From: a virus
DNA: 48,360 bases
IMG/VR virus record: IMGVR_UViG_3300013004_000063
Span: 1-48,360 of that record
Reading direction: 5' to 3' (one strand)
The position numbers and the translations under genes were made by a program. Shown here in pieces: positions 1-48,360 of the stretch; positions within the stretch are counted from its first letter, which is position 1; every line of letters starts with the position of its first letter. Under the pieces are notes generated by a model that was given only the letters and a program-made list of their open reading frames with translations, had not been told where the DNA came from and made no database searches.

Positions 1-98
1 AAGTCAATTTTGTTGAACTTAAATTTTTGAGGACACTGCTGGAATGTCTGTATGGAAGAAACCGATAGGTGCGGTGGGGGTTTGAGTTCTCCTGTCAA
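1..98 (-). CDS. PD-(D/E)XK (RecB/Cas4-like) nuclease, N-terminal fragment
   Basis: The minus strand reads from a TTG at 98 to the window edge without a stop, giving 32 residues. They include LSVSSIQTFQQCPQKFKFNK, which matches the opening of phage and Cas4-type RecB nucleases: a Ser-rich turn, then F-x2-C-P-x2-F-K, where the Cys often belongs to an iron-sulfur cluster. The catalytic residues lie outside the window. No ATG or GTG start is available in this frame after an in-frame stop inside the upstream gene, so TTG with the weak upstream AGGG is the likeliest start. It lies six bases downstream of the Rad52-type gene and is probably co-transcribed with it, suggesting a joint recombination or end-processing role. 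The family call rests on one short motif. Confidence 0.6.
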   Translation of the reverse strand, partial: MTGELKPPPHLSVSSIQTFQQCPQKFKFNKID

Positions 99-103
99 TT
101 TCC

Positions 104-772
104 CTACTCTGCGCCTTCAAAAGATAAGCGTAGAGCCTCCCCAAGAAGCATGTCTAGTGCTTCGTGTGTTGCTGTTGCTTTTGTTGGCTTTGGTTTTCCA
201 TTTGCTGCTTCTGTCCAAAATTGATTCAAAAGCGATTTTTTACTTTCGTTGAATCCTTTAACTATTGATACAAAATTTTCCCATTTTGCCTCAATCTCAG
301 AATCAACTGGAGCAACGTTTTGAGTTGCATGCATGGCATCTTCAATGTCCATTGCGTCATCGGAGCGAGCCAAGTAAAGACCAACGCCAAGTGTTTGGGC
401 TGCTTTTTTCAAAGCGTCAGAAACTGCACCTTTCATCTCGTCTCCGAGGTCAACGATGTCTCCGCCTTTTGTGCGTTTGATTTTCTGACCACCAATGCCG
501 TCTCTTGTTACGAAAGGACCACTTGCATTTGTGTACTTGTCGTCAGACATCCAAGTGAGGCGAACATGAGCAACGATGTACTCTGGGTCCATAGCATCCC
601 TGTTGCACGAAATGACCTCAAAAGACCACTTGTCAACACCAAGAACCTTATTGAGCCTATTGATGACTTCACTCACAGGAATATAGGTGAGTCGTGTTCC
701 ACCCTTTGACATCGTTTTTTCCATCTCTGGAGCAAACGGTTCCGACAGCTGTTTCATTATTTCATTGCTCAT
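104..772 (-). CDS. Rad52/Rad22-type single-strand annealing protein
   Basis: A 222-residue protein with the Rad52-fold signature: an N-terminal YIPVSEVINRLNKVLG helix, then W-S-F-E-V, a beta-rich middle with a D-G-I-G-G-Q turn, and the conserved helix EMKGAVSDALKKAAQTLGVG at about residues 113-132, followed by LYL. Members of this family (phage Sak/Rad52-like recombinases) anneal complementary single strands during phage recombination and replication. The C-terminal 70 residues are a less conserved tail. The start codon overlaps the stop of the upstream gene by four bases, indicating translational coupling. The nuclease fragment immediately downstream would supply resected ends, a common pairing in phage recombination modules. 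Confidence 0.85.
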   Translation of the reverse strand: MSNEIMKQLSEPFAPEMEKTMSKGGTRLTYIPVSEVINRLNKVLGVDKWSFEVISCNRDAMDPEYIVAHVRLTWMSDDKYTNASGPFVTRDGIGGQKIKRTKGGDIVDLGDEMKGAVSDALKKAAQTLGVGLYLARSDDAMDIEDAMHATQNVAPVDSEIEAKWENFVSIVKGFNESKKSLLNQFWTEAANGKPKPTKATATHEALDMLLGEALRLSFEGAE

Positions 773-1266
773 TTGTTATCACCCTTTCGTACGATGACGC
801 TTGTTTTTAGTTGACCTACTTCGCAGTAATTATCTGCGTTGATTCCAATGCTTGAGAGTTCCTTGATGCGCCAGTAAGACGGAGCACAGTACTTCATTAA
901 ATCAAGTGCAACATCTTGTGGAGTTTTAATAATCTCTCCAGTATCCATGTCTACCGACATCTTTAGAATTTTGTCCACCACTGCACTAGCCAGTTCTTTG
1001 TGTTGCCAGCCCTTGCGGTCGTATGAACTTTTTTTCTCAATCTGTGCTCCGTTTTGTAGATTCAGAACATCTTTGTCGTTAATCATTGAAGAAAAATGAT
1101 GCGAAAAAGAATCATAAACAATTCCCATATCAGATTTTGCTAGGTTTAAGTTCAGAAGAACATTTGCTGCATCTTCTGTATCTGGGGAGGAATTGATGTA
1201 TTCACTTAGTGCTGCATCTAATTCTAATATTGCACGCCTAATATTGGCCACATTTTCTAATGTCAT
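769..1266 (-). CDS. Hypothetical protein upstream of Rad52-type gene
   Basis: A 165-residue protein I do not recognise. The N-terminal half is helical with an acidic Asp/Ser-rich stretch. The C-terminal half contains G-W-Q-H-K-E-L-A, a D-T-G-E-I-I-K-T-P segment and a C-A-P-S-Y-W-R-I-K-E-L motif. Comparable proteins often sit next to Rad52 or Erf annealing genes in actinophages, where they may assist recombination, but that is inference from context. It lies 31 bases downstream of the large terminase and overlaps the Rad52-type gene by four bases, so it probably belongs to one leftward operon. Confidence 0.7.
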   Translation of the reverse strand: MTLENVANIRRAILELDAALSEYINSSPDTEDAANVLLNLNLAKSDMGIVYDSFSHHFSSMINDKDVLNLQNGAQIEKKSSYDRKGWQHKELASAVVDKILKMSVDMDTGEIIKTPQDVALDLMKYCAPSYWRIKELSSIGINADNYCEVGQLKTSVIVRKGDNK

Positions 1267-1297
1267 TTAGTAATCCTTTTTGTAGGTATCTGTATTC

Positions 1298-2605
1298 CTA
1301 AATGAGTATAGAGATAGGTCTTCGTTGTGGCAACCCCAAACCAGCTAAATGTGTAAAAGCTCCAACGGCGGAGTCAACTTGGTCATCATGGTCTGTTGCT
1401 TCTGGAAAGCTGGAGAACTCATCTAGCCAATCGGTCAGCCATGGGCCCCTGACCACCCTGAGGTTGCCGTTAGCAGAAGCAGCAGCCAGTGGGCGTGCTC
1501 TGGTGACCTTGTCACCCGTTGCCTTGATTGCCCCGAAGTCGTAACCCGGAACAACATATCTCGCATACTGGTCAGCAAGGGCTTTACCAGAGGAGCCAGG
1601 TTCTTGTTCCATTCTTATTGGAACTCCATGGCCGTCTTCGTAGGCTGTCTGGGCAATCAATTGCTCCACCTTTTCCCCTTTGACCCTAACCCTCTTTACG
1701 TCGAGAACGTAGGCAATGCCTTGGTCAAAGAGCATCAATGTCCCAACCGTATAGTCGGGATTCGGATTTGAGTGGCTTGGCTCGGTTGCAGCAAGGTCCC
1801 AAAACCTCACTGCTCTTGCTGAACTCGTTATTTGAGGAATTTCACTAGAATCAAGTATTACTATTGACGTTCTATCAAATAGTGTTCCTAGGCTGGTTGA
1901 CCACCAGTCACCCTCTTCCAGCCTTCTTCTTTCTATTGGGTCTAGGGCTTGTAGGGCCTGCCTATAGGAAGCTGCGTCAATTCCTGGGTTGTCGGTAAGC
2001 TTGCTGGGTACAAATATTCTTCCAGTTGTTGGTCCTTCAACGATGAAGCGTTGTCTAACCCAGTTAGGGGCAGGGTTGGATGCCGCCCTCATTCTCAATG
2101 GAACCCTTGAAAGTGGACCAGAAGATGGGCGCCTAAGGCGGGAGAATAGGTATCTGTAGTCGGATTCTCGTATTTCGGTAACTTCGTCCATGCCTATGAA
2201 CTGAAACTCGGAACCCTTGTATCGCAAGTAGTCGCCAGCATTATTGAGGTAACCAAAGGACACCCTGGCTCCTGATGGGAATGTTGCTACGAAGCTGTTG
2301 TTGTTCCAGTGTACGTCGTCATATAGATTTATCCAGCTTTTAAATCTGTCCATGAGTGCCCCAGGGAGCGATAAGTCGGCAAATGTGCGCCTAAAAAGAA
2401 TTGCTGAATAATTAGGAATATCAACATACTGTAAAGCAGACATCAACAGCGCCGAGCTTTTCCCACCGCCAGCTGCGCCTCCAAATAAACCTTCAAGCGA
2501 ATTTGTTCTTAAAAACACTTTTTGGTTAACAGATGGCTCTTCGGGACAGAATGGAGGCATTTTAGGTTGAAGATACTCTAAGACTTTATTCCAGTCAGTT
2601 GTCAT
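1298..2605 (-). CDS. terL: Terminase large subunit (ATPase-nuclease)
   Basis: A 435-residue packaging motor that drives DNA into the prohead and cuts it. The Walker A loop is GGAAGGGKSS at residues 42-51. Walker B is F-I-G-M-D-E with D140 and E141. The RNase H-like nuclease domain begins with R-F-W-D-L-A-A-T-E (D270) and ends near D-H-D-D-Q-V-D-S, which supplies the last metal ligands. Length is normal for the family. The gene is on the minus strand, divergent from the portal and the rest of the head genes, and about 41 kb from the probable small subunit at 43662. Terminase and portal genes are usually adjacent and co-directional, so this arrangement is unusual. Confidence 0.95.
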   Translation of the reverse strand: MTTDWNKVLEYLQPKMPPFCPEEPSVNQKVFLRTNSLEGLFGGAAGGGKSSALLMSALQYVDIPNYSAILFRRTFADLSLPGALMDRFKSWINLYDDVHWNNNSFVATFPSGARVSFGYLNNAGDYLRYKGSEFQFIGMDEVTEIRESDYRYLFSRLRRPSSGPLSRVPLRMRAASNPAPNWVRQRFIVEGPTTGRIFVPSKLTDNPGIDAASYRQALQALDPIERRRLEEGDWWSTSLGTLFDRTSIVILDSSEIPQITSSARAVRFWDLAATEPSHSNPNPDYTVGTLMLFDQGIAYVLDVKRVRVKGEKVEQLIAQTAYEDGHGVPIRMEQEPGSSGKALADQYARYVVPGYDFGAIKATGDKVTRARPLAAASANGNLRVVRGPWLTDWLDEFSSFPEATDHDDQVDSAVGAFTHLAGLGLPQRRPISILI

Positions 2606-2654
2606 AACTACTTCCTATTCGTCGCCGAATCATGGACTAAGCTACTGTTGTCAT
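2606..2654. promoter_or_regulatory. Short divergent intergenic region between terL and head genes
   Basis: Only 49 bases separate the oppositely oriented terminase operon and the small membrane protein/portal genes. Promoters for both directions must lie here or just inside the flanking genes. I see no convincing -35/-10 pair and no strong ribosome binding site ahead of the 2655 start, so this is recorded for its position rather than for a recognised motif. Confidence 0.3.
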
Positions 2655-2855
2655 ATGCGAAATCTACTTTTGAAAACGAAGAATTATTTTCTAAAATTAA
2701 GAACATTGTTTAATCGCGGTACTTTCGCTTATTTAATGATGCTCTCATTTATACTATTTACAACAGTTGGTGCGGCATTAGTTTACCCCCCAGCTGGTTT
2801 TATAACCGCAGGTATTGCTTGCGGCCTATTCGGCTACCTCTTGGGGCGTGAGTAA
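2655..2855 (+). CDS. Small two-helix membrane protein
   Basis: A 66-residue protein with a basic amphipathic N-terminus (KTKNYFLKLRTLFNR) followed by two hydrophobic segments, about residues 25-42 and 46-62, the second Gly-rich and ending in L-L-G-R-E. It is probably an inner-membrane protein of the infected cell. It lies six bases upstream of the portal gene and is likely co-transcribed with it. I do not recognise a family, and a role in head assembly at the membrane would be pure speculation. The start has no clear ribosome binding site, so a later in-frame Met is possible. Confidence 0.55.
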   Translation: MRNLLLKTKNYFLKLRTLFNRGTFAYLMMLSFILFTTVGAALVYPPAGFITAGIACGLFGYLLGRE

Positions 2856-2861
2856 AAAAAT

Positions 2862-4886
2862 ATGGCATGGAACTCTCAAAGCAACAAATCGCTCAATAGC
2901 CAACAGGAAAAAACTATTGGTCCCGGAGCCATAGTCTCCAATAACCCAGGTTACGCAGGTAGGCCATATAGGGATACGTGGGACATAGAGCGCGCCTATA
3001 GAGAGGGAATGCAGAAAGTAACGTGGGTTGCTAGATGCATAGACGCTATTGCCGGTAACCAATCAAGGCTCCCAATTCAGCTTAGAAAAGATAACTCTCC
3101 AAACGGAGAAATAGTTACTGGCAGAAAAGCCCAAAATTCAAGTGTTTTAGAAATACTGAACAATAAATCAAATATTGGGGAAAACTCTTTTATATTTAGA
3201 TACAGGATGTCAGCTCAGCTTCTTTTAGGCACACGAGGGGTATTCATAGAAAAAGTAAGAGGAAGGGACGGGAGCATAGTTGGCATAAACCTTCTCCCAC
3301 CCCAAGCAACAGCCCCAATTCCAGACCCTAAGAAATTTGTTTCTGGCTACGAAGTAAGTATGCCGTTTGGTGAAAAGCAGTTTCTTAAACCAGAAGACGT
3401 TCTGTGGATTAGGCGACCTCACCCACTTGACCCATATCTTTCGCTGACCCCACTTGAAGCCTGTGGTGTTGCTGTAGAAATTGAAAATTTAGCAAAAATA
3501 TATAACAGAAACTATTTGCTAAATGACGGCAGGCCAGGAGGTCTTCTTGTACTACGTGGGGAAATTGATGACGATGATAAAGAAGAGCTTAAATCTCGTT
3601 TTCGTGGAAATCTATCCAGAGCTGGACACACTTCAGTTATTGCTTCTGACGAAGGCGCTGATTATATAGATACCTCTGCGAACCCAAGAGATGCTGCCTA
3701 TATTCAGATGAGGCAAATAACGAAAGAGGAAATACTTTCCTCATTTGGCGTGCCTGAGTCCGTTATAGGAAATGCTGCTGGCAGAACCTTTAGCAATGCC
3801 GCTGAGGAAATTCGCGTCTTTTGGATGGAGACAATGCTTCCTCATCTTGAGATACTTGAGCGTGGTCTTGACGAACTAGATGATGAATACTATTTAGATT
3901 TTGATACATCAAATGTTCCCATCATCATGCTCTATCAACAAGAACAGAGACGTTACCTAAAGGATGAGTTCCAATCTGGTCTTATTTCGAGCAACGAATA
4001 CCGCATAGGTTCAGGAAGGCCGGAAACGGAGTCCGACCTTGCTGACTCATTACTGATGAACCCTAACCTCGTACCAATCTCGAATACGAAGAAGAAGATG
4101 GAGCCGCCAGCGGCTGAAGTCGGAGGCCCTCCAGGAATGCCAGGTATGCCTCCAGGAATGCCAGGCATGGAAGGGGCGCCCCCTGGACAGCCAGTACCCC
4201 CAATTGGGGGAGCAGCAGAAGCCCCAGTTGACCCAAACACGATGGCTGGGGCTTTAGCCCAGACAGCAATGCCACTACCAGAAACTCAGGCAGCACCCAT
4301 GACGGGACAGGCGCCAATTCCTGGCGGAGCAGCATCGGCGGCTGGACCAATGATGTTTAAGGACGAGAATCAGGACATAAATAGGTGGGAAGAAATTCTC
4401 AACAGAGGGATAGAAAGAGTTCTGGAACGTCAACAAAGAGTTATTTTAGAAAAAGTTTCAGGGGTTAAGTCCAAGAAGGCGCTATTCGCTGGAACACTGG
4501 ATATTGACTCAATAATACAGATTGATGTTTGGGACAAGCAGATGGAAGAAGACATAAAACCAGTTATATCTTCAATCATTCAAGACTCCTGGTCTGTCAG
4601 GCACGGCAATCTTTCGGAGAAGTCTGCGGAAGTTAAGTACGACGTTGACTTCATCGCTCAAGTTGACTCTCAAATACGCAGAATATCTGAAATAAACATT
4701 GAAACTAAGAATTTTATGTCTAGAGCAATGTTTACCGCACTCAACGTTCCTGGGGAGGAAGAGAGGGCTTCGGCATTTAGGGCAGAGGTAGTTTCCTACT
4801 TCTCAAACCTCATGGCAAAAACTAGATTCAGCGTTGCGGAAGCAGAAGCAAGACGCGCCTGGACATTTGGAAAAGTGTTTAAGTAA
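2862..4886 (+). CDS. Portal protein (HK97-type) with long C-terminal extension
   Basis: A 674-residue protein whose first ~400 residues follow the HK97-type portal pattern: W-V-A-R-C-I-D-A-I-A near residue 55, L-L-L-G-T-R-G-V-F-I-E-K, P-E-D-V-L-W-I-R-R-P-H-P, the K-I-Y-N-R-N-Y helix, and F-G-V-P-E-S-V-I-G-N followed by T-F-S-N-A. Portals form the dodecameric DNA channel at one capsid vertex. Beyond residue 405 comes a Pro/Gly/Met/Ala-rich flexible stretch to about residue 500, then a 170-residue charged helical domain. Typical portals end near 400-480 residues, so this tail is an addition and might contact scaffold or cargo. The next gene starts 93 bases downstream and encodes the prohead protease. 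Confidence 0.92.
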   Translation: MAWNSQSNKSLNSQQEKTIGPGAIVSNNPGYAGRPYRDTWDIERAYREGMQKVTWVARCIDAIAGNQSRLPIQLRKDNSPNGEIVTGRKAQNSSVLEILNNKSNIGENSFIFRYRMSAQLLLGTRGVFIEKVRGRDGSIVGINLLPPQATAPIPDPKKFVSGYEVSMPFGEKQFLKPEDVLWIRRPHPLDPYLSLTPLEACGVAVEIENLAKIYNRNYLLNDGRPGGLLVLRGEIDDDDKEELKSRFRGNLSRAGHTSVIASDEGADYIDTSANPRDAAYIQMRQITKEEILSSFGVPESVIGNAAGRTFSNAAEEIRVFWMETMLPHLEILERGLDELDDEYYLDFDTSNVPIIMLYQQEQRRYLKDEFQSGLISSNEYRIGSGRPETESDLADSLLMNPNLVPISNTKKKMEPPAAEVGGPPGMPGMPPGMPGMEGAPPGQPVPPIGGAAEAPVDPNTMAGALAQTAMPLPETQAAPMTGQAPIPGGAASAAGPMMFKDENQDINRWEEILNRGIERVLERQQRVILEKVSGVKSKKALFAGTLDIDSIIQIDVWDKQMEEDIKPVISSIIQDSWSVRHGNLSEKSAEVKYDVDFIAQVDSQIRRISEINIETKNFMSRAMFTALNVPGEEERASAFRAEVVSYFSNLMAKTRFSVAEAEARRAWTFGKVFK

Positions 4887-4979
4887 ACCATTTCTGTAAA
4901 CGAACAATAAAAACGTCAATACTTGCTCATACATTAATCTTTTGTCGTTTATTATCGTTTAATAACACAAAGGAGTATC
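4887..4979 (+). promoter_or_regulatory. Leader of the protease-polyprotein gene
   Basis: A 93-base AT-rich gap carrying a strong ribosome binding site, AAAGGAG at 4970-4976, four bases before the ATG. Promoter-like hexamers (TTGCTC near 4923 and TATTAT near 4950) are present but not well spaced, so a promoter here is only possible. Confidence 0.4.
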
Positions 4980-5510
4980 ATGTCTTCTGCCGTCTTTAGC
5001 GACATACAATACAAGGCCAGTGCCGGGCAAGTAAATTTAGACCAAGCTCAGGGCATTGTTGAATGTTTCGTTGCTGGAATCGGAAACAAAGACTCCGTTG
5101 GTGACGTTTGCGCTACCGGTGCATTCACTAAAAGCCTTATGCGTCGTAAACCACGTGTTGTTTGGGGACATAACTGGAATGACCCAATCGGTAAAGTTCT
5201 TGAGATATATGAAGTTGCGCCATCTGACCCCCGCCTCCCAGGAAAAATGAGGTCTGCTGGAATTGGTGGTCTTTATGCAAAAGTTCAGTTTAATTTAAAT
5301 TCAGAAAAGGGACGTGAAGCCTTTGCCAATGTTGCATTTTTTGGTGAAGAACAAGAATGGTCCATTGGCTATAAAACCCTTCGTGCTCAATTCGACCAAG
5401 GCTCTCAGGCAAATATCCTCTACGAAGTTGAGCTTTACGAAGTTAGCCCAGTACTTCACGGTGCAAATCAGCTAACTGGAACAATATCTGTAAAGTCTGA
5501 TGAGAAGGGA
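4980..5510 (+). other. Prohead (capsid maturation) protease domain of polyprotein A
   Basis: This domain covers about residues 1-177. Features of the HK97-family prohead serine protease are visible: F-V-A-G-I-G-N-K-D-S-V-G-D, G-A-F-T-K-S-L, the catalytic-His strand V-V-W-G-H-N (H64), the catalytic Ser in E-W-S-I-G-Y (S128), and the acidic strand Y-E-V-E-L-Y-E-V-S-P-V. In related phages this enzyme removes the capsid delta domain and degrades scaffold inside the prohead. Here it heads a protein more than ten times the usual size. Confidence 0.92.
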
Positions 5511-8500
5511 GGGATGATTCCAATGATGACTTCTCCAATGGGAATGCCTGACACTTATGGGCAGCCAAAACCAGGTTCTGACATTGAGAGAAAACTTGAA
5601 GAAGAACTTTCAGCACGACTTGGAATGCCAGTAAAAATTCTGAAGATGGATAATGGTGTTGTTCATTTCAGCAGAGATGGCGAACAGGGTGAGCCTTCTG
5701 ACTACAAGTGCAGATATCACATGGGTGATGATGGCGTTTTCATGTTTGGCAGACCCGAAAGATATGAATCACCAGTAGCAAAGCCAGTTCAGAGAATGCC
5801 AATGGGCATGCCATCTAAGCCAATGACTACACAGAACCCTTTCGTCCCAGTAGTCGTACCGTCCGCCGTTCCTGGAGCTAGCCCATCATCTCCGCCAATG
5901 GTTCGTTTTAATTATCAGGGAACTGGGGCTCCTACTCCAGGGACAAATCCCAAGGTAGTAGACGAAGAACGAGACCTCGCAGAAGCGTTGATAAAGATTA
6001 CAAAAAGATACGGCAAGTTCAACGAAGACTCAACTGGTGTTTGGGCTGGCTACAAGTCTCCAGCAGAAAACCCTGTAGCAAAAATAGGTGTCAAATGCGC
6101 AAACTGCATCCTGTATGAAGGTAACGGAAAGTGCAAAATAATTGCCTTGGCCGTAGAGCCAGAAGGCAAATGCAGATTTGCCGTAATCCCTGACGGCGTA
6201 GTGACCATGGGTCCAATTCAGAAAATGAATTATGACATGGAACGTGAAGAAGAAGAAGTTAAGTGGCTCGAAGAAATAGAAGCCAAGCACCCAAGAGAAT
6301 TCCTTGATGGAAGTGCAAGAATTGCACTGCGTCGCAACTGGGTTAAAAGAGAAGAGTTAAAATCACTGTTCAGAATTGACGAGTACAGCGAAAAATCCTT
6401 GAATAGAGTTCCAGACGCTGGTTACGTTCTCCCAGTTTCACCAGAAAAAGCATTTGAGGTGAAACAGCTACTAGACCCAATAATTAATTACCACATGGTC
6501 GACTCGTATGTTGAAGATGGTGGAATTGTCTTTACGAATGGCGTAACGAAAGAATTCATTGAGGCTGTGTCGGAGGCGGCCTCTCCTGTTTTTTTTCAAC
6601 AAGAGAAAGCCTTAGGAAGAAGCGTATCTGGGAAGATACGCAATTCTAGTCGAGGTTTAACTGCAAGATTTAACCCAAAAGCGTGGGACGGCGATAATGA
6701 CGGTCTTGTTCAAGAAGGCACCGCTTTCGAGAGACCAGCAGTTCCAGGGGTTAATGACTACGCATCAAGAGGAAGAGTAGACACAAGACGGGCTACTCAG
6801 GCTTTCGAAGCTCAACAGCAGGGTCAAGCAGCAAATAAACCAGCAGCTCGTGGACTTTCGTCTGGCAGCGATTCATCTGATGGTGCTTCAAAAAAACTAG
6901 ACGACATCCTTGATGAGATGGATGACAGGTGGGATACTGACTCTTCTAGGGAAAAGTTTGGCGAGTACTTAGATACTTTGGACCCTGACGAACTGGGAGA
7001 TGCGCGCAACAATATAGGCGCACAGATAAAAAAAGACCAAGCATCAGCAAGAAATGATGGCTTACTTTCTGAAGATGTTATAAATAACGATTTTGATTCA
7101 CTCGTCGAAACTCTTAAAAGCGAATACGACATGGATGCAGTCGAGGCTGAAAACGAAGCAGGAAGAATGCTTGAGGCTGCCGACGCATATGTTGCAAGAC
7201 GTGAGAACTACCTTGCTGCACTTGAGGACATTGCACGCAGGTTGAGAGCCCCTAAGCCTAAAAAATCTAAAGAAGGCTTGAGTTCCGGTGAAGACAAAAA
7301 ATCAAACAAGGATTACTCAAAAAATCCAGGCTTAGCTTTGGACGCAGTTCTTGACAACGAGAATGGCGATGACGCATTCGATTCGCATGACAGGATTGTC
7401 AATGAAGTAAACTTTGACAACCTCTCGCAAGAAGAAGCCGAAGATGCTCTTTATGACCTGAGAACAAGATGGAAAGAGATACTCAAAGATATTAACAATG
7501 AGTGGAACGACGAAATGGTGGACAGGCTCACCTATCAGGACGAAGCAGGTCTAACCGAGATTCTGATGCGCGACGAGGAAATGAGCAAGGCGGTGGCTGG
7601 AAGAGAAGCCGAGCGCCTTCAGGACCTGTGGGACATAGCCAATCAGGCCGAGCAAACATACGAAATGCTGAAGAAAAAACTTAATACTCGTATAAATAGC
7701 TTCGACAAAAAAGGCGGTCTATCTTCTGGAGCAGATTCAAATGCAGAAGCTTCTGATAAAGAAATATTTGACTTCAGAATGGACGGCAACTCGTTAGACG
7801 AAGCAGCCGAAAAATTCAACATGACCAGAGAAAAGGTTAGGGCTGCCGAAATGAGGCGCGCTAGCGAACTTAGAAAATCTGGTTCTGGATTGAGTTCTGG
7901 CAGTAGGCGCGATAATAGAAAACGGAAGATAAGCAAGTTCCGCGAAAGCAATGAATACCTTGGCGATGTCGACGAAGTTCTTGACAGGTTTGACGACAGG
8001 GGTCTTACTGGTGGAATAGATTCCTTACTTGCAAAGGAAGGTATTGAATGGCCTGGCTTCGACGCTGAAGAAGAAGAGCTGGAGGCTTACAGGGAAGCAA
8101 GAGAAAAAATACGTGCCGAGAGAGGCATTCGCCCACTCGGTGAGGAATTAAGAGACGGATTTATTGAGGACCTTGGAGAAGCCCCAAGTGACTCAAAACA
8201 GTACATAAAGGACCTTCCTGGCTACGGCAATAGATTGGTTCTGCATAGAGGCAATTACGAAAGAATGACTACCGACTTCGCAAGAAACCCTGATGGCAAG
8301 TTTGGTAAAGATGCAAACCTTGGTGATGGTTGGTACATGGAAAAACTCGTATTTGACGACTACGAGGGAAGATACAGTGACGAACCGGATTTTGATACAA
8401 ATGGAGTAGTCGGCCCATTTAATTCAGAAGATGAAGCAATTGACTGGTGGATGGAGAATGGCGACAACGAAGATAACCCATCAGGACTTTCTTCCGGCGC

Positions 8501-11500
8501 AGGCGCTGACGACATGCCTAATTATGAAAATAGTAAAAAACTTGCTGACCTAATCAGTCAAAGCCCAAAACCACAAAGAAGCGACTACGACTACACTCAG
8601 GACGGGGGGAATACTCCGACCGAAGAGCAAAAAGACATTATAGATGCAGTAATGGAAGGCGCTGACGTAGTAGTTGGTGCTTTAGCCGGTAGTGGCAAAA
8701 CAAGTACTCTCGTATCTTTGGCTAAGAGACTCAAAAGAGAAAAGCCTAGAAGTAAAAAAACTTATGTCGCTTTCAATAAAACGGCTGCGCGAGATGCAAG
8801 AAGAAGATTCCGCGACACGGGTACAGCAGTAAGAACTTTAGATTCTGTCACATACGGCTGGTATAAGAGTCAAGGCAAGGAAGAGGCTGCACATGTAAAA
8901 AATAGGTATGACTTAAACGAGGGAGCTACTGGAACACCAAATCGTCCAAAAGATATAACTACAAAATTTAAAGTAAAAGGTTTGGTTATCGACGGAAATT
9001 CCGTCGACGCTGATGACGTTTCCAGGATTGCGAACCAAGCGGTTGATAGGTATGAGATATCCGCAGACGATACTTTATTGACAAGTCATTTTATGTTTAA
9101 TGATGCACAAATAGATGATGTTCCTCAAGAATTAATGTCTCTCGCTAATGCAATATGGCAGAGTAGAACTGATACTAGCGATGACAACGGCATGCAGTTC
9201 AGCAACAATACTATGACGAAATTGTTTGCCTTGGCTAATCCTTCATTTTCTGGCGGAGAAGCTATCCCTGGTCAAAACATTGACTTGATGATGTTTGATG
9301 AATCACAAGACCTCAACCCTGTGTGGTCTGGAATAATACAAAAGCAAGATATTCAAAAAGTTATAGTTGGAGACCCCAACCAAGCTATCTACAGTTTCCG
9401 CGGTGCAAAAAACGAAATGGATGTTCTTGCTGGAAATACTGAATACACACTGCCATTAACTGACGTGTTTAGATTTAATGACAAAATAGCTGGCCCAGGT
9501 AATAGGGTTTTGCGTTTGTTTGGCATCATGTTTGGAAGAATGTTTGGACGAGGTGACGCAAAAGGCGAAGTTGTTGAGGCAAACAGCATGACTGATGCTG
9601 GAATGATTTTAGCAAGAACCAATGCAGGAGTAATTAAAGCAATACTGCGTGAACTGGATAATCCTGTCGGAGAGCCAAGAGTTGTTGGAACAACGGCGCG
9701 AGCTTATGCAGAGCTTGAAAGCTTTGTTGACAGCTGGAAATATATAATAGGTGGGGGAAGTAAGGGAACCGCTAGAAGACCTAAAAAAATGCATAAGGAA
9801 CTTGAAGAATACGACAGCATTAATGAAATACAGGATGCTATAAACAAAGGAACCGCATCTCAAAAGACAAAAACTTTATTTAACCTTGGCCTCGAACACA
9901 GCGTCGCTGACCTTGAAAGGGTTCTTGGAAATATTGAAATTTGGTCACCAGGTGAAGATGGCGAAGATGCTGGTTTTGATTTACCTGAATCTTTTGAAGT
10001 CGGAGACATTGGTACTTTTGGAGATGCCGAGTATGAAATTACAGAAGATGCAATAATTTTTACCGGTGAAACTTTACCTATTAAGGATTACATCAAGAGA
10101 ATTGGAGCAACATGGAAGGATAATGGTCCATGGAAATTTAGCGCCTCAACTCCGGAGGAAAGAGAAAAAGCTTTTTCGAATCTTATAGACGTTTTGGAAA
10201 ATGGAGACAGTGGAGCAGGTATTGAAGATTACGATTTTGGTGATACTTCTCCTGGCTCAAGTGGTAATTTTGGAGACCTGAAGTACGGAAGGAAAGGGGA
10301 AGTTAAAAAGCCAACAACATTCACAGTTTCTGGTTCTGGTGTGACTTTAAACAACCTCCCCTTCATTGGCAAGGGTGACGCTGTAGACAAGCGGCTTAGG
10401 GATATTGGTTTTACTCCCAAACAGGTGAATGGGGTGTGGGGAAGGGTTCTTCCTACCCGAGGAATGAGTGAAGATGAGATTAAAGAAGCTCTTCAGGCTG
10501 CGTATAGCGCTGTCAAGCTTGGTAGCAGTGGAGACCTTAAGCCATTTTCTCAAATATCTCCAGAAGGCGAAATAGATGAAATAATTCAAGCCGCCGAAGA
10601 GAAATTAGCCCGAGGTAGAGTTCCTGAAAATAAAATAAAGGGCCTTCAGTATGCTCTTGACACATACAAGCGCTTAGGTTATTTGAGACGCAGCGAATGG
10701 AGCAAGATAGAAAAACAAGCTGGGATGAAGAGGCCCCAAAAAGCAATAGACGTAAAAATACTAACTGCTCATCTTGCTAAGGGCTTAGAAGAAGACAATG
10801 TTCAACTCTGGAATGATTTCTGGGGGCCAGTACGCAACTCAAAAACCGGCAAATACGACTGGCCAGACCAAGAGCACATGAATGTAATTTATGTTGCTTT
10901 AACTAGAGCAAGAAAAAAACTAGACATGGGTTCCGCTGCGTGGATACTTGACTACACATCAGATGAAGATGAATTGCCAAATGCTCCTGGAGAGAGTGAA
11001 GGGTTGTCTTCTGGCAGAGCCAAGAGAACAGTTGGCGAAGTAGCTAGAAGGAAACCATTCACCGAAGAAGAGCGCCAAGCATTTAGGGACGGAGTACGTA
11101 CCCGTGCTCAGACAATCTCTGGAAAGCGTAGGGGTTCCGCTCCTGGAGACATGGACGGCGTTCGTGGGAATGCAAACAACCGCGCTCGAAGGCGTGGTCT
11201 TTCTTCTGGAGGCGACACCAACCCATATGGCGGCTCGGACTACGACTCTGGAGAAATTGAATCAAGGGGCCCGCGTTCAGTTGGCGCAACAGTAATCCCT
11301 CCGAGACAAAAAGGATGGGGCGTAATTAATGACAATAAGTTCAGTGTAAACAAAGATGTTAAGAAAAGGCTCGGAGCTAAATTTGACCTTAGTTTAGGCT
11401 CTATGGCATTTAATGACGGCAGGCAGCCAGGAGACCCATGGATGCTATCTACCGATAGGCTGCGTAAAATATTTACAGACACGAATGGCGAGCAGTTACC

Positions 11501-13712
11501 AGACAACGTGATTGCCAGTCTTCTTGGACTAAAAGAAGCTGACATAAAAAAATGGGATGAGCCTGGCTCTGGAATCCCAGAAATCGTAGTTAATGAACTT
11601 ATTGAATTGAGAGATGGCTCTTCGAGCGCATACGGCAAGGGTTCAGCAAATAGTCAAATAAGAAAACTATGGGGATTTAGGGCTGCTCCAGCATGGATTG
11701 ACAACATGAGTGGCATGAGGTTGACCGAAGATGAATTCAGATTTACACGTGATAATAACGAAAAAGAGTTCTTTGAAGGCTTCATAGTTCCGGACCTAGA
11801 AGATGATTTTACGCAAGACTTACCACTCGGCGTGTCTAATTCCGGCAACGTAACGAGTGAAGAGATAGTTCAGGCAAACGCCAGCGCTCAAGAAAAAAAG
11901 ACACTCACCGAAGCAAATAACAGAACAAATTTTGACCCAACGTCTTTGGGTAGATATCTGGGGATAATTGACGAAAATCAAACCGCCACAATGGCTAACT
12001 ATCCAAAATTTGCAGAAGCATTAAAGGCACTGGGCTACGACTTAACTGAAGATGAATTTAAAAGAGGCTGGCTAAACGAATCAATCCCTAGTCAAAGGGG
12101 AATTCAGTCCGACAGGGTAGACGATTTGGTTGACCTAATTAGAAATGCTGGCTACCCAGAGGCGAGTGTTTCTGCAATTTTTGGAGCTGATTTAGCGATA
12201 ATTGACGAGCTTCCGACAAAAGTTGTCGCTAAAGAAAGAGCGGAGAAATTTTTAATAGACCAAGGTTTTTCAGAAAAAGAAATCAAAAACATTTTTAATA
12301 ATGCGTTTACGCCAAAAAGAGATGGCACTTTATATGATACCTACACTGCGTACAGAGATAAGAGAAAAGCAGCTCGAGATAAAGGCGAAATCCTCAAAGG
12401 AGTAGGGAAAGCAAATCAAAGATTTACAAATGAAGAACTAGATAGAGCAACTGCTTATGTCAACGAAAAATTGGCTGCAAAAGGAAAACCAGAACTAACA
12501 AAAGAACAAATTTTCCAAATTAAAAAAGTCGACACTCAGGGAATGAAGGTGCGTGGAGTCACTACTGCGAATACTGAAATACTCGAGGGACTTGGTGTAT
12601 CTACGGAGAAGCCAGAAGAACAAAGCAGGAGACCTAGGGAAGTAACTGAATTTATGCCAGGCGGACCACAAAGGATGAATTTGGCAGATATTGCCAGAAT
12701 GTCCTCTGCGGAGCTTTCGGAATCAATAAATGAACACGAAAAATGGATAGCAGACAATGACTTGGGAGCACAAAACGTTGACCCAAGAAAGAATGTTTAC
12801 AATCGTCAAATTGAAAGATTGACTGCCAGACGAGACTTAATCAATGAAGTTATGTCTGACCCTGACGGATTCCGCAACGCTGCTCAGTTTACGGCCAGCG
12901 GTGAATCAGATGATGAATATGCTGCTCGTCTTGCCAGACTTAGGGCTCAGGTAGATGAAATTGAAGCCATCGAAGGTGGCAAACGTTCTTCTGGATTGTC
13001 GTCCGGAGCAGGCCCATCCAGGAAGACTCCTTCCGCAAAAGACGTGTCTGATTTCGTTTCATTAGCAACACAAAGAGGCAAAGCATCTGGCGCATTGAGC
13101 GATTCCGACTTAACGCCACCAATATACATGCTTAATGATGAAGTTAAAAATGCACATTTTACAGATATTGCCCAGAGTCAATTCTCTAGATTAAAGAACG
13201 CTCTCCGTGCTAGAGAAGTTCTGGCAAACATGTTCTCCGAAATTGCCGACAATCCAAATAGGACTGTTGATGACCTGGTGAATACAGATATTGACAATCC
13301 ACAGCAGGCTATTGACTCAATCAAGCGCCTGAATGGCTACATTGACTCAATAGTTGACCAGATGAACAGCATCGATATCCAGGCTCGCAAGGAGCGGGAA
13401 GAAATGAAAAAGATGGAAGCGAGTCAAAAGCGAGTTTTTGAAATGCTTGATTCATTAACTTCTGGACGCGAAGACCCAACCGATGCTGAATTAGAGTTAG
13501 AGCAGGATATGGAAATGACCCTGCGAGGACTTGATGCTGGAATTGCAGATTCACAAAGTGCCCTTGACAATCAGTACGGGCCGTTACTTGAAATAAGGAA
13601 ACGGATGCTGGAAGCAGTTTCCGGTTCGCAAGGATTTTCCAGGAATAGTAAAAAGGTAAGAACAAAAGGGGCAAATGCTCCAAGTATCAAACAACTCGTT
13701 AACGCTCAATAG
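4980..13712 (+). CDS. Giant polyprotein A: prohead protease fused to SF1 helicase and other GLSSG-separated segments
   Basis: A 2910-residue protein. Residues 1-175 are an HK97-type prohead protease (H64 in W-G-H-N, S128 in E-W-S-I-G-Y). Next come a Pro/Met-rich linker, a Cys cluster (K-C-A-N-C...K-C...K-C, ~374-398) and a calcium-loop-like motif, DGDNDGLVQEGTAFERP. GLSSG then recurs at residues 625, 766, 913, 970, 1169, 2008, 2073 and 2672. The segments between sites are two acidic helical pieces; a ~50-residue possible HTH; a ~195-residue unknown; a UvrD-like helicase (1174-2007); a ~60-residue basic piece; a ~595-residue unknown; and a helical C-terminus. Arg codons are mostly AGA/AGG. I infer that the protease releases packaged cargo by cutting at GLSSG. 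A flexible-linker role is the alternative. Confidence 0.93.
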   Translation: MSSAVFSDIQYKASAGQVNLDQAQGIVECFVAGIGNKDSVGDVCATGAFTKSLMRRKPRVVWGHNWNDPIGKVLEIYEVAPSDPRLPGKMRSAGIGGLYAKVQFNLNSEKGREAFANVAFFGEEQEWSIGYKTLRAQFDQGSQANILYEVELYEVSPVLHGANQLTGTISVKSDEKGGMIPMMTSPMGMPDTYGQPKPGSDIERKLEEELSARLGMPVKILKMDNGVVHFSRDGEQGEPSDYKCRYHMGDDGVFMFGRPERYESPVAKPVQRMPMGMPSKPMTTQNPFVPVVVPSAVPGASPSSPPMVRFNYQGTGAPTPGTNPKVVDEERDLAEALIKITKRYGKFNEDSTGVWAGYKSPAENPVAKIGVKCANCILYEGNGKCKIIALAVEPEGKCRFAVIPDGVVTMGPIQKMNYDMEREEEEVKWLEEIEAKHPREFLDGSARIALRRNWVKREELKSLFRIDEYSEKSLNRVPDAGYVLPVSPEKAFEVKQLLDPIINYHMVDSYVEDGGIVFTNGVTKEFIEAVSEAASPVFFQQEKALGRSVSGKIRNSSRGLTARFNPKAWDGDNDGLVQEGTAFERPAVPGVNDYASRGRVDTRRATQAFEAQQQGQAANKPAARGLSSGSDSSDGASKKLDDILDEMDDRWDTDSSREKFGEYLDTLDPDELGDARNNIGAQIKKDQASARNDGLLSEDVINNDFDSLVETLKSEYDMDAVEAENEAGRMLEAADAYVARRENYLAALEDIARRLRAPKPKKSKEGLSSGEDKKSNKDYSKNPGLALDAVLDNENGDDAFDSHDRIVNEVNFDNLSQEEAEDALYDLRTRWKEILKDINNEWNDEMVDRLTYQDEAGLTEILMRDEEMSKAVAGREAERLQDLWDIANQAEQTYEMLKKKLNTRINSFDKKGGLSSGADSNAEASDKEIFDFRMDGNSLDEAAEKFNMTREKVRAAEMRRASELRKSGSGLSSGSRRDNRKRKISKFRESNEYLGDVDEVLDRFDDRGLTGGIDSLLAKEGIEWPGFDAEEEELEAYREAREKIRAERGIRPLGEELRDGFIEDLGEAPSDSKQYIKDLPGYGNRLVLHRGNYERMTTDFARNPDGKFGKDANLGDGWYMEKLVFDDYEGRYSDEPDFDTNGVVGPFNSEDEAIDWWMENGDNEDNPSGLSSGAGADDMPNYENSKKLADLISQSPKPQRSDYDYTQDGGNTPTEEQKDIIDAVMEGADVVVGALAGSGKTSTLVSLAKRLKREKPRSKKTYVAFNKTAARDARRRFRDTGTAVRTLDSVTYGWYKSQGKEEAAHVKNRYDLNEGATGTPNRPKDITTKFKVKGLVIDGNSVDADDVSRIANQAVDRYEISADDTLLTSHFMFNDAQIDDVPQELMSLANAIWQSRTDTSDDNGMQFSNNTMTKLFALANPSFSGGEAIPGQNIDLMMFDESQDLNPVWSGIIQKQDIQKVIVGDPNQAIYSFRGAKNEMDVLAGNTEYTLPLTDVFRFNDKIAGPGNRVLRLFGIMFGRMFGRGDAKGEVVEANSMTDAGMILARTNAGVIKAILRELDNPVGEPRVVGTTARAYAELESFVDSWKYIIGGGSKGTARRPKKMHKELEEYDSINEIQDAINKGTASQKTKTLFNLGLEHSVADLERVLGNIEIWSPGEDGEDAGFDLPESFEVGDIGTFGDAEYEITEDAIIFTGETLPIKDYIKRIGATWKDNGPWKFSASTPEEREKAFSNLIDVLENGDSGAGIEDYDFGDTSPGSSGNFGDLKYGRKGEVKKPTTFTVSGSGVTLNNLPFIGKGDAVDKRLRDIGFTPKQVNGVWGRVLPTRGMSEDEIKEALQAAYSAVKLGSSGDLKPFSQISPEGEIDEIIQAAEEKLARGRVPENKIKGLQYALDTYKRLGYLRRSEWSKIEKQAGMKRPQKAIDVKILTAHLAKGLEEDNVQLWNDFWGPVRNSKTGKYDWPDQEHMNVIYVALTRARKKLDMGSAAWILDYTSDEDELPNAPGESEGLSSGRAKRTVGEVARRKPFTEEERQAFRDGVRTRAQTISGKRRGSAPGDMDGVRGNANNRARRRGLSSGGDTNPYGGSDYDSGEIESRGPRSVGATVIPPRQKGWGVINDNKFSVNKDVKKRLGAKFDLSLGSMAFNDGRQPGDPWMLSTDRLRKIFTDTNGEQLPDNVIASLLGLKEADIKKWDEPGSGIPEIVVNELIELRDGSSSAYGKGSANSQIRKLWGFRAAPAWIDNMSGMRLTEDEFRFTRDNNEKEFFEGFIVPDLEDDFTQDLPLGVSNSGNVTSEEIVQANASAQEKKTLTEANNRTNFDPTSLGRYLGIIDENQTATMANYPKFAEALKALGYDLTEDEFKRGWLNESIPSQRGIQSDRVDDLVDLIRNAGYPEASVSAIFGADLAIIDELPTKVVAKERAEKFLIDQGFSEKEIKNIFNNAFTPKRDGTLYDTYTAYRDKRKAARDKGEILKGVGKANQRFTNEELDRATAYVNEKLAAKGKPELTKEQIFQIKKVDTQGMKVRGVTTANTEILEGLGVSTEKPEEQSRRPREVTEFMPGGPQRMNLADIARMSSAELSESINEHEKWIADNDLGAQNVDPRKNVYNRQIERLTARRDLINEVMSDPDGFRNAAQFTASGESDDEYAARLARLRAQVDEIEAIEGGKRSSGLSSGAGPSRKTPSAKDVSDFVSLATQRGKASGALSDSDLTPPIYMLNDEVKNAHFTDIAQSQFSRLKNALRAREVLANMFSEIADNPNRTVDDLVNTDIDNPQQAIDSIKRLNGYIDSIVDQMNSIDIQARKEREEMKKMEASQKRVFEMLDSLTSGREDPTDAELELEQDMEMTLRGLDAGIADSQSALDNQYGPLLEIRKRMLEAVSGSQGFSRNSKKVRTKGANAPSIKQLVNAQ
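8499..11000 (+). other. UvrD/Rep-like SF1 helicase segment of polyprotein A
   Basis: This is the stretch between the fifth and sixth GLSSG (residues 1174-2007). Superfamily 1 motifs appear in order: T-P-T-E-E-Q (Q motif), GALAGSGKTST (Walker A, ~1233-1243), T-Y-V-A-F-N-K-T-A (Ia), M-M-F-D-E-S-Q-D (motif II, D1440/E1441), V-G-D-P-N-Q-A-I-Y-S-F-R-G (III), and Y-V-A-L-T-R-A-R-K-K (VI, ~1970). Two similar ~65-residue units (with I-K-D-Y-I-K-R-I-G-A-T-W and D-K-R-L-R-D-I-G-F-T-P) are inserted before the last motifs. The helicase looks complete and active. Its position behind a capsid protease suggests it travels in the virion. Confidence 0.88.
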
Positions 13713-13814
13713 GAAATAATCTATATTTTAAAGACTAGTTCTACACTATGGTCCGAATTAGTTTGCTAGTTTTAGGTTATAATTTTACGGCGTATCATTT
13801 TTAGGAGCCAAAAC
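13713..13814 (+). promoter_or_regulatory. Candidate promoter before the acidic head protein
   Basis: A 102-base gap with a perfect TATAAT at 13778-13783 and a ribosome binding site (AGGAG at 13803-13807) ahead of the ATG at 13815. No good -35 hexamer is found at 16-18 bases upstream, so the promoter would have to be weak or factor-dependent. Confidence 0.35.
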
Positions 13815-15422
13815 ATGGAAACTGACAAAAAGCCAATGCTGAGCGTTGATGCTGACGGAACTGTACTGAAGTGCGCAAAAGGCGCCAGTGTTGACGAGTG
13901 TGGTTACAAGGGCGGAGCTGTCTGCGGCAAGTGCGGCGCAACGCCTGTTGAGATGAAAATGGTGCCTGTCTCCGCTTTTAAAGAAAAGTCTGCTTCCAAG
14001 AAGGAAATGATGGAACAGGAAGAGGAGATGGAAGAAGAAGAAATGGAGGACGAGGAAGAAGACGACGAACCAGAAATCCTCGAAGAAGACCCAAATAGGT
14101 TTGAAGATGACGACGAAGAAGAAATGAAGGGCATGTACGCAATGCCAAAGAAGAAAAAGGGCATGGGCATGGGCGCCCCCATGGCCGAAGATGACGAAGA
14201 GATGATGGACGAAGAAAAAATGTACGGCATGATGCCAAAGAAGAAGAAAAAGGGCATGGGCGTTCCCATGATGGAAGAAGAAGACGAAGAAGAAGAGTCT
14301 TCTATGAATTCGGGCAAAAAGGGAATGAAGAAGCCATATCGCAAGATGATGGGCGCAAACCCAGAAGACCTTATGGATGAAGACATGGTTGATGCTGCCA
14401 AAAAAGGAATGGGCAACATGGCGATGGCTGAAGAAGACATGGAAGACGAAGACATGGAAGACGAAGAGGATGCTGTTGAGAAGACCTCAATGATGCGCAA
14501 CTTACGCAAGCGTCGTATCGAGTCCATGGGAATGAAAGCAGAAGACCTTGGCGAGTATGGCTACGTGTGCGCAATTGAGCGCAAGGCACATCCAGGACTT
14601 TCTGCTGTTTGCGATAACTGCCCAGGTGGGTGCCTTTCCGAAAAGGGACTTCCTGGTCTTCTTGAAGTTGAAGGTCTTGCTGAAAAAGAATTCAACGGAA
14701 TAGTTATTGATTCTGGATATGCCGCAGATGCAGACATGTTTGTTGTTGATATTCAAGTAAAAGACGGCTCAGTACGTGAAGTTTACATTGATGGAACAAC
14801 TGCCGAAGTTGTTGGCTTCCACAAACTTGACGACAGCGTTCTTGAGAAGAAATCAGCAATTGATGAAATGATGGTTATTGGTTTTGTTGAAGCAGCAGAA
14901 CTCGCAATGAAAACCATTGAAGGAACTATCGTTGCTGTTGAGCCAGACATTTTTGAGGGCATAGATTCCTATGCTGTTGAAATCGATGGAATCGATGGCA
15001 AGTCATACGACGTATTTGTTGGTCTTGACGGTGAAGTCCTTGGATATGACAAGTATGAACCAGAGGAAGCAGAAGATATCGAAGCAGAGGCTGCTGAGAT
15101 AGCCCTGAAGCGTGCCTTTTCCGAAGAGCGTCGTATGAGTATGGCAAAAGAAGGAACTGCCATGTCTGACGGCTCCTACCCTATTCAATCCGAAGAGGAC
15201 CTCCGTAACGCCATTCAGGCTTATGGCAGGGCTAAGGACAAGGAAGCCGCGAAGCGTCACATCATGAAGCGGGCCAAAGACATGGGCAAGGAAAGCTTGA
15301 TTCCATCAAACTGGGTCATAGGCGGCGACATGAAAAAGAAATCAGATGATGAATTTGATGCAGACTTCATGAAGTCATTAATTGAGTTTGAATTGCTTCA
15401 ATCCGATACTGAAAATAACTAA
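13815..15422 (+). CDS. Acidic head-module protein with PepSY-like repeats and a DUF6582-like C-terminus
   Basis: A 535-residue protein. It opens with a Cys-rich knuckle (C-A-K-G...C-G...C-G-K-C-G). An extremely acidic Glu/Asp/Met region follows (~55-235), broken by two copies of a basic M-P-K-K-K-K-x-G-M-G unit. A second Cys cluster (C...C-D-N-C-P-G-G-C) lies near 260-275. Two PepSY-like units end in V-Y-I-D-G-T-T-A-E-V-V-G-F and V-F-V-G-L-D-G-E-V-L-G-Y. The C-terminal segment has the DUF6582-type pattern DLRNAIQAYGRAKDKEAAKR followed by H-I-x-K-R-A and I-P-S-N-W. Position between protease and capsid genes and extreme acidity suggest a scaffold-like or internal head role (inference). It contains no exact GLSSG. 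Confidence 0.85.
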   Translation: METDKKPMLSVDADGTVLKCAKGASVDECGYKGGAVCGKCGATPVEMKMVPVSAFKEKSASKKEMMEQEEEMEEEEMEDEEEDDEPEILEEDPNRFEDDDEEEMKGMYAMPKKKKGMGMGAPMAEDDEEMMDEEKMYGMMPKKKKKGMGVPMMEEEDEEEESSMNSGKKGMKKPYRKMMGANPEDLMDEDMVDAAKKGMGNMAMAEEDMEDEDMEDEEDAVEKTSMMRNLRKRRIESMGMKAEDLGEYGYVCAIERKAHPGLSAVCDNCPGGCLSEKGLPGLLEVEGLAEKEFNGIVIDSGYAADADMFVVDIQVKDGSVREVYIDGTTAEVVGFHKLDDSVLEKKSAIDEMMVIGFVEAAELAMKTIEGTIVAVEPDIFEGIDSYAVEIDGIDGKSYDVFVGLDGEVLGYDKYEPEEAEDIEAEAAEIALKRAFSEERRMSMAKEGTAMSDGSYPIQSEEDLRNAIQAYGRAKDKEAAKRHIMKRAKDMGKESLIPSNWVIGGDMKKKSDDEFDADFMKSLIEFELLQSDTENN

Positions 15423-15439
15423 GAAAGTACGGCCCGCTC

Positions 15440-18400
15440 ATGACGGGTAAGTCATACTTAAAGACCCGAGTTTTTCTAACTAGCAAACTCGAATCACCCA
15501 TACCTCAACGCAAGTCATTCAATGAAGCTGCTGTTGATTTCAGAAACTCTGTAAGCACGTCGTCTCTTCAGAACTCACTTAATCCTGTAATAGCAGTGAA
15601 AGCCATGCCGGGTGCTGGAAATAAAAACGACTCAGATGGCAAAAAAAGAACCAACAATGGTTCGGTGCCTGGCGTTGAAAATTTTGGAGGGTATAGGTAT
15701 AACCCCAACCAAAAAGGCGGGCCAGGAAAAGTTTTTAGGTTTGCTGCATCTTATGAAAGCAGAATCAATCCACGTCTACAGACTCCAAACTGGGGATGGA
15801 TGGATGCAGAAGAAGAACCAGTAAAAAAATCAAATGCTTCGATAAGAATTAGGAAATATAAAACTAACGTAAGAACTGGCGAAATAATAGAGGATTCAGA
15901 AAAACTGATGAATCCATTCACGGCTGATGGTGAAGACTTCTTTGATTCTCCTCAAGTAAAACGTTTGCCTGGTCAAACAATTGGCGAGACAATGCGTGGT
16001 GCTGGATTTCTTCAAAGAGCCGCCCGTGCCGCTGGTCTTATCTTGGACGCAGACGGAAAGATGCGCTGCCCTCCAGGAACTCCTGCTGCTAACCAATTTA
16101 CAGACTCCACTGGCTCTAACTGCTTTGGCTTCTCTGCTAACGAAATATTTGACATGGCAAAAAGAGTTGCTTCTGGTCTAAGTTCCGGAGCTGACGAACC
16201 TCTTCTCGGTGTTGATGGAGCTGGGGTCCTAGCCGTAGAAGACGAACCGCTAAAGAACAATGTCCGCGGTTGGAAAAAAATCCTAGGCAGCTTAAAAGAT
16301 GTGTCACGCGTTTTTTCCGAGGACATCAATGGAAGAAGCACAATTCCTTCAACGGTTCAAACGGACTCAACTCCCGGATTAGCCATGTGGTTCAAAGATG
16401 GCGCTAAGCGTGGTAGAAAAAGCCTAAGAGGGATGAGGCAAAAAGTAGATGATGTAATTGAAAAAACGGGAGCTAAATCAACAGACCGCAATGACCCAAA
16501 TAGCGACATAATTAATGCATTTGAAAGACTTCGCGAGTCTGGAGTTGTCACAACGGCGTTTGTAGGCAGGCCGAGTCCTGACGAAGTAAAGAATACAGTT
16601 CGCGATTTGTTAATCGCCAGAGCAGGGGGACTGAAGAATTGGGATAACCTTTCCGACACAAGAAAAAAACAGTTATTCAAAGCAGAACTAGATAGATATT
16701 ACACAGTAGAAAGAGCAATGCTCTCTCAGGTGCTTAAGTCATACATGGACTTTCCTGACCACATGCGTTCGGTTGACTTTATTGAATGGAACGAAAAAGC
16801 AAACGATAACGCCAACGCAGACTGGTTGTTTGACACTGGCAATATGAAAAAACGCTCAACTCGTATCCGCATCAATGTTCCAAGAACATTGGGAGCATTA
16901 TCAAAGAGCCTTCCATCTATAGAAGAAAACGAAAGACTCAGGATAGATGCAGTAAATGCCGCCAATCCAGGAGAAGCTGCTACTGAATTAAATGATTTCC
17001 TAGTTAGCTCAGAGGCATATAGCGAAGAAACGGCCGCACTAATAGGCGGAGCAGAATCATTCGCAAGACACATCATGTCTCATGAAATAAACCATACTTT
17101 GCAAATCAATGCATTTCTTGGAATGGTTGAAAGGCAGATAGATGAAGACGGTTTTCTGCAGCTCCCTCCCGACGGAAGAGGGAATCCTGGTCGATTAGTA
17201 AAATCTTTTAACGAAATTACCAATGCGGAAATGCAAAATTTAATGTCCTCAATAATAGGTGGAGAGACAAGAATTAGGGAAATAGATGAAGTCGTGAAAA
17301 AAAGCCAAGCAGTGCGGTGGCTTGCTGGAAAATATGTTGAATTTGATAAATCTAGCGATGTTATAACGGCTCTCGAAATTATGGCTGAAGTAGCGACTCT
17401 TCGAGAACAGGGAATCGTACACGGCGCAATGGTTGACGACGCTTTAGCGTGGGTTGATTCATATAGGGATAATAGGTTCAATGATGAAAGAGGAATTTCT
17501 GACGCAGAAGAGACAGCAAGATTCTTTGAATTAGTAGACAGAGTAGAGGCTGGCGAGAGAGTTTTTGAACCAATAAATGACTCCGAAGCAGCTGCTATGG
17601 AAAAGAGACGACAAGAGAATGAAAAGAAATTAAGAAAAGAACAAATAGAGAATGAAAAGAAATTAAGAAAAGAACAAATAGAGAACCTCGACTCTGATTC
17701 ATTGATTGACGAAATTGCTGACCTCGAGTTTGAGATAGAGCAGATTGATGCAAAATTAGATATTGCCGACAACCCCGAAGCCGCAAGCAGGCGCGCGGAA
17801 GCAATGCAAGAAATAGCTTTAGCTAGAAAAACATGGTCGCAAAAAAATCCTGGATATCCAAAATCAGCACTGGACGCAAGGGTTTCGAGAAACAGGGACG
17901 AAAAAGATAAACTTGCGCCAGACGCCTTGCAGAGAAAAAAAGATAAAAAAGACTTAGATAGAGTAATTCAGGATGCTGAATCTAGTAGTGAAGAAGAGTT
18001 AATTGAAAGAATTGCTTTCATTGAGCAGAGAATAAAAAACAAAAATACATCCGAAGACGACAAGAAGAAATTAAAAAAATACAAAGAAGAATACAGAAAA
18101 GCATACAGAGACAAGCGTAAAAAAGATGGCGACGACTCTAATGCTCAAAAGTTAAATCGCGAGATTGACAATAAGGTAAATAATAGACTTAATCCCAAAA
18201 AACAAAAACCAGAAGAGCCAAGTGAATCAGCTCCTAAAACTGTTGGGAAAAAACCAAAGCCAATTAGAAGACCAAAAAATCAAGCTGCTACAACAAGGTT
18301 GGCTCAGTCCGAGAGAAAAAAACTCTTTGACGAAGCTAATGAAAAAGAACAAAAAGCCATCATTGAGATGTCTGACCCTCTATACAAGGACATTGCAAAG

Positions 18401-21400
18401 ATACTTGACCCAGAACAAAGAAGTCTAGCGATTGACCTTATTAGGAAAAACAATGATGCTCTTGTCGCCTTGGGGTACGGCTACGACCCAGAATCTATAG
18501 AGCAGGGCTCTCTAGAGAATCAAATGGACAATATCTTGATGCCTCTTTTGGACATCATTGAAAGGTCTGAATTATCAAACTCTGTAGAAATACAAATAGA
18601 AATGGACCTCACTCCAGAACAGATTGCTGGAGATGACCTAACGCCAATAACGATAGATGGTTTCATTAGTGGCAACCTTATTGACGAAGAAAATGGAATA
18701 ATAGTTAAACGTCCTATGTGGAGTCGCAAAACAGGCAGAAATCAACAACGAGTCGTAGTGCAGCTTGAAGAGGGACAAAAGGGCTACTACCCACACTGGA
18801 GTGACGAGGATTCAGAAAGACCAGATAATTTTGTTCAAAAAGTTGTATCTCCACCAGGAAGAATAGAGATAGTAGAAAGACGCCAAGAAAAAGATGGCTC
18901 GACTACATTTATTGCAAGAGTTGTAGAGCAGAAAGGCACGGAAGAAATTCTTGACGGAATACTCACTTCTGACCCTAACAACGAAATTCCGCCAGCAGCA
19001 AAACTTCAAATTGAAAATTCTGTAAATAAACATATAGTTGAACGTCGTAGTCGTGGCTTGCATAATGAGCAAAAAACCCCTTCAAGCGTAAAAGAAGCAA
19101 TAGAAGACAAAAATAATCAGTCATTTGATGATGTCAATGATTCTGGCGGTTCTTTTGGTGAGCCTATTGATACCGACTACGCAGATTCTGTTTCCGAATC
19201 AGAAGATGGCCCAGATGAGGCTTCTGAGGAAATGTTTGGAAAGCCACAAACAAGGGAAGAGAGAAGAAAAGATAGAGTTGAGAAATTTGCTGAAATAACA
19301 AAAGCTCTCCAAGAACTATTTGAATCTAAAGAGTCAAATGAAGAATTGGGAATTTCATTTGAAGACATAGACCCAGAAATAATTGAGCTCATAAACAACA
19401 CTTCCCCTGCTGAATTGGAAGACATCCTTGCTGATGAAGCGGAAAAAGTTCACGAAGAGATAGACAAGCGACCAAGAGTAAACCTCTGGGAGACTGGTCT
19501 TGAGTCCATAATAGAAGAACCATCTCCTACGACTGAGCAAAAGCCTGCCGCGAATAACGGAAGACCAACTGTTGGCAAGAAGAGAACAAAAGCGACTACA
19601 GCAATAGAGAATGTTGTTGGCAATGGAGCAAATAGAAATCAAGCCTCAGCCAGGGCTCAAAATGAATTAAATAGAATCCAAAGCCTGCTCGAAGGTGATG
19701 ATTTTACAAATTACAGCGGAGGTGCAAGTAGGGCAAGGGGACTTCTTGAGGCGAGATTTGGTACATACAATCTGGAAGAGCTCACAAATGAGCAGATAAG
19801 CGAAGTTATCGACGAGCTTAAAAAGCTTAGTTATGCTAATACAGCAAACCAGGGGCGCCAATTTGGACAGATGGCATCAAGGCTTCATGACTTTCTGGAC
19901 ATCAGGGACATGCAAAGCTCTGGTAACTACTCGGACCCATACGATAGATTCAGCATTGATTCTATAAGAATGCCCGAACCGTCAATGTTGGATGATGATT
20001 CTATAATCTTTCCATCTAATGAACGAAGACCATACCTCGGCAGTGGGTTAGCCTCCGGAAGAGGTGGAATGGGGAGAGGAATTGCTGCTCGTGTAGCAAC
20101 AAGACTTGTCAGCGCTCAAATTGACAAAACCGACATGAGTGATGAAAACAAAGAAAAAGTTAAGCTTGCAACAGGTCTTATTGCTTCATACGCCGCAAGG
20201 GGTCCACAGGGGGCGGCAACAACTCTTGCCATAGAGGCAGCCAGAAGAGGTGGACGAGAAGTTGCTGAACTGACAATAGACAAGCTTGTTAAAACTGGAA
20301 AGATGACGCCAGACCAGGCAAGAGTTGCTATGCAAGCAGTAGACAAAGTAGCGCCAGAAGGCGTACCAGATTCCGTAATGGAAGCACTGTCCGACGGATT
20401 TGACTTCGTTGATAGATTTGTTGATGAAAGAGTTCTTACGGATGAAAACAAAGAAAGATTAATAAACGCCACCGAAGAAGCAAGAGAAGCTGCTGGGAGA
20501 GCAAGAGAGCAAGTAGGGGAAACTGCCAGAGGAGCTAGTAGTGCGGCAAAAGAAAAACTAAATCTCCTAAAAAGAAAAGCAAAGGGTAATAGGGAAAAAG
20601 AAATACCATCTATAGACGATGCAATATATGACGCATTCGACAGTAATGACCCATTTGCTGATTCCCCTACACCAACTCCTGCTCAACCTACGGCAGCTGT
20701 AAGAAGCGCATTTGATGAATACGATATCTTTGGGGATGTCATCTCGTCACCAGAAGCTTCTCCAGAACCAGAATCAAGGCAAAGAAGAATAAGAAGAGCT
20801 AAAAAAAGATTAGTAGAAGACCTAAGGCGAGAAGAAACATATCAAGATGATGACCCATTTGCCGGTTATTCAACCCCCTCTACTCCACGTGCTCCAATTG
20901 ATGACCCGTTTGAAGATGACTGGACACGGAGCGCTATGGGACTTTCTTCTGGAGCAAGCAGGACGAGGGGGCTATCGAGCGGGCAAGATAGGCCCGATAT
21001 AACTATTCCTGTCAGAAGGGCTGATTTGGCAATTTCCTCTAGGAGCCAAAAGGAAATACAAGCTGATATTGACAGTAGGAACAAAGAAGTAGAAGATTTG
21101 CAAGACTTGAAACTTCGTATTGGCTTAGCAGTAGATGAATTCAAATCTACCGGTTCTTGGCAGGGCGAAAAATACAAAGTCAGGATAAATGATGCAGGAG
21201 ACAAGCCTCCGACAACGCGCTCAAAAGAAGAAATTAAAAATATGGCAGCCAATCAAGGAATGGCCATAGAGGACTTCATTGATAAATTCCTTAATGAAGT
21301 AAGCAAGGCTACTGAAAACGTAGATAAAAAAATAAATGATTTAAATACTGAAATAAATAAAATTAAAACAGGAACCGAAGATATAAATAGTAATCTGCCA

Positions 21401-23428
21401 GAAACTTCCATTTCAGCTGAAGAACTTCTTTCTGACCCACGTGTTAAAAATGAGCTTGAAAAGAGGGCAAAAGATATAAATAACATGAGCTACGAACAAA
21501 GGGCAGAAAGATTCTCTGACCCGAATGGGGAATATACATACGTAGTTCATTGGGGCGCATCAAATCTTGAGGGCGGACAACTAGACCCGTCCCGTTCACG
21601 AGGGCAGGTTGGCCCAGGCAGCACAATCGTAGGGAATACTCGTCAAGTGAATGATGAAACAGCAAGATTCTTGGTTCATAGACGTGACAACGCCAAAAGA
21701 AACGTATTAATTCTGGAAGAAATGAAGCGCCAGGTTGAGACTGATGGCGTTATTGACTTTGACGCAATAGACAGAAGCAACCCTAGCGACTTCACGCGAG
21801 CAGCCGCAGCAAGGTCCTTGCTCGGTATTGGCCGTCGTGACCTTGACTACAATCTCCCAACACTTACGCTAGATGCGAGACAGATTGCAAAGATTGACGC
21901 TGCCATGGCAGATGAAAATCGCACATTATCAAGGCTTGACGAAGTTGCCGACCAGTTAATTGCAGACGACTATCAGTACACGAGTACATATAGGGCAGCT
22001 GATGCACAACCACTGTTTGGTTCTTACGGCGGAAGATACGAAACTGATGGCTCAACTGGAATCCACGTATTTAAAGTCAGAATTGGGAAAGATGCAATGG
22101 AGGAAAATGGAGTTGGTGAAACACATCTCGTTGGCAAGCACACTCCAATTGCGTCACTTGTTGCAAGAAACGACCGTGATGCAAAAAGCAATCCAGCAGT
22201 GGATACGTGGCTAGGGTGGCTTGATGAAGCTATTCAGCAAGACATACAAAGAAGTTCAGAAACATCAGGCAGGTCTGGATTGTCCAGTGGGGCAAGTCAA
22301 TCTGGATTGTCTAGTGGGGCAAGCAGGTCAGAGAAAAGACAAGGTAGAAAATTAGCCGATACAGTAATTGCTCGCGACAAAGGTAGTAGAGAGAACTCTA
22401 CCAATGTTGCTGATTACGTTCCATTAGGTCCAGCGTCTGTTCGTTCATTACTAGAGAAAAACCCATTCTCTAAAAACCCCAAAGGAGGAAAGGGCAAAGC
22501 AGCTGAACTGATAGATGATTTGAATGTCGACTGGAACGCACAGGCTGAGATGGCTTCGGTTTTATCTGAAATCATGTCAACGAATAGAGGTATGCAATCT
22601 CTTGTTCGAGAGTTCGGAATGCCTCCAATTTTTGTGTCACTGCTTGCTCCATTCCCTGATAAAGACTCAGCATCGGGTAGAGACTTGGCAACTGGTGTCT
22701 CTGCAAAATACTGGTTCGGAGCGTGGGGAGTATATTCTGCACACCAGGGGATTATCTGCATAAACCCAGAAATAATGAGAGATAGAGCAAAGTTGGAGCA
22801 TGTTCTACGTCATGAGATGGCACACGCATTTCATTCCATGGCTGCCGCCAGAAGTGCTAAAGCCAGGGAAAAACTAGAAGAATACGCAACTGGGGTTATT
22901 TCTGACACAATATATCAAGCGGAAGCTTCTGGTGGAGATTTGAGTCTTGTGAACTTGGACGATATCGGACAGTTGACTCCAGAAATGAAAGAGGCCGCCA
23001 GCACCATGAATAATCTTGGTTTCAATGTAGCTTCTCAAAACGTCAACGAGTTTATTGCCGAAGTAACAACCTATCTAACATCGCCAAATGAAAGTGATAG
23101 GAACAAAGTAAGTCAAAGAGCAATAGCAATCACTGCCGAATACTTTGGTTTGAGCGAGTCGGAATTTAAAGAACTAATAAAATATCAAGATATGTTCGAC
23201 TCTGGATTTACGTCTCGAGGAGAAAATACGCCACCAGCAGGTTCTGGCAGTACGCCAAAAACCCCTACTCCTCAGTCAAGTTTTGATGACCCATTTGGCG
23301 ATTCTCCTACATTCTCAGAACCAGAACCAGAAGTACGCGAGGGTGGGAGATTATTTAGGAGGAAAAAAGGCAAAGAGTCAGTACCAGCTAATGTTCCAGA
23401 TGACGAACCATGGGACCCTTTTTCTTAG
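15440..23428 (+). CDS. Giant polyprotein B with GLSSG sites and two zinc metallopeptidase-like domains
   Basis: A 2662-residue protein without its own prohead protease. GLSSG occurs at residues 246, 1834, 1844, 2280 and 2289, with GLASG at 1536. Segment 1-245 ends in a Cys motif (C-P-P-G...F-T-D-S...N-C). Segment 250-1535 holds an HExxH (H548-E549-I-N-H552), long charged coiled coils with an 11-residue tandem repeat, and P-T-V-G-K-K-type motifs. Segment 1540-1833 is Ala-rich helical with D-P-F motifs. Segment 1848-2279 contains V-V-H-W-G-A-S-N-L...L-D-P-S-R-S, an uncharacterised enzyme-like domain. Segment 2293-2662 is a metallopeptidase (H2458-E-M-A-H2462; E2537 or E2541 as third ligand). 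The ATG at 15440 has a poor ribosome binding site. If cleaved, the protease would act in trans from polyprotein A. Confidence 0.9.
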   Translation: MTGKSYLKTRVFLTSKLESPIPQRKSFNEAAVDFRNSVSTSSLQNSLNPVIAVKAMPGAGNKNDSDGKKRTNNGSVPGVENFGGYRYNPNQKGGPGKVFRFAASYESRINPRLQTPNWGWMDAEEEPVKKSNASIRIRKYKTNVRTGEIIEDSEKLMNPFTADGEDFFDSPQVKRLPGQTIGETMRGAGFLQRAARAAGLILDADGKMRCPPGTPAANQFTDSTGSNCFGFSANEIFDMAKRVASGLSSGADEPLLGVDGAGVLAVEDEPLKNNVRGWKKILGSLKDVSRVFSEDINGRSTIPSTVQTDSTPGLAMWFKDGAKRGRKSLRGMRQKVDDVIEKTGAKSTDRNDPNSDIINAFERLRESGVVTTAFVGRPSPDEVKNTVRDLLIARAGGLKNWDNLSDTRKKQLFKAELDRYYTVERAMLSQVLKSYMDFPDHMRSVDFIEWNEKANDNANADWLFDTGNMKKRSTRIRINVPRTLGALSKSLPSIEENERLRIDAVNAANPGEAATELNDFLVSSEAYSEETAALIGGAESFARHIMSHEINHTLQINAFLGMVERQIDEDGFLQLPPDGRGNPGRLVKSFNEITNAEMQNLMSSIIGGETRIREIDEVVKKSQAVRWLAGKYVEFDKSSDVITALEIMAEVATLREQGIVHGAMVDDALAWVDSYRDNRFNDERGISDAEETARFFELVDRVEAGERVFEPINDSEAAAMEKRRQENEKKLRKEQIENEKKLRKEQIENLDSDSLIDEIADLEFEIEQIDAKLDIADNPEAASRRAEAMQEIALARKTWSQKNPGYPKSALDARVSRNRDEKDKLAPDALQRKKDKKDLDRVIQDAESSSEEELIERIAFIEQRIKNKNTSEDDKKKLKKYKEEYRKAYRDKRKKDGDDSNAQKLNREIDNKVNNRLNPKKQKPEEPSESAPKTVGKKPKPIRRPKNQAATTRLAQSERKKLFDEANEKEQKAIIEMSDPLYKDIAKILDPEQRSLAIDLIRKNNDALVALGYGYDPESIEQGSLENQMDNILMPLLDIIERSELSNSVEIQIEMDLTPEQIAGDDLTPITIDGFISGNLIDEENGIIVKRPMWSRKTGRNQQRVVVQLEEGQKGYYPHWSDEDSERPDNFVQKVVSPPGRIEIVERRQEKDGSTTFIARVVEQKGTEEILDGILTSDPNNEIPPAAKLQIENSVNKHIVERRSRGLHNEQKTPSSVKEAIEDKNNQSFDDVNDSGGSFGEPIDTDYADSVSESEDGPDEASEEMFGKPQTREERRKDRVEKFAEITKALQELFESKESNEELGISFEDIDPEIIELINNTSPAELEDILADEAEKVHEEIDKRPRVNLWETGLESIIEEPSPTTEQKPAANNGRPTVGKKRTKATTAIENVVGNGANRNQASARAQNELNRIQSLLEGDDFTNYSGGASRARGLLEARFGTYNLEELTNEQISEVIDELKKLSYANTANQGRQFGQMASRLHDFLDIRDMQSSGNYSDPYDRFSIDSIRMPEPSMLDDDSIIFPSNERRPYLGSGLASGRGGMGRGIAARVATRLVSAQIDKTDMSDENKEKVKLATGLIASYAARGPQGAATTLAIEAARRGGREVAELTIDKLVKTGKMTPDQARVAMQAVDKVAPEGVPDSVMEALSDGFDFVDRFVDERVLTDENKERLINATEEAREAAGRAREQVGETARGASSAAKEKLNLLKRKAKGNREKEIPSIDDAIYDAFDSNDPFADSPTPTPAQPTAAVRSAFDEYDIFGDVISSPEASPEPESRQRRIRRAKKRLVEDLRREETYQDDDPFAGYSTPSTPRAPIDDPFEDDWTRSAMGLSSGASRTRGLSSGQDRPDITIPVRRADLAISSRSQKEIQADIDSRNKEVEDLQDLKLRIGLAVDEFKSTGSWQGEKYKVRINDAGDKPPTTRSKEEIKNMAANQGMAIEDFIDKFLNEVSKATENVDKKINDLNTEINKIKTGTEDINSNLPETSISAEELLSDPRVKNELEKRAKDINNMSYEQRAERFSDPNGEYTYVVHWGASNLEGGQLDPSRSRGQVGPGSTIVGNTRQVNDETARFLVHRRDNAKRNVLILEEMKRQVETDGVIDFDAIDRSNPSDFTRAAAARSLLGIGRRDLDYNLPTLTLDARQIAKIDAAMADENRTLSRLDEVADQLIADDYQYTSTYRAADAQPLFGSYGGRYETDGSTGIHVFKVRIGKDAMEENGVGETHLVGKHTPIASLVARNDRDAKSNPAVDTWLGWLDEAIQQDIQRSSETSGRSGLSSGASQSGLSSGASRSEKRQGRKLADTVIARDKGSRENSTNVADYVPLGPASVRSLLEKNPFSKNPKGGKGKAAELIDDLNVDWNAQAEMASVLSEIMSTNRGMQSLVREFGMPPIFVSLLAPFPDKDSASGRDLATGVSAKYWFGAWGVYSAHQGIICINPEIMRDRAKLEHVLRHEMAHAFHSMAAARSAKAREKLEEYATGVISDTIYQAEASGGDLSLVNLDDIGQLTPEMKEAASTMNNLGFNVASQNVNEFIAEVTTYLTSPNESDRNKVSQRAIAITAEYFGLSESEFKELIKYQDMFDSGFTSRGENTPPAGSGSTPKTPTPQSSFDDPFGDSPTFSEPEPEVREGGRLFRRKKGKESVPANVPDDEPWDPFS
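17615..17680 (+). repeat. Perfect 33-bp tandem duplication inside polyprotein B
   Basis: Two identical adjacent 33-base copies (17615-17647 and 17648-17680) encode the 11-residue unit E-N-E-K-K-L-R-K-E-Q-I twice. The unit is a highly charged coiled-coil segment. Complete identity at the DNA level points to a recent slippage event that kept the reading frame. Confidence 0.95.
22274..22327 (+). repeat. 27-bp tandem duplication that doubles a GLSSG site
   Basis: Copies at 22274-22300 and 22301-22327 share almost all bases and each encode S-G-L-S-S-G-A-S. They give two consecutive sites (residues 2280 and 2289) just upstream of the C-terminal metallopeptidase. Unlike the other sites, these two clearly arose by local DNA duplication. 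Confidence 0.9.
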
Positions 23429-23442
23429 GAGATTTAATTAAA

Positions 23443-23592
23443 ATGATAATTCCAAGTAAGAATAATGAAGATTTTTCTAATGAACAAAAATTACAGTATC
23501 AAAAATATTTCTTGTCGTTAGTGGAAAATATAAGTCGCCTTGAATCTGGTCAGTCCGGTGATGAATCAAAAGAGAAGAATAAAAATGAATAG
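23443..23592 (+). CDS. Small charged protein (49 aa)
   Basis: The ATG at 23443 follows AGGAG (23427-23431), which overlaps the stop of polyprotein B. The 49-residue product is hydrophilic and probably one helix (Q-K-L-Q-Y-Q-K-Y-F-L-S-L-V-E-N-I) with a Lys/Glu tail. Its stop overlaps the next start by eight bases, so it may serve translational coupling between the polyprotein and the downstream genes. No family is recognised. Confidence 0.55.
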   Translation: MIIPSKNNEDFSNEQKLQYQKYFLSLVENISRLESGQSGDESKEKNKNE

Positions 23593-24547
23593 CTCAGATA
23601 AGTACTTAAAAAGAACATTTGAAACATCAATTGGCATACATCCATCAACCAATGAAGCAGCGCGTCCAGCAAAGGGTTATGTCGTAACCAAATCTCAACT
23701 AGAAGCAAGAAAGAAATTAGCAAAAGAGAATGGTGGGAACTACGGCGCCGATGCAATTTACGAGATAGAGGATGAAGACGCTATTGGAGACGGGATATCA
23801 GCACTTGGCGATATTCAGGTGATATTGCGCCCAGAAGTATCTAACAGAACTTCCTACATGCGTGGTGACCCAATGTCTTCTGGTGGGCGACCTGTCGCAA
23901 TGAATAGCGACAACAGGGAAGACATCCTTGATTCCATTATGAATTCAGATGGTCCAAACAGCAAATCGCACATGGCCGACGCAATGATAAACCTGCTGCA
24001 GTCGCATTTGAAGAAAAAAACAGACAATGTGAATAAATCCAGAACGGTTACTCCTGGTCAAGAGTCTTCAAGTAAATCAAATCTACCTATGCATGCGGAG
24101 ATACTTGGCGGATACTCCCTTGATGATATTGAGGGAATATATTATCCGTTTAGCAAGATTCAGAAAATTTCATCTTCAACGGATATATCGGATTTAATAA
24201 AAAATATTGTTTCAGAACAAGAACTGATAACAAGGAAAGTAAGCAGACCCGATGCGGCTCTTATTGTCTCAAGATTAAATTCTGGAAAATTAAATATATC
24301 TTCAGTTAATTCGTTGAGAGAATACAAAACGGCAATGCAAATAAGGAAGAAATATAAAGATAAGGGCATCGGCTATGTTTTATTCGCTCATAAAAAGGGA
24401 ATGAATATAGATAAACCAACGTCCTACGACCCTTCTGCTAGGAAAAACGAAACCGTAGAAGAAGTTCTGGTCCGTTTAATAAAACAAGAAATTCTTTCTA
24501 CTGGTAAAAAAATTGCTAACGATATTAGAAAGTCGATGGGAGAATAA
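23585..24547 (+). CDS. Hypothetical head-module protein (320 aa)
   Basis: I chose the ATG at 23585, which overlaps the previous stop, over an earlier in-frame ATG at 23540 that would overlap the small gene much more. The protein has a Y-V-V-T-K-S-Q-L segment near residue 35, an acidic I-Y-E-I-E-D-E-D-A-I stretch and a Ser-rich middle. Its C-terminal half includes R-P-D-A-A-L-I-V-S-R-L-N-S-G-K and a basic end. G-D-P-M-S-S-G-G-R near residue 80 faintly resembles the GLSSG motif but is not a match. The next gene starts inside the stop codon (one-base overlap), so the two are one transcriptional unit. Function unknown. Confidence 0.75.
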   Translation: MNSSDKYLKRTFETSIGIHPSTNEAARPAKGYVVTKSQLEARKKLAKENGGNYGADAIYEIEDEDAIGDGISALGDIQVILRPEVSNRTSYMRGDPMSSGGRPVAMNSDNREDILDSIMNSDGPNSKSHMADAMINLLQSHLKKKTDNVNKSRTVTPGQESSSKSNLPMHAEILGGYSLDDIEGIYYPFSKIQKISSSTDISDLIKNIVSEQELITRKVSRPDAALIVSRLNSGKLNISSVNSLREYKTAMQIRKKYKDKGIGYVLFAHKKGMNIDKPTSYDPSARKNETVEEVLVRLIKQEILSTGKKIANDIRKSMGE

Positions 24548-24987
24548 TGAAAGCAGTACTTTCAGCGACTTCCGACAACTGGAAGCTCTATTACATTATT
24601 GATGCTGGCAAAACAGGTAAAGATGGCGCTGTAGTGACGACCGACGACCGTGTCATATATGTAAATTTCTTCTCTTTTGCATCCAGTACATCTGATTTGA
24701 GAAGAATAATGAAAACACCGTTTCACAAGTTCCTATGGACAGAACCAGATGGCGAGATGAAGAAAATCTGGTTTGATACTTTTATCTCAAAAAAAAGACC
24801 ACTTGGCAAGAAGTTTACAGAAAATATCGTAATCAGCTCTCAGCTTGGCAGTAAGGCAAAGAAACAGAAGAAAATAGAGACACGTGTCAAGTCATTTATG
24901 AATGAGCGCGATAAAGGTCCAAAACCTGTAGAAAATTTTAGTAGACTTTATATTGAAAATAAAAACAAAGGACTCAATGATGAGTGA
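24547..24987 (+). CDS. Hypothetical basic protein (146 aa)
   Basis: The start overlaps the previous stop by one base. The first half looks like a small beta-rich domain (W-K-L-Y-Y-I-I-D-A-G...V-I-Y-V-N-F-F-S-F), followed by a Lys-rich helical end (G-S-K-A-K-K-Q-K-K-I-E-T-R-V-K). No known family is recognised. The dense overlap with both neighbours indicates a real head-operon gene. Confidence 0.7.
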   Translation: MKAVLSATSDNWKLYYIIDAGKTGKDGAVVTTDDRVIYVNFFSFASSTSDLRRIMKTPFHKFLWTEPDGEMKKIWFDTFISKKRPLGKKFTENIVISSQLGSKAKKQKKIETRVKSFMNERDKGPKPVENFSRLYIENKNKGLNDE

Positions 24988-25627
24988 AGACATCGAAATA
25001 AAAGCACCACAGGATGTTATGTTCGACCTTCCTCAAGAAGCCCTTACTGGTGACGTTCTCAAGGGAAGGGGTCCAAGGAGAGGAAATCTGGAGAGACTTC
25101 TTCGCTACTGGAGGCCGATAATGCGCAAGCCAGGTGGCTTCAGGAGATGCAGGGTTATCCTTGCCAATCATCCCGAACTATATCCACTTGAGAGAATATG
25201 TGCTTGGCTGCACCACGAAACAACTGGACTTTGGCCAAATGAGGGGTGCCACCACCCAGGCATGAAGAACTGTAAGGGCAAGCTAAAAAAGCGAAACATG
25301 TCAAATAGTGAGTTTTCCGCCATGATAAGAAAATTGTCTTCTAATAAAAAATCAGAACAAATAAACATGGATGAAGACATATTTTTCTCAGACCCTGAAT
25401 ACTCGGTAAATGAGCCAATTGACGTAGTTACAGAAATGGACTTTAAGCACGCTATGAGTGTTTTGTCTGAATTCATGGAGATGGAAAAAGATTTCACAAG
25501 CTACTTGAGAGACACGAACAACTGGGAAATATACGGCGAGGATAATGAAGGTCAAATAAAGAGCTTGCCATTTCAAAAAGAATCACTAGACCAAGACTGC
25601 TGCAGTGGAGAACTTGAAGATGAATGA
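24980..25627 (+). CDS. Conserved-looking hypothetical protein with R-Y-W-R-P motif (215 aa)
   Basis: The ATG at 24980 sits seven bases after AAAGGA (24967-24972), and two other in-frame ATGs lie nearby. The distinctive core, residues ~30-85, is GNLERLLRYWRPIMRKPGGF, then C-R-V-I-L-A-N-H-P, I-C-A-W-L-H-H-E-T-T-G-x-W-P-N-E-G-C-H-H. This W/H/C-rich block resembles a recurring actinophage head-region protein of unknown function and could bind metal. The C-terminal third is acidic and ends C-C-S-G-E-L-E-D-E. The next gene starts inside its end (eight-base overlap). Confidence 0.75.
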   Translation: MSEDIEIKAPQDVMFDLPQEALTGDVLKGRGPRRGNLERLLRYWRPIMRKPGGFRRCRVILANHPELYPLERICAWLHHETTGLWPNEGCHHPGMKNCKGKLKKRNMSNSEFSAMIRKLSSNKKSEQINMDEDIFFSDPEYSVNEPIDVVTEMDFKHAMSVLSEFMEMEKDFTSYLRDTNNWEIYGEDNEGQIKSLPFQKESLDQDCCSGELEDE

Positions 25628-27620
25628 TGATTGCTGTAAAAAAGAAAATGTAATAATAACTAGGGTGATGTTCTCTTCTTCCGGTGAGGAAAAACCAGAA
25701 CCAATCCGACAAAGTCTTGCGACAACGCAGAATATAGTCGACTTTAAGGCGCTTTCAGCAAGAAACGGTATTGCTAGAAAGATGTCAGCAAATAAACGGC
25801 TGGGTCAAAGCATTAGCGTTAAAGCGTCAAACGTTGCTCGCTCTGCTGCCAGGATAGCTATTCCTGGGGACATCGACCCAATTCGCTCTCCAATTCGCTC
25901 CGCTATCTATAGAACAATAACTCCCGGAGTTGGACTTGGTGGCATATCTGCCCCAGGAAAACAGAACAGGGGATACCGGTGCCCAGAGGGCTATCAGTAT
26001 GGTGGAAGGTTCACCGACTCAAGGCTCTCTACATGTGGAGCAAAACTTTTTGACATTCCATCAGTTCTTGGATACGCAATTTCTGAGATAAGAAGGGCTG
26101 CCCGTGGACCAGGAAAACCAGACCCCGTAACTGGAAACCCCCTTGGCGCTGGTCAAATGCCAGAATCGTTGATACAAAGCAGAAAAGCTCAGATTCCAAA
26201 AGTCTCCAATCCAAACCCAATGGCCGTAGCACAGCAAGCAAAACAGCTGGTAAGAGACTTGAGCCAACATAAAGCAAAAGTTGCAAGAATGGTTAGGCGT
26301 GACGGATTTGTTTTGGAGCCAGTAGTTCCGCCAAGCGTATTACGTGCAATACCTGACAACAGGGACATGGAAGGCGCCACCTATCTGATGTCAGCTTTTG
26401 GCGCTCCAGACATTGGCGGAGAAGAAATTGGCATGCTTTCCAACACTGGAATCAACTCAATTGTGTACGTTACGCCAAGCGGCTCAACAATAACGATAGA
26501 AAAAAAGCGTCAGTTGACTGTTGGTGAAAGAAGAAAACTTGGCAAAACCGTAAACGTAGCCATGCAGCAAAACAACTCGCGTGACCCTTCTGCTAAATTA
26601 AAGTATCTTGCGAATGAAATGGGTGACGGAATAGGTTACTCAGAGTCGTTCGAGAATATCAAAAATCCAAATGAAATTATTCAGGGCAGGCCAAAATGGG
26701 CTACACAGGTATTTAAGAATCCCAAATTTAAAAAGCCAATAGATGAACAGCTTTCCGCAAGGCAAACAGTAAGCGCTGCAGCAACGAGCAAGAAGATAAA
26801 ATCAATTGACGAAGCTATTGAAGCAATAGTAAATGGTGCTTCGCTTTCAACTATTGATTCATCGATAATGCCAGAGGTTCTTGCAAGAAGTCGCGTTGTC
26901 CAAAGGAATAAGATAAATGCAGAGCAGTACCTTATTTCTGCGGGAACTGAAAAGTATCTAGAATACGTAAAGCCAAAGAGCTTCCAACATCTAGCCGAAA
27001 GATTTGCCTCTGACCTTCAGGAACATCTAGGTCTAGCTTCTCCGGATATCATACTCAGCTCGAAGCCTGGAGATAAAAGACGCTATATGCGTCAAGATGT
27101 AGAAACAGTAATTCCTGGTTCAACATTTAATCCAAACAGGAAGATAGAAGATTTTTCTCCACAAGATGTTGCCAGAATGATGATTTCAGACTTGCTGACA
27201 GACCAACGTGAACGTCAGCTATCATCCATATATGCCTTAGACACAGCAAAAGGTCCAGTACCAGTGATGACTCAAAACACCACTTCTGGCCTTATTGAAC
27301 TAGACAAGGTAGGAATAACGGAACGAACAAAGATGGGAATTAAAGACTTCTACGAAGGTGCTACACAAATAGATTATTCTGATTATTATCAAAAATTAAA
27401 AATTGAACAGCAGATTGCTTACAGGAATTTTATTGACAACCTGCTAAACAGGGCTCGTTCCTTCAAGATGAAAGAGCTAGTTTCAAGGCTGTCAATTGAT
27501 GGATTGAGTGAAGCAGAAGCTTCTCATATAAAAATAATTGACAGAATTTTTGAAGTTAGAGTAGGAATACTAAAATCTCAAAAAAATGATTTGCTCAATT
27601 TACTAAAGGGCAAAAAGTGA
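25620..27620 (+). CDS. Large hypothetical head-module protein, possibly kinase-like (666 aa)
   Basis: I chose the ATG at 25620, nine bases after GGAG, over a GTG at 25605. Residues ~118-160 carry G-Y-R-C-P-E-G-Y...F-T-D-S-R-L-S-T-C-G-A-K-L-F-D, the same Cys motif found near residue 210 of polyprotein B. The middle is basic and beta/alpha mixed. The C-terminal region contains D-V-A-R-M-M-I-S-D-L-L-T-D-Q-R-E-R-Q followed by a T-S-G-L-I-E-L-D turn, which loosely recalls the catalytic-loop pattern of FAM20/HipA-like kinases, though the expected D-R-H is R-E-R here. F-S-S-S-G-E near residue 18 is a degenerate GLSSG look-alike. The protein is probably a virion or assembly protein; function unknown. 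Confidence 0.8.
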   Translation: MNDDCCKKENVIITRVMFSSSGEEKPEPIRQSLATTQNIVDFKALSARNGIARKMSANKRLGQSISVKASNVARSAARIAIPGDIDPIRSPIRSAIYRTITPGVGLGGISAPGKQNRGYRCPEGYQYGGRFTDSRLSTCGAKLFDIPSVLGYAISEIRRAARGPGKPDPVTGNPLGAGQMPESLIQSRKAQIPKVSNPNPMAVAQQAKQLVRDLSQHKAKVARMVRRDGFVLEPVVPPSVLRAIPDNRDMEGATYLMSAFGAPDIGGEEIGMLSNTGINSIVYVTPSGSTITIEKKRQLTVGERRKLGKTVNVAMQQNNSRDPSAKLKYLANEMGDGIGYSESFENIKNPNEIIQGRPKWATQVFKNPKFKKPIDEQLSARQTVSAAATSKKIKSIDEAIEAIVNGASLSTIDSSIMPEVLARSRVVQRNKINAEQYLISAGTEKYLEYVKPKSFQHLAERFASDLQEHLGLASPDIILSSKPGDKRRYMRQDVETVIPGSTFNPNRKIEDFSPQDVARMMISDLLTDQRERQLSSIYALDTAKGPVPVMTQNTTSGLIELDKVGITERTKMGIKDFYEGATQIDYSDYYQKLKIEQQIAYRNFIDNLLNRARSFKMKELVSRLSIDGLSEAEASHIKIIDRIFEVRVGILKSQKNDLLNLLKGKK

Positions 27621-28327
27621 ACAACTATATAGTTATCATGGACCCAATCAGGGTAAAGAATTTTGCCATTGCTACAAATATTGATGGGAAAATCGATTTC
27701 TACCCAATGAACGAAATGGCCGTAAATTGGTCATTGAACCAGAAGTCAATCAAAAATCTCTCTTCAGTTACCGCCCCAGATGGAATGTATGTTTCTGGAG
27801 TGAAAGCTATAACCCCATCAGTAAGCATATTGATTGATTCACTTTCAACAACGCAGTCCAATGGTGGTTATGTAGATAAAAAAATAATGTCTAATAATTT
27901 ATATTTAGGTAGAACAAAAACAAATCTTAAACAAAATAAAACAAAAATATCAGGAATACAAATAAGAAAAATACACAAGAGCTCAAGGGAAAATGCAATC
28001 AGATATAAGGCAATGGCTTTCCTGGGCAGGGCCAATAGGAGTTCCGTCATAAGCAGTGTTAAAACAAGAAAGTTAAAATTAGATAAAACAACTGCGTCTT
28101 TCTTTGATAAAAAGATAAAAAACGTCAATACAGTTGAAAAGTCTTTTGGAGCAAATTTATCAAGAAGGATTGCATCTTCTGTTTTTATTAACAATAATGA
28201 AAAATCAAACAGACTTAATAGGAGAGCAAAATCTCTATCTTGCGCCTCAAGGGAAGAGATTTCCAAAAAATCAATAAGTGAATCTATAGATTTTTCAATA
28301 GATTCAAAATCAACAAGGTTTGTTTAA
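27617..28327 (+). CDS. Hypothetical basic protein (236 aa)
   Basis: It starts at a GTG that overlaps the previous stop (GTGA), with GGG six bases upstream; an ATG at 27638 is the alternative. The N-terminal ~75 residues look globular (P-I-R-V-K-N-F-A-I-A-T-N-I-D-G-K-I-D-F-Y-P). The rest is Lys/Arg/Ser/Asn-rich and low in complexity, ending with I-S-E-S-I-D-F-S-I-D-S-K-S-T-R-F-V. Such basic tails often bind nucleic acid or other virion proteins. No family is recognised. Confidence 0.65.
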   Translation: MNNYIVIMDPIRVKNFAIATNIDGKIDFYPMNEMAVNWSLNQKSIKNLSSVTAPDGMYVSGVKAITPSVSILIDSLSTTQSNGGYVDKKIMSNNLYLGRTKTNLKQNKTKISGIQIRKIHKSSRENAIRYKAMAFLGRANRSSVISSVKTRKLKLDKTTASFFDKKIKNVNTVEKSFGANLSRRIASSVFINNNEKSNRLNRRAKSLSCASREEISKKSISESIDFSIDSKSTRFV

Positions 28328-28328
28328 A

Positions 28329-29012
28329 GTGTCAAAATCTAGCATTGTTGACAAAATAGAGGCATTGAAGATGGCCAAGAACATGGGGTGTTCTGGGGCG
28401 CACAAGGATAAAGACGGCAATTGGATGCCCTGTTCTTCGCATGAAGAAATGCAGAAAATATCAAATGTAGCCGAGGGCGATAAATGGCGCTCTGCCGTTC
28501 CTGGGTATAAAGGTGAAGACGGACGCGTTAGGGGAAAAAGGAAAAGAAGAAGAAACGATTCATGGGAAAAACTCAATGAAAGACCGATTTCTTCAATACA
28601 AACACTCCCCGGGGGAGGGCTAGTATCGGGTCCTGCTTCTGCTGGAATAACAGCAAGTGGACCAATATCCATGTCGAGTGCAAATAGTGATATAGAGATA
28701 AAATCACAACCAGGGCCAGAGTACGTAAGAGATAACGACCCAGACGTTTTTCAAGACATAGAGTCTGCACGTTTTAGGGCTCGTCAACTTGGTTGCATAG
28801 GGGTCAGTAGGAGAGTGTCAAAAACTGGCCGAATGGTATGGATGCCATGCACGAACAACTCAGACTATTCACGCCTTGCTGGGGCTACGGCTCTTGGCAG
28901 AAGAGGTCAGCAAAGAGACTTTGAGCGAGCAGTGAGAACTGTACTGATGAGCGAGCTGAAACGTCCGAAAAGGAAAGTTTCAATACACCAAGAAATTTAC
29001 AATTCCCAGTAA
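28329..29012 (+). CDS. Hypothetical protein with duplicated G-C-x-G...W-M-P-C module (227 aa)
   Basis: The GTG at 28329 has AAGG ten bases upstream. A TTG at 28320 is in frame but only one base from that site. The protein has an internal duplication: A-K-N-M-G-C-S-G-A-H...G-N-W-M-P-C near residues 15-35 and A-R-Q-L-G-C-I-G-V-S...M-V-W-M-P-C near 150-180. Each unit has two cysteines and a conserved W-M-P-C, so each may form a small disulfide or metal-bound fold. The middle holds a basic K-R-K-R-R-R cluster and a Gly/Ser/Ala/Pro stretch with G-L-V-S-G-P. It is the last gene before the capsid gene. Confidence 0.72.
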   Translation: MSKSSIVDKIEALKMAKNMGCSGAHKDKDGNWMPCSSHEEMQKISNVAEGDKWRSAVPGYKGEDGRVRGKRKRRRNDSWEKLNERPISSIQTLPGGGLVSGPASAGITASGPISMSSANSDIEIKSQPGPEYVRDNDPDVFQDIESARFRARQLGCIGVSRRVSKTGRMVWMPCTNNSDYSRLAGATALGRRGQQRDFERAVRTVLMSELKRPKRKVSIHQEIYNSQ

Positions 29013-29163
29013 CTATTTACACACAATATTGCCCAAATTTAAGTAGTTACACTAAAACATTTTAATCTCTGTTATTTTTGATACATAGGGCTGGGTGCTT
29101 ACCTAAGCCGTAATAATAATCAAATTTATACCCAACCCTTTCAAACTCTAACAGGAGAAAATT
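29013..29163 (+). promoter_or_regulatory. Leader region of the major capsid gene
   Basis: A 151-base AT-rich gap, the longest inside the head module. A near-perfect inverted repeat (GGGCTGGGT at 29089-29097 with ACCCAACCC at ~29131-29139, one mismatch, ~33-base loop) precedes a strong AGGAG about seven bases before the ATG. This is consistent with a dedicated promoter plus a structured 5' leader for the most highly expressed gene, but no clear -35/-10 pair is identified. Confidence 0.4.
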
Positions 29164-30495
29164 ATGTCGCAAGACAATGCAAGAATCGAAGAGCTTCAAT
29201 CAGCACTTCGCACTAAAATGGCCGACAATAAAGCAATTGCTGACTCGTTCCGCGTAGAAGAAGGCACAGTTGTTGTGTCGACTGAGCAGAAGACGGCTTT
29301 TGACAAGAACATGGCAGACATCAAGGAAATCAAAAGCCTTATTTCTGGCCTCGAGACAATGGGTGAAGTTGACCGCTGGTCTTCAGAGCCACAAGGTTCA
29401 GTTGCATCAACATATGCAGCAACCGCAAATGAAGTAGCTCAACTCTCTTCACGTGAAATTAAGTCAATCGGCGCAATGTTCCTTGAGTCAGCAGAGTTCA
29501 AGGCTCTCAACGGTGGACGTAACGGCGCAAACATGCCTGCTCCTTGGCAAGCAAATGTTTCGTTGTCTTCATACAACGTTAAGGATGTTTTCTCGGCAAT
29601 GCCAACTGGCACGCCAACTGCATTCGGAACAATTCAGCGTGACCCAATCGTTACGCCACCAACCCGCACAAAGCGTGTTCGTGACTTGTTCCCAACCCGC
29701 ACAACAACTGCAGCAGTTATCGAATACTTCCGTCAACTTGGTTTCACAACACTGGATGCATCACACGGTGTAAACAGTGCTTCTTCAGTAGCAGAGCGTT
29801 CAGGTGGAGCATTCGGTGCAAAGCCACAGTCTTCGTTCGCATTTGTTGGCGAGCAGGCTCCAGTGCGCACACTCGCACACTGGGAAGCTGCACACCGCAA
29901 CGTGCTTGCTGACGAACCACAACTTCGTTCAATCATTGACAACGAGTTGATGTACGGTCTTCGCCTTCTTGAGGATGCACAAATCCTCAATGGTGACGGC
30001 GTTGGCGAAAACTTGCTTGGTGTTCTTCAGACTCCAGGAATTCAGACCTACAGCTGGTCTGCTGGCTTGTCAACACCAGTTCCGGACACAAAGGCTGATG
30101 CACTTCGCCGTGCGGCAACCTTGTCGTTCCTTGCTTACTACGAGCCAACAGGCATCGTACTTCACCCATCAGACTGGGAAGATATCGAATTGACCAAGGA
30201 TACAAATGGTCAGTACCTTATCGCAGTTTCGGTTGCAATGGGTGGCGAGCCAAAGGTATGGCGTATGCCAATCGTTGACACTCCAGCAATCACAGCAGGA
30301 ACAGCTCTCGTTGGTGCATTTGGTACCGGCGCTCAGTTGTACGACCGTGAGCAAGCTTCAATCCGCATCAGCGAACAGCATTCGGACTTCTTCGTCCGCA
30401 ACGCAATCGTTATCCTTGCAGAGCAGAGACTTGCGCTTGCTGTCAAGCGTCCAGAGGCATTCGTTGAAGTAACATTTGACAACGAACCAGCCTAA
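29164..30495 (+). CDS. Major capsid protein, HK97 fold
   Basis: A 443-residue capsid subunit. Residues 1-~70 form a charged helical delta-like domain (M-A-D-I-K-E-I-K-S-L-I). The E-I-K-S-I-G-A-M-F-L-E-S-A-E-F-K-A-L stretch at 98-115 is typical of HK97-like precursors. The N-arm/E-loop region (R-D-L-F-P-T-R-T...I-E-Y-F-R-Q), T-L-A-H-W-E-A-A-H-R, L-M-Y-G-L-R-L-L-E-D-A-Q-I-L-N-G-D-G-V-G-E-N-L-L-G and the P-domain end match the family well. Alignment by eye to HK97 puts the maturation cut around residues 120-140, where S-L-S-S-Y-N (123-128) occurs. Arg codons are almost all CGT/CGC, as expected for high expression and unlike the giant proteins. Confidence 0.96.
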   Translation: MSQDNARIEELQSALRTKMADNKAIADSFRVEEGTVVVSTEQKTAFDKNMADIKEIKSLISGLETMGEVDRWSSEPQGSVASTYAATANEVAQLSSREIKSIGAMFLESAEFKALNGGRNGANMPAPWQANVSLSSYNVKDVFSAMPTGTPTAFGTIQRDPIVTPPTRTKRVRDLFPTRTTTAAVIEYFRQLGFTTLDASHGVNSASSVAERSGGAFGAKPQSSFAFVGEQAPVRTLAHWEAAHRNVLADEPQLRSIIDNELMYGLRLLEDAQILNGDGVGENLLGVLQTPGIQTYSWSAGLSTPVPDTKADALRRAATLSFLAYYEPTGIVLHPSDWEDIELTKDTNGQYLIAVSVAMGGEPKVWRMPIVDTPAITAGTALVGAFGTGAQLYDREQASIRISEQHSDFFVRNAIVILAEQRLALAVKRPEAFVEVTFDNEPA

Positions 30496-30511
30496 TAATC
30501 TGTAAGCAAAG

Positions 30512-30546
30512 CCCCACTTGTCCTTTAGGGGATGAGTGGGGTTTTT
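30512..30546 (+). terminator. Rho-independent terminator after the major capsid gene
   Basis: CCCCACT (30512-30518) pairs with AGTGGGG (30535-30541) around a 16-base loop, followed by five T residues. It would end head-operon transcription just after the capsid gene. Confidence 0.85.
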
Positions 30547-30570
30547 GCTTTTTATAAAAACAACTAATGA

Positions 30571-30618
30571 TATAATCTAATTGTCCGTATAAGCCAAACT
30601 TCGTTCAAAGGAGAAATT
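30571..30618 (+). promoter_or_regulatory. Candidate promoter and leader of the decoration-like gene
   Basis: A perfect TATAAT at 30571-30576 lies just downstream of the capsid terminator, and AAAGGAG precedes the ATG at 30619. No convincing -35 hexamer is visible. The gene is bracketed by two terminators, so it needs either its own promoter or read-through. Confidence 0.45.
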
Positions 30619-30996
30619 ATGTTTGGAAAGGTTCCCGTATCAACATTTATGCTGAGCAGAAGCGCCGTAAACGCTGTCGGTACAGATAAATTGCGTTTTA
30701 GAGTTCCATTTGCGTGTGTCATCAGGGCAGCAACAGTTGCCGTTGATGCTACATCGTCTGGTGCTTCACAGATTTTTGATGTCAACAAAAATGGCACAAC
30801 TCTCTTCACGACCCAGGCTAACCGCCCAACAGTTGCAGCTGCCGCAGTATCAGCTTCTGTGGCCTTGCCAGACGTAAAAACACTCGCTGCTGGCGACGTT
30901 ATTACTGTTGACATTGACCAAGTTGGTTCAGGCACAGCAGGAACTGGTTTCACTATTGCTCTTAGCGTTTTGCCAACGGCAAGAGGCTACTACTGA
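30619..30996 (+). CDS. Probable capsid decoration or other small structural protein (125 aa)
   Basis: A 125-residue protein rich in Ala, Val, Thr and Gly, with alternating hydrophobic strands (I-R-A-A-T-V-A-V-D, D-V-I-T-V-D-I-D-Q-V-G) typical of a beta-sandwich. No charged coils or signal peptide are present. Position directly after the major capsid gene, size, composition and its own terminator suggest an abundant virion surface protein such as a head decoration protein. The assignment is by context and fold impression, not a recognised motif. Arg codons are mixed. Confidence 0.6.
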   Translation: MFGKVPVSTFMLSRSAVNAVGTDKLRFRVPFACVIRAATVAVDATSSGASQIFDVNKNGTTLFTTQANRPTVAAAAVSASVALPDVKTLAAGDVITVDIDQVGSGTAGTGFTIALSVLPTARGYY

Positions 30997-31011
30997 TAGG
31001 TGTTTGAAATA

Positions 31012-31048
31012 AAGCCCTACATCGTAAATTGCGGTGTAGGGCTTTTTT
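31012..31048 (+). terminator. Strong rho-independent terminator
   Basis: A 13-bp stem, AAGCCCTACATCG (31012-31024) with CGGTGTAGGGCTT (31032-31044) and one G-T pair, encloses a 7-base loop and ends in a T-run to 31048. It marks the end of the head module. Confidence 0.93.
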
Positions 31049-31100
31049 CGTATACTGAATACTTCTTATGCTCGCTAAATAACTATGAGAGAATGAACCT

Positions 31101-32114
31101 ATGGAAAATCAAGAAATTGAAATAGAATATCTAGAACTGCTCTCAATCCAGCTTGGCATTAATGAAAAAGCTGCCGAAAAATGCCCCAGAGCAACCCAGG
31201 ATATAGGCGTCAACCTACGCAATAGAGCAAGCGCCATAAAAACAGCAATGTACGGCCCCCTAAACCCAGCTGAGCCCAATACGGAATATTGGGATAAGTT
31301 AGGAAAAGAATGGGACGTTGATGCAGCATCTGCAAAAAAACAACTATGTGGTAACTGTTCTTTGTTCATACAAACCCCATCAATGAAGTCGTGCATTAAA
31401 GATGGTGTTACTGGCGGCGAAAGAAAAGACGAATGGGAAGCAATTGATGGTGCCGGAGAGCTTGGATACTGCGAAGCGTTTGACTTTAAGTGTGCCTCAA
31501 AAAGAACTTGCCGCGCATGGGTTGCAGGAGGTCCAATAACCTCAGAGAAGAAAAATACAACAGAAGAAAAGTCCTTTGATGATTCAGACTTGCCAAAATT
31601 TGATGAATACTATTCAACAAATGTCAAAAATGATATTAACGAAAAAGCCCTTTATCAAAGAAAGGCAATGTCTGAAGCTGCTGACCTAAAAAGAGGGCCA
31701 TGCTGGGAAGGGTATGTGCAATCAGGAATGAAAAAAGGGAAAAACGGCAAACTTGTCCCAAACTGCATTCCTGTTGAGACTAAATCCGCAGGTGGATACC
31801 GCAATCCAAAGGGTGGATTGACTGCTGCTGGTAGGAAGTATTTTAAGAGAACTCAAGGCGCAAACCTTAAGCCGGGAGTAAAAGGGCCAGCAGATACTCC
31901 AGAAAAGATGCGCCGCAAGGGTTCCTTTCTCACTAGATTCTTCACTAATCCATCGGGTCCGATGAAAGATGAAAAAGGCAGACCAACAAGACTTGCTTTG
32001 TCTGCTGCGGCGTGGGGAGAACCCGTTCCTCAGGATATGGAGTCAGCGGCAAAATTGGCAGCAAAGGGAAGAAGACTATTGGATAGATACAAGGGCACTA
32101 AGAAAAATAAATAG
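31101..32114 (+). CDS. Cys-cluster plus DUF6321-like phage protein (337 aa)
   Basis: Residues ~75-140 hold a cysteine cluster (L-C-G-N-C-S-L-F...S-C-I...G-Y-C-E-A-F-D-F-K-C...R-T-C-R-A-W) that could bind a metal or iron-sulfur centre; a similar C-A-N-C-I-L-Y cluster occurs in polyprotein A. A C-W-E-G-Y motif with N-C-I-P follows. The C-terminal ~100 residues match the DUF6321 pattern: K-G-G-L-T-A-A-G-R-K-Y-F, G-A-N-L-K-P-G-V-K-G-P-A-D-T-P-E-K, K-G-S-F-L-T-R-F-F-T-N-P-S-G-P. The domain is common in tailed phages, but its function is unknown. The gene stands between a strong terminator and the TauD-like gene. Confidence 0.82.
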   Translation: MENQEIEIEYLELLSIQLGINEKAAEKCPRATQDIGVNLRNRASAIKTAMYGPLNPAEPNTEYWDKLGKEWDVDAASAKKQLCGNCSLFIQTPSMKSCIKDGVTGGERKDEWEAIDGAGELGYCEAFDFKCASKRTCRAWVAGGPITSEKKNTTEEKSFDDSDLPKFDEYYSTNVKNDINEKALYQRKAMSEAADLKRGPCWEGYVQSGMKKGKNGKLVPNCIPVETKSAGGYRNPKGGLTAAGRKYFKRTQGANLKPGVKGPADTPEKMRRKGSFLTRFFTNPSGPMKDEKGRPTRLALSAAAWGEPVPQDMESAAKLAAKGRRLLDRYKGTKKNK

Positions 32115-32130
32115 TTGCTAGTATTGCCAG

Positions 32131-33015
32131 ATGAGCAAAAAAGAAAAAAATCATTACTCCGAATACTCAGAGGGTCCCCTTTCTGTGATGCCAATAGCTG
32201 GCAAAATTGGAGCAGAAATTAGTGGTGCAAGGCTTTGTGAAATAACTGAATCTGATTCATTGTTAATAGATTTAATCTACAAGTTAATGCTGCGGCATAA
32301 GGTTATATTTTTTAGAGAACAAAACTTATCACCAGAACAGCATGAAAAATTTGCTTCTTTTTTTGGAGATATCCATGTAGCTCATCCGCTATTACCGTCA
32401 AAGGATGGATACCCAAACATATTTGAAATTGACTATACGATTCCTGGCAGTCAGTATCCGTCCTACGAAAATGGAAGTAACACCAAATACCAAGACCACG
32501 GAGTGGCTTGGCATACAGACATAACATTTACTGAAGAACCACCTAAGTGCTCGATATTAAATGGCGTCATCATTCCTTATGCTGGAGGAGACACTATGTG
32601 GTCAGACCAAGTTATGGCATTTTCTACGTTAAGTAATAAAATGAAGGACATGTTAAGGGGGTGCTATGCCATACATGACGCATCAGAATTTGCTCATAGC
32701 GGAATTAACGCTGTGTCAAGACACCCAGTCGTCATAAGGCACCCAGAAACAAACGAGGAATCACTGTTTGTTCACAAGGGTTTTACGCGCAGGATAGTAG
32801 ACCTGTCAAAGCCAGAAAGCGATACGGTGCTGAGCTTTCTGTATGAGCATTCAACTCGCTACGAATTCACCGTAAGATATCGGTGGACGCAGGGCGACAT
32901 AGCATTTGCTGATAACAGAGTCACGCAACATGCTGTTGTTGGAGATATTGGAAGAGCACCACGCCTGGTCAATAGAGTTACGTTAAAAGGGGAAAAACCA
33001 ATACCGGCAACCTGA
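32131..33015 (+). CDS. TauD/TfdA-family 2-oxoglutarate, Fe(II)-dependent dioxygenase
   Basis: A 294-residue enzyme. The iron-binding triad is visible: H128-T-D130 in A-W-H-T-D and H267 in T-Q-H-A-V. R278 and R282 follow at the spacing seen in TauD for 2-oxoglutarate binding. The N-terminal V-I-F-F-R-E-Q-N-L-S-P-E-Q-H segment is also typical. Family members hydroxylate taurine, alkyl sulfates or chlorinated phenoxyacids, releasing sulfite in the sulfonate cases. The substrate cannot be read from sequence. The gene starts 16 bases after its upstream neighbour. Together with the nearby sulfotransferase, it suggests sulfur or small-molecule metabolism during infection (inference). Confidence 0.9.
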   Translation: MSKKEKNHYSEYSEGPLSVMPIAGKIGAEISGARLCEITESDSLLIDLIYKLMLRHKVIFFREQNLSPEQHEKFASFFGDIHVAHPLLPSKDGYPNIFEIDYTIPGSQYPSYENGSNTKYQDHGVAWHTDITFTEEPPKCSILNGVIIPYAGGDTMWSDQVMAFSTLSNKMKDMLRGCYAIHDASEFAHSGINAVSRHPVVIRHPETNEESLFVHKGFTRRIVDLSKPESDTVLSFLYEHSTRYEFTVRYRWTQGDIAFADNRVTQHAVVGDIGRAPRLVNRVTLKGEKPIPAT

Positions 33016-33044
33016 ATGGCTGCACTTGTGGGATAATTTATTCC

Positions 33045-33449
33045 ATGAGCGAAAGATTCTGGTATGGAGCAACGGTACTAAAGGTAATCGACGGGGATAC
33101 CCTAGACCTAATGATTGACCTTGGCTTTAACATTCACCACAAAATACGAGTACGGCTTTACGGTGTGAACACGCCGGAATCCAGAACTAAGGATTTAGCA
33201 GAAAAAGAAATGGGCCTGAAGGCTAAGAAATTTACCGAGGACTGGCTGACTAGCCACAAGTGGGTTTATATAAATACAATCCCAGACAAAAATGATAAAT
33301 ATGGTCGCATACTTGCACGCATCTACTCTTCAGATGACGTTGAAGCTACAACTACCGCTTGCCTAAATAAAGACATAGTTCAATCAGGTTATGCCAGAGA
33401 GTACTATGGTGTTGGTGACAAGACATGGGCAGAGTTCAAGCACAAGTAG
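33045..33449 (+). CDS. Staphylococcal nuclease (SNase)-like protein
   Basis: A 134-residue thermonuclease-fold protein: V-I-D-G-D-T-L-D-L-M-I-D-L-G (calcium-binding aspartates D16, D18), R-V-R-L-Y-G-V-N-T-P-E-S, and K-Y-G-R-I-L-A-R-I. R37, E45 and R88 correspond in spacing to catalytic R35, E43 and R87 of the staphylococcal enzyme, so activity is plausible. No signal peptide is present, so it would act inside the cell. Such enzymes cleave DNA or RNA and, in a phage, could degrade the host chromosome for nucleotides. Confidence 0.88.
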   Translation: MSERFWYGATVLKVIDGDTLDLMIDLGFNIHHKIRVRLYGVNTPESRTKDLAEKEMGLKAKKFTEDWLTSHKWVYINTIPDKNDKYGRILARIYSSDDVEATTTACLNKDIVQSGYAREYYGVGDKTWAEFKHK

Positions 33450-33455
33450 GTAAGT

Positions 33456-33647
33456 ATGGCTTCAGAAAAAGAAGATGATTTTCTTGATAATGAAAAACCA
33501 GAAGAATACATTTACGATTCAGAGAAGATTAGCGGCTTCCCTTCTGACCTGAAAACAAAGAATCAGTTTGACAACGTAGAGCACTCAATTAATCACTGGC
33601 ATGACGGTGCGGTAACTGCGGAAATTATAAATATGGAGAAAAAGTGA
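33456..33647 (+). CDS. Small acidic hypothetical protein (63 aa)
   Basis: A 63-residue Glu/Asp/Lys-rich protein with an I-N-H-W-H-D-G-A-V segment. It lies six bases after the nuclease gene and its stop overlaps the next GTG start (GTGA), which supports it as a real coupled gene. No family is recognised. Confidence 0.55.
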   Translation: MASEKEDDFLDNEKPEEYIYDSEKISGFPSDLKTKNQFDNVEHSINHWHDGAVTAEIINMEKK

Positions 33648-33757
33648 AAAAGGTACTACTCCTCATTGCGTTACCAATATTCGCATTTATTGCCATATCG
33701 ATAAGCTCTTTAAGATTCAGGACTGCTGATAGTCAGTATGAAGAGATGTGGGAATAG
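33644..33757 (+). CDS. Tiny single-pass membrane peptide (37 aa)
   Basis: The GTG at 33644 overlaps the previous stop and follows GGAG (33635-33638) by five bases. The 37-residue product has K-K at the N-terminus, a ~20-residue hydrophobic stretch (V-L-L-L-I-A-L-P-I-F-A-F-I-A-I-S-I) and a polar tail ending E-E-M-W-E. It could be a membrane anchor or an uncleaved signal-type peptide. Its 3' end overlaps the convergent small Cys-rich gene by 41 bases. Confidence 0.55.
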   Translation: MKKVLLLIALPIFAFIAISISSLRFRTADSQYEEMWE

Positions 33758-33899
33758 GGTACTCTTCATCAATAACCTCTGGAACTTGTCTGCATATTCC
33801 GCATTTGCCATAATGTCCATAGGCTTGACTTTCATGACACGGCCAGTCGCGGCAGCATCTTAGGGTTATTATTCTTCCACGCCATTTTGTTATGTTCAC
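33717..33899 (-). CDS. Small Cys-rich protein coupled to the P450 gene (60 aa)
   Basis: The GTG start overlaps the P450 stop (GTGA), implying translational coupling. The 60-residue product has five cysteines in the order C-C-x4-C-x11-C-x2-C with nearby histidines (W-P-C-H-E-S, G-H-Y-G-K-C-G-I-C), consistent with a metal-binding knuckle. The spacing is not that of a classical 3Fe-4S or 2Fe-2S ferredoxin, so calling it the P450 redox partner would go beyond the evidence. A zinc ribbon is equally possible. Confidence 0.5.
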   Translation of the reverse strand: MNITKWRGRIITLRCCRDWPCHESQAYGHYGKCGICRQVPEVIDEEYPIPTSLHTDYQQS

Positions 33900-35047
33900 A
33901 ATATTACCTCTAGATTTTTAATCCCTCTAAGAAAAGAGCTAGCCTTCATTCTTGCAGCAACTTCATTATTTATTATTGCTTTTGGATACATTTTTGACAT
34001 TTCTTCCAAAACTATTCTTAGTTGCATTTTTGCCAAACTTGCGCCGATGCAATAATGAATACCAAACCCGAAACCAACATTTTGGCTATGTTTTCTTGCT
34101 GGTAGAAAAACATCTGGCCATTCAAATATGTCCTCGTCACGGTTGGCCGATGCAAGCATTAGCATCACTTGAGCACCCTTTGGTATTACGGATTCAGAGA
34201 CCCTTACATCCATTGTCGTGTATCTGATTGAGCTCATCACCGGTGTAGAAAATCTGACGCACTCTTCGACGATGCGGGGGATGGAAGATGGGTCTGAAAC
34301 AATCTCTTCCCAACATGAGTAGTGAGTAAGTATTGAATGAAGACTGTTTGTCAGAAGGTACCTAGCGGTCTCATTGCCACCAACCAACAACGCAAGAGAG
34401 TTGGCCTGTGCCTGCTCATATGTAATTTTACCTTCTTTAATATGTGCATTTAAAAGTGCCGAAACAATATCTGACCCTTCTCCGCTCTTAGACTTTGCGT
34501 ATTTGTCAAAATATTCAAACCAATCTAACACTGCTTGAACTACTTCATCCGTTACGTTTTCCCACCCGTCAGCACCTTCAACCATTGCTTCTCCCCATTT
34601 TTGCAATAGCTCGTAGTCGCTTTCTGGTATTCCAAGTATTTTCCCTATAACCCAAACAGGAAGTGGTTGAAGTAATGTCTGAACGATGTCAAAAGACTTA
34701 TCAACTTCGCATTCCTTAAGTGAGCTACGGACAAATTCTCTTATCCATTCTTCGTACTCCTGCATCTTCTTGGGAGTAAAAGCTCTCTCTACAATGCTCC
34801 TCTGAACTCTGTGTTCAGGGTCGTCACAGTCAATCATGAAAGGCTGAGGTATGGAATTTGCGCGAGCCCCAAGTGAACTTGTAAATATTTCCGGGTTCCT
34901 AAAGGCAAAAAGTATATCTTCATGCTTAGTTAGAACGTAGGTATTGGTCTTTTCATCTTTGCAAATAGGTTCATTCAGACGTAAATATTTAAATTTTTCG
35001 TAAGGTTCATTGTAGAAAGATTTATCGAAGAAGTCCATAGTGAACAC
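33896..35047 (-). CDS. Cytochrome P450
   Basis: A 383-residue soluble bacterial-type P450. The I-helix oxygen-activation motif is V-G-G-N-E-T-A, the ExxR salt-bridge motif is E-C-V-R, and the heme loop is F-G-F-G-I-H-Y-C-I-G with the thiolate Cys at about residue 333. H-R-V-Q-R-S (helix C) is also present. Length matches class I bacterial P450s, which need a ferredoxin and reductase; none is evident here except a small Cys-rich neighbour, so host partners are likely. Viral P450 genes are rare. The closest context clues are the sulfotransferase and oxygenases on the same strand, suggesting tailoring of a small molecule or lipid (inference). Confidence 0.95.
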   Translation of the reverse strand: MFTMDFFDKSFYNEPYEKFKYLRLNEPICKDEKTNTYVLTKHEDILFAFRNPEIFTSSLGARANSIPQPFMIDCDDPEHRVQRSIVERAFTPKKMQEYEEWIREFVRSSLKECEVDKSFDIVQTLLQPLPVWVIGKILGIPESDYELLQKWGEAMVEGADGWENVTDEVVQAVLDWFEYFDKYAKSKSGEGSDIVSALLNAHIKEGKITYEQAQANSLALLVGGNETARYLLTNSLHSILTHYSCWEEIVSDPSSIPRIVEECVRFSTPVMSSIRYTTMDVRVSESVIPKGAQVMLMLASANRDEDIFEWPDVFLPARKHSQNVGFGFGIHYCIGASLAKMQLRIVLEEMSKMYPKAIINNEVAARMKASSFLRGIKNLEVIL

Positions 35048-35056
35048 TATACCTTG

Positions 35057-35129
35057 CGCCCTCGGTACGATTCGAACGTACGACCTGCGGATTAGAAGTC
35101 CGTTGCTCTATCCCCTGAGCTACGAGGGC
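35057..35129 (-). tRNA. tRNA-Arg (anticodon UCU)
   Basis: A 73-base cloverleaf on the minus strand. The acceptor stem GCCCTCG/CGAGGGC is perfect. The anticodon loop CTTCTAA gives anticodon TCT, reading AGA. The T-arm contains GTTCGAATC. CCA is not encoded. AGA is the dominant Arg codon of the giant proteins. Confidence 0.95.
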
Positions 35130-35147
35130 ATTTTATCTGTTGTGAAG

Positions 35148-35231
35148 TTATCTTTTTTTGTTTAATTTATGCAAGTAAATAGTTACTGCAAGATTCAGGA
35201 TTCCTATTGACCACCCAATGTAGTATCTCAT
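35148..35231 (-). CDS. Possible 27-aa membrane peptide
   Basis: A short open frame between tRNA-Arg and the sulfotransferase gene: ATG at 35231, 27 residues, with a hydrophobic core (Y-Y-I-G-W-S-I-G-I-L-N-L-A-V-T-I-Y-L) and a basic tail H-K-L-N-K-K-R. The composition is that of a single transmembrane helix with positive-inside topology. The ribosome binding site is poor, so coding status is uncertain. Confidence 0.3.
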   Translation of the reverse strand: MRYYIGWSIGILNLAVTIYLHKLNKKR

Positions 35232-35262
35232 TCCTGTATTCCATTCTTTTATGCTTGTATTT

Positions 35263-35940
35263 TTATATATTACTTATATGCGTTAGCTTTTCAGACAATA
35301 CTGCTTCAATAGTTTGAGCATTTATGTTTATTCCAGCAGCAACAAGAGGATTTATTAGCTTTGAGGAATCTTTGCTCCATTCATCATAGTCGAGCAGTAT
35401 ACAGTTATTTCCGAAAATTCCAGAATTAAACCCGTTAATAATCCACTGGCGCCGATTTCTAATTTCATTTATTGAGTCATCCCTGAACTTCCATATTGAA
35501 GAACGAGAACACTCCTCAGGGTCTCTGATATTTAGTATAAAAAGAATGTCTGGGAATAGTCTCCTTATAAAAGCTATTTCACTGTTTGCTACTTTTTCAT
35601 CAGGGTAAGAAGAGATGAAATTTTCCTTCCATCCAATATTTGGTGAATGGACTACTCCAAGCACGTGTCTTACGTAGACCGCCTTTATGTAACTCATTAC
35701 GGAATCAACATCGACTTCATGTGCCATGAACACGGGGTTCCTGTCGTCATCCATTGGTATATCCGGAAACAATGATTCAGGAATCGATGTTTTTGCATCA
35801 ATCAAGCTTTGCACGAATGCGTGCATGTGGTTTATGGTCATTGGTTTTTCACCAATGCACTTAAAGTTGTCGCTGGTATTTATGGCTCTCTGAATTACCG
35901 TAGAGCCAGTTCTTGGATATGAAAGCACTGTAAAATACAT
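35263..35940 (-). CDS. Sulfotransferase-family protein
   Basis: A 225-residue P-loop-like enzyme. The 5'-phosphosulfate loop is S-Y-P-R-T-G-S-T at residues 7-14, right after the first strand. The 3'-phosphate-binding motif is I-R-D-P-E-E-C-S-R-S-S at about 138-148. These define PAPS-dependent sulfotransferases, which transfer sulfate to hydroxyl or amino groups of glycans, lipids or small molecules. Length is slightly short but both cofactor motifs are intact. The gene lies between tRNA-Arg and tRNA-Thr, in the same orientation as the P450 and oxygenases. The acceptor is unknown; a cell-surface or virion glycan is one possibility. Confidence 0.85.
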   Translation of the reverse strand: MYFTVLSYPRTGSTVIQRAINTSDNFKCIGEKPMTINHMHAFVQSLIDAKTSIPESLFPDIPMDDDRNPVFMAHEVDVDSVMSYIKAVYVRHVLGVVHSPNIGWKENFISSYPDEKVANSEIAFIRRLFPDILFILNIRDPEECSRSSIWKFRDDSINEIRNRRQWIINGFNSGIFGNNCILLDYDEWSKDSSKLINPLVAAGININAQTIEAVLSEKLTHISNI

Positions 35941-35944
35941 ATTG

Positions 35945-36016
35945 AGCCCAATCTCGGGATTGAACCGAGGACCTTTCGCTTACAAGGCGAGCGCTCTACC
36001 ACTGAGCTAATTGGGC
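35945..36016 (-). tRNA. tRNA-Thr (anticodon UGU)
   Basis: A 72-base cloverleaf on the minus strand with acceptor GCCCAAT/ATTGGGC and D-arm TAGCTCAGTGGTAGAGC. Anticodon loop CTTGTAA gives TGT, reading ACA. The T-arm contains GGTTCAATCC. CCA is not encoded. It lies four bases upstream of the sulfotransferase start and probably shares its transcript. Confidence 0.95.
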
Positions 36017-36022
36017 GGAATT

Positions 36023-36640
36023 CTAAGAAAATCTTGTTAGTGGAACATTCTTATCTTTTGGTTTTATGTACGTTGACCAATCTGGAACCATTGTCTTATC
36101 CGGTGTTTCTGGTTTGTAGTTGCCACTTATACACATTCTGTTTTCATCACTTAAATGCCTATCGGTATAGTGGTCTAGGAATGAATTAAAGATTATCAGT
36201 TTCCCAGTGACGGCAGGAACAACGATTCTGTTCTCCATACCGTTGCAGTATTGTGCGACAAAATGCAGATTCGCCCCATCTTTTGGAGCGTGAGCGTAGT
36301 ATGCGATTGAGTAATACTCTTCTGGGTGTAATTGGTAATTGGTTTTATGATTGTGTTGCGGCATGGTCATGAGTTTGCTCATTGTGTACATCCATATTTC
36401 GCGACAAACCATCGGCTTGCCAGCAACAGCATCTACCCTCTTGCTTATCTCGTCCTTTAACTTTTCAGACTCTGGACCAGCAGAAGGGAAGCTCATATCC
36501 CAGTCATAGACGTCACTCAATTTAGAAGTTATATTAGAATAAAATTTATTTAGTTCAACAATAAGTTTCTCATTATCAATTTCTGTAATATAGGACTCAA
36601 AAATACTTTGCTTTACTAGTGAGATTTCTTCTATTTGCAT
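36023..36640 (-). CDS. 2-oxoglutarate/Fe(II) oxygenase-like protein, copy 1
   Basis: A 205-residue double-stranded beta-helix protein of the small phage 2OG-oxygenase type. The pattern is a His-rich strand (P-Q-H-N-H, H96/H98), L-H-P-E-E-Y-Y-S-I-A-Y-Y, then G-K-L-I-I-F-N-S-F-L-D-H (H157) and R168 in E-N-R-M-C-I-S-G-N. Distal His and Arg fit the iron and 2-oxoglutarate sites. The proximal HxD/E is less clear and may be H105-P-E107. It is paralogous to the next upstream gene (same motif order and length). Products of such phage oxygenases are mostly unknown; protein or nucleotide hydroxylation is possible. Confidence 0.75.
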   Translation of the reverse strand: MQIEEISLVKQSIFESYITEIDNEKLIVELNKFYSNITSKLSDVYDWDMSFPSAGPESEKLKDEISKRVDAVAGKPMVCREIWMYTMSKLMTMPQHNHKTNYQLHPEEYYSIAYYAHAPKDGANLHFVAQYCNGMENRIVVPAVTGKLIIFNSFLDHYTDRHLSDENRMCISGNYKPETPDKTMVPDWSTYIKPKDKNVPLTRFS

Positions 36641-36649
36641 TTTGTCACC

Positions 36650-37288
36650 CTAAACTATGATTGGAGAAGTAATTATTGGCCTATCCCAATATACCGACCA
36701 GTCCGCATTTGGCTCGATATTTGGGCTTACTGGCTCTAGGTTCATACTGACGACGAGACGTGGCTGACTAACCTTTTGGCGCGCGGTCATATGTGTCATA
36801 TATGAGTTAAATATTACAAGCATGCCTACCAATGGGGTGACGGCGTGCATTCTCTGCATCACTCCGCACCATTCAACCAAAAAAATTAACTCAGCTGACC
36901 CCTCGGGGGCTTCTGGATAATAGGCGACCGAGTAATACTCGGAAGGATGAGCATGAAGATTCGAGTGATGGCTGTGAGCAATTACACTTTGATTTTCAAT
37001 TAAATTTATTGCCCATATATCTTTAACGAGGTATTCTTTATTTGTCATTTGGTTTATTATTAACAGTATTTCATTTTCTAATTTTTGAATTTCTGGGGTT
37101 ACTGGAATAATAATGTCTTCGTACTGGACAAAACCTCTACTAATCCATCCGTACTCAGGAGAGTTTTTATTCATGCCAATACCGTAATTATTAACGTCAG
37201 CAGCAATCTGCTTATGATTGATATCATCAAGCATTGTCGTGTATATATTTTGAGAAATAACTGGTATTTCTTGTAGTTTTTTATTCAT
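36650..37288 (-). CDS. 2-oxoglutarate/Fe(II) oxygenase-like protein, copy 2
   Basis: A 212-residue paralogue of the adjacent oxygenase. It has A-H-S-H-H-S-N-L-H-A-H (H105-H114), P-S-E-Y-Y-S-V-A-Y-Y-P-E-A-P-E-G, G-M-L-V-I-F-N-S-Y-M-T-H (H166) and P-R-L-V-V-S-M-N-L-E-P (R177). The histidine cluster is richer than in copy 1, and E107 of copy 1 is replaced, so the two may differ in substrate or metal geometry. Start and stop overlap or abut both neighbours (four-base overlap upstream, nine-base gap downstream), indicating one operon. The assignment rests on motif order. Confidence 0.75.
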   Translation of the reverse strand: MNKKLQEIPVISQNIYTTMLDDINHKQIAADVNNYGIGMNKNSPEYGWISRGFVQYEDIIIPVTPEIQKLENEILLIINQMTNKEYLVKDIWAINLIENQSVIAHSHHSNLHAHPSEYYSVAYYPEAPEGSAELIFLVEWCGVMQRMHAVTPLVGMLVIFNSYMTHMTARQKVSQPRLVVSMNLEPVSPNIEPNADWSVYWDRPIITSPIIV

Positions 37289-37530
37289 TGCAATGGTGAC
37301 AGGACTTGGGCCTGTGGGTCCTTGCTTGATGTTTCGTTAGCTTCAATCCATACTCTCGCCCCACATCTATCGGGCTCGTCCGACTGAACTACAGTCGCAG
37401 CAACATTACTGCAGTGAGGACAGATTATGTCGAGGCTTTTCTGATGCTTTGAACCCTTGTAGGTTCTGTCGATGATTGCAGCAATTCCTTTTTTGATATT
37501 TTGCTGATGTACGTGAATTATGTGTTTCAT
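37285..37530 (-). CDS. Small zinc-knuckle-like protein (81 aa)
   Basis: An 81-residue protein starting M-K-H-I-I-H-V-H-Q-Q-N-I, with I-C-P-H-C in the middle and R-C-G-A-R-V-W-I-E near the end. Small phage proteins with this HxHxxxI start and a C-G-A-R-x-W-I-E end are common in actinophages, but I know of no function. Three cysteines and several histidines could hold one metal ion. It overlaps the oxygenase gene by four bases. Confidence 0.65.
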   Translation of the reverse strand: MKHIIHVHQQNIKKGIAAIIDRTYKGSKHQKSLDIICPHCSNVAATVVQSDEPDRCGARVWIEANETSSKDPQAQVLSPLQ

Positions 37531-37574
37531 GCCGTAATTACTCCACGCCTACTGTAGATACATTTTCCATATTG

Positions 37575-37647
37575 CGCCCCCAGCATGACTTGAACATGCG
37601 ACCTACAGTTTAGGAAACTGTTGCTCTATCCGCTGAGCTATGGGAGC
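37575..37647 (-). tRNA. tRNA-Arg (anticodon CCU)
   Basis: A 73-base cloverleaf on the minus strand with acceptor GCTCCCA/TGGGGGC (one wobble pair). The anticodon stem is ACAGT/ACTGT and loop TTCCTAA gives CCT, reading AGG. The T-arm contains GTTCAAGTC. CCA is not encoded. It ends just outside the nrdJ stop and complements tRNA-Arg-UCU. Confidence 0.93.
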
Positions 37648-37656
37648 TAACCATTG

Positions 37657-39579
37657 CTAGCGTACTGGACAGGCTCCGCCTTCGCAATCCCCAAAGTCAA
37701 CCATGCCGAAAGATGTTTGAACAAGTGGAATGCTTATGTCAACTTTGCTTACGAGTTTTTCATATGCTTCTTTTGTAATTTCCTCATATGGCGGCAAGGA
37801 GAAATTATGGTCTGAATGAAGAAGGAAAGAAACAGACTTAACACTCTTGTCGTAGTTCTTCTCTAGCCATTCCTTAATTGAGGCCAACTCTTCCTTGCGG
37901 TAATAGACCGTAACCGAAACTGCATTGTCTGCCCATTCGGTTTGCATTTTCTTTACCCATTCAAGCTGTTCAATTGCTGTCATATCTTTAGCCAAAACAG
38001 AGCCTTCTGGGGATTCGCAAGGAAACTCGACAACGTATCTAGTGTGGTCTTCGCGTCCATCAATCCCGATATCCCAAACAACCTTGTAACCACGCTTACG
38101 ACATGCTTCTACTAATGGGTCGTTTGAACCAAAGCGAACACGTCGTATGTAATGCGAAGCGTATGCTGGGTGTACTCCTGGGGTAACTCCAGGAAGTAAG
38201 GAAAGCGTTCCGGATGGCTGAACTGTTGTCATGCGAATTGATTCAGGGAATCCATTCTTTGCTGAATACTCTTTATCCACTTCTCGCAGGTAGGAGTAAA
38301 CGGGAGATAGCCACGAAAGTTGGTCAGTGCTTGATTGAAGAATTCCAGTAATGCTTTGTCCAAGACGAGCATTTTGACGAACGATATTCGTAGTCTTTTC
38401 GTAAGGATAAGAAAGACGAGTTATGTGCTTTTGCGTCATGTAAAGCAAACGTGAAATTTCCTTGAACTGCTCAAGCGACTTGATATTGGGGAGGAATATA
38501 GTTGCCAAGTTGCAGGACTCTCCGTCGGCTAGGCCGATTTCTGCACATGGATTAAAACCCTCAATGCTTGGGTCTGGGCGCTTTTCGCCAAGTCTTCCGT
38601 GCGAGCGAGCGAGTTTGCGGTTAATCAAGCCATATGGCTCACCAGAGCCGTCATAGCCCTTCCAGAGCTCTCCTGGAAGCTCGTCGTAGCCATCTGCGTA
38701 GATTGAGTTATTGCTGTTGGCTCTCCATGCTGGAACCGAACCTGATGACCAATTCTTGGCACGCAAGAAAAGAACGTCGTCAGGGTCTCCCATTGAAATT
38801 TGAGCAGAACGGCGAGATGAGCCAGAAACAACAATTCGTCCAATGATATTGCAAATATCGAGCACATCAATAGAGCGGAGTTTCTTTCCAACTCTTCCAT
38901 CTAGAACTTTGCAGATATCGGCAATGCCGTCAATTAGCGCCCCTGGACCAGATGCTGTCCCACCGAAACCTTTGAGCGGCGCACCGTACTCACGAACAAG
39001 GATAGTTGAGTAAGTAAATGATTTGCCAGTCTCAAAATACGACTTGAGAACACTGTGGAGGAGTCTCTTCCAACCGCCACGGCTGTCTGGAACAATGATG
39101 TCAGCATCATTGGTGCGCTCATGATTAATTACTACGTTCGGCCTGACCTTGGGCAAGTCATGAATTTTTGAGCGCTCAACTGAAAAGCCAACACCGCCAC
39201 CAAGCATCAAGTACTCAAACAAGAACTCAAAGTCTTCAACTTTTTCGATGTTAGTGAAGTAGCAGTTATTGAGCGATGCTCCACCAAATTTTTCTACCAT
39301 TGGTGTTCCTAGTTGCCAAAGAGCGCGTCCACTAAATGAACAGCGTAAATTGAATACATGGTCAAATAACTTTTCAGCTTCTTTTTTCGTATACGGAACG
39401 CCAATTGCGTATGCACCGTCGATTACGCGCTGAATTGTTTCTGGCCAAGTTTCGGTTTCCCCATTGTCTTTTTTGCGACTATATGTGCGAAGAAAAACGA
39501 TTTCACCTAAACCGCTAAATCCCCATGGGGCTGTTTTTTGAGAATACGAATCTACAAATGATTGTTCAAGAATTGTCAT
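37657..39579 (-). CDS. nrdJ: Adenosylcobalamin-dependent (class II) ribonucleotide reductase, monomeric type
   Basis: A 640-residue enzyme that makes deoxynucleotides for phage DNA synthesis. Diagnostic features are W-G-F-S-G-L-G, S-L-N-N-C-Y-F (C106), L-G-G-G-V-G-F-S, F-N-P-C-A-E-I with the catalytic Cys and Glu, E-S-C-N-L-A, and the C-terminal redox pair C-E-G-G-A-C (C632, C637). This layout is that of the Lactobacillus-type RTPR/NrdJ, slightly shorter than its ~740 residues. It needs vitamin B12 from the host or environment but no oxygen and no small subunit. AGGA lies before the ATG. The gene is on the same strand as the oxygenase/P450 block and uses more CGT/CGC codons than the giant proteins. 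Confidence 0.95.
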   Translation of the reverse strand: MTILEQSFVDSYSQKTAPWGFSGLGEIVFLRTYSRKKDNGETETWPETIQRVIDGAYAIGVPYTKKEAEKLFDHVFNLRCSFSGRALWQLGTPMVEKFGGASLNNCYFTNIEKVEDFEFLFEYLMLGGGVGFSVERSKIHDLPKVRPNVVINHERTNDADIIVPDSRGGWKRLLHSVLKSYFETGKSFTYSTILVREYGAPLKGFGGTASGPGALIDGIADICKVLDGRVGKKLRSIDVLDICNIIGRIVVSGSSRRSAQISMGDPDDVLFLRAKNWSSGSVPAWRANSNNSIYADGYDELPGELWKGYDGSGEPYGLINRKLARSHGRLGEKRPDPSIEGFNPCAEIGLADGESCNLATIFLPNIKSLEQFKEISRLLYMTQKHITRLSYPYEKTTNIVRQNARLGQSITGILQSSTDQLSWLSPVYSYLREVDKEYSAKNGFPESIRMTTVQPSGTLSLLPGVTPGVHPAYASHYIRRVRFGSNDPLVEACRKRGYKVVWDIGIDGREDHTRYVVEFPCESPEGSVLAKDMTAIEQLEWVKKMQTEWADNAVSVTVYYRKEELASIKEWLEKNYDKSVKSVSFLLHSDHNFSLPPYEEITKEAYEKLVSKVDISIPLVQTSFGMVDFGDCEGGACPVR

Positions 39580-39659
39580 AATTTTCCTAGGTGTGTTGTG
39601 AATTGATGTGAGTTACAAGCTTAACTTATCACGAAATACAGAAAGAGTCTAAAGTCGTT

Positions 39660-40004
39660 CTAATTTTTTTCCTGTTTCCAGAGACCGAGCTTTTCTGCCT
39701 CGCGCAGTGTAATACTTTTGCCTTTTCTATGGACAAGAACTTTTATTTTATTGAACGGCGTTATCTGACGTTCTTCATAAATATCTTCTTCTATAAGAAA
39801 AGTTTGACTATCTATTAATTCTTCCGTATAACCCAACCACGCTATTTTTTTCGGAGGACCGGATTCGCCAGTGCAGTCTCCGGTTTCATGCCCGCAAATT
39901 ATGCAAGGTTCTCGGTTTGACTCATAAACGTACACATCGTCGTAGATTCTCCTGGATTGCTCCTCACCCCTGCTGCCGGGCTCGTTGCGAAAAATGCTAC
40001 TCAT
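39660..40004 (-). CDS. Hypothetical zinc-type protein (114 aa)
   Basis: A 114-residue protein with P-C-I-I-C-G-H-E-T-G-D-C-T-G-E-S in the first half, a likely C-x2-C-x6-C metal knuckle. The second half is beta-rich and ends S-I-T-L-R-E-A-E-K-L-G-L-W. It lies 14 bases downstream of another hypothetical gene and 80 bases upstream of nrdJ. No family is recognised. Confidence 0.65.
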   Translation of the reverse strand: MSSIFRNEPGSRGEEQSRRIYDDVYVYESNREPCIICGHETGDCTGESGPPKKIAWLGYTEELIDSQTFLIEEDIYEERQITPFNKIKVLVHRKGKSITLREAEKLGLWKQEKN

Positions 40005-40018
40005 CTAAGAATTGTACA

Positions 40019-40651
40019 CTAGAAAAATTCTTGTATATAAAATCCGTTGTGAGCTATGACTGCTCTTAGTTCGTCATAGGCTTCTGGTTGGACTTCTTGT
40101 TCTGGACTCTCGGCCAAGACTGATTCCAGCATTATTGGGTACTTAGAGTTTTTTAATACTTTTTGAGCTTTTGTTGGATATATGAGCATCTCAAACCAAG
40201 TCACTTCTCTGCCCAATTGGTATGTGTAGGGAAGGGCGACTAGGTTTACCTCGATGGCGTTATCAACTATCTCCGCATGGGTCAAGGTTATGCACTCCTC
40301 CACCCCGGATTCTGGGTCAATGTAAGCTTTGGATAACTCTGTGTTTGGAATACTTTCTGGGTCCATTGAGCAGTAACCTTCGGCTACCATCGTTATTGCT
40401 GTTACTCCCCAGTATCTCCTTAGTATTGAGCAAAGAGCCCCACTTTTGCGCAATCTTTCGTTTGGCGGCAAAAGCATTGTTTCCTTACTCATCTGGCAGA
40501 CTATGGACATATCGCCTTCGGTCCAGCCCATGAAGTTGAAAGTAAGGTCTTCACCAAGACCGTATTCCTGAACACAGACTATTTTCGCCAATTTTGCGGA
40601 GGTCGCAGCAAGCGCTATTTTACTGAAATTATCAGAATATGTGTCCTCCAT
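40019..40651 (-). CDS. Hypothetical protein (210 aa)
   Basis: A 210-residue soluble protein with the segments F-N-F-M-G-W-T-E-G-D-M-S-I-V-C-Q-M, R-R-Y-W-G-V-T-A-I-T-M-V-A-E-G-Y and V-T-W-F-E-M-L-I-Y-P. It looks like a compact alpha/beta fold. Similar proteins occur in phages of aquatic actinobacteria, but I cannot name a function. It is the first gene of the leftward unit and divergent from the Lys-rich gene at 40730. Confidence 0.7.
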   Translation of the reverse strand: MEDTYSDNFSKIALAATSAKLAKIVCVQEYGLGEDLTFNFMGWTEGDMSIVCQMSKETMLLPPNERLRKSGALCSILRRYWGVTAITMVAEGYCSMDPESIPNTELSKAYIDPESGVEECITLTHAEIVDNAIEVNLVALPYTYQLGREVTWFEMLIYPTKAQKVLKNSKYPIMLESVLAESPEQEVQPEAYDELRAVIAHNGFYIQEFF

Positions 40652-40729
40652 ACGACAACATTAAACTTTATTTAAGCCCCACAGGGGATGTTCCCCAATG
40701 CTGGCTTGTCTTCTACTAGCATATTTGGC
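40652..40729. promoter_or_regulatory. Divergent intergenic region
   Basis: A 78-base spacer between oppositely oriented units that must hold or border both promoters. It contains a CCCC/GGGG-rich stem-forming stretch around 40677-40697. On the minus strand, TTGGGG followed after 18 bases by TAAATA is a weak promoter candidate. Nothing stronger is visible. Confidence 0.35.
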
Positions 40730-41068
40730 ATGACAGTTAACAAAAAAACACAAACAAAAAAAACTGCTGAGAAAAAAGTAGCCGCTAAAAAAGTAGCCGT
40801 TAAAAAAGCTACTCCGCAAAAAGCTACTACTAAAAAAGCTCCAGTAAAAAAAGTATCAAGCAAAAGCGATACGCTTGAAAATGAAATAGGCAAATTCATA
40901 GATAAAGATAAAATCGACGAATGGGCAAAAAGCCTGAACGAAGTAGTCGACCGCGAAAAGCTGGAATCTTCAGTGCAGCAGGCTTCGGAAATTGTAAAAG
41001 AAACTGCACAATCTATCGATAAGAAAATTTCATTTCTGAAAAGAATTTTTGGTAGAAAACTCAAGTAA
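40730..41068 (+). CDS. Lys/Ala-rich histone H1-like protein (112 aa)
   Basis: I chose the ATG at 40730, which gives 112 residues; an earlier ATG at 40688 would add 14 atypical residues. The first half is a run of A-K-K-V/A-T-K-K repeats (T-K-K-T-A-E-K-K-V-A-A-K-K-V-A) like the tails of histone H1 and actinobacterial HU/Hns-type proteins, which coat or compact DNA. The second half is an amphipathic acidic/basic helix pair ending F-L-K-R-I-F-G-R-K-L-K. It heads the rightward replication/regulation unit. DNA or RNA binding is likely from composition alone. Confidence 0.7.
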   Translation: MTVNKKTQTKKTAEKKVAAKKVAVKKATPQKATTKKAPVKKVSSKSDTLENEIGKFIDKDKIDEWAKSLNEVVDREKLESSVQQASEIVKETAQSIDKKISFLKRIFGRKLK

Positions 41069-41072
41069 AAAT

Positions 41073-41486
41073 ATGTCAACAGAACATCGGCGCGCCCCAA
41101 AACGCGATGTAGTGGACATATCAAGAGTTGGCTCATGGGGCAACGTGCTGTACCAGCATAAGCTTTCGTGTGGACACATAGAGTCCAGAGCAAGAGCCGC
41201 AACTACGAAAACTCTCGCCTGCGCATGGTGCCTTCGTGCTGAAAAAATAAACGTAGAAATGAAATCTCTTTCTGCTCCAGAAGTAGGACTTGTTCCAAAA
41301 GAAGAACAGTCCGTAACGGAGTTTGATAGCTACGTAGGAAAATTGCGTGCTGGCATTTCTAATAAGTTTTCAATACCAATTGACGCAATAGACATAAACA
41401 CTATTGACGTCAACGGATATTTGGTAATAAAAAATGGCGTAGTATTTCTTTCTGCCTCAGACGTTGATAGGCTCGGCAAATCATAA
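41073..41486 (+). CDS. Hypothetical protein with Cys/His zinc motif (137 aa)
   Basis: The ATG at 41073 lies four bases after the previous stop. An earlier TTG would overlap the upstream gene. The N-terminal third holds L-S-C-G-H-I-E-S-R-A-R...A-C-A-W-C, a C-x-H...C-x2-C motif common in small actinophage proteins. The C-terminal part has I-D-A-I-D-I-N-T-I-D-V-N-G-Y-L-V-I-K-N-G-V-V, a regular beta-hairpin-like stretch. Function is unknown; a small zinc-binding regulatory protein is likely given its place before whiB. Confidence 0.65.
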   Translation: MSTEHRRAPKRDVVDISRVGSWGNVLYQHKLSCGHIESRARAATTKTLACAWCLRAEKINVEMKSLSAPEVGLVPKEEQSVTEFDSYVGKLRAGISNKFSIPIDAIDINTIDVNGYLVIKNGVVFLSASDVDRLGKS

Positions 41487-41507
41487 CGTAGAGGATTGGG
41501 AGAGAGA

Positions 41508-41864
41508 GTGGAAATTTACGATTCTGTGCCGAGAGATGGTTCCTGCGCAAACCATTCTGTCAACCTATGGTTTACGCCTACAGGGAAGAGCCAAGTATCC
41601 AGGAAAGAAAGAAAATTAAGAGCAGACAATGAGTCTGAAGCTAAGAGCATTTGTCTTTCCTGCCATATAAAAACGCATTGCTTGGAATACTCTTTAAGGC
41701 ATGAGCCATTTGGAACGTGGGGCGGCTTGAATGAAATTGAAAGAGCAGAACTAAGGCAGCAGAGAAAAATAAATCTTTCAAGAGATGGAAGGCTTACCGT
41801 TCCTGGTGTTGGGACAATGAACGCTGGCACAGGGTATGTAACTTCAAGAAAAAAGCACAGTTAG
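41508..41864 (+). CDS. WhiB-family iron-sulfur transcriptional regulator
   Basis: I chose the GTG at 41508 with GGAG six bases upstream, giving 118 residues. The four conserved cysteines are C13, C49, C52 and C58 (C-x35-C-x2-C-x5-C), followed by the signature turn G-T-W-G-G-L and a basic tail R-Q-Q-R-K. WhiB proteins carry a 4Fe-4S cluster, bind the primary sigma factor and are confined to actinobacteria and their phages, so this gene is the best host indicator in the window. Phage WhiB proteins are known to interfere with host WhiB-controlled genes such as those for division. Confidence 0.93.
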   Translation: MEIYDSVPRDGSCANHSVNLWFTPTGKSQVSRKERKLRADNESEAKSICLSCHIKTHCLEYSLRHEPFGTWGGLNEIERAELRQQRKINLSRDGRLTVPGVGTMNAGTGYVTSRKKHS

Positions 41865-41873
41865 CGAGAAAGC

Positions 41874-43631
41874 ATGAAAAGCTCTTCCCCGATAACTCAA
41901 AAGGTATTAGAAAAATTAGATGTAGTTAGAGAGACTTCGGCTGGATGGCAGGCTAGGTGCCCATGTAGAGATGACGACTCAAACCCATCACTATCAGTCG
42001 CTGAGGGTGTAAGTGGAAATGTCGTCATGTTTTGCCACAGGGGAGCTAGTGCATGCTCATTTGAAGAAATATGCAAAAGCATTGGAATGAGCATGCCTGA
42101 ACTTATGGGGGAAAAAATCGAAGAGCAAAAACCTAAGCAAAATCAACTGAAATTTGTTAAATCATATGATTACGTTGATGAAGATGGAAAACTTCTCTTT
42201 CAAAAGGTTAGATACATAGATGAGTACGGAAAGAAAACATTTCGTCAGAGAAAACCTCTAGCTGGCGGTCAGTGGGCTTACTCGCTTGGAGACATTCCAA
42301 AGATTCTTTATAACTTGCCAGCAGTGTTGGAGGCCAAGAAAAATGGCTACTCAATATGGTTGGTTGAAGGCGAAAAGGATGCTGACACATTAATCAGTCA
42401 AGGTATAGTAGCCACAACAATGCCCGGTGGGGCAGGAAAATGGCTGGACATACATACCGAGGCACTAAGAGGTGCCCATGTGGAAATTATCGCAGATAAT
42501 GACGAACCAGGCAGGGACCACGCGCGACTGGTATACGGCCATCTTTTGAAAGCTGGATGCGAAGCAAGCATATGGGTTTCTCCGGTGGCAAAAGACATAA
42601 CTGAGCACATTTCACATGACGGGCAAGATATTTACACGCTTGAATTTCTTGACCCAAATGAAGCTGAAGCAAGTTATAAATTTGAAAATACAGAAATAGA
42701 TGAAACAGAGCCAGAAGAACTAATAACAAAAGAAGAAGAAGCTTTAGAAAAAGTTCTTTTAATGCTTCAGCGTGATGACATGAGCATCAAGCAGAAGATA
42801 TTGAGGGTTGGCTCATTGCTTGATTCCGTATCTAGCGAGAAACCACTTGATGTTGGCAGATTGGTCTCGTGGACCGATTTCATAGAAGAATCTGAAGACG
42901 ATACTTACGACTGGTTAATTCCCAATCTTCTAGAAAGAGGCGAAAGAGTAATCGTCGTTGCGGCAGAAGGTGTTGGAAAAACAATGCTCGCTCGCCAGGT
43001 TGCTCTTCTTTCAGCCTGCGGAATTCATCCATTTACCTACCAGGAGATGAAGCCTCTAAAAACACTTACCGTTGACCTTGAAAACCCAGAACGAATTATT
43101 CGACGGGCATCAAGGAAGATAATACTGCAGGCCATGCATAGAAGTAAGATTAAAAAACCTCTATCGGAGCTGTATACAAAACCTGCTGGTCTAGATTTAC
43201 TGAAAAGCAGCGACAGGGCTCTACTGGAAGAACAGATAGAAAAAACACAACCAGAATTGCTCGTCATGGGACCTCTTTACAAGTCATTCGTTGACCCAGG
43301 TGGCAGAACATCTGAAGCAATCGCAGTTGAGGTTGCTAAGTACCTTGACTCAATAAGGGCAATATATGGGTGTGCGTTATGGCTTGAGCACCATGCTCCA
43401 CTTGGGACCACGATGACAACCAGGGACCTTAGGCCATTTGGTTCCGCCGTGTGGTCAAGATGGCCGGAATTTGGTCTGTCAATAACGCCAGACATGGTTT
43501 CCGGGATGCCATACGTCTATGACCTGAAGCACTTCCGTGGGGCACGTGACGAGAGAGAGTGGCCAACGAAGATAACTAGAGGCAAAATATTTCCGTTTGA
43601 GGTTTTGGAGTATTCAAAAATCACACTGTAA
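41874..43631 (+). CDS. DNA primase-helicase (zinc finger, Toprim, RecA-like)
   Basis: A 585-residue replication protein. A zinc-binding module uses C29, C31, C54/H55 and C61. The Toprim domain has V-E-G-E-K-D-A-D (E165) and A-D-N-D-E-P-G-R (D208, D210). After a ~90-residue acidic linker comes a RecA/RepA-like ATPase with V-V-A-A-E-G-V-G-K-T-M-L-A-R (Walker A, ~361-372), L-L-V-M-G-P-L-Y (Walker B-like) and L-E-H-H-A-P motifs. Similar two-part proteins prime and unwind phage replication forks. It starts nine bases after whiB, in one operon. The RepA-like AAA_25 type of ATPase may load rather than translocate. Confidence 0.92.
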   Translation: MKSSSPITQKVLEKLDVVRETSAGWQARCPCRDDDSNPSLSVAEGVSGNVVMFCHRGASACSFEEICKSIGMSMPELMGEKIEEQKPKQNQLKFVKSYDYVDEDGKLLFQKVRYIDEYGKKTFRQRKPLAGGQWAYSLGDIPKILYNLPAVLEAKKNGYSIWLVEGEKDADTLISQGIVATTMPGGAGKWLDIHTEALRGAHVEIIADNDEPGRDHARLVYGHLLKAGCEASIWVSPVAKDITEHISHDGQDIYTLEFLDPNEAEASYKFENTEIDETEPEELITKEEEALEKVLLMLQRDDMSIKQKILRVGSLLDSVSSEKPLDVGRLVSWTDFIEESEDDTYDWLIPNLLERGERVIVVAAEGVGKTMLARQVALLSACGIHPFTYQEMKPLKTLTVDLENPERIIRRASRKIILQAMHRSKIKKPLSELYTKPAGLDLLKSSDRALLEEQIEKTQPELLVMGPLYKSFVDPGGRTSEAIAVEVAKYLDSIRAIYGCALWLEHHAPLGTTMTTRDLRPFGSAVWSRWPEFGLSITPDMVSGMPYVYDLKHFRGARDEREWPTKITRGKIFPFEVLEYSKITL

Positions 43632-43661
43632 TAGAGTGCTATTGTTGTCAAAGGTGAGCAT

Positions 43662-44288
43662 ATGGCTGATGACAAATCAAACAAAATAGTAACTAAAGAG
43701 TTTATCCAGGAACGCGATATGCGTATCTTTAAAATGCGCCAGGCCGGTACTTCGACCCAGGAAATTGCAAGAAGATTCGGGATATCAACATCTGCTGCGT
43801 CTAAAGCCGTGCAAAGAACACTGGAAAAAATGAATAGGGAAGTCCTGATGGCTTACCCTGAAGTTTTGAGAATGGAACTTGAAAGGCTAGATAGCTTGCA
43901 GCAAGCAATTTGGCCCATGACGCAGCACCGCAAAATGACAATGGACGACGGCAATGAAGTAGCGGTTGAACCTGACCTGAAGGCAATTCAGCAAGTACTT
44001 TCCATAATGGACAGAAGAACGAAGTTGCTAGGAATGGACCAGGTCAATGTGAGTGTTCAGATGGATGTCCAGTCAAAGAACAACGAAGTCATAAAAGCAA
44101 CCCTTGCAGGCTCAACCAACGTCGCCGCAGAAGTCGATGCATTCAATCCAGAGACCGAAGCTAGGCAACTTCTGGAACTCATGGGGATATCTGGTGTTCT
44201 TCCTCCAGAATCTGTAAAACAGATGCTTGCCGACCACGAAATAGTGGATGCAGAGATAATTGATTACGGAGACAATAATGAGCAGTGA
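43662..44288 (+). CDS. Probable terminase small subunit (HTH protein)
   Basis: A 208-residue protein with an N-terminal helix-turn-helix (M-R-Q-A-G-T-S-T-Q-E-I-A-R-R-F-G-I-S-T-S-A-A-S-K-A, ~residues 22-46). A long helical region follows (E-L-E-R-L-D-S-L-Q-Q-A-I-W-P and I-M-D-R-R-T-K-L-L-G-M-D). The order HTH, coiled helix pair, then E-L-M-G-I-S-G near the C-terminus matches many actinophage small terminases, which recognise the packaging site. A transcriptional regulator is the alternative. It is unlinked to terL, about 41 kb away in this window. It overlaps the next gene by 11 bases. Confidence 0.6.
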   Translation: MADDKSNKIVTKEFIQERDMRIFKMRQAGTSTQEIARRFGISTSAASKAVQRTLEKMNREVLMAYPEVLRMELERLDSLQQAIWPMTQHRKMTMDDGNEVAVEPDLKAIQQVLSIMDRRTKLLGMDQVNVSVQMDVQSKNNEVIKATLAGSTNVAAEVDAFNPETEARQLLELMGISGVLPPESVKQMLADHEIVDAEIIDYGDNNEQ

Positions 44289-44589
44289 CAACAACCTTCA
44301 CGCCGCAATGGAACGAGCCATGCAGTCCGGTGATATGGGCATCAGACCAATGGCCAAAGAAGACGACGGCCCCATAGGGAAGCAGGTCCTAATAAGGACG
44401 ACGGACTCAGATAGGGCGCTATGGAAAGAGGCTGCATTGGCAGAAGGCGTGACTCTTTCGTCTTGGATAAGGACAAATTTAAACAACGCTGCCAAAACCC
44501 TCCTAGAGTGCGAACACCCTGCAAATATGACCAGATTCTACCCATGGGCCACTATTTGTACGAAGTGTGGCAAGAGACTCGTTAGTTAA
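44278..44589 (+). CDS. RHH-like DNA-binding protein with zinc knuckle (103 aa)
   Basis: The ATG at 44278 follows GGAG by six bases and overlaps the upstream stop. Residues ~35-70 (Q-V-L-I-R-T-T-D-S-D...W-K-E-A-A-L-A-E-G-V-T-L-S-S-W-I-R) look like a ribbon-helix-helix of the MobC/Arc type: one strand then two helices. The end has E-C-E-H-P...T-I-C-T-K-C-G-K-R, a C-x-H...C-x2-C knuckle. It is probably a small DNA-binding regulator or packaging accessory. Confidence 0.65.
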   Translation: MSSDNNLHAAMERAMQSGDMGIRPMAKEDDGPIGKQVLIRTTDSDRALWKEAALAEGVTLSSWIRTNLNNAAKTLLECEHPANMTRFYPWATICTKCGKRLVS

Positions 44590-44605
44590 GAACTACAATA
44601 TATAC

Positions 44606-47600
44606 ATGCGCGAAGAGGATATATTTTATGTTGAACAATCCTCGCGTGCAGTCCGTCGCGACCTCAAAATCAAGGCTGCATCCAGAAAGCTTGGGGCAAA
44701 TTTAGGTTCTGTTTCAGGGAAAGCCCCCAAGAAAATGGTTCCATTTGACCCAAATGCAGAAGATGGTGACGGGGACCTAAAGGTTCAGGATGGCTCGGTG
44801 TGGGAAAGACCAGCGAAACCTTCTGTTCCGGGCGCACAAAATACTACCGGCACTACCGACGCCGATATTCAAGAGACTAGCAATTCCCCAAAAGAAGTCG
44901 GACAGGCACTTAATTCAGCTGCCATCGAAAGAGAAAAAGAATACAGAGGGCAACATGGAGCCCCCGATAGAGATAGCGGAGCCCCCCTTCACGACATGAT
45001 GTATCAGGGTGGTATCTACCCGGAGGATGTCTACTCATCTGATGCGGTGAGATTTTATGGCGTTGGCGATGACAGGCTAGACGCAATCGCTGCCGGCCTC
45101 ATTAATAGCTACAGAGGTAGACCTAATGCGGTTGTCAGCATATATAGAGCTGTTCCAAACTCCAGAGCAAAAAGAATTGCAAATTTAGAAAAAGAAGCCG
45201 CCTACGTGATGAGGTATGGCAAGCCTCCAAGGTCAGCAAACACCAATTTGAGCACTTCTGATTTCTATCAAAAAGTTCTTGATGAACTTGAAGAACTTAG
45301 AAACCTACCAGAAGAAGAAAGAATTAAAATAAATCCAGGAGACTGGGTGAGTCCGATAAGGCAATACGTTATCGACCACGGCAATAGTCATCTAGGTGGA
45401 CGTGGTAAATATCAAATAGTTTCTAAACGAGTAAAAGCAAAAGATGTCTATACCGCTGGAGATTCATGGCTCGAATGGGGGTACGACCCTGATGACTCAA
45501 AATCTGGTGGATTATCCTCGGGTGCTTCATTAGTAGAAAACGCAATCAATGATGATGCTGATGATGAAAGACTTCAATTAGCCGAAGCAATAGACAATGC
45601 ACTTGAGCAACAGGTGGGATTGTTTATGCCCGGCTTGCTGTTGTTTGAGCCAGATAGCGATTCCTTCCAGTCATTGCGTGAAATTATCTCCGTTAAAGCA
45701 CCCACAAGCACTGGTGCTCTTTCTGAAGCTGTAAAAAAATACAACGAGAGATATGGGACAAATCACGACCTAGCTAGCATGCTTTCTGAATTGATAGACA
45801 ATCCGTCAGTTATGAATGCTACAGAAGGTCAAAAAGAAGCATTAATTAAAAAATTCTTTCCTTCTAGAAAAACTAGAGAAGACCTTTCCTTAAAAGAGCA
45901 TCAAAGTACTGACTACAGGTATGGGGATAAAAATAAACTAGGAGGAGAAGTAAGAGCTACTTCTCCAGACTGGTTAAGGGGGATGACTCCAGAGCAGATA
46001 GCAAATGTTGTTATTCCAGAAGACGAAGAAGCGCTTCATCAAATGCTGGCAGATGAAGCTGGATATCTTGTAGATGGAGAAATAATTGATTCTGACGGCA
46101 AAGAAATGACTGGCCGTGAATTTGCTAATCAACAAGTTGTTAATTCAATTCCGTTGGACGAATCGTCGAAGAATAGAGAAATTCTTAGAGAAGGAATAAA
46201 AAATGCATTAATAAAATCTCCAGCTTTTCTTCAAGCTGTACAAAAATTTGGATTCCCACCAATTTACGTAAGTGATTCAGGAAAAATAAATATCCCGGGC
46301 CGAAATACAGACCGTTGGATTGGTGCATTCAACCCGAGTGTTCCTCACATTGCTATAACAACTTTTGGGATTGATGAAGTCATTACCCGTGGTGGGAAGT
46401 CAATTTCCGGACCAGTCGAAGAGTTGGGAATTGGCGACTTCTTCAATAATTCTTACGATTTAACCCAATTACACCTCGAGTCTCAGATAATGCATGAGTG
46501 GGGACATTATTTACTGTTTTTATTTGATGTACTAGATACTGAGTTCGCTACTCCTAGAAGAAAAAAGATAAGAAGCGTTGTAGGCGATGAGGCAACGAAG
46601 CAAAACATGGAAATTGCAAAAAAATATTCCGCAGCGAACCCAGAGGCACAAAATATTTTAGACCAGTGGGACCCTCCAGATGAATTTTATGAAGGAGACG
46701 GAATAGACGAAGTTTCAAAAGAATGGATGGACTCTCAGTCATTTCCATTCGCGATATCTCGTTATTCACATTCCTTAATAAGTGAACTGGGTGCAGAAGG
46801 TGTTGCTTTTGCTCTTCACCCAAATAAGGAAATAAGAACAGATGGAATCAATCAAACGCTAAGAAACGACATAGAGGCTCTACTCGGTTTCTCAATCGAG
46901 GAAGCTTTCAATAAAACAGACGAAACTCCAATAGGAGCAGGAAGAGCAAGAAGAAGGGCAGCTAATTCTGAGCAGAGATTAGAAATGGCTAAGCCTGATG
47001 AACGGCAGCCGATGTTTGCTCCTGAATTACTGGAAGAACTGACGAGACAGCAAGGCGCTGCAGATAAACCATCTCTTTCATCTGGCGGCAAAGCCCCTAG
47101 GTACCCACGCGAACCAACGCTTGGCGCATTCCTTGGGGCAGCAGAAGAGCGATTTGCTAGTGCTAGGTCTTGGGATGAGTTTAGGAAAATATACAACGAT
47201 ACGGAAATGGTTTTTCTTGACTACGAAACAACTGGCTTGAATTTTGACGAATATGGTCAGGCGACTAGCAATGGAAACCCAACACAAATAGGTCTTGTTA
47301 GAATAAAGAACGGGCAGGAGATAGGGCGACTTAATCTCTTCATGAACCCAGAAGAACCTCTTGGTGATTGGTCTGCAAAATATCTGAAGGATGCGAGCGG
47401 TAACCCACTAACAAACGAATGGCTTGCCACTCAGATGTCAATGGAGGAAGCCCACAAGCAGGTCGCCGAGTTTATTGGACCAGATGCAATTATTGGTGTG
47501 CAAAATGCAACATTCGATAAGAACGTTTTGGAAGACACACTTGCAAAGCATGGAATAGATTGGCGCCCCTCTGGATATCTAGACACAAGAGACATAAGCG

Positions 47601-48360
47601 CAATGACGCTTCCCGTATGGAGCGAAGAGAACCCAGACGGACCATACACAATCGATAAAGATGGAAACAAAAAACCATCAAGCAGTCTTGCCGCTATAAC
47701 TGAGTATCTTGATGTTCCACTAGGCGAAGGGCACCACAATGCTGATGCTGACGCTCTCGCCACAAGTCAGGTAATGCAAAAGATTATAGATAGAGCTATA
47801 GAAAATGATTGGTCAGTGGATGCTCTAAGTAAAGAAAAACGAGATGAGAAACTTAGATTAGAAAGAGAAAAATTCGAGTCAGATGTAGTGCGTTTTGAAA
47901 AAGAAAAAAGCGATTTCTTAAGAGGTGGCTTATCTTCTGGAGCATCTCCATCTAGTGGAGTAAATTGGGATAGCCTTTTTGGTGATGGTTCACTTGACGG
48001 TACTGGACTACCAGATTTACGTGAAGAACTAGAAGACTATCTGTCGCAAGACGCTAAGGAATCTCGTGAAGACTGGGTCGGAGGAGTTAGCTTCTATAAG
48101 ACAGTGTGGCCATCTAAATACTTGGATGAAATAACAGACCCCGATGACGACCAGCATTACCAAGTTCTTCAAACTAGATTAAGAGAAGCTGGATTCCCTG
48201 ACATTGTTACAATAAGAAGAAGAGGAACACCAGACCCAAGAGGGGAAATAAGAAACGGTTCCGCATTTGAAAATTGGTCAGGCGGAGACCCAGATGCAAC
48301 ACACTACGGCCAAGATACAAAATTATTTGTCAGCCAAGTTCCAATACAAAACATAATAGG
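44606..48360 (+). CDS. Giant polyprotein C (partial): ART-like, metallopeptidase and DEDDh exonuclease segments with GLSSG sites
   Basis: Open from an ATG at 44606 to the window edge, at least 1251 residues. Near residue 45-70 it has a calcium-loop-like header (P-N-A-E-D-G-D-G-D...Q-D-G-S-V-W-E-R-P) homologous to one in polyprotein A. An ADP-ribosyltransferase-like domain follows (I-Y-R-A-V-P with R181; P-G-D-W-V-S-P; E-W-G-Y-D-P). After GLSSG at 302 comes a metallopeptidase (F-G-F-P-P-I-Y-V-S; H630-E-W-G-H634). After SLSSG at 823 comes a DEDDh exonuclease (D872/E874, D971, H1044/D1049) and a coiled coil. After GLSSG at 1108 a further domain runs off the edge (T-H-Y-G-Q-D-T-K-L-F-V, also ART-like). 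Start lacks a strong ribosome binding site. Likely cargo of the same system. Confidence 0.88.
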   Translation, partial: MREEDIFYVEQSSRAVRRDLKIKAASRKLGANLGSVSGKAPKKMVPFDPNAEDGDGDLKVQDGSVWERPAKPSVPGAQNTTGTTDADIQETSNSPKEVGQALNSAAIEREKEYRGQHGAPDRDSGAPLHDMMYQGGIYPEDVYSSDAVRFYGVGDDRLDAIAAGLINSYRGRPNAVVSIYRAVPNSRAKRIANLEKEAAYVMRYGKPPRSANTNLSTSDFYQKVLDELEELRNLPEEERIKINPGDWVSPIRQYVIDHGNSHLGGRGKYQIVSKRVKAKDVYTAGDSWLEWGYDPDDSKSGGLSSGASLVENAINDDADDERLQLAEAIDNALEQQVGLFMPGLLLFEPDSDSFQSLREIISVKAPTSTGALSEAVKKYNERYGTNHDLASMLSELIDNPSVMNATEGQKEALIKKFFPSRKTREDLSLKEHQSTDYRYGDKNKLGGEVRATSPDWLRGMTPEQIANVVIPEDEEALHQMLADEAGYLVDGEIIDSDGKEMTGREFANQQVVNSIPLDESSKNREILREGIKNALIKSPAFLQAVQKFGFPPIYVSDSGKINIPGRNTDRWIGAFNPSVPHIAITTFGIDEVITRGGKSISGPVEELGIGDFFNNSYDLTQLHLESQIMHEWGHYLLFLFDVLDTEFATPRRKKIRSVVGDEATKQNMEIAKKYSAANPEAQNILDQWDPPDEFYEGDGIDEVSKEWMDSQSFPFAISRYSHSLISELGAEGVAFALHPNKEIRTDGINQTLRNDIEALLGFSIEEAFNKTDETPIGAGRARRRAANSEQRLEMAKPDERQPMFAPELLEELTRQQGAADKPSLSSGGKAPRYPREPTLGAFLGAAEERFASARSWDEFRKIYNDTEMVFLDYETTGLNFDEYGQATSNGNPTQIGLVRIKNGQEIGRLNLFMNPEEPLGDWSAKYLKDASGNPLTNEWLATQMSMEEAHKQVAEFIGPDAIIGVQNATFDKNVLEDTLAKHGIDWRPSGYLDTRDISAMTLPVWSEENPDGPYTIDKDGNKKPSSSLAAITEYLDVPLGEGHHNADADALATSQVMQKIIDRAIENDWSVDALSKEKRDEKLRLEREKFESDVVRFEKEKSDFLRGGLSSGASPSSGVNWDSLFGDGSLDGTGLPDLREELEDYLSQDAKESREDWVGGVSFYKTVWPSKYLDEITDPDDDQHYQVLQTRLREAGFPDIVTIRRRGTPDPRGEIRNGSAFENWSGGDPDATHYGQDTKLFVSQVPIQNII

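Follow-up and report, generated by a model that had tools for sequence, protein, structure and literature searches.

Gene content of the locus and its giant proteins

The window analysed here, the whole 48,360-nucleotide stretch of IMG/VR record IMGVR_UViG_3300013004_000063, represents a family of uncultured freshwater phages and encodes three giant polyproteins, A, B and C; all features given below lie on the plus strand. The portal gene (2862..4886; phrog_2662, E 2.3e-60) is directly upstream of polyprotein A (4980..13712, 2910 aa), which combines a protease, a Cys-rich domain, an element shared with C and a helicase. The preliminary description had placed a prohead protease at the start of A, and profile searches agree: a Peptidase_S78 domain covers residues 24-169 (5049..5486; PF04586, E 7.9e-11; phrog_80, E 1.4e-24), scores 42.8 bits against the curated PF04586 cut-off of 21, and the family match recurs in 13 of 13 relatives. 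The UvrD-like helicase module (residues 1215-1983, 8622..10928), a homologue of Arthrobacter phage Mimi gp77, is the only other domain match in the window's own A. Between A and B lies an acidic protein (13815..15422), from its sequence a possible scaffold; its C-terminal portion shows similarity to the corresponding end of S78 protease genes from Gordonia phages. Polyprotein B (15440..23428, 2662 aa) contains two HExxH zincin motifs, HEINH at residue 548 (17081..17095) and HEMAH at residue 2458 (22811..22825). The major capsid protein (MCP; 29164..30495; phrog_10, E 1.1e-62) is of the HK97 fold family.

Polyprotein C (44606..48358) is open at its 3' end, where the contig stops. We numbered it from ATG 44606, a start backed by homologues; the GTG start of the open reading frame tool (44567) adds 13 residues. 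C comprises an ART-like module (44942..45484; phrog_2579, 'ParB C-terminal domain', judged ART-like by eye) with homologues in MW202462 and Vibrio phages, an HEWGH zincin motif (46493..46507) and an RNase_T exonuclease module (47210..47773; PF00929, E 3.4e-11), the last also delimited by the cassette comparison described below. Zincins are abundant in A, B and C. Sequence comparison revealed an N-proximal element of about 70 residues common to A (6606..6794; KALG...DGDNDGLVQEGTAFERPAVPG) and C (44672..44833; DPNAEDGDGDLKVQDGSVWERP) only, perhaps a candidate capsid address or anchor signal.

The kinship with polyvalent proteins that had been suggested was borne out by the cargo: ArdC-N and MPTase-PolyVal domains each occur in 11 of 13 A relatives, and C adds the exonuclease and ART-like modules. 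A polyvalent-type multi-enzyme chain is found here among virion genes, with the portal and the MCP as neighbours, and gene position and domains together suggest that the cargo would be delivered into the host with the DNA. In a collection of named phages, A and C were matched at domain level only, and no relative was found of B or of the protein in the tape-measure position. The latter owes its designation to its size and to gene order, in which it follows the sheath, tube and assembly chaperone genes; profile searches with it gave no match.

A short word at the joints of A, B and C

A six-frame search of the window found GLSSG exactly 15 times, always in frame and confined to A, B and C, as initially reported. 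A carries eight copies, at residues 625 (6852..6866), 766 (7275..7289), 913 (7716..7730), 970 (7887..7901), 1169 (8484..8498), 2008 (11001..11015), 2073 (11196..11210) and 2672 (12993..13007); B carries five, at 246 (16175..16189), 1834 (20939..20953), 1844 (20969..20983), 2280 (22277..22291) and 2289 (22304..22318); and C carries two, at 302 (45509..45523) and 1108 (47927..47941). The near variants GLASG at B1536 (20045..20059) and SLSSG at C823 (47072..47086) were also recovered, and the same search found none of the three spellings in any other real protein of the window, including the acidic protein. In B, the tandem words at 1834/1844 and 2280/2289 stand only a few residues apart. The excess over chance that had been claimed is real, with LSSG present 16 times where the composition of the window's non-overlapping open reading frames predicts 0.51. 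The sites do fall between domains: the helicase of A is bracketed by the words at 1169 and 2008, and the exonuclease of C (residues 869-1056) by those at 823 and 1108, so that the near variant SLSSG serves as a cassette border. A following Ala, described as frequent, is present at 8 of the 15 sites in the window, whereas across the family R, A or K most often follows.

Among 31 non-redundant relatives of A, LSSG occurs 180 times and other orders of the same letters 0-10 times, except for GLSS (43 copies), which is part of GLSSG. The Leu is near-invariant and the first Gly is not conserved; GLSSG as the conserved unit was therefore replaced by an LSSG core, and then by lineage words. In 14 genomes, LSSG is present 11-28 times per genome (0.4-1.9 expected) and is almost confined to A, B and C, plus one or two copies in the tape-measure-position protein. 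The residue before LSSG is G, R, K or S depending on the lineage, and is concordant between genes; in nine genomes, its agreement between A and the B, C or tape-measure-position protein of the same genome was 0.62 compared to 0.22 after shuffling (p 5e-5). The flanks of the words contain few W, C, F, I, L, M and V residues, and the joints are hydrophilic. A literature search combining LSSG with bacteriophage returned nothing relevant.

Lineage-private words, cassette borders and the S78 protease

Relatives further removed have different words (GMRSR, GLASST, GSKSTT, SG[KR]MST, FSSG and more), each common to the giant proteins of its genome. GMRS occurs 40 times in G027, GLASST 9 times in G026 and GSKSTT 17 times in G028, in each case with one copy in the tape-measure-position gene, and in each of these three genomes the words of the other two are nearly absent. 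The idea of a selected peptide word thus holds, in that a real word punctuates giant proteins headed by, or adjoining, an S78 head protease; it fails in taking GLSSG for the unit, since the word is lineage-specific.

Cassettes move between polyproteins and between genomes. Copies of the same exonuclease cassette, related at 48-57% identity, have GMRS, SGKMST, GLASST or GSKSTT within about 15 residues of their borders, depending on the genome in which they reside, and no word lies inside cassettes in 9,465 aligned residues (25.8 expected). The agreement of words within a genome, together with the local word flanking the same cassette, indicates a trans-acting reader.

The word co-occurs with S78. 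Frequent GLSSG proteins in phages that lack a prohead protease would have spoken against the early model; no LSSG excess was seen in Mimi, Atuin and G004, whose giant portal-adjacent proteins lack an S78 fusion. Stand-alone S78 homologues that are 73-75% identical occur in a genome without any word (G022), and no word was seen in three fused giants (L371, L373 and L374). In an alignment of 37 S78 sequences, H64, S128 and H160 are invariant, and we take the His and Ser to be catalytic, as in the family. Position 137 is the most informative on word class (mutual information 1.17 bits) and position 135 the fourth (1.03 bits), both just after Ser128, an association confounded by ancestry. An AlphaFold2 prediction of A 1-646 from 37 sequences (mean pLDDT 52) gave no usable model and was uninformative on the active site; Foldseek with this model returned no significant matches.

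The MCP is the classical substrate of S78 proteases. In the window it has no LSSG and reads QLSSREIKSIG at the delta/mature junction, and the MCPs in LSSG genomes show L[ST]S[RHS]E at that point without a full word. This pattern is at most suggestive of reading by S78, since the MCP of the SGKMST genome retains LTSR, and that of the GLASST genome has neither. To our knowledge, a prohead protease is neither known nor expected to act on a site in the tail. The proposal that the prohead protease cuts at GLSSG gains from the fusion of S78 to A. It is weakened by the site in the tape-measure-position protein, by the S78 relatives that lack a word, and by an MCP that carries only L[ST]S[RHS], where A, B, C and the tape-measure-position protein have the word in common.

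A candidate punctuation code and its alternatives

In the account that we propose, a private word (here GLSSG) marks the module joints of A, B and C in each phage, as well as a single joint of the tape-measure-position protein, and would be read by a trans-acting factor of the same phage. This reader would most probably be a protease that cleaves there; the strongest candidate is the N-terminal S78 head maturation protease of A. The giant chains would enter the virion, perhaps guided by the N-proximal element of A and C, be cut into single-domain enzymes (helicase, ArdC/zincin antirestriction, exonuclease and ART-like) and be ejected with the DNA. Cutting, the enzyme, packaging and ejection are what we infer, and we put the balance of probabilities for this account at about even. 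All of the words contain a Ser immediately before a residue that is small or basic (LS-S|G, MR-S|R, AS-S|T, KM-S|T, SK-S|T). Cleavage behind this Ser would therefore be reminiscent of T4 gp21, which follows a hydrophobic-x-P1 rule and cuts after L/I-X-E (PMC9026906). A bolder form, which we advance tentatively and rate somewhat short of even, is a switchable punctuation code in which each lineage's own co-evolving protease would cut all ejected multi-enzyme chains and the tape measure protein at the private word, and cassettes would be exchanged only after gaining the local word.

Several other explanations deserve weighing. The word might be a docking or sorting motif that stays uncut, with a scaffold, chaperone or capsid protein binding the joints and holding the chains in the virion or ejection-competent. 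Agreement within genomes implies a trans-acting reader and does not specify its chemistry, the paired words at B1834/1844 and B2280/2289 would suit avidity, and a binder active in both head and tail would fit the tape measure site; yet words at borders, with none within homologous modules, are needed for cutting and not for binding, and the same polypeptide encodes a protease, so we regard docking as rather unlikely. We are a little more doubtful that another protease cuts the word, be it a zincin of B or C, another phage protease, or a host protease after entry. Once inside the new host cell, A, B, C and the tape measure protein would come together, the abundance of zincins in A, B and C fits, and such an enzyme would account for the tail site. 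On the other hand, the word is absent from Mimi gp77 despite its zincin, a host protease has no obvious reason to change specificity with phage lineage, and it is S78 residues that track the word.

Two explanations that dispense with a reader fare worse. A selected flexible or solubilising linker would account for small-residue words in hydrophilic joints, but not for the exact order LSSG, its Leu and its exclusivity, nor for a lineage-wide switch of word across unrelated proteins, and the linkers seen in other giant proteins are P/E-rich; simple linkers were rejected on the permutation control and the word switching, and we consider this reading very improbable. A DNA-level boundary repeat promoting cassette recombination would fit the mobility of the cassettes, but the spellings are almost all different: as the preliminary description had noted, codons vary, with 15 distinct DNA spellings among the window's 16 LSSG copies, and likewise 20/20 in G001 and 16/16 in G028. 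The word is therefore not a DNA repeat, an origin refuted for the window and scarcely credible overall.

The proposed protease-read word has partial parallels. In T4 (internal proteins, Alt and gp21) and with the SPN3US/phiKZ head proteases (A-X-E etc.), proteins that are packaged in the virion and ejected are processed at a short, loosely defined motif by a head protease (PMC9026906, PMC5694885), as is predicted here. T4-type sites remove terminal propeptides or scaffold and end in Glu, whereas here up to 19 sites partition a single multi-enzyme chain, and the words end in Ser plus a small residue, change wholesale between relatives and also lie in a tail protein. Polyvalent proteins are similarly giant, multi-domain and encoded beside portal and head genes, with ArdC-N, MPTase-PolyVal and helicase domains (Iyer et al., 2017; PMC5512222); the part of that report drawn on here places an assemblin-like peptidase always at the C-terminus, unlike the N-terminal S78, and records no recurring joint motif. 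The antirestriction proteins of the P1 Dar system (DarA, DarB and DdrB) are packaged in the head, a likeness to the predicted fate of the cargo here; the head protease Pro cuts the N-terminus of DarA, and DarB has a capsid localisation signal (PMC9024508, PMC12810830). The Dar proteins come from separate genes, with no repeated word described. Mimi gp77 and Atuin gp71 of Arthrobacter phages are portal-adjacent helicase proteins of 2.7-3.1 kaa, homologous to the helicase of A; unlike A, they have a separate protease gene, no word and P/E-rich linkers. In RNA-virus polyproteins, an encoded protease reads a repeated cleavage word at module borders, an analogy only, with no homology to A, B or C.

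Phages are known to eject enzymes, and the word would bear on the packaging of very large multi-domain proteins and on their passage through a narrow tail. A joint word common to the cargo and the tape measure would give exact predicted cut sites in many uncultured phages, and would allow cargo modules to be delimited by eye, which would yield a dictionary of probable early effectors and anti-defence enzymes. The family also offers a natural series of proteases, possibly of altered specificity. The wholesale switching of words between relatives was unexpected, and may reflect protection from cross-cutting by co-infecting relatives.

GLSSG in the window and its relatives

The window, a 48,360-base fragment deposited as an IMG/VR virus record, encodes in order the portal (2862-4886), giant protein A, an acidic protein, giant protein B, several more genes, the HK97-type major capsid protein (MCP; 29164-30495), a metabolic block, and giant protein C, which runs past the window end; the terminase large subunit is at 1298-2605 (-). 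The tail sheath encoded in one relative points to a contractile tail, and the homologues of the MCP and protease in Gordonia and Brevibacterium phages suggest an actinobacterial host. The window also carries a phage-encoded cytochrome P450 (33896-35047, -; PF00067, E 5e-24; FGFGIHYCIG haem-binding motif intact), a B12-dependent ribonucleotide reductase (37657-39579, -), and probably three Fe(II)/2OG-type oxygenases (32131-33015, +; 36023-36640, -; 36650-37288, -), two with PHROG/Pfam support and the third TauD-like by eye.

The 15 GLSSG copies and two near variants of the preliminary description were all recovered at their positions (C numbered from ATG 44606, a start backed by homologues), and, as it had also stated, no copy lies outside A, B, and C in the window. 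The core LSSG occurs 16 times in the window ORFs, compared to 0.51 expected from composition, and these 16 copies have 15 different DNA spellings. The N-terminal part of A consists of a Peptidase_S78 domain (prohead protease; S78) and a Cys-rich domain; its relatives among viral contigs number in the hundreds. In 31 non-redundant A relatives, LSSG is present in 180 copies and its permutations in 0-10 copies each, except GLSS (43), which is contained in GLSSG. The flanks are hydrophilic, with few core residues.

Outside A, B, C, and the gene in tape-measure position, which follows those for sheath, tube, and assembly chaperone, LSSG is almost absent from the 14 genomes or large fragments examined. 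The preceding residue varies by lineage: G in the window clade, R in genome G001, K in G018, and S in G011 and G020. It matches between genes of one genome at 0.62 versus 0.22 when shuffled (p 5e-5, 9 genomes), a p value that overstates independence because the number of separate lineages behind these genomes is perhaps four or five; the agreement spans sites in unrelated proteins. The tape-measure-position copy usually lies at about residue 575-606 (G001, G007, G008, G012, G017, G019), with an additional one at about residue 36-42 in some genomes. In locus L030 (9974-15499, -), this protein has a gly-zipper-like stretch and a C-terminal region that is D-Ala-D-Ala carboxypeptidase-like by eye.

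A roughly 70-residue element, K..G.R[LI]G..GSR[LA][IV]DRP..G..R.R followed by a D.D.DG..EGT..P loop, has a single copy in each of A and C per genome, directly ahead of the punctuated part (window 6606-6794 and 44672-44833, before the first GLSSG). Among ORFs of at least 400 aa, the RLIDRP-type pattern matched only punctuated giants. The element is a candidate capsid address or anchor signal, a role like that of the T4 capsid targeting sequence and the DarB signal of P1 (PMC9024508). A separate N-proximal element is conserved in B (16040-16180, B ~200-246): LPGR..R.PGG.L..RAA...D..NKFRCPPGTPAANQFTD..GSNCFG, to which a CPEGYQYGGRFTD..STCG stretch in a 671-aa gene (25605-27620) is related.

Word switching and cassette borders

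C relatives with the same exonuclease but without LSSG carry other joint peptides ("words"): GMRSR, GLASST, GSKSTT, and SG[KRS]MS[TS]; a further scan added FSSG, GGMSS, STRS, SMRSS, and LRSSG. One word is common to several giants within a genome. GMRS occurs 40 times in G027, GLASST 9 times in G026, and GSKSTT 17 times in G028, each including one copy in the tape-measure-position gene, and these genomes have few or none of one another's words. No repeated word was found in three S78-headed giants (L371, L373, L374; 2757-3519 aa), which are either wordless or have a very degenerate word.

Window A, B, and C were split at their words, and the modules were sought in genomes using other words. The exonuclease cassette of C is retained at 48-57% identity and begins 6-15 residues past the start of GMRS, SGKMST, GLASST, or GSKSTT, depending on the genome; the following word, where present, lies 0-11 residues beyond its end. 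In L317, an FSSG-labelled protein, only the following word is near the cassette. Within homologous stretches (32 matches, 9,465 aligned residues), there were 0 local words versus 25.8 expected at mean density. One B module also matches modules in C-type loci of other genomes, indicating that cassettes move between chains.

An implied reader acting in trans

Within-genome agreement, word switching, and cassette borders together call for a trans-acting reader whose specificity varies with lineage. A protease fits best, since cutting would require just this pattern of words at joints and none inside modules. S78 stands out as the candidate: of the 12 word-variant records searched, 10 have it either fused to A or encoded close to the giants, the other two being fragments, and H64, S128, and H160 (A numbering) are invariant across the LSSG family. 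Position 137 is the most informative about word class and 135 the fourth, both soon after the catalytic S128, a ranking confounded by ancestry. Every word includes a Ser whose next residue is G, S, T, or R; T4 gp21 cleaves after L/I-X-E (PMC9026906), which makes a hydrophobic-x-Ser|small site plausible for a relative. Mature MCP junctions, suggestive rather than decisive as signs of word reading, are L[ST]S[RHS]E in LSSG genomes, GRTSF with GMRS, ATSF with GSKSTT, LTSR in the one SGKMST genome, and without Ser in the one GLASST genome.

The narrow prohead model remains unproven because of the tape-measure site, which calls for a protease able to encounter tail proteins, either prior to assembly or following ejection, and because no word was found in stand-alone S78 relatives on marine contigs or in some fused S78 giants. 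Two marine MAG contigs labelled Gammaproteobacteria (L135, L136) encode stand-alone S78 proteins 73-75% identical to that of the window, with AFASG close to the C-terminus; this TPEAFASG is possibly an auto-processing site.

Polyvalent proteins, like the processing of proteins that are ejected, are already known (PMC5512222, PMC5694885, PMC12810830). The papers searched gave no description of many-site punctuation, N-terminal S78 fusion, tail-protein inclusion, or wholesale word switching. The case is strong for the broader claim that these viruses use a lineage-specific word read in trans.
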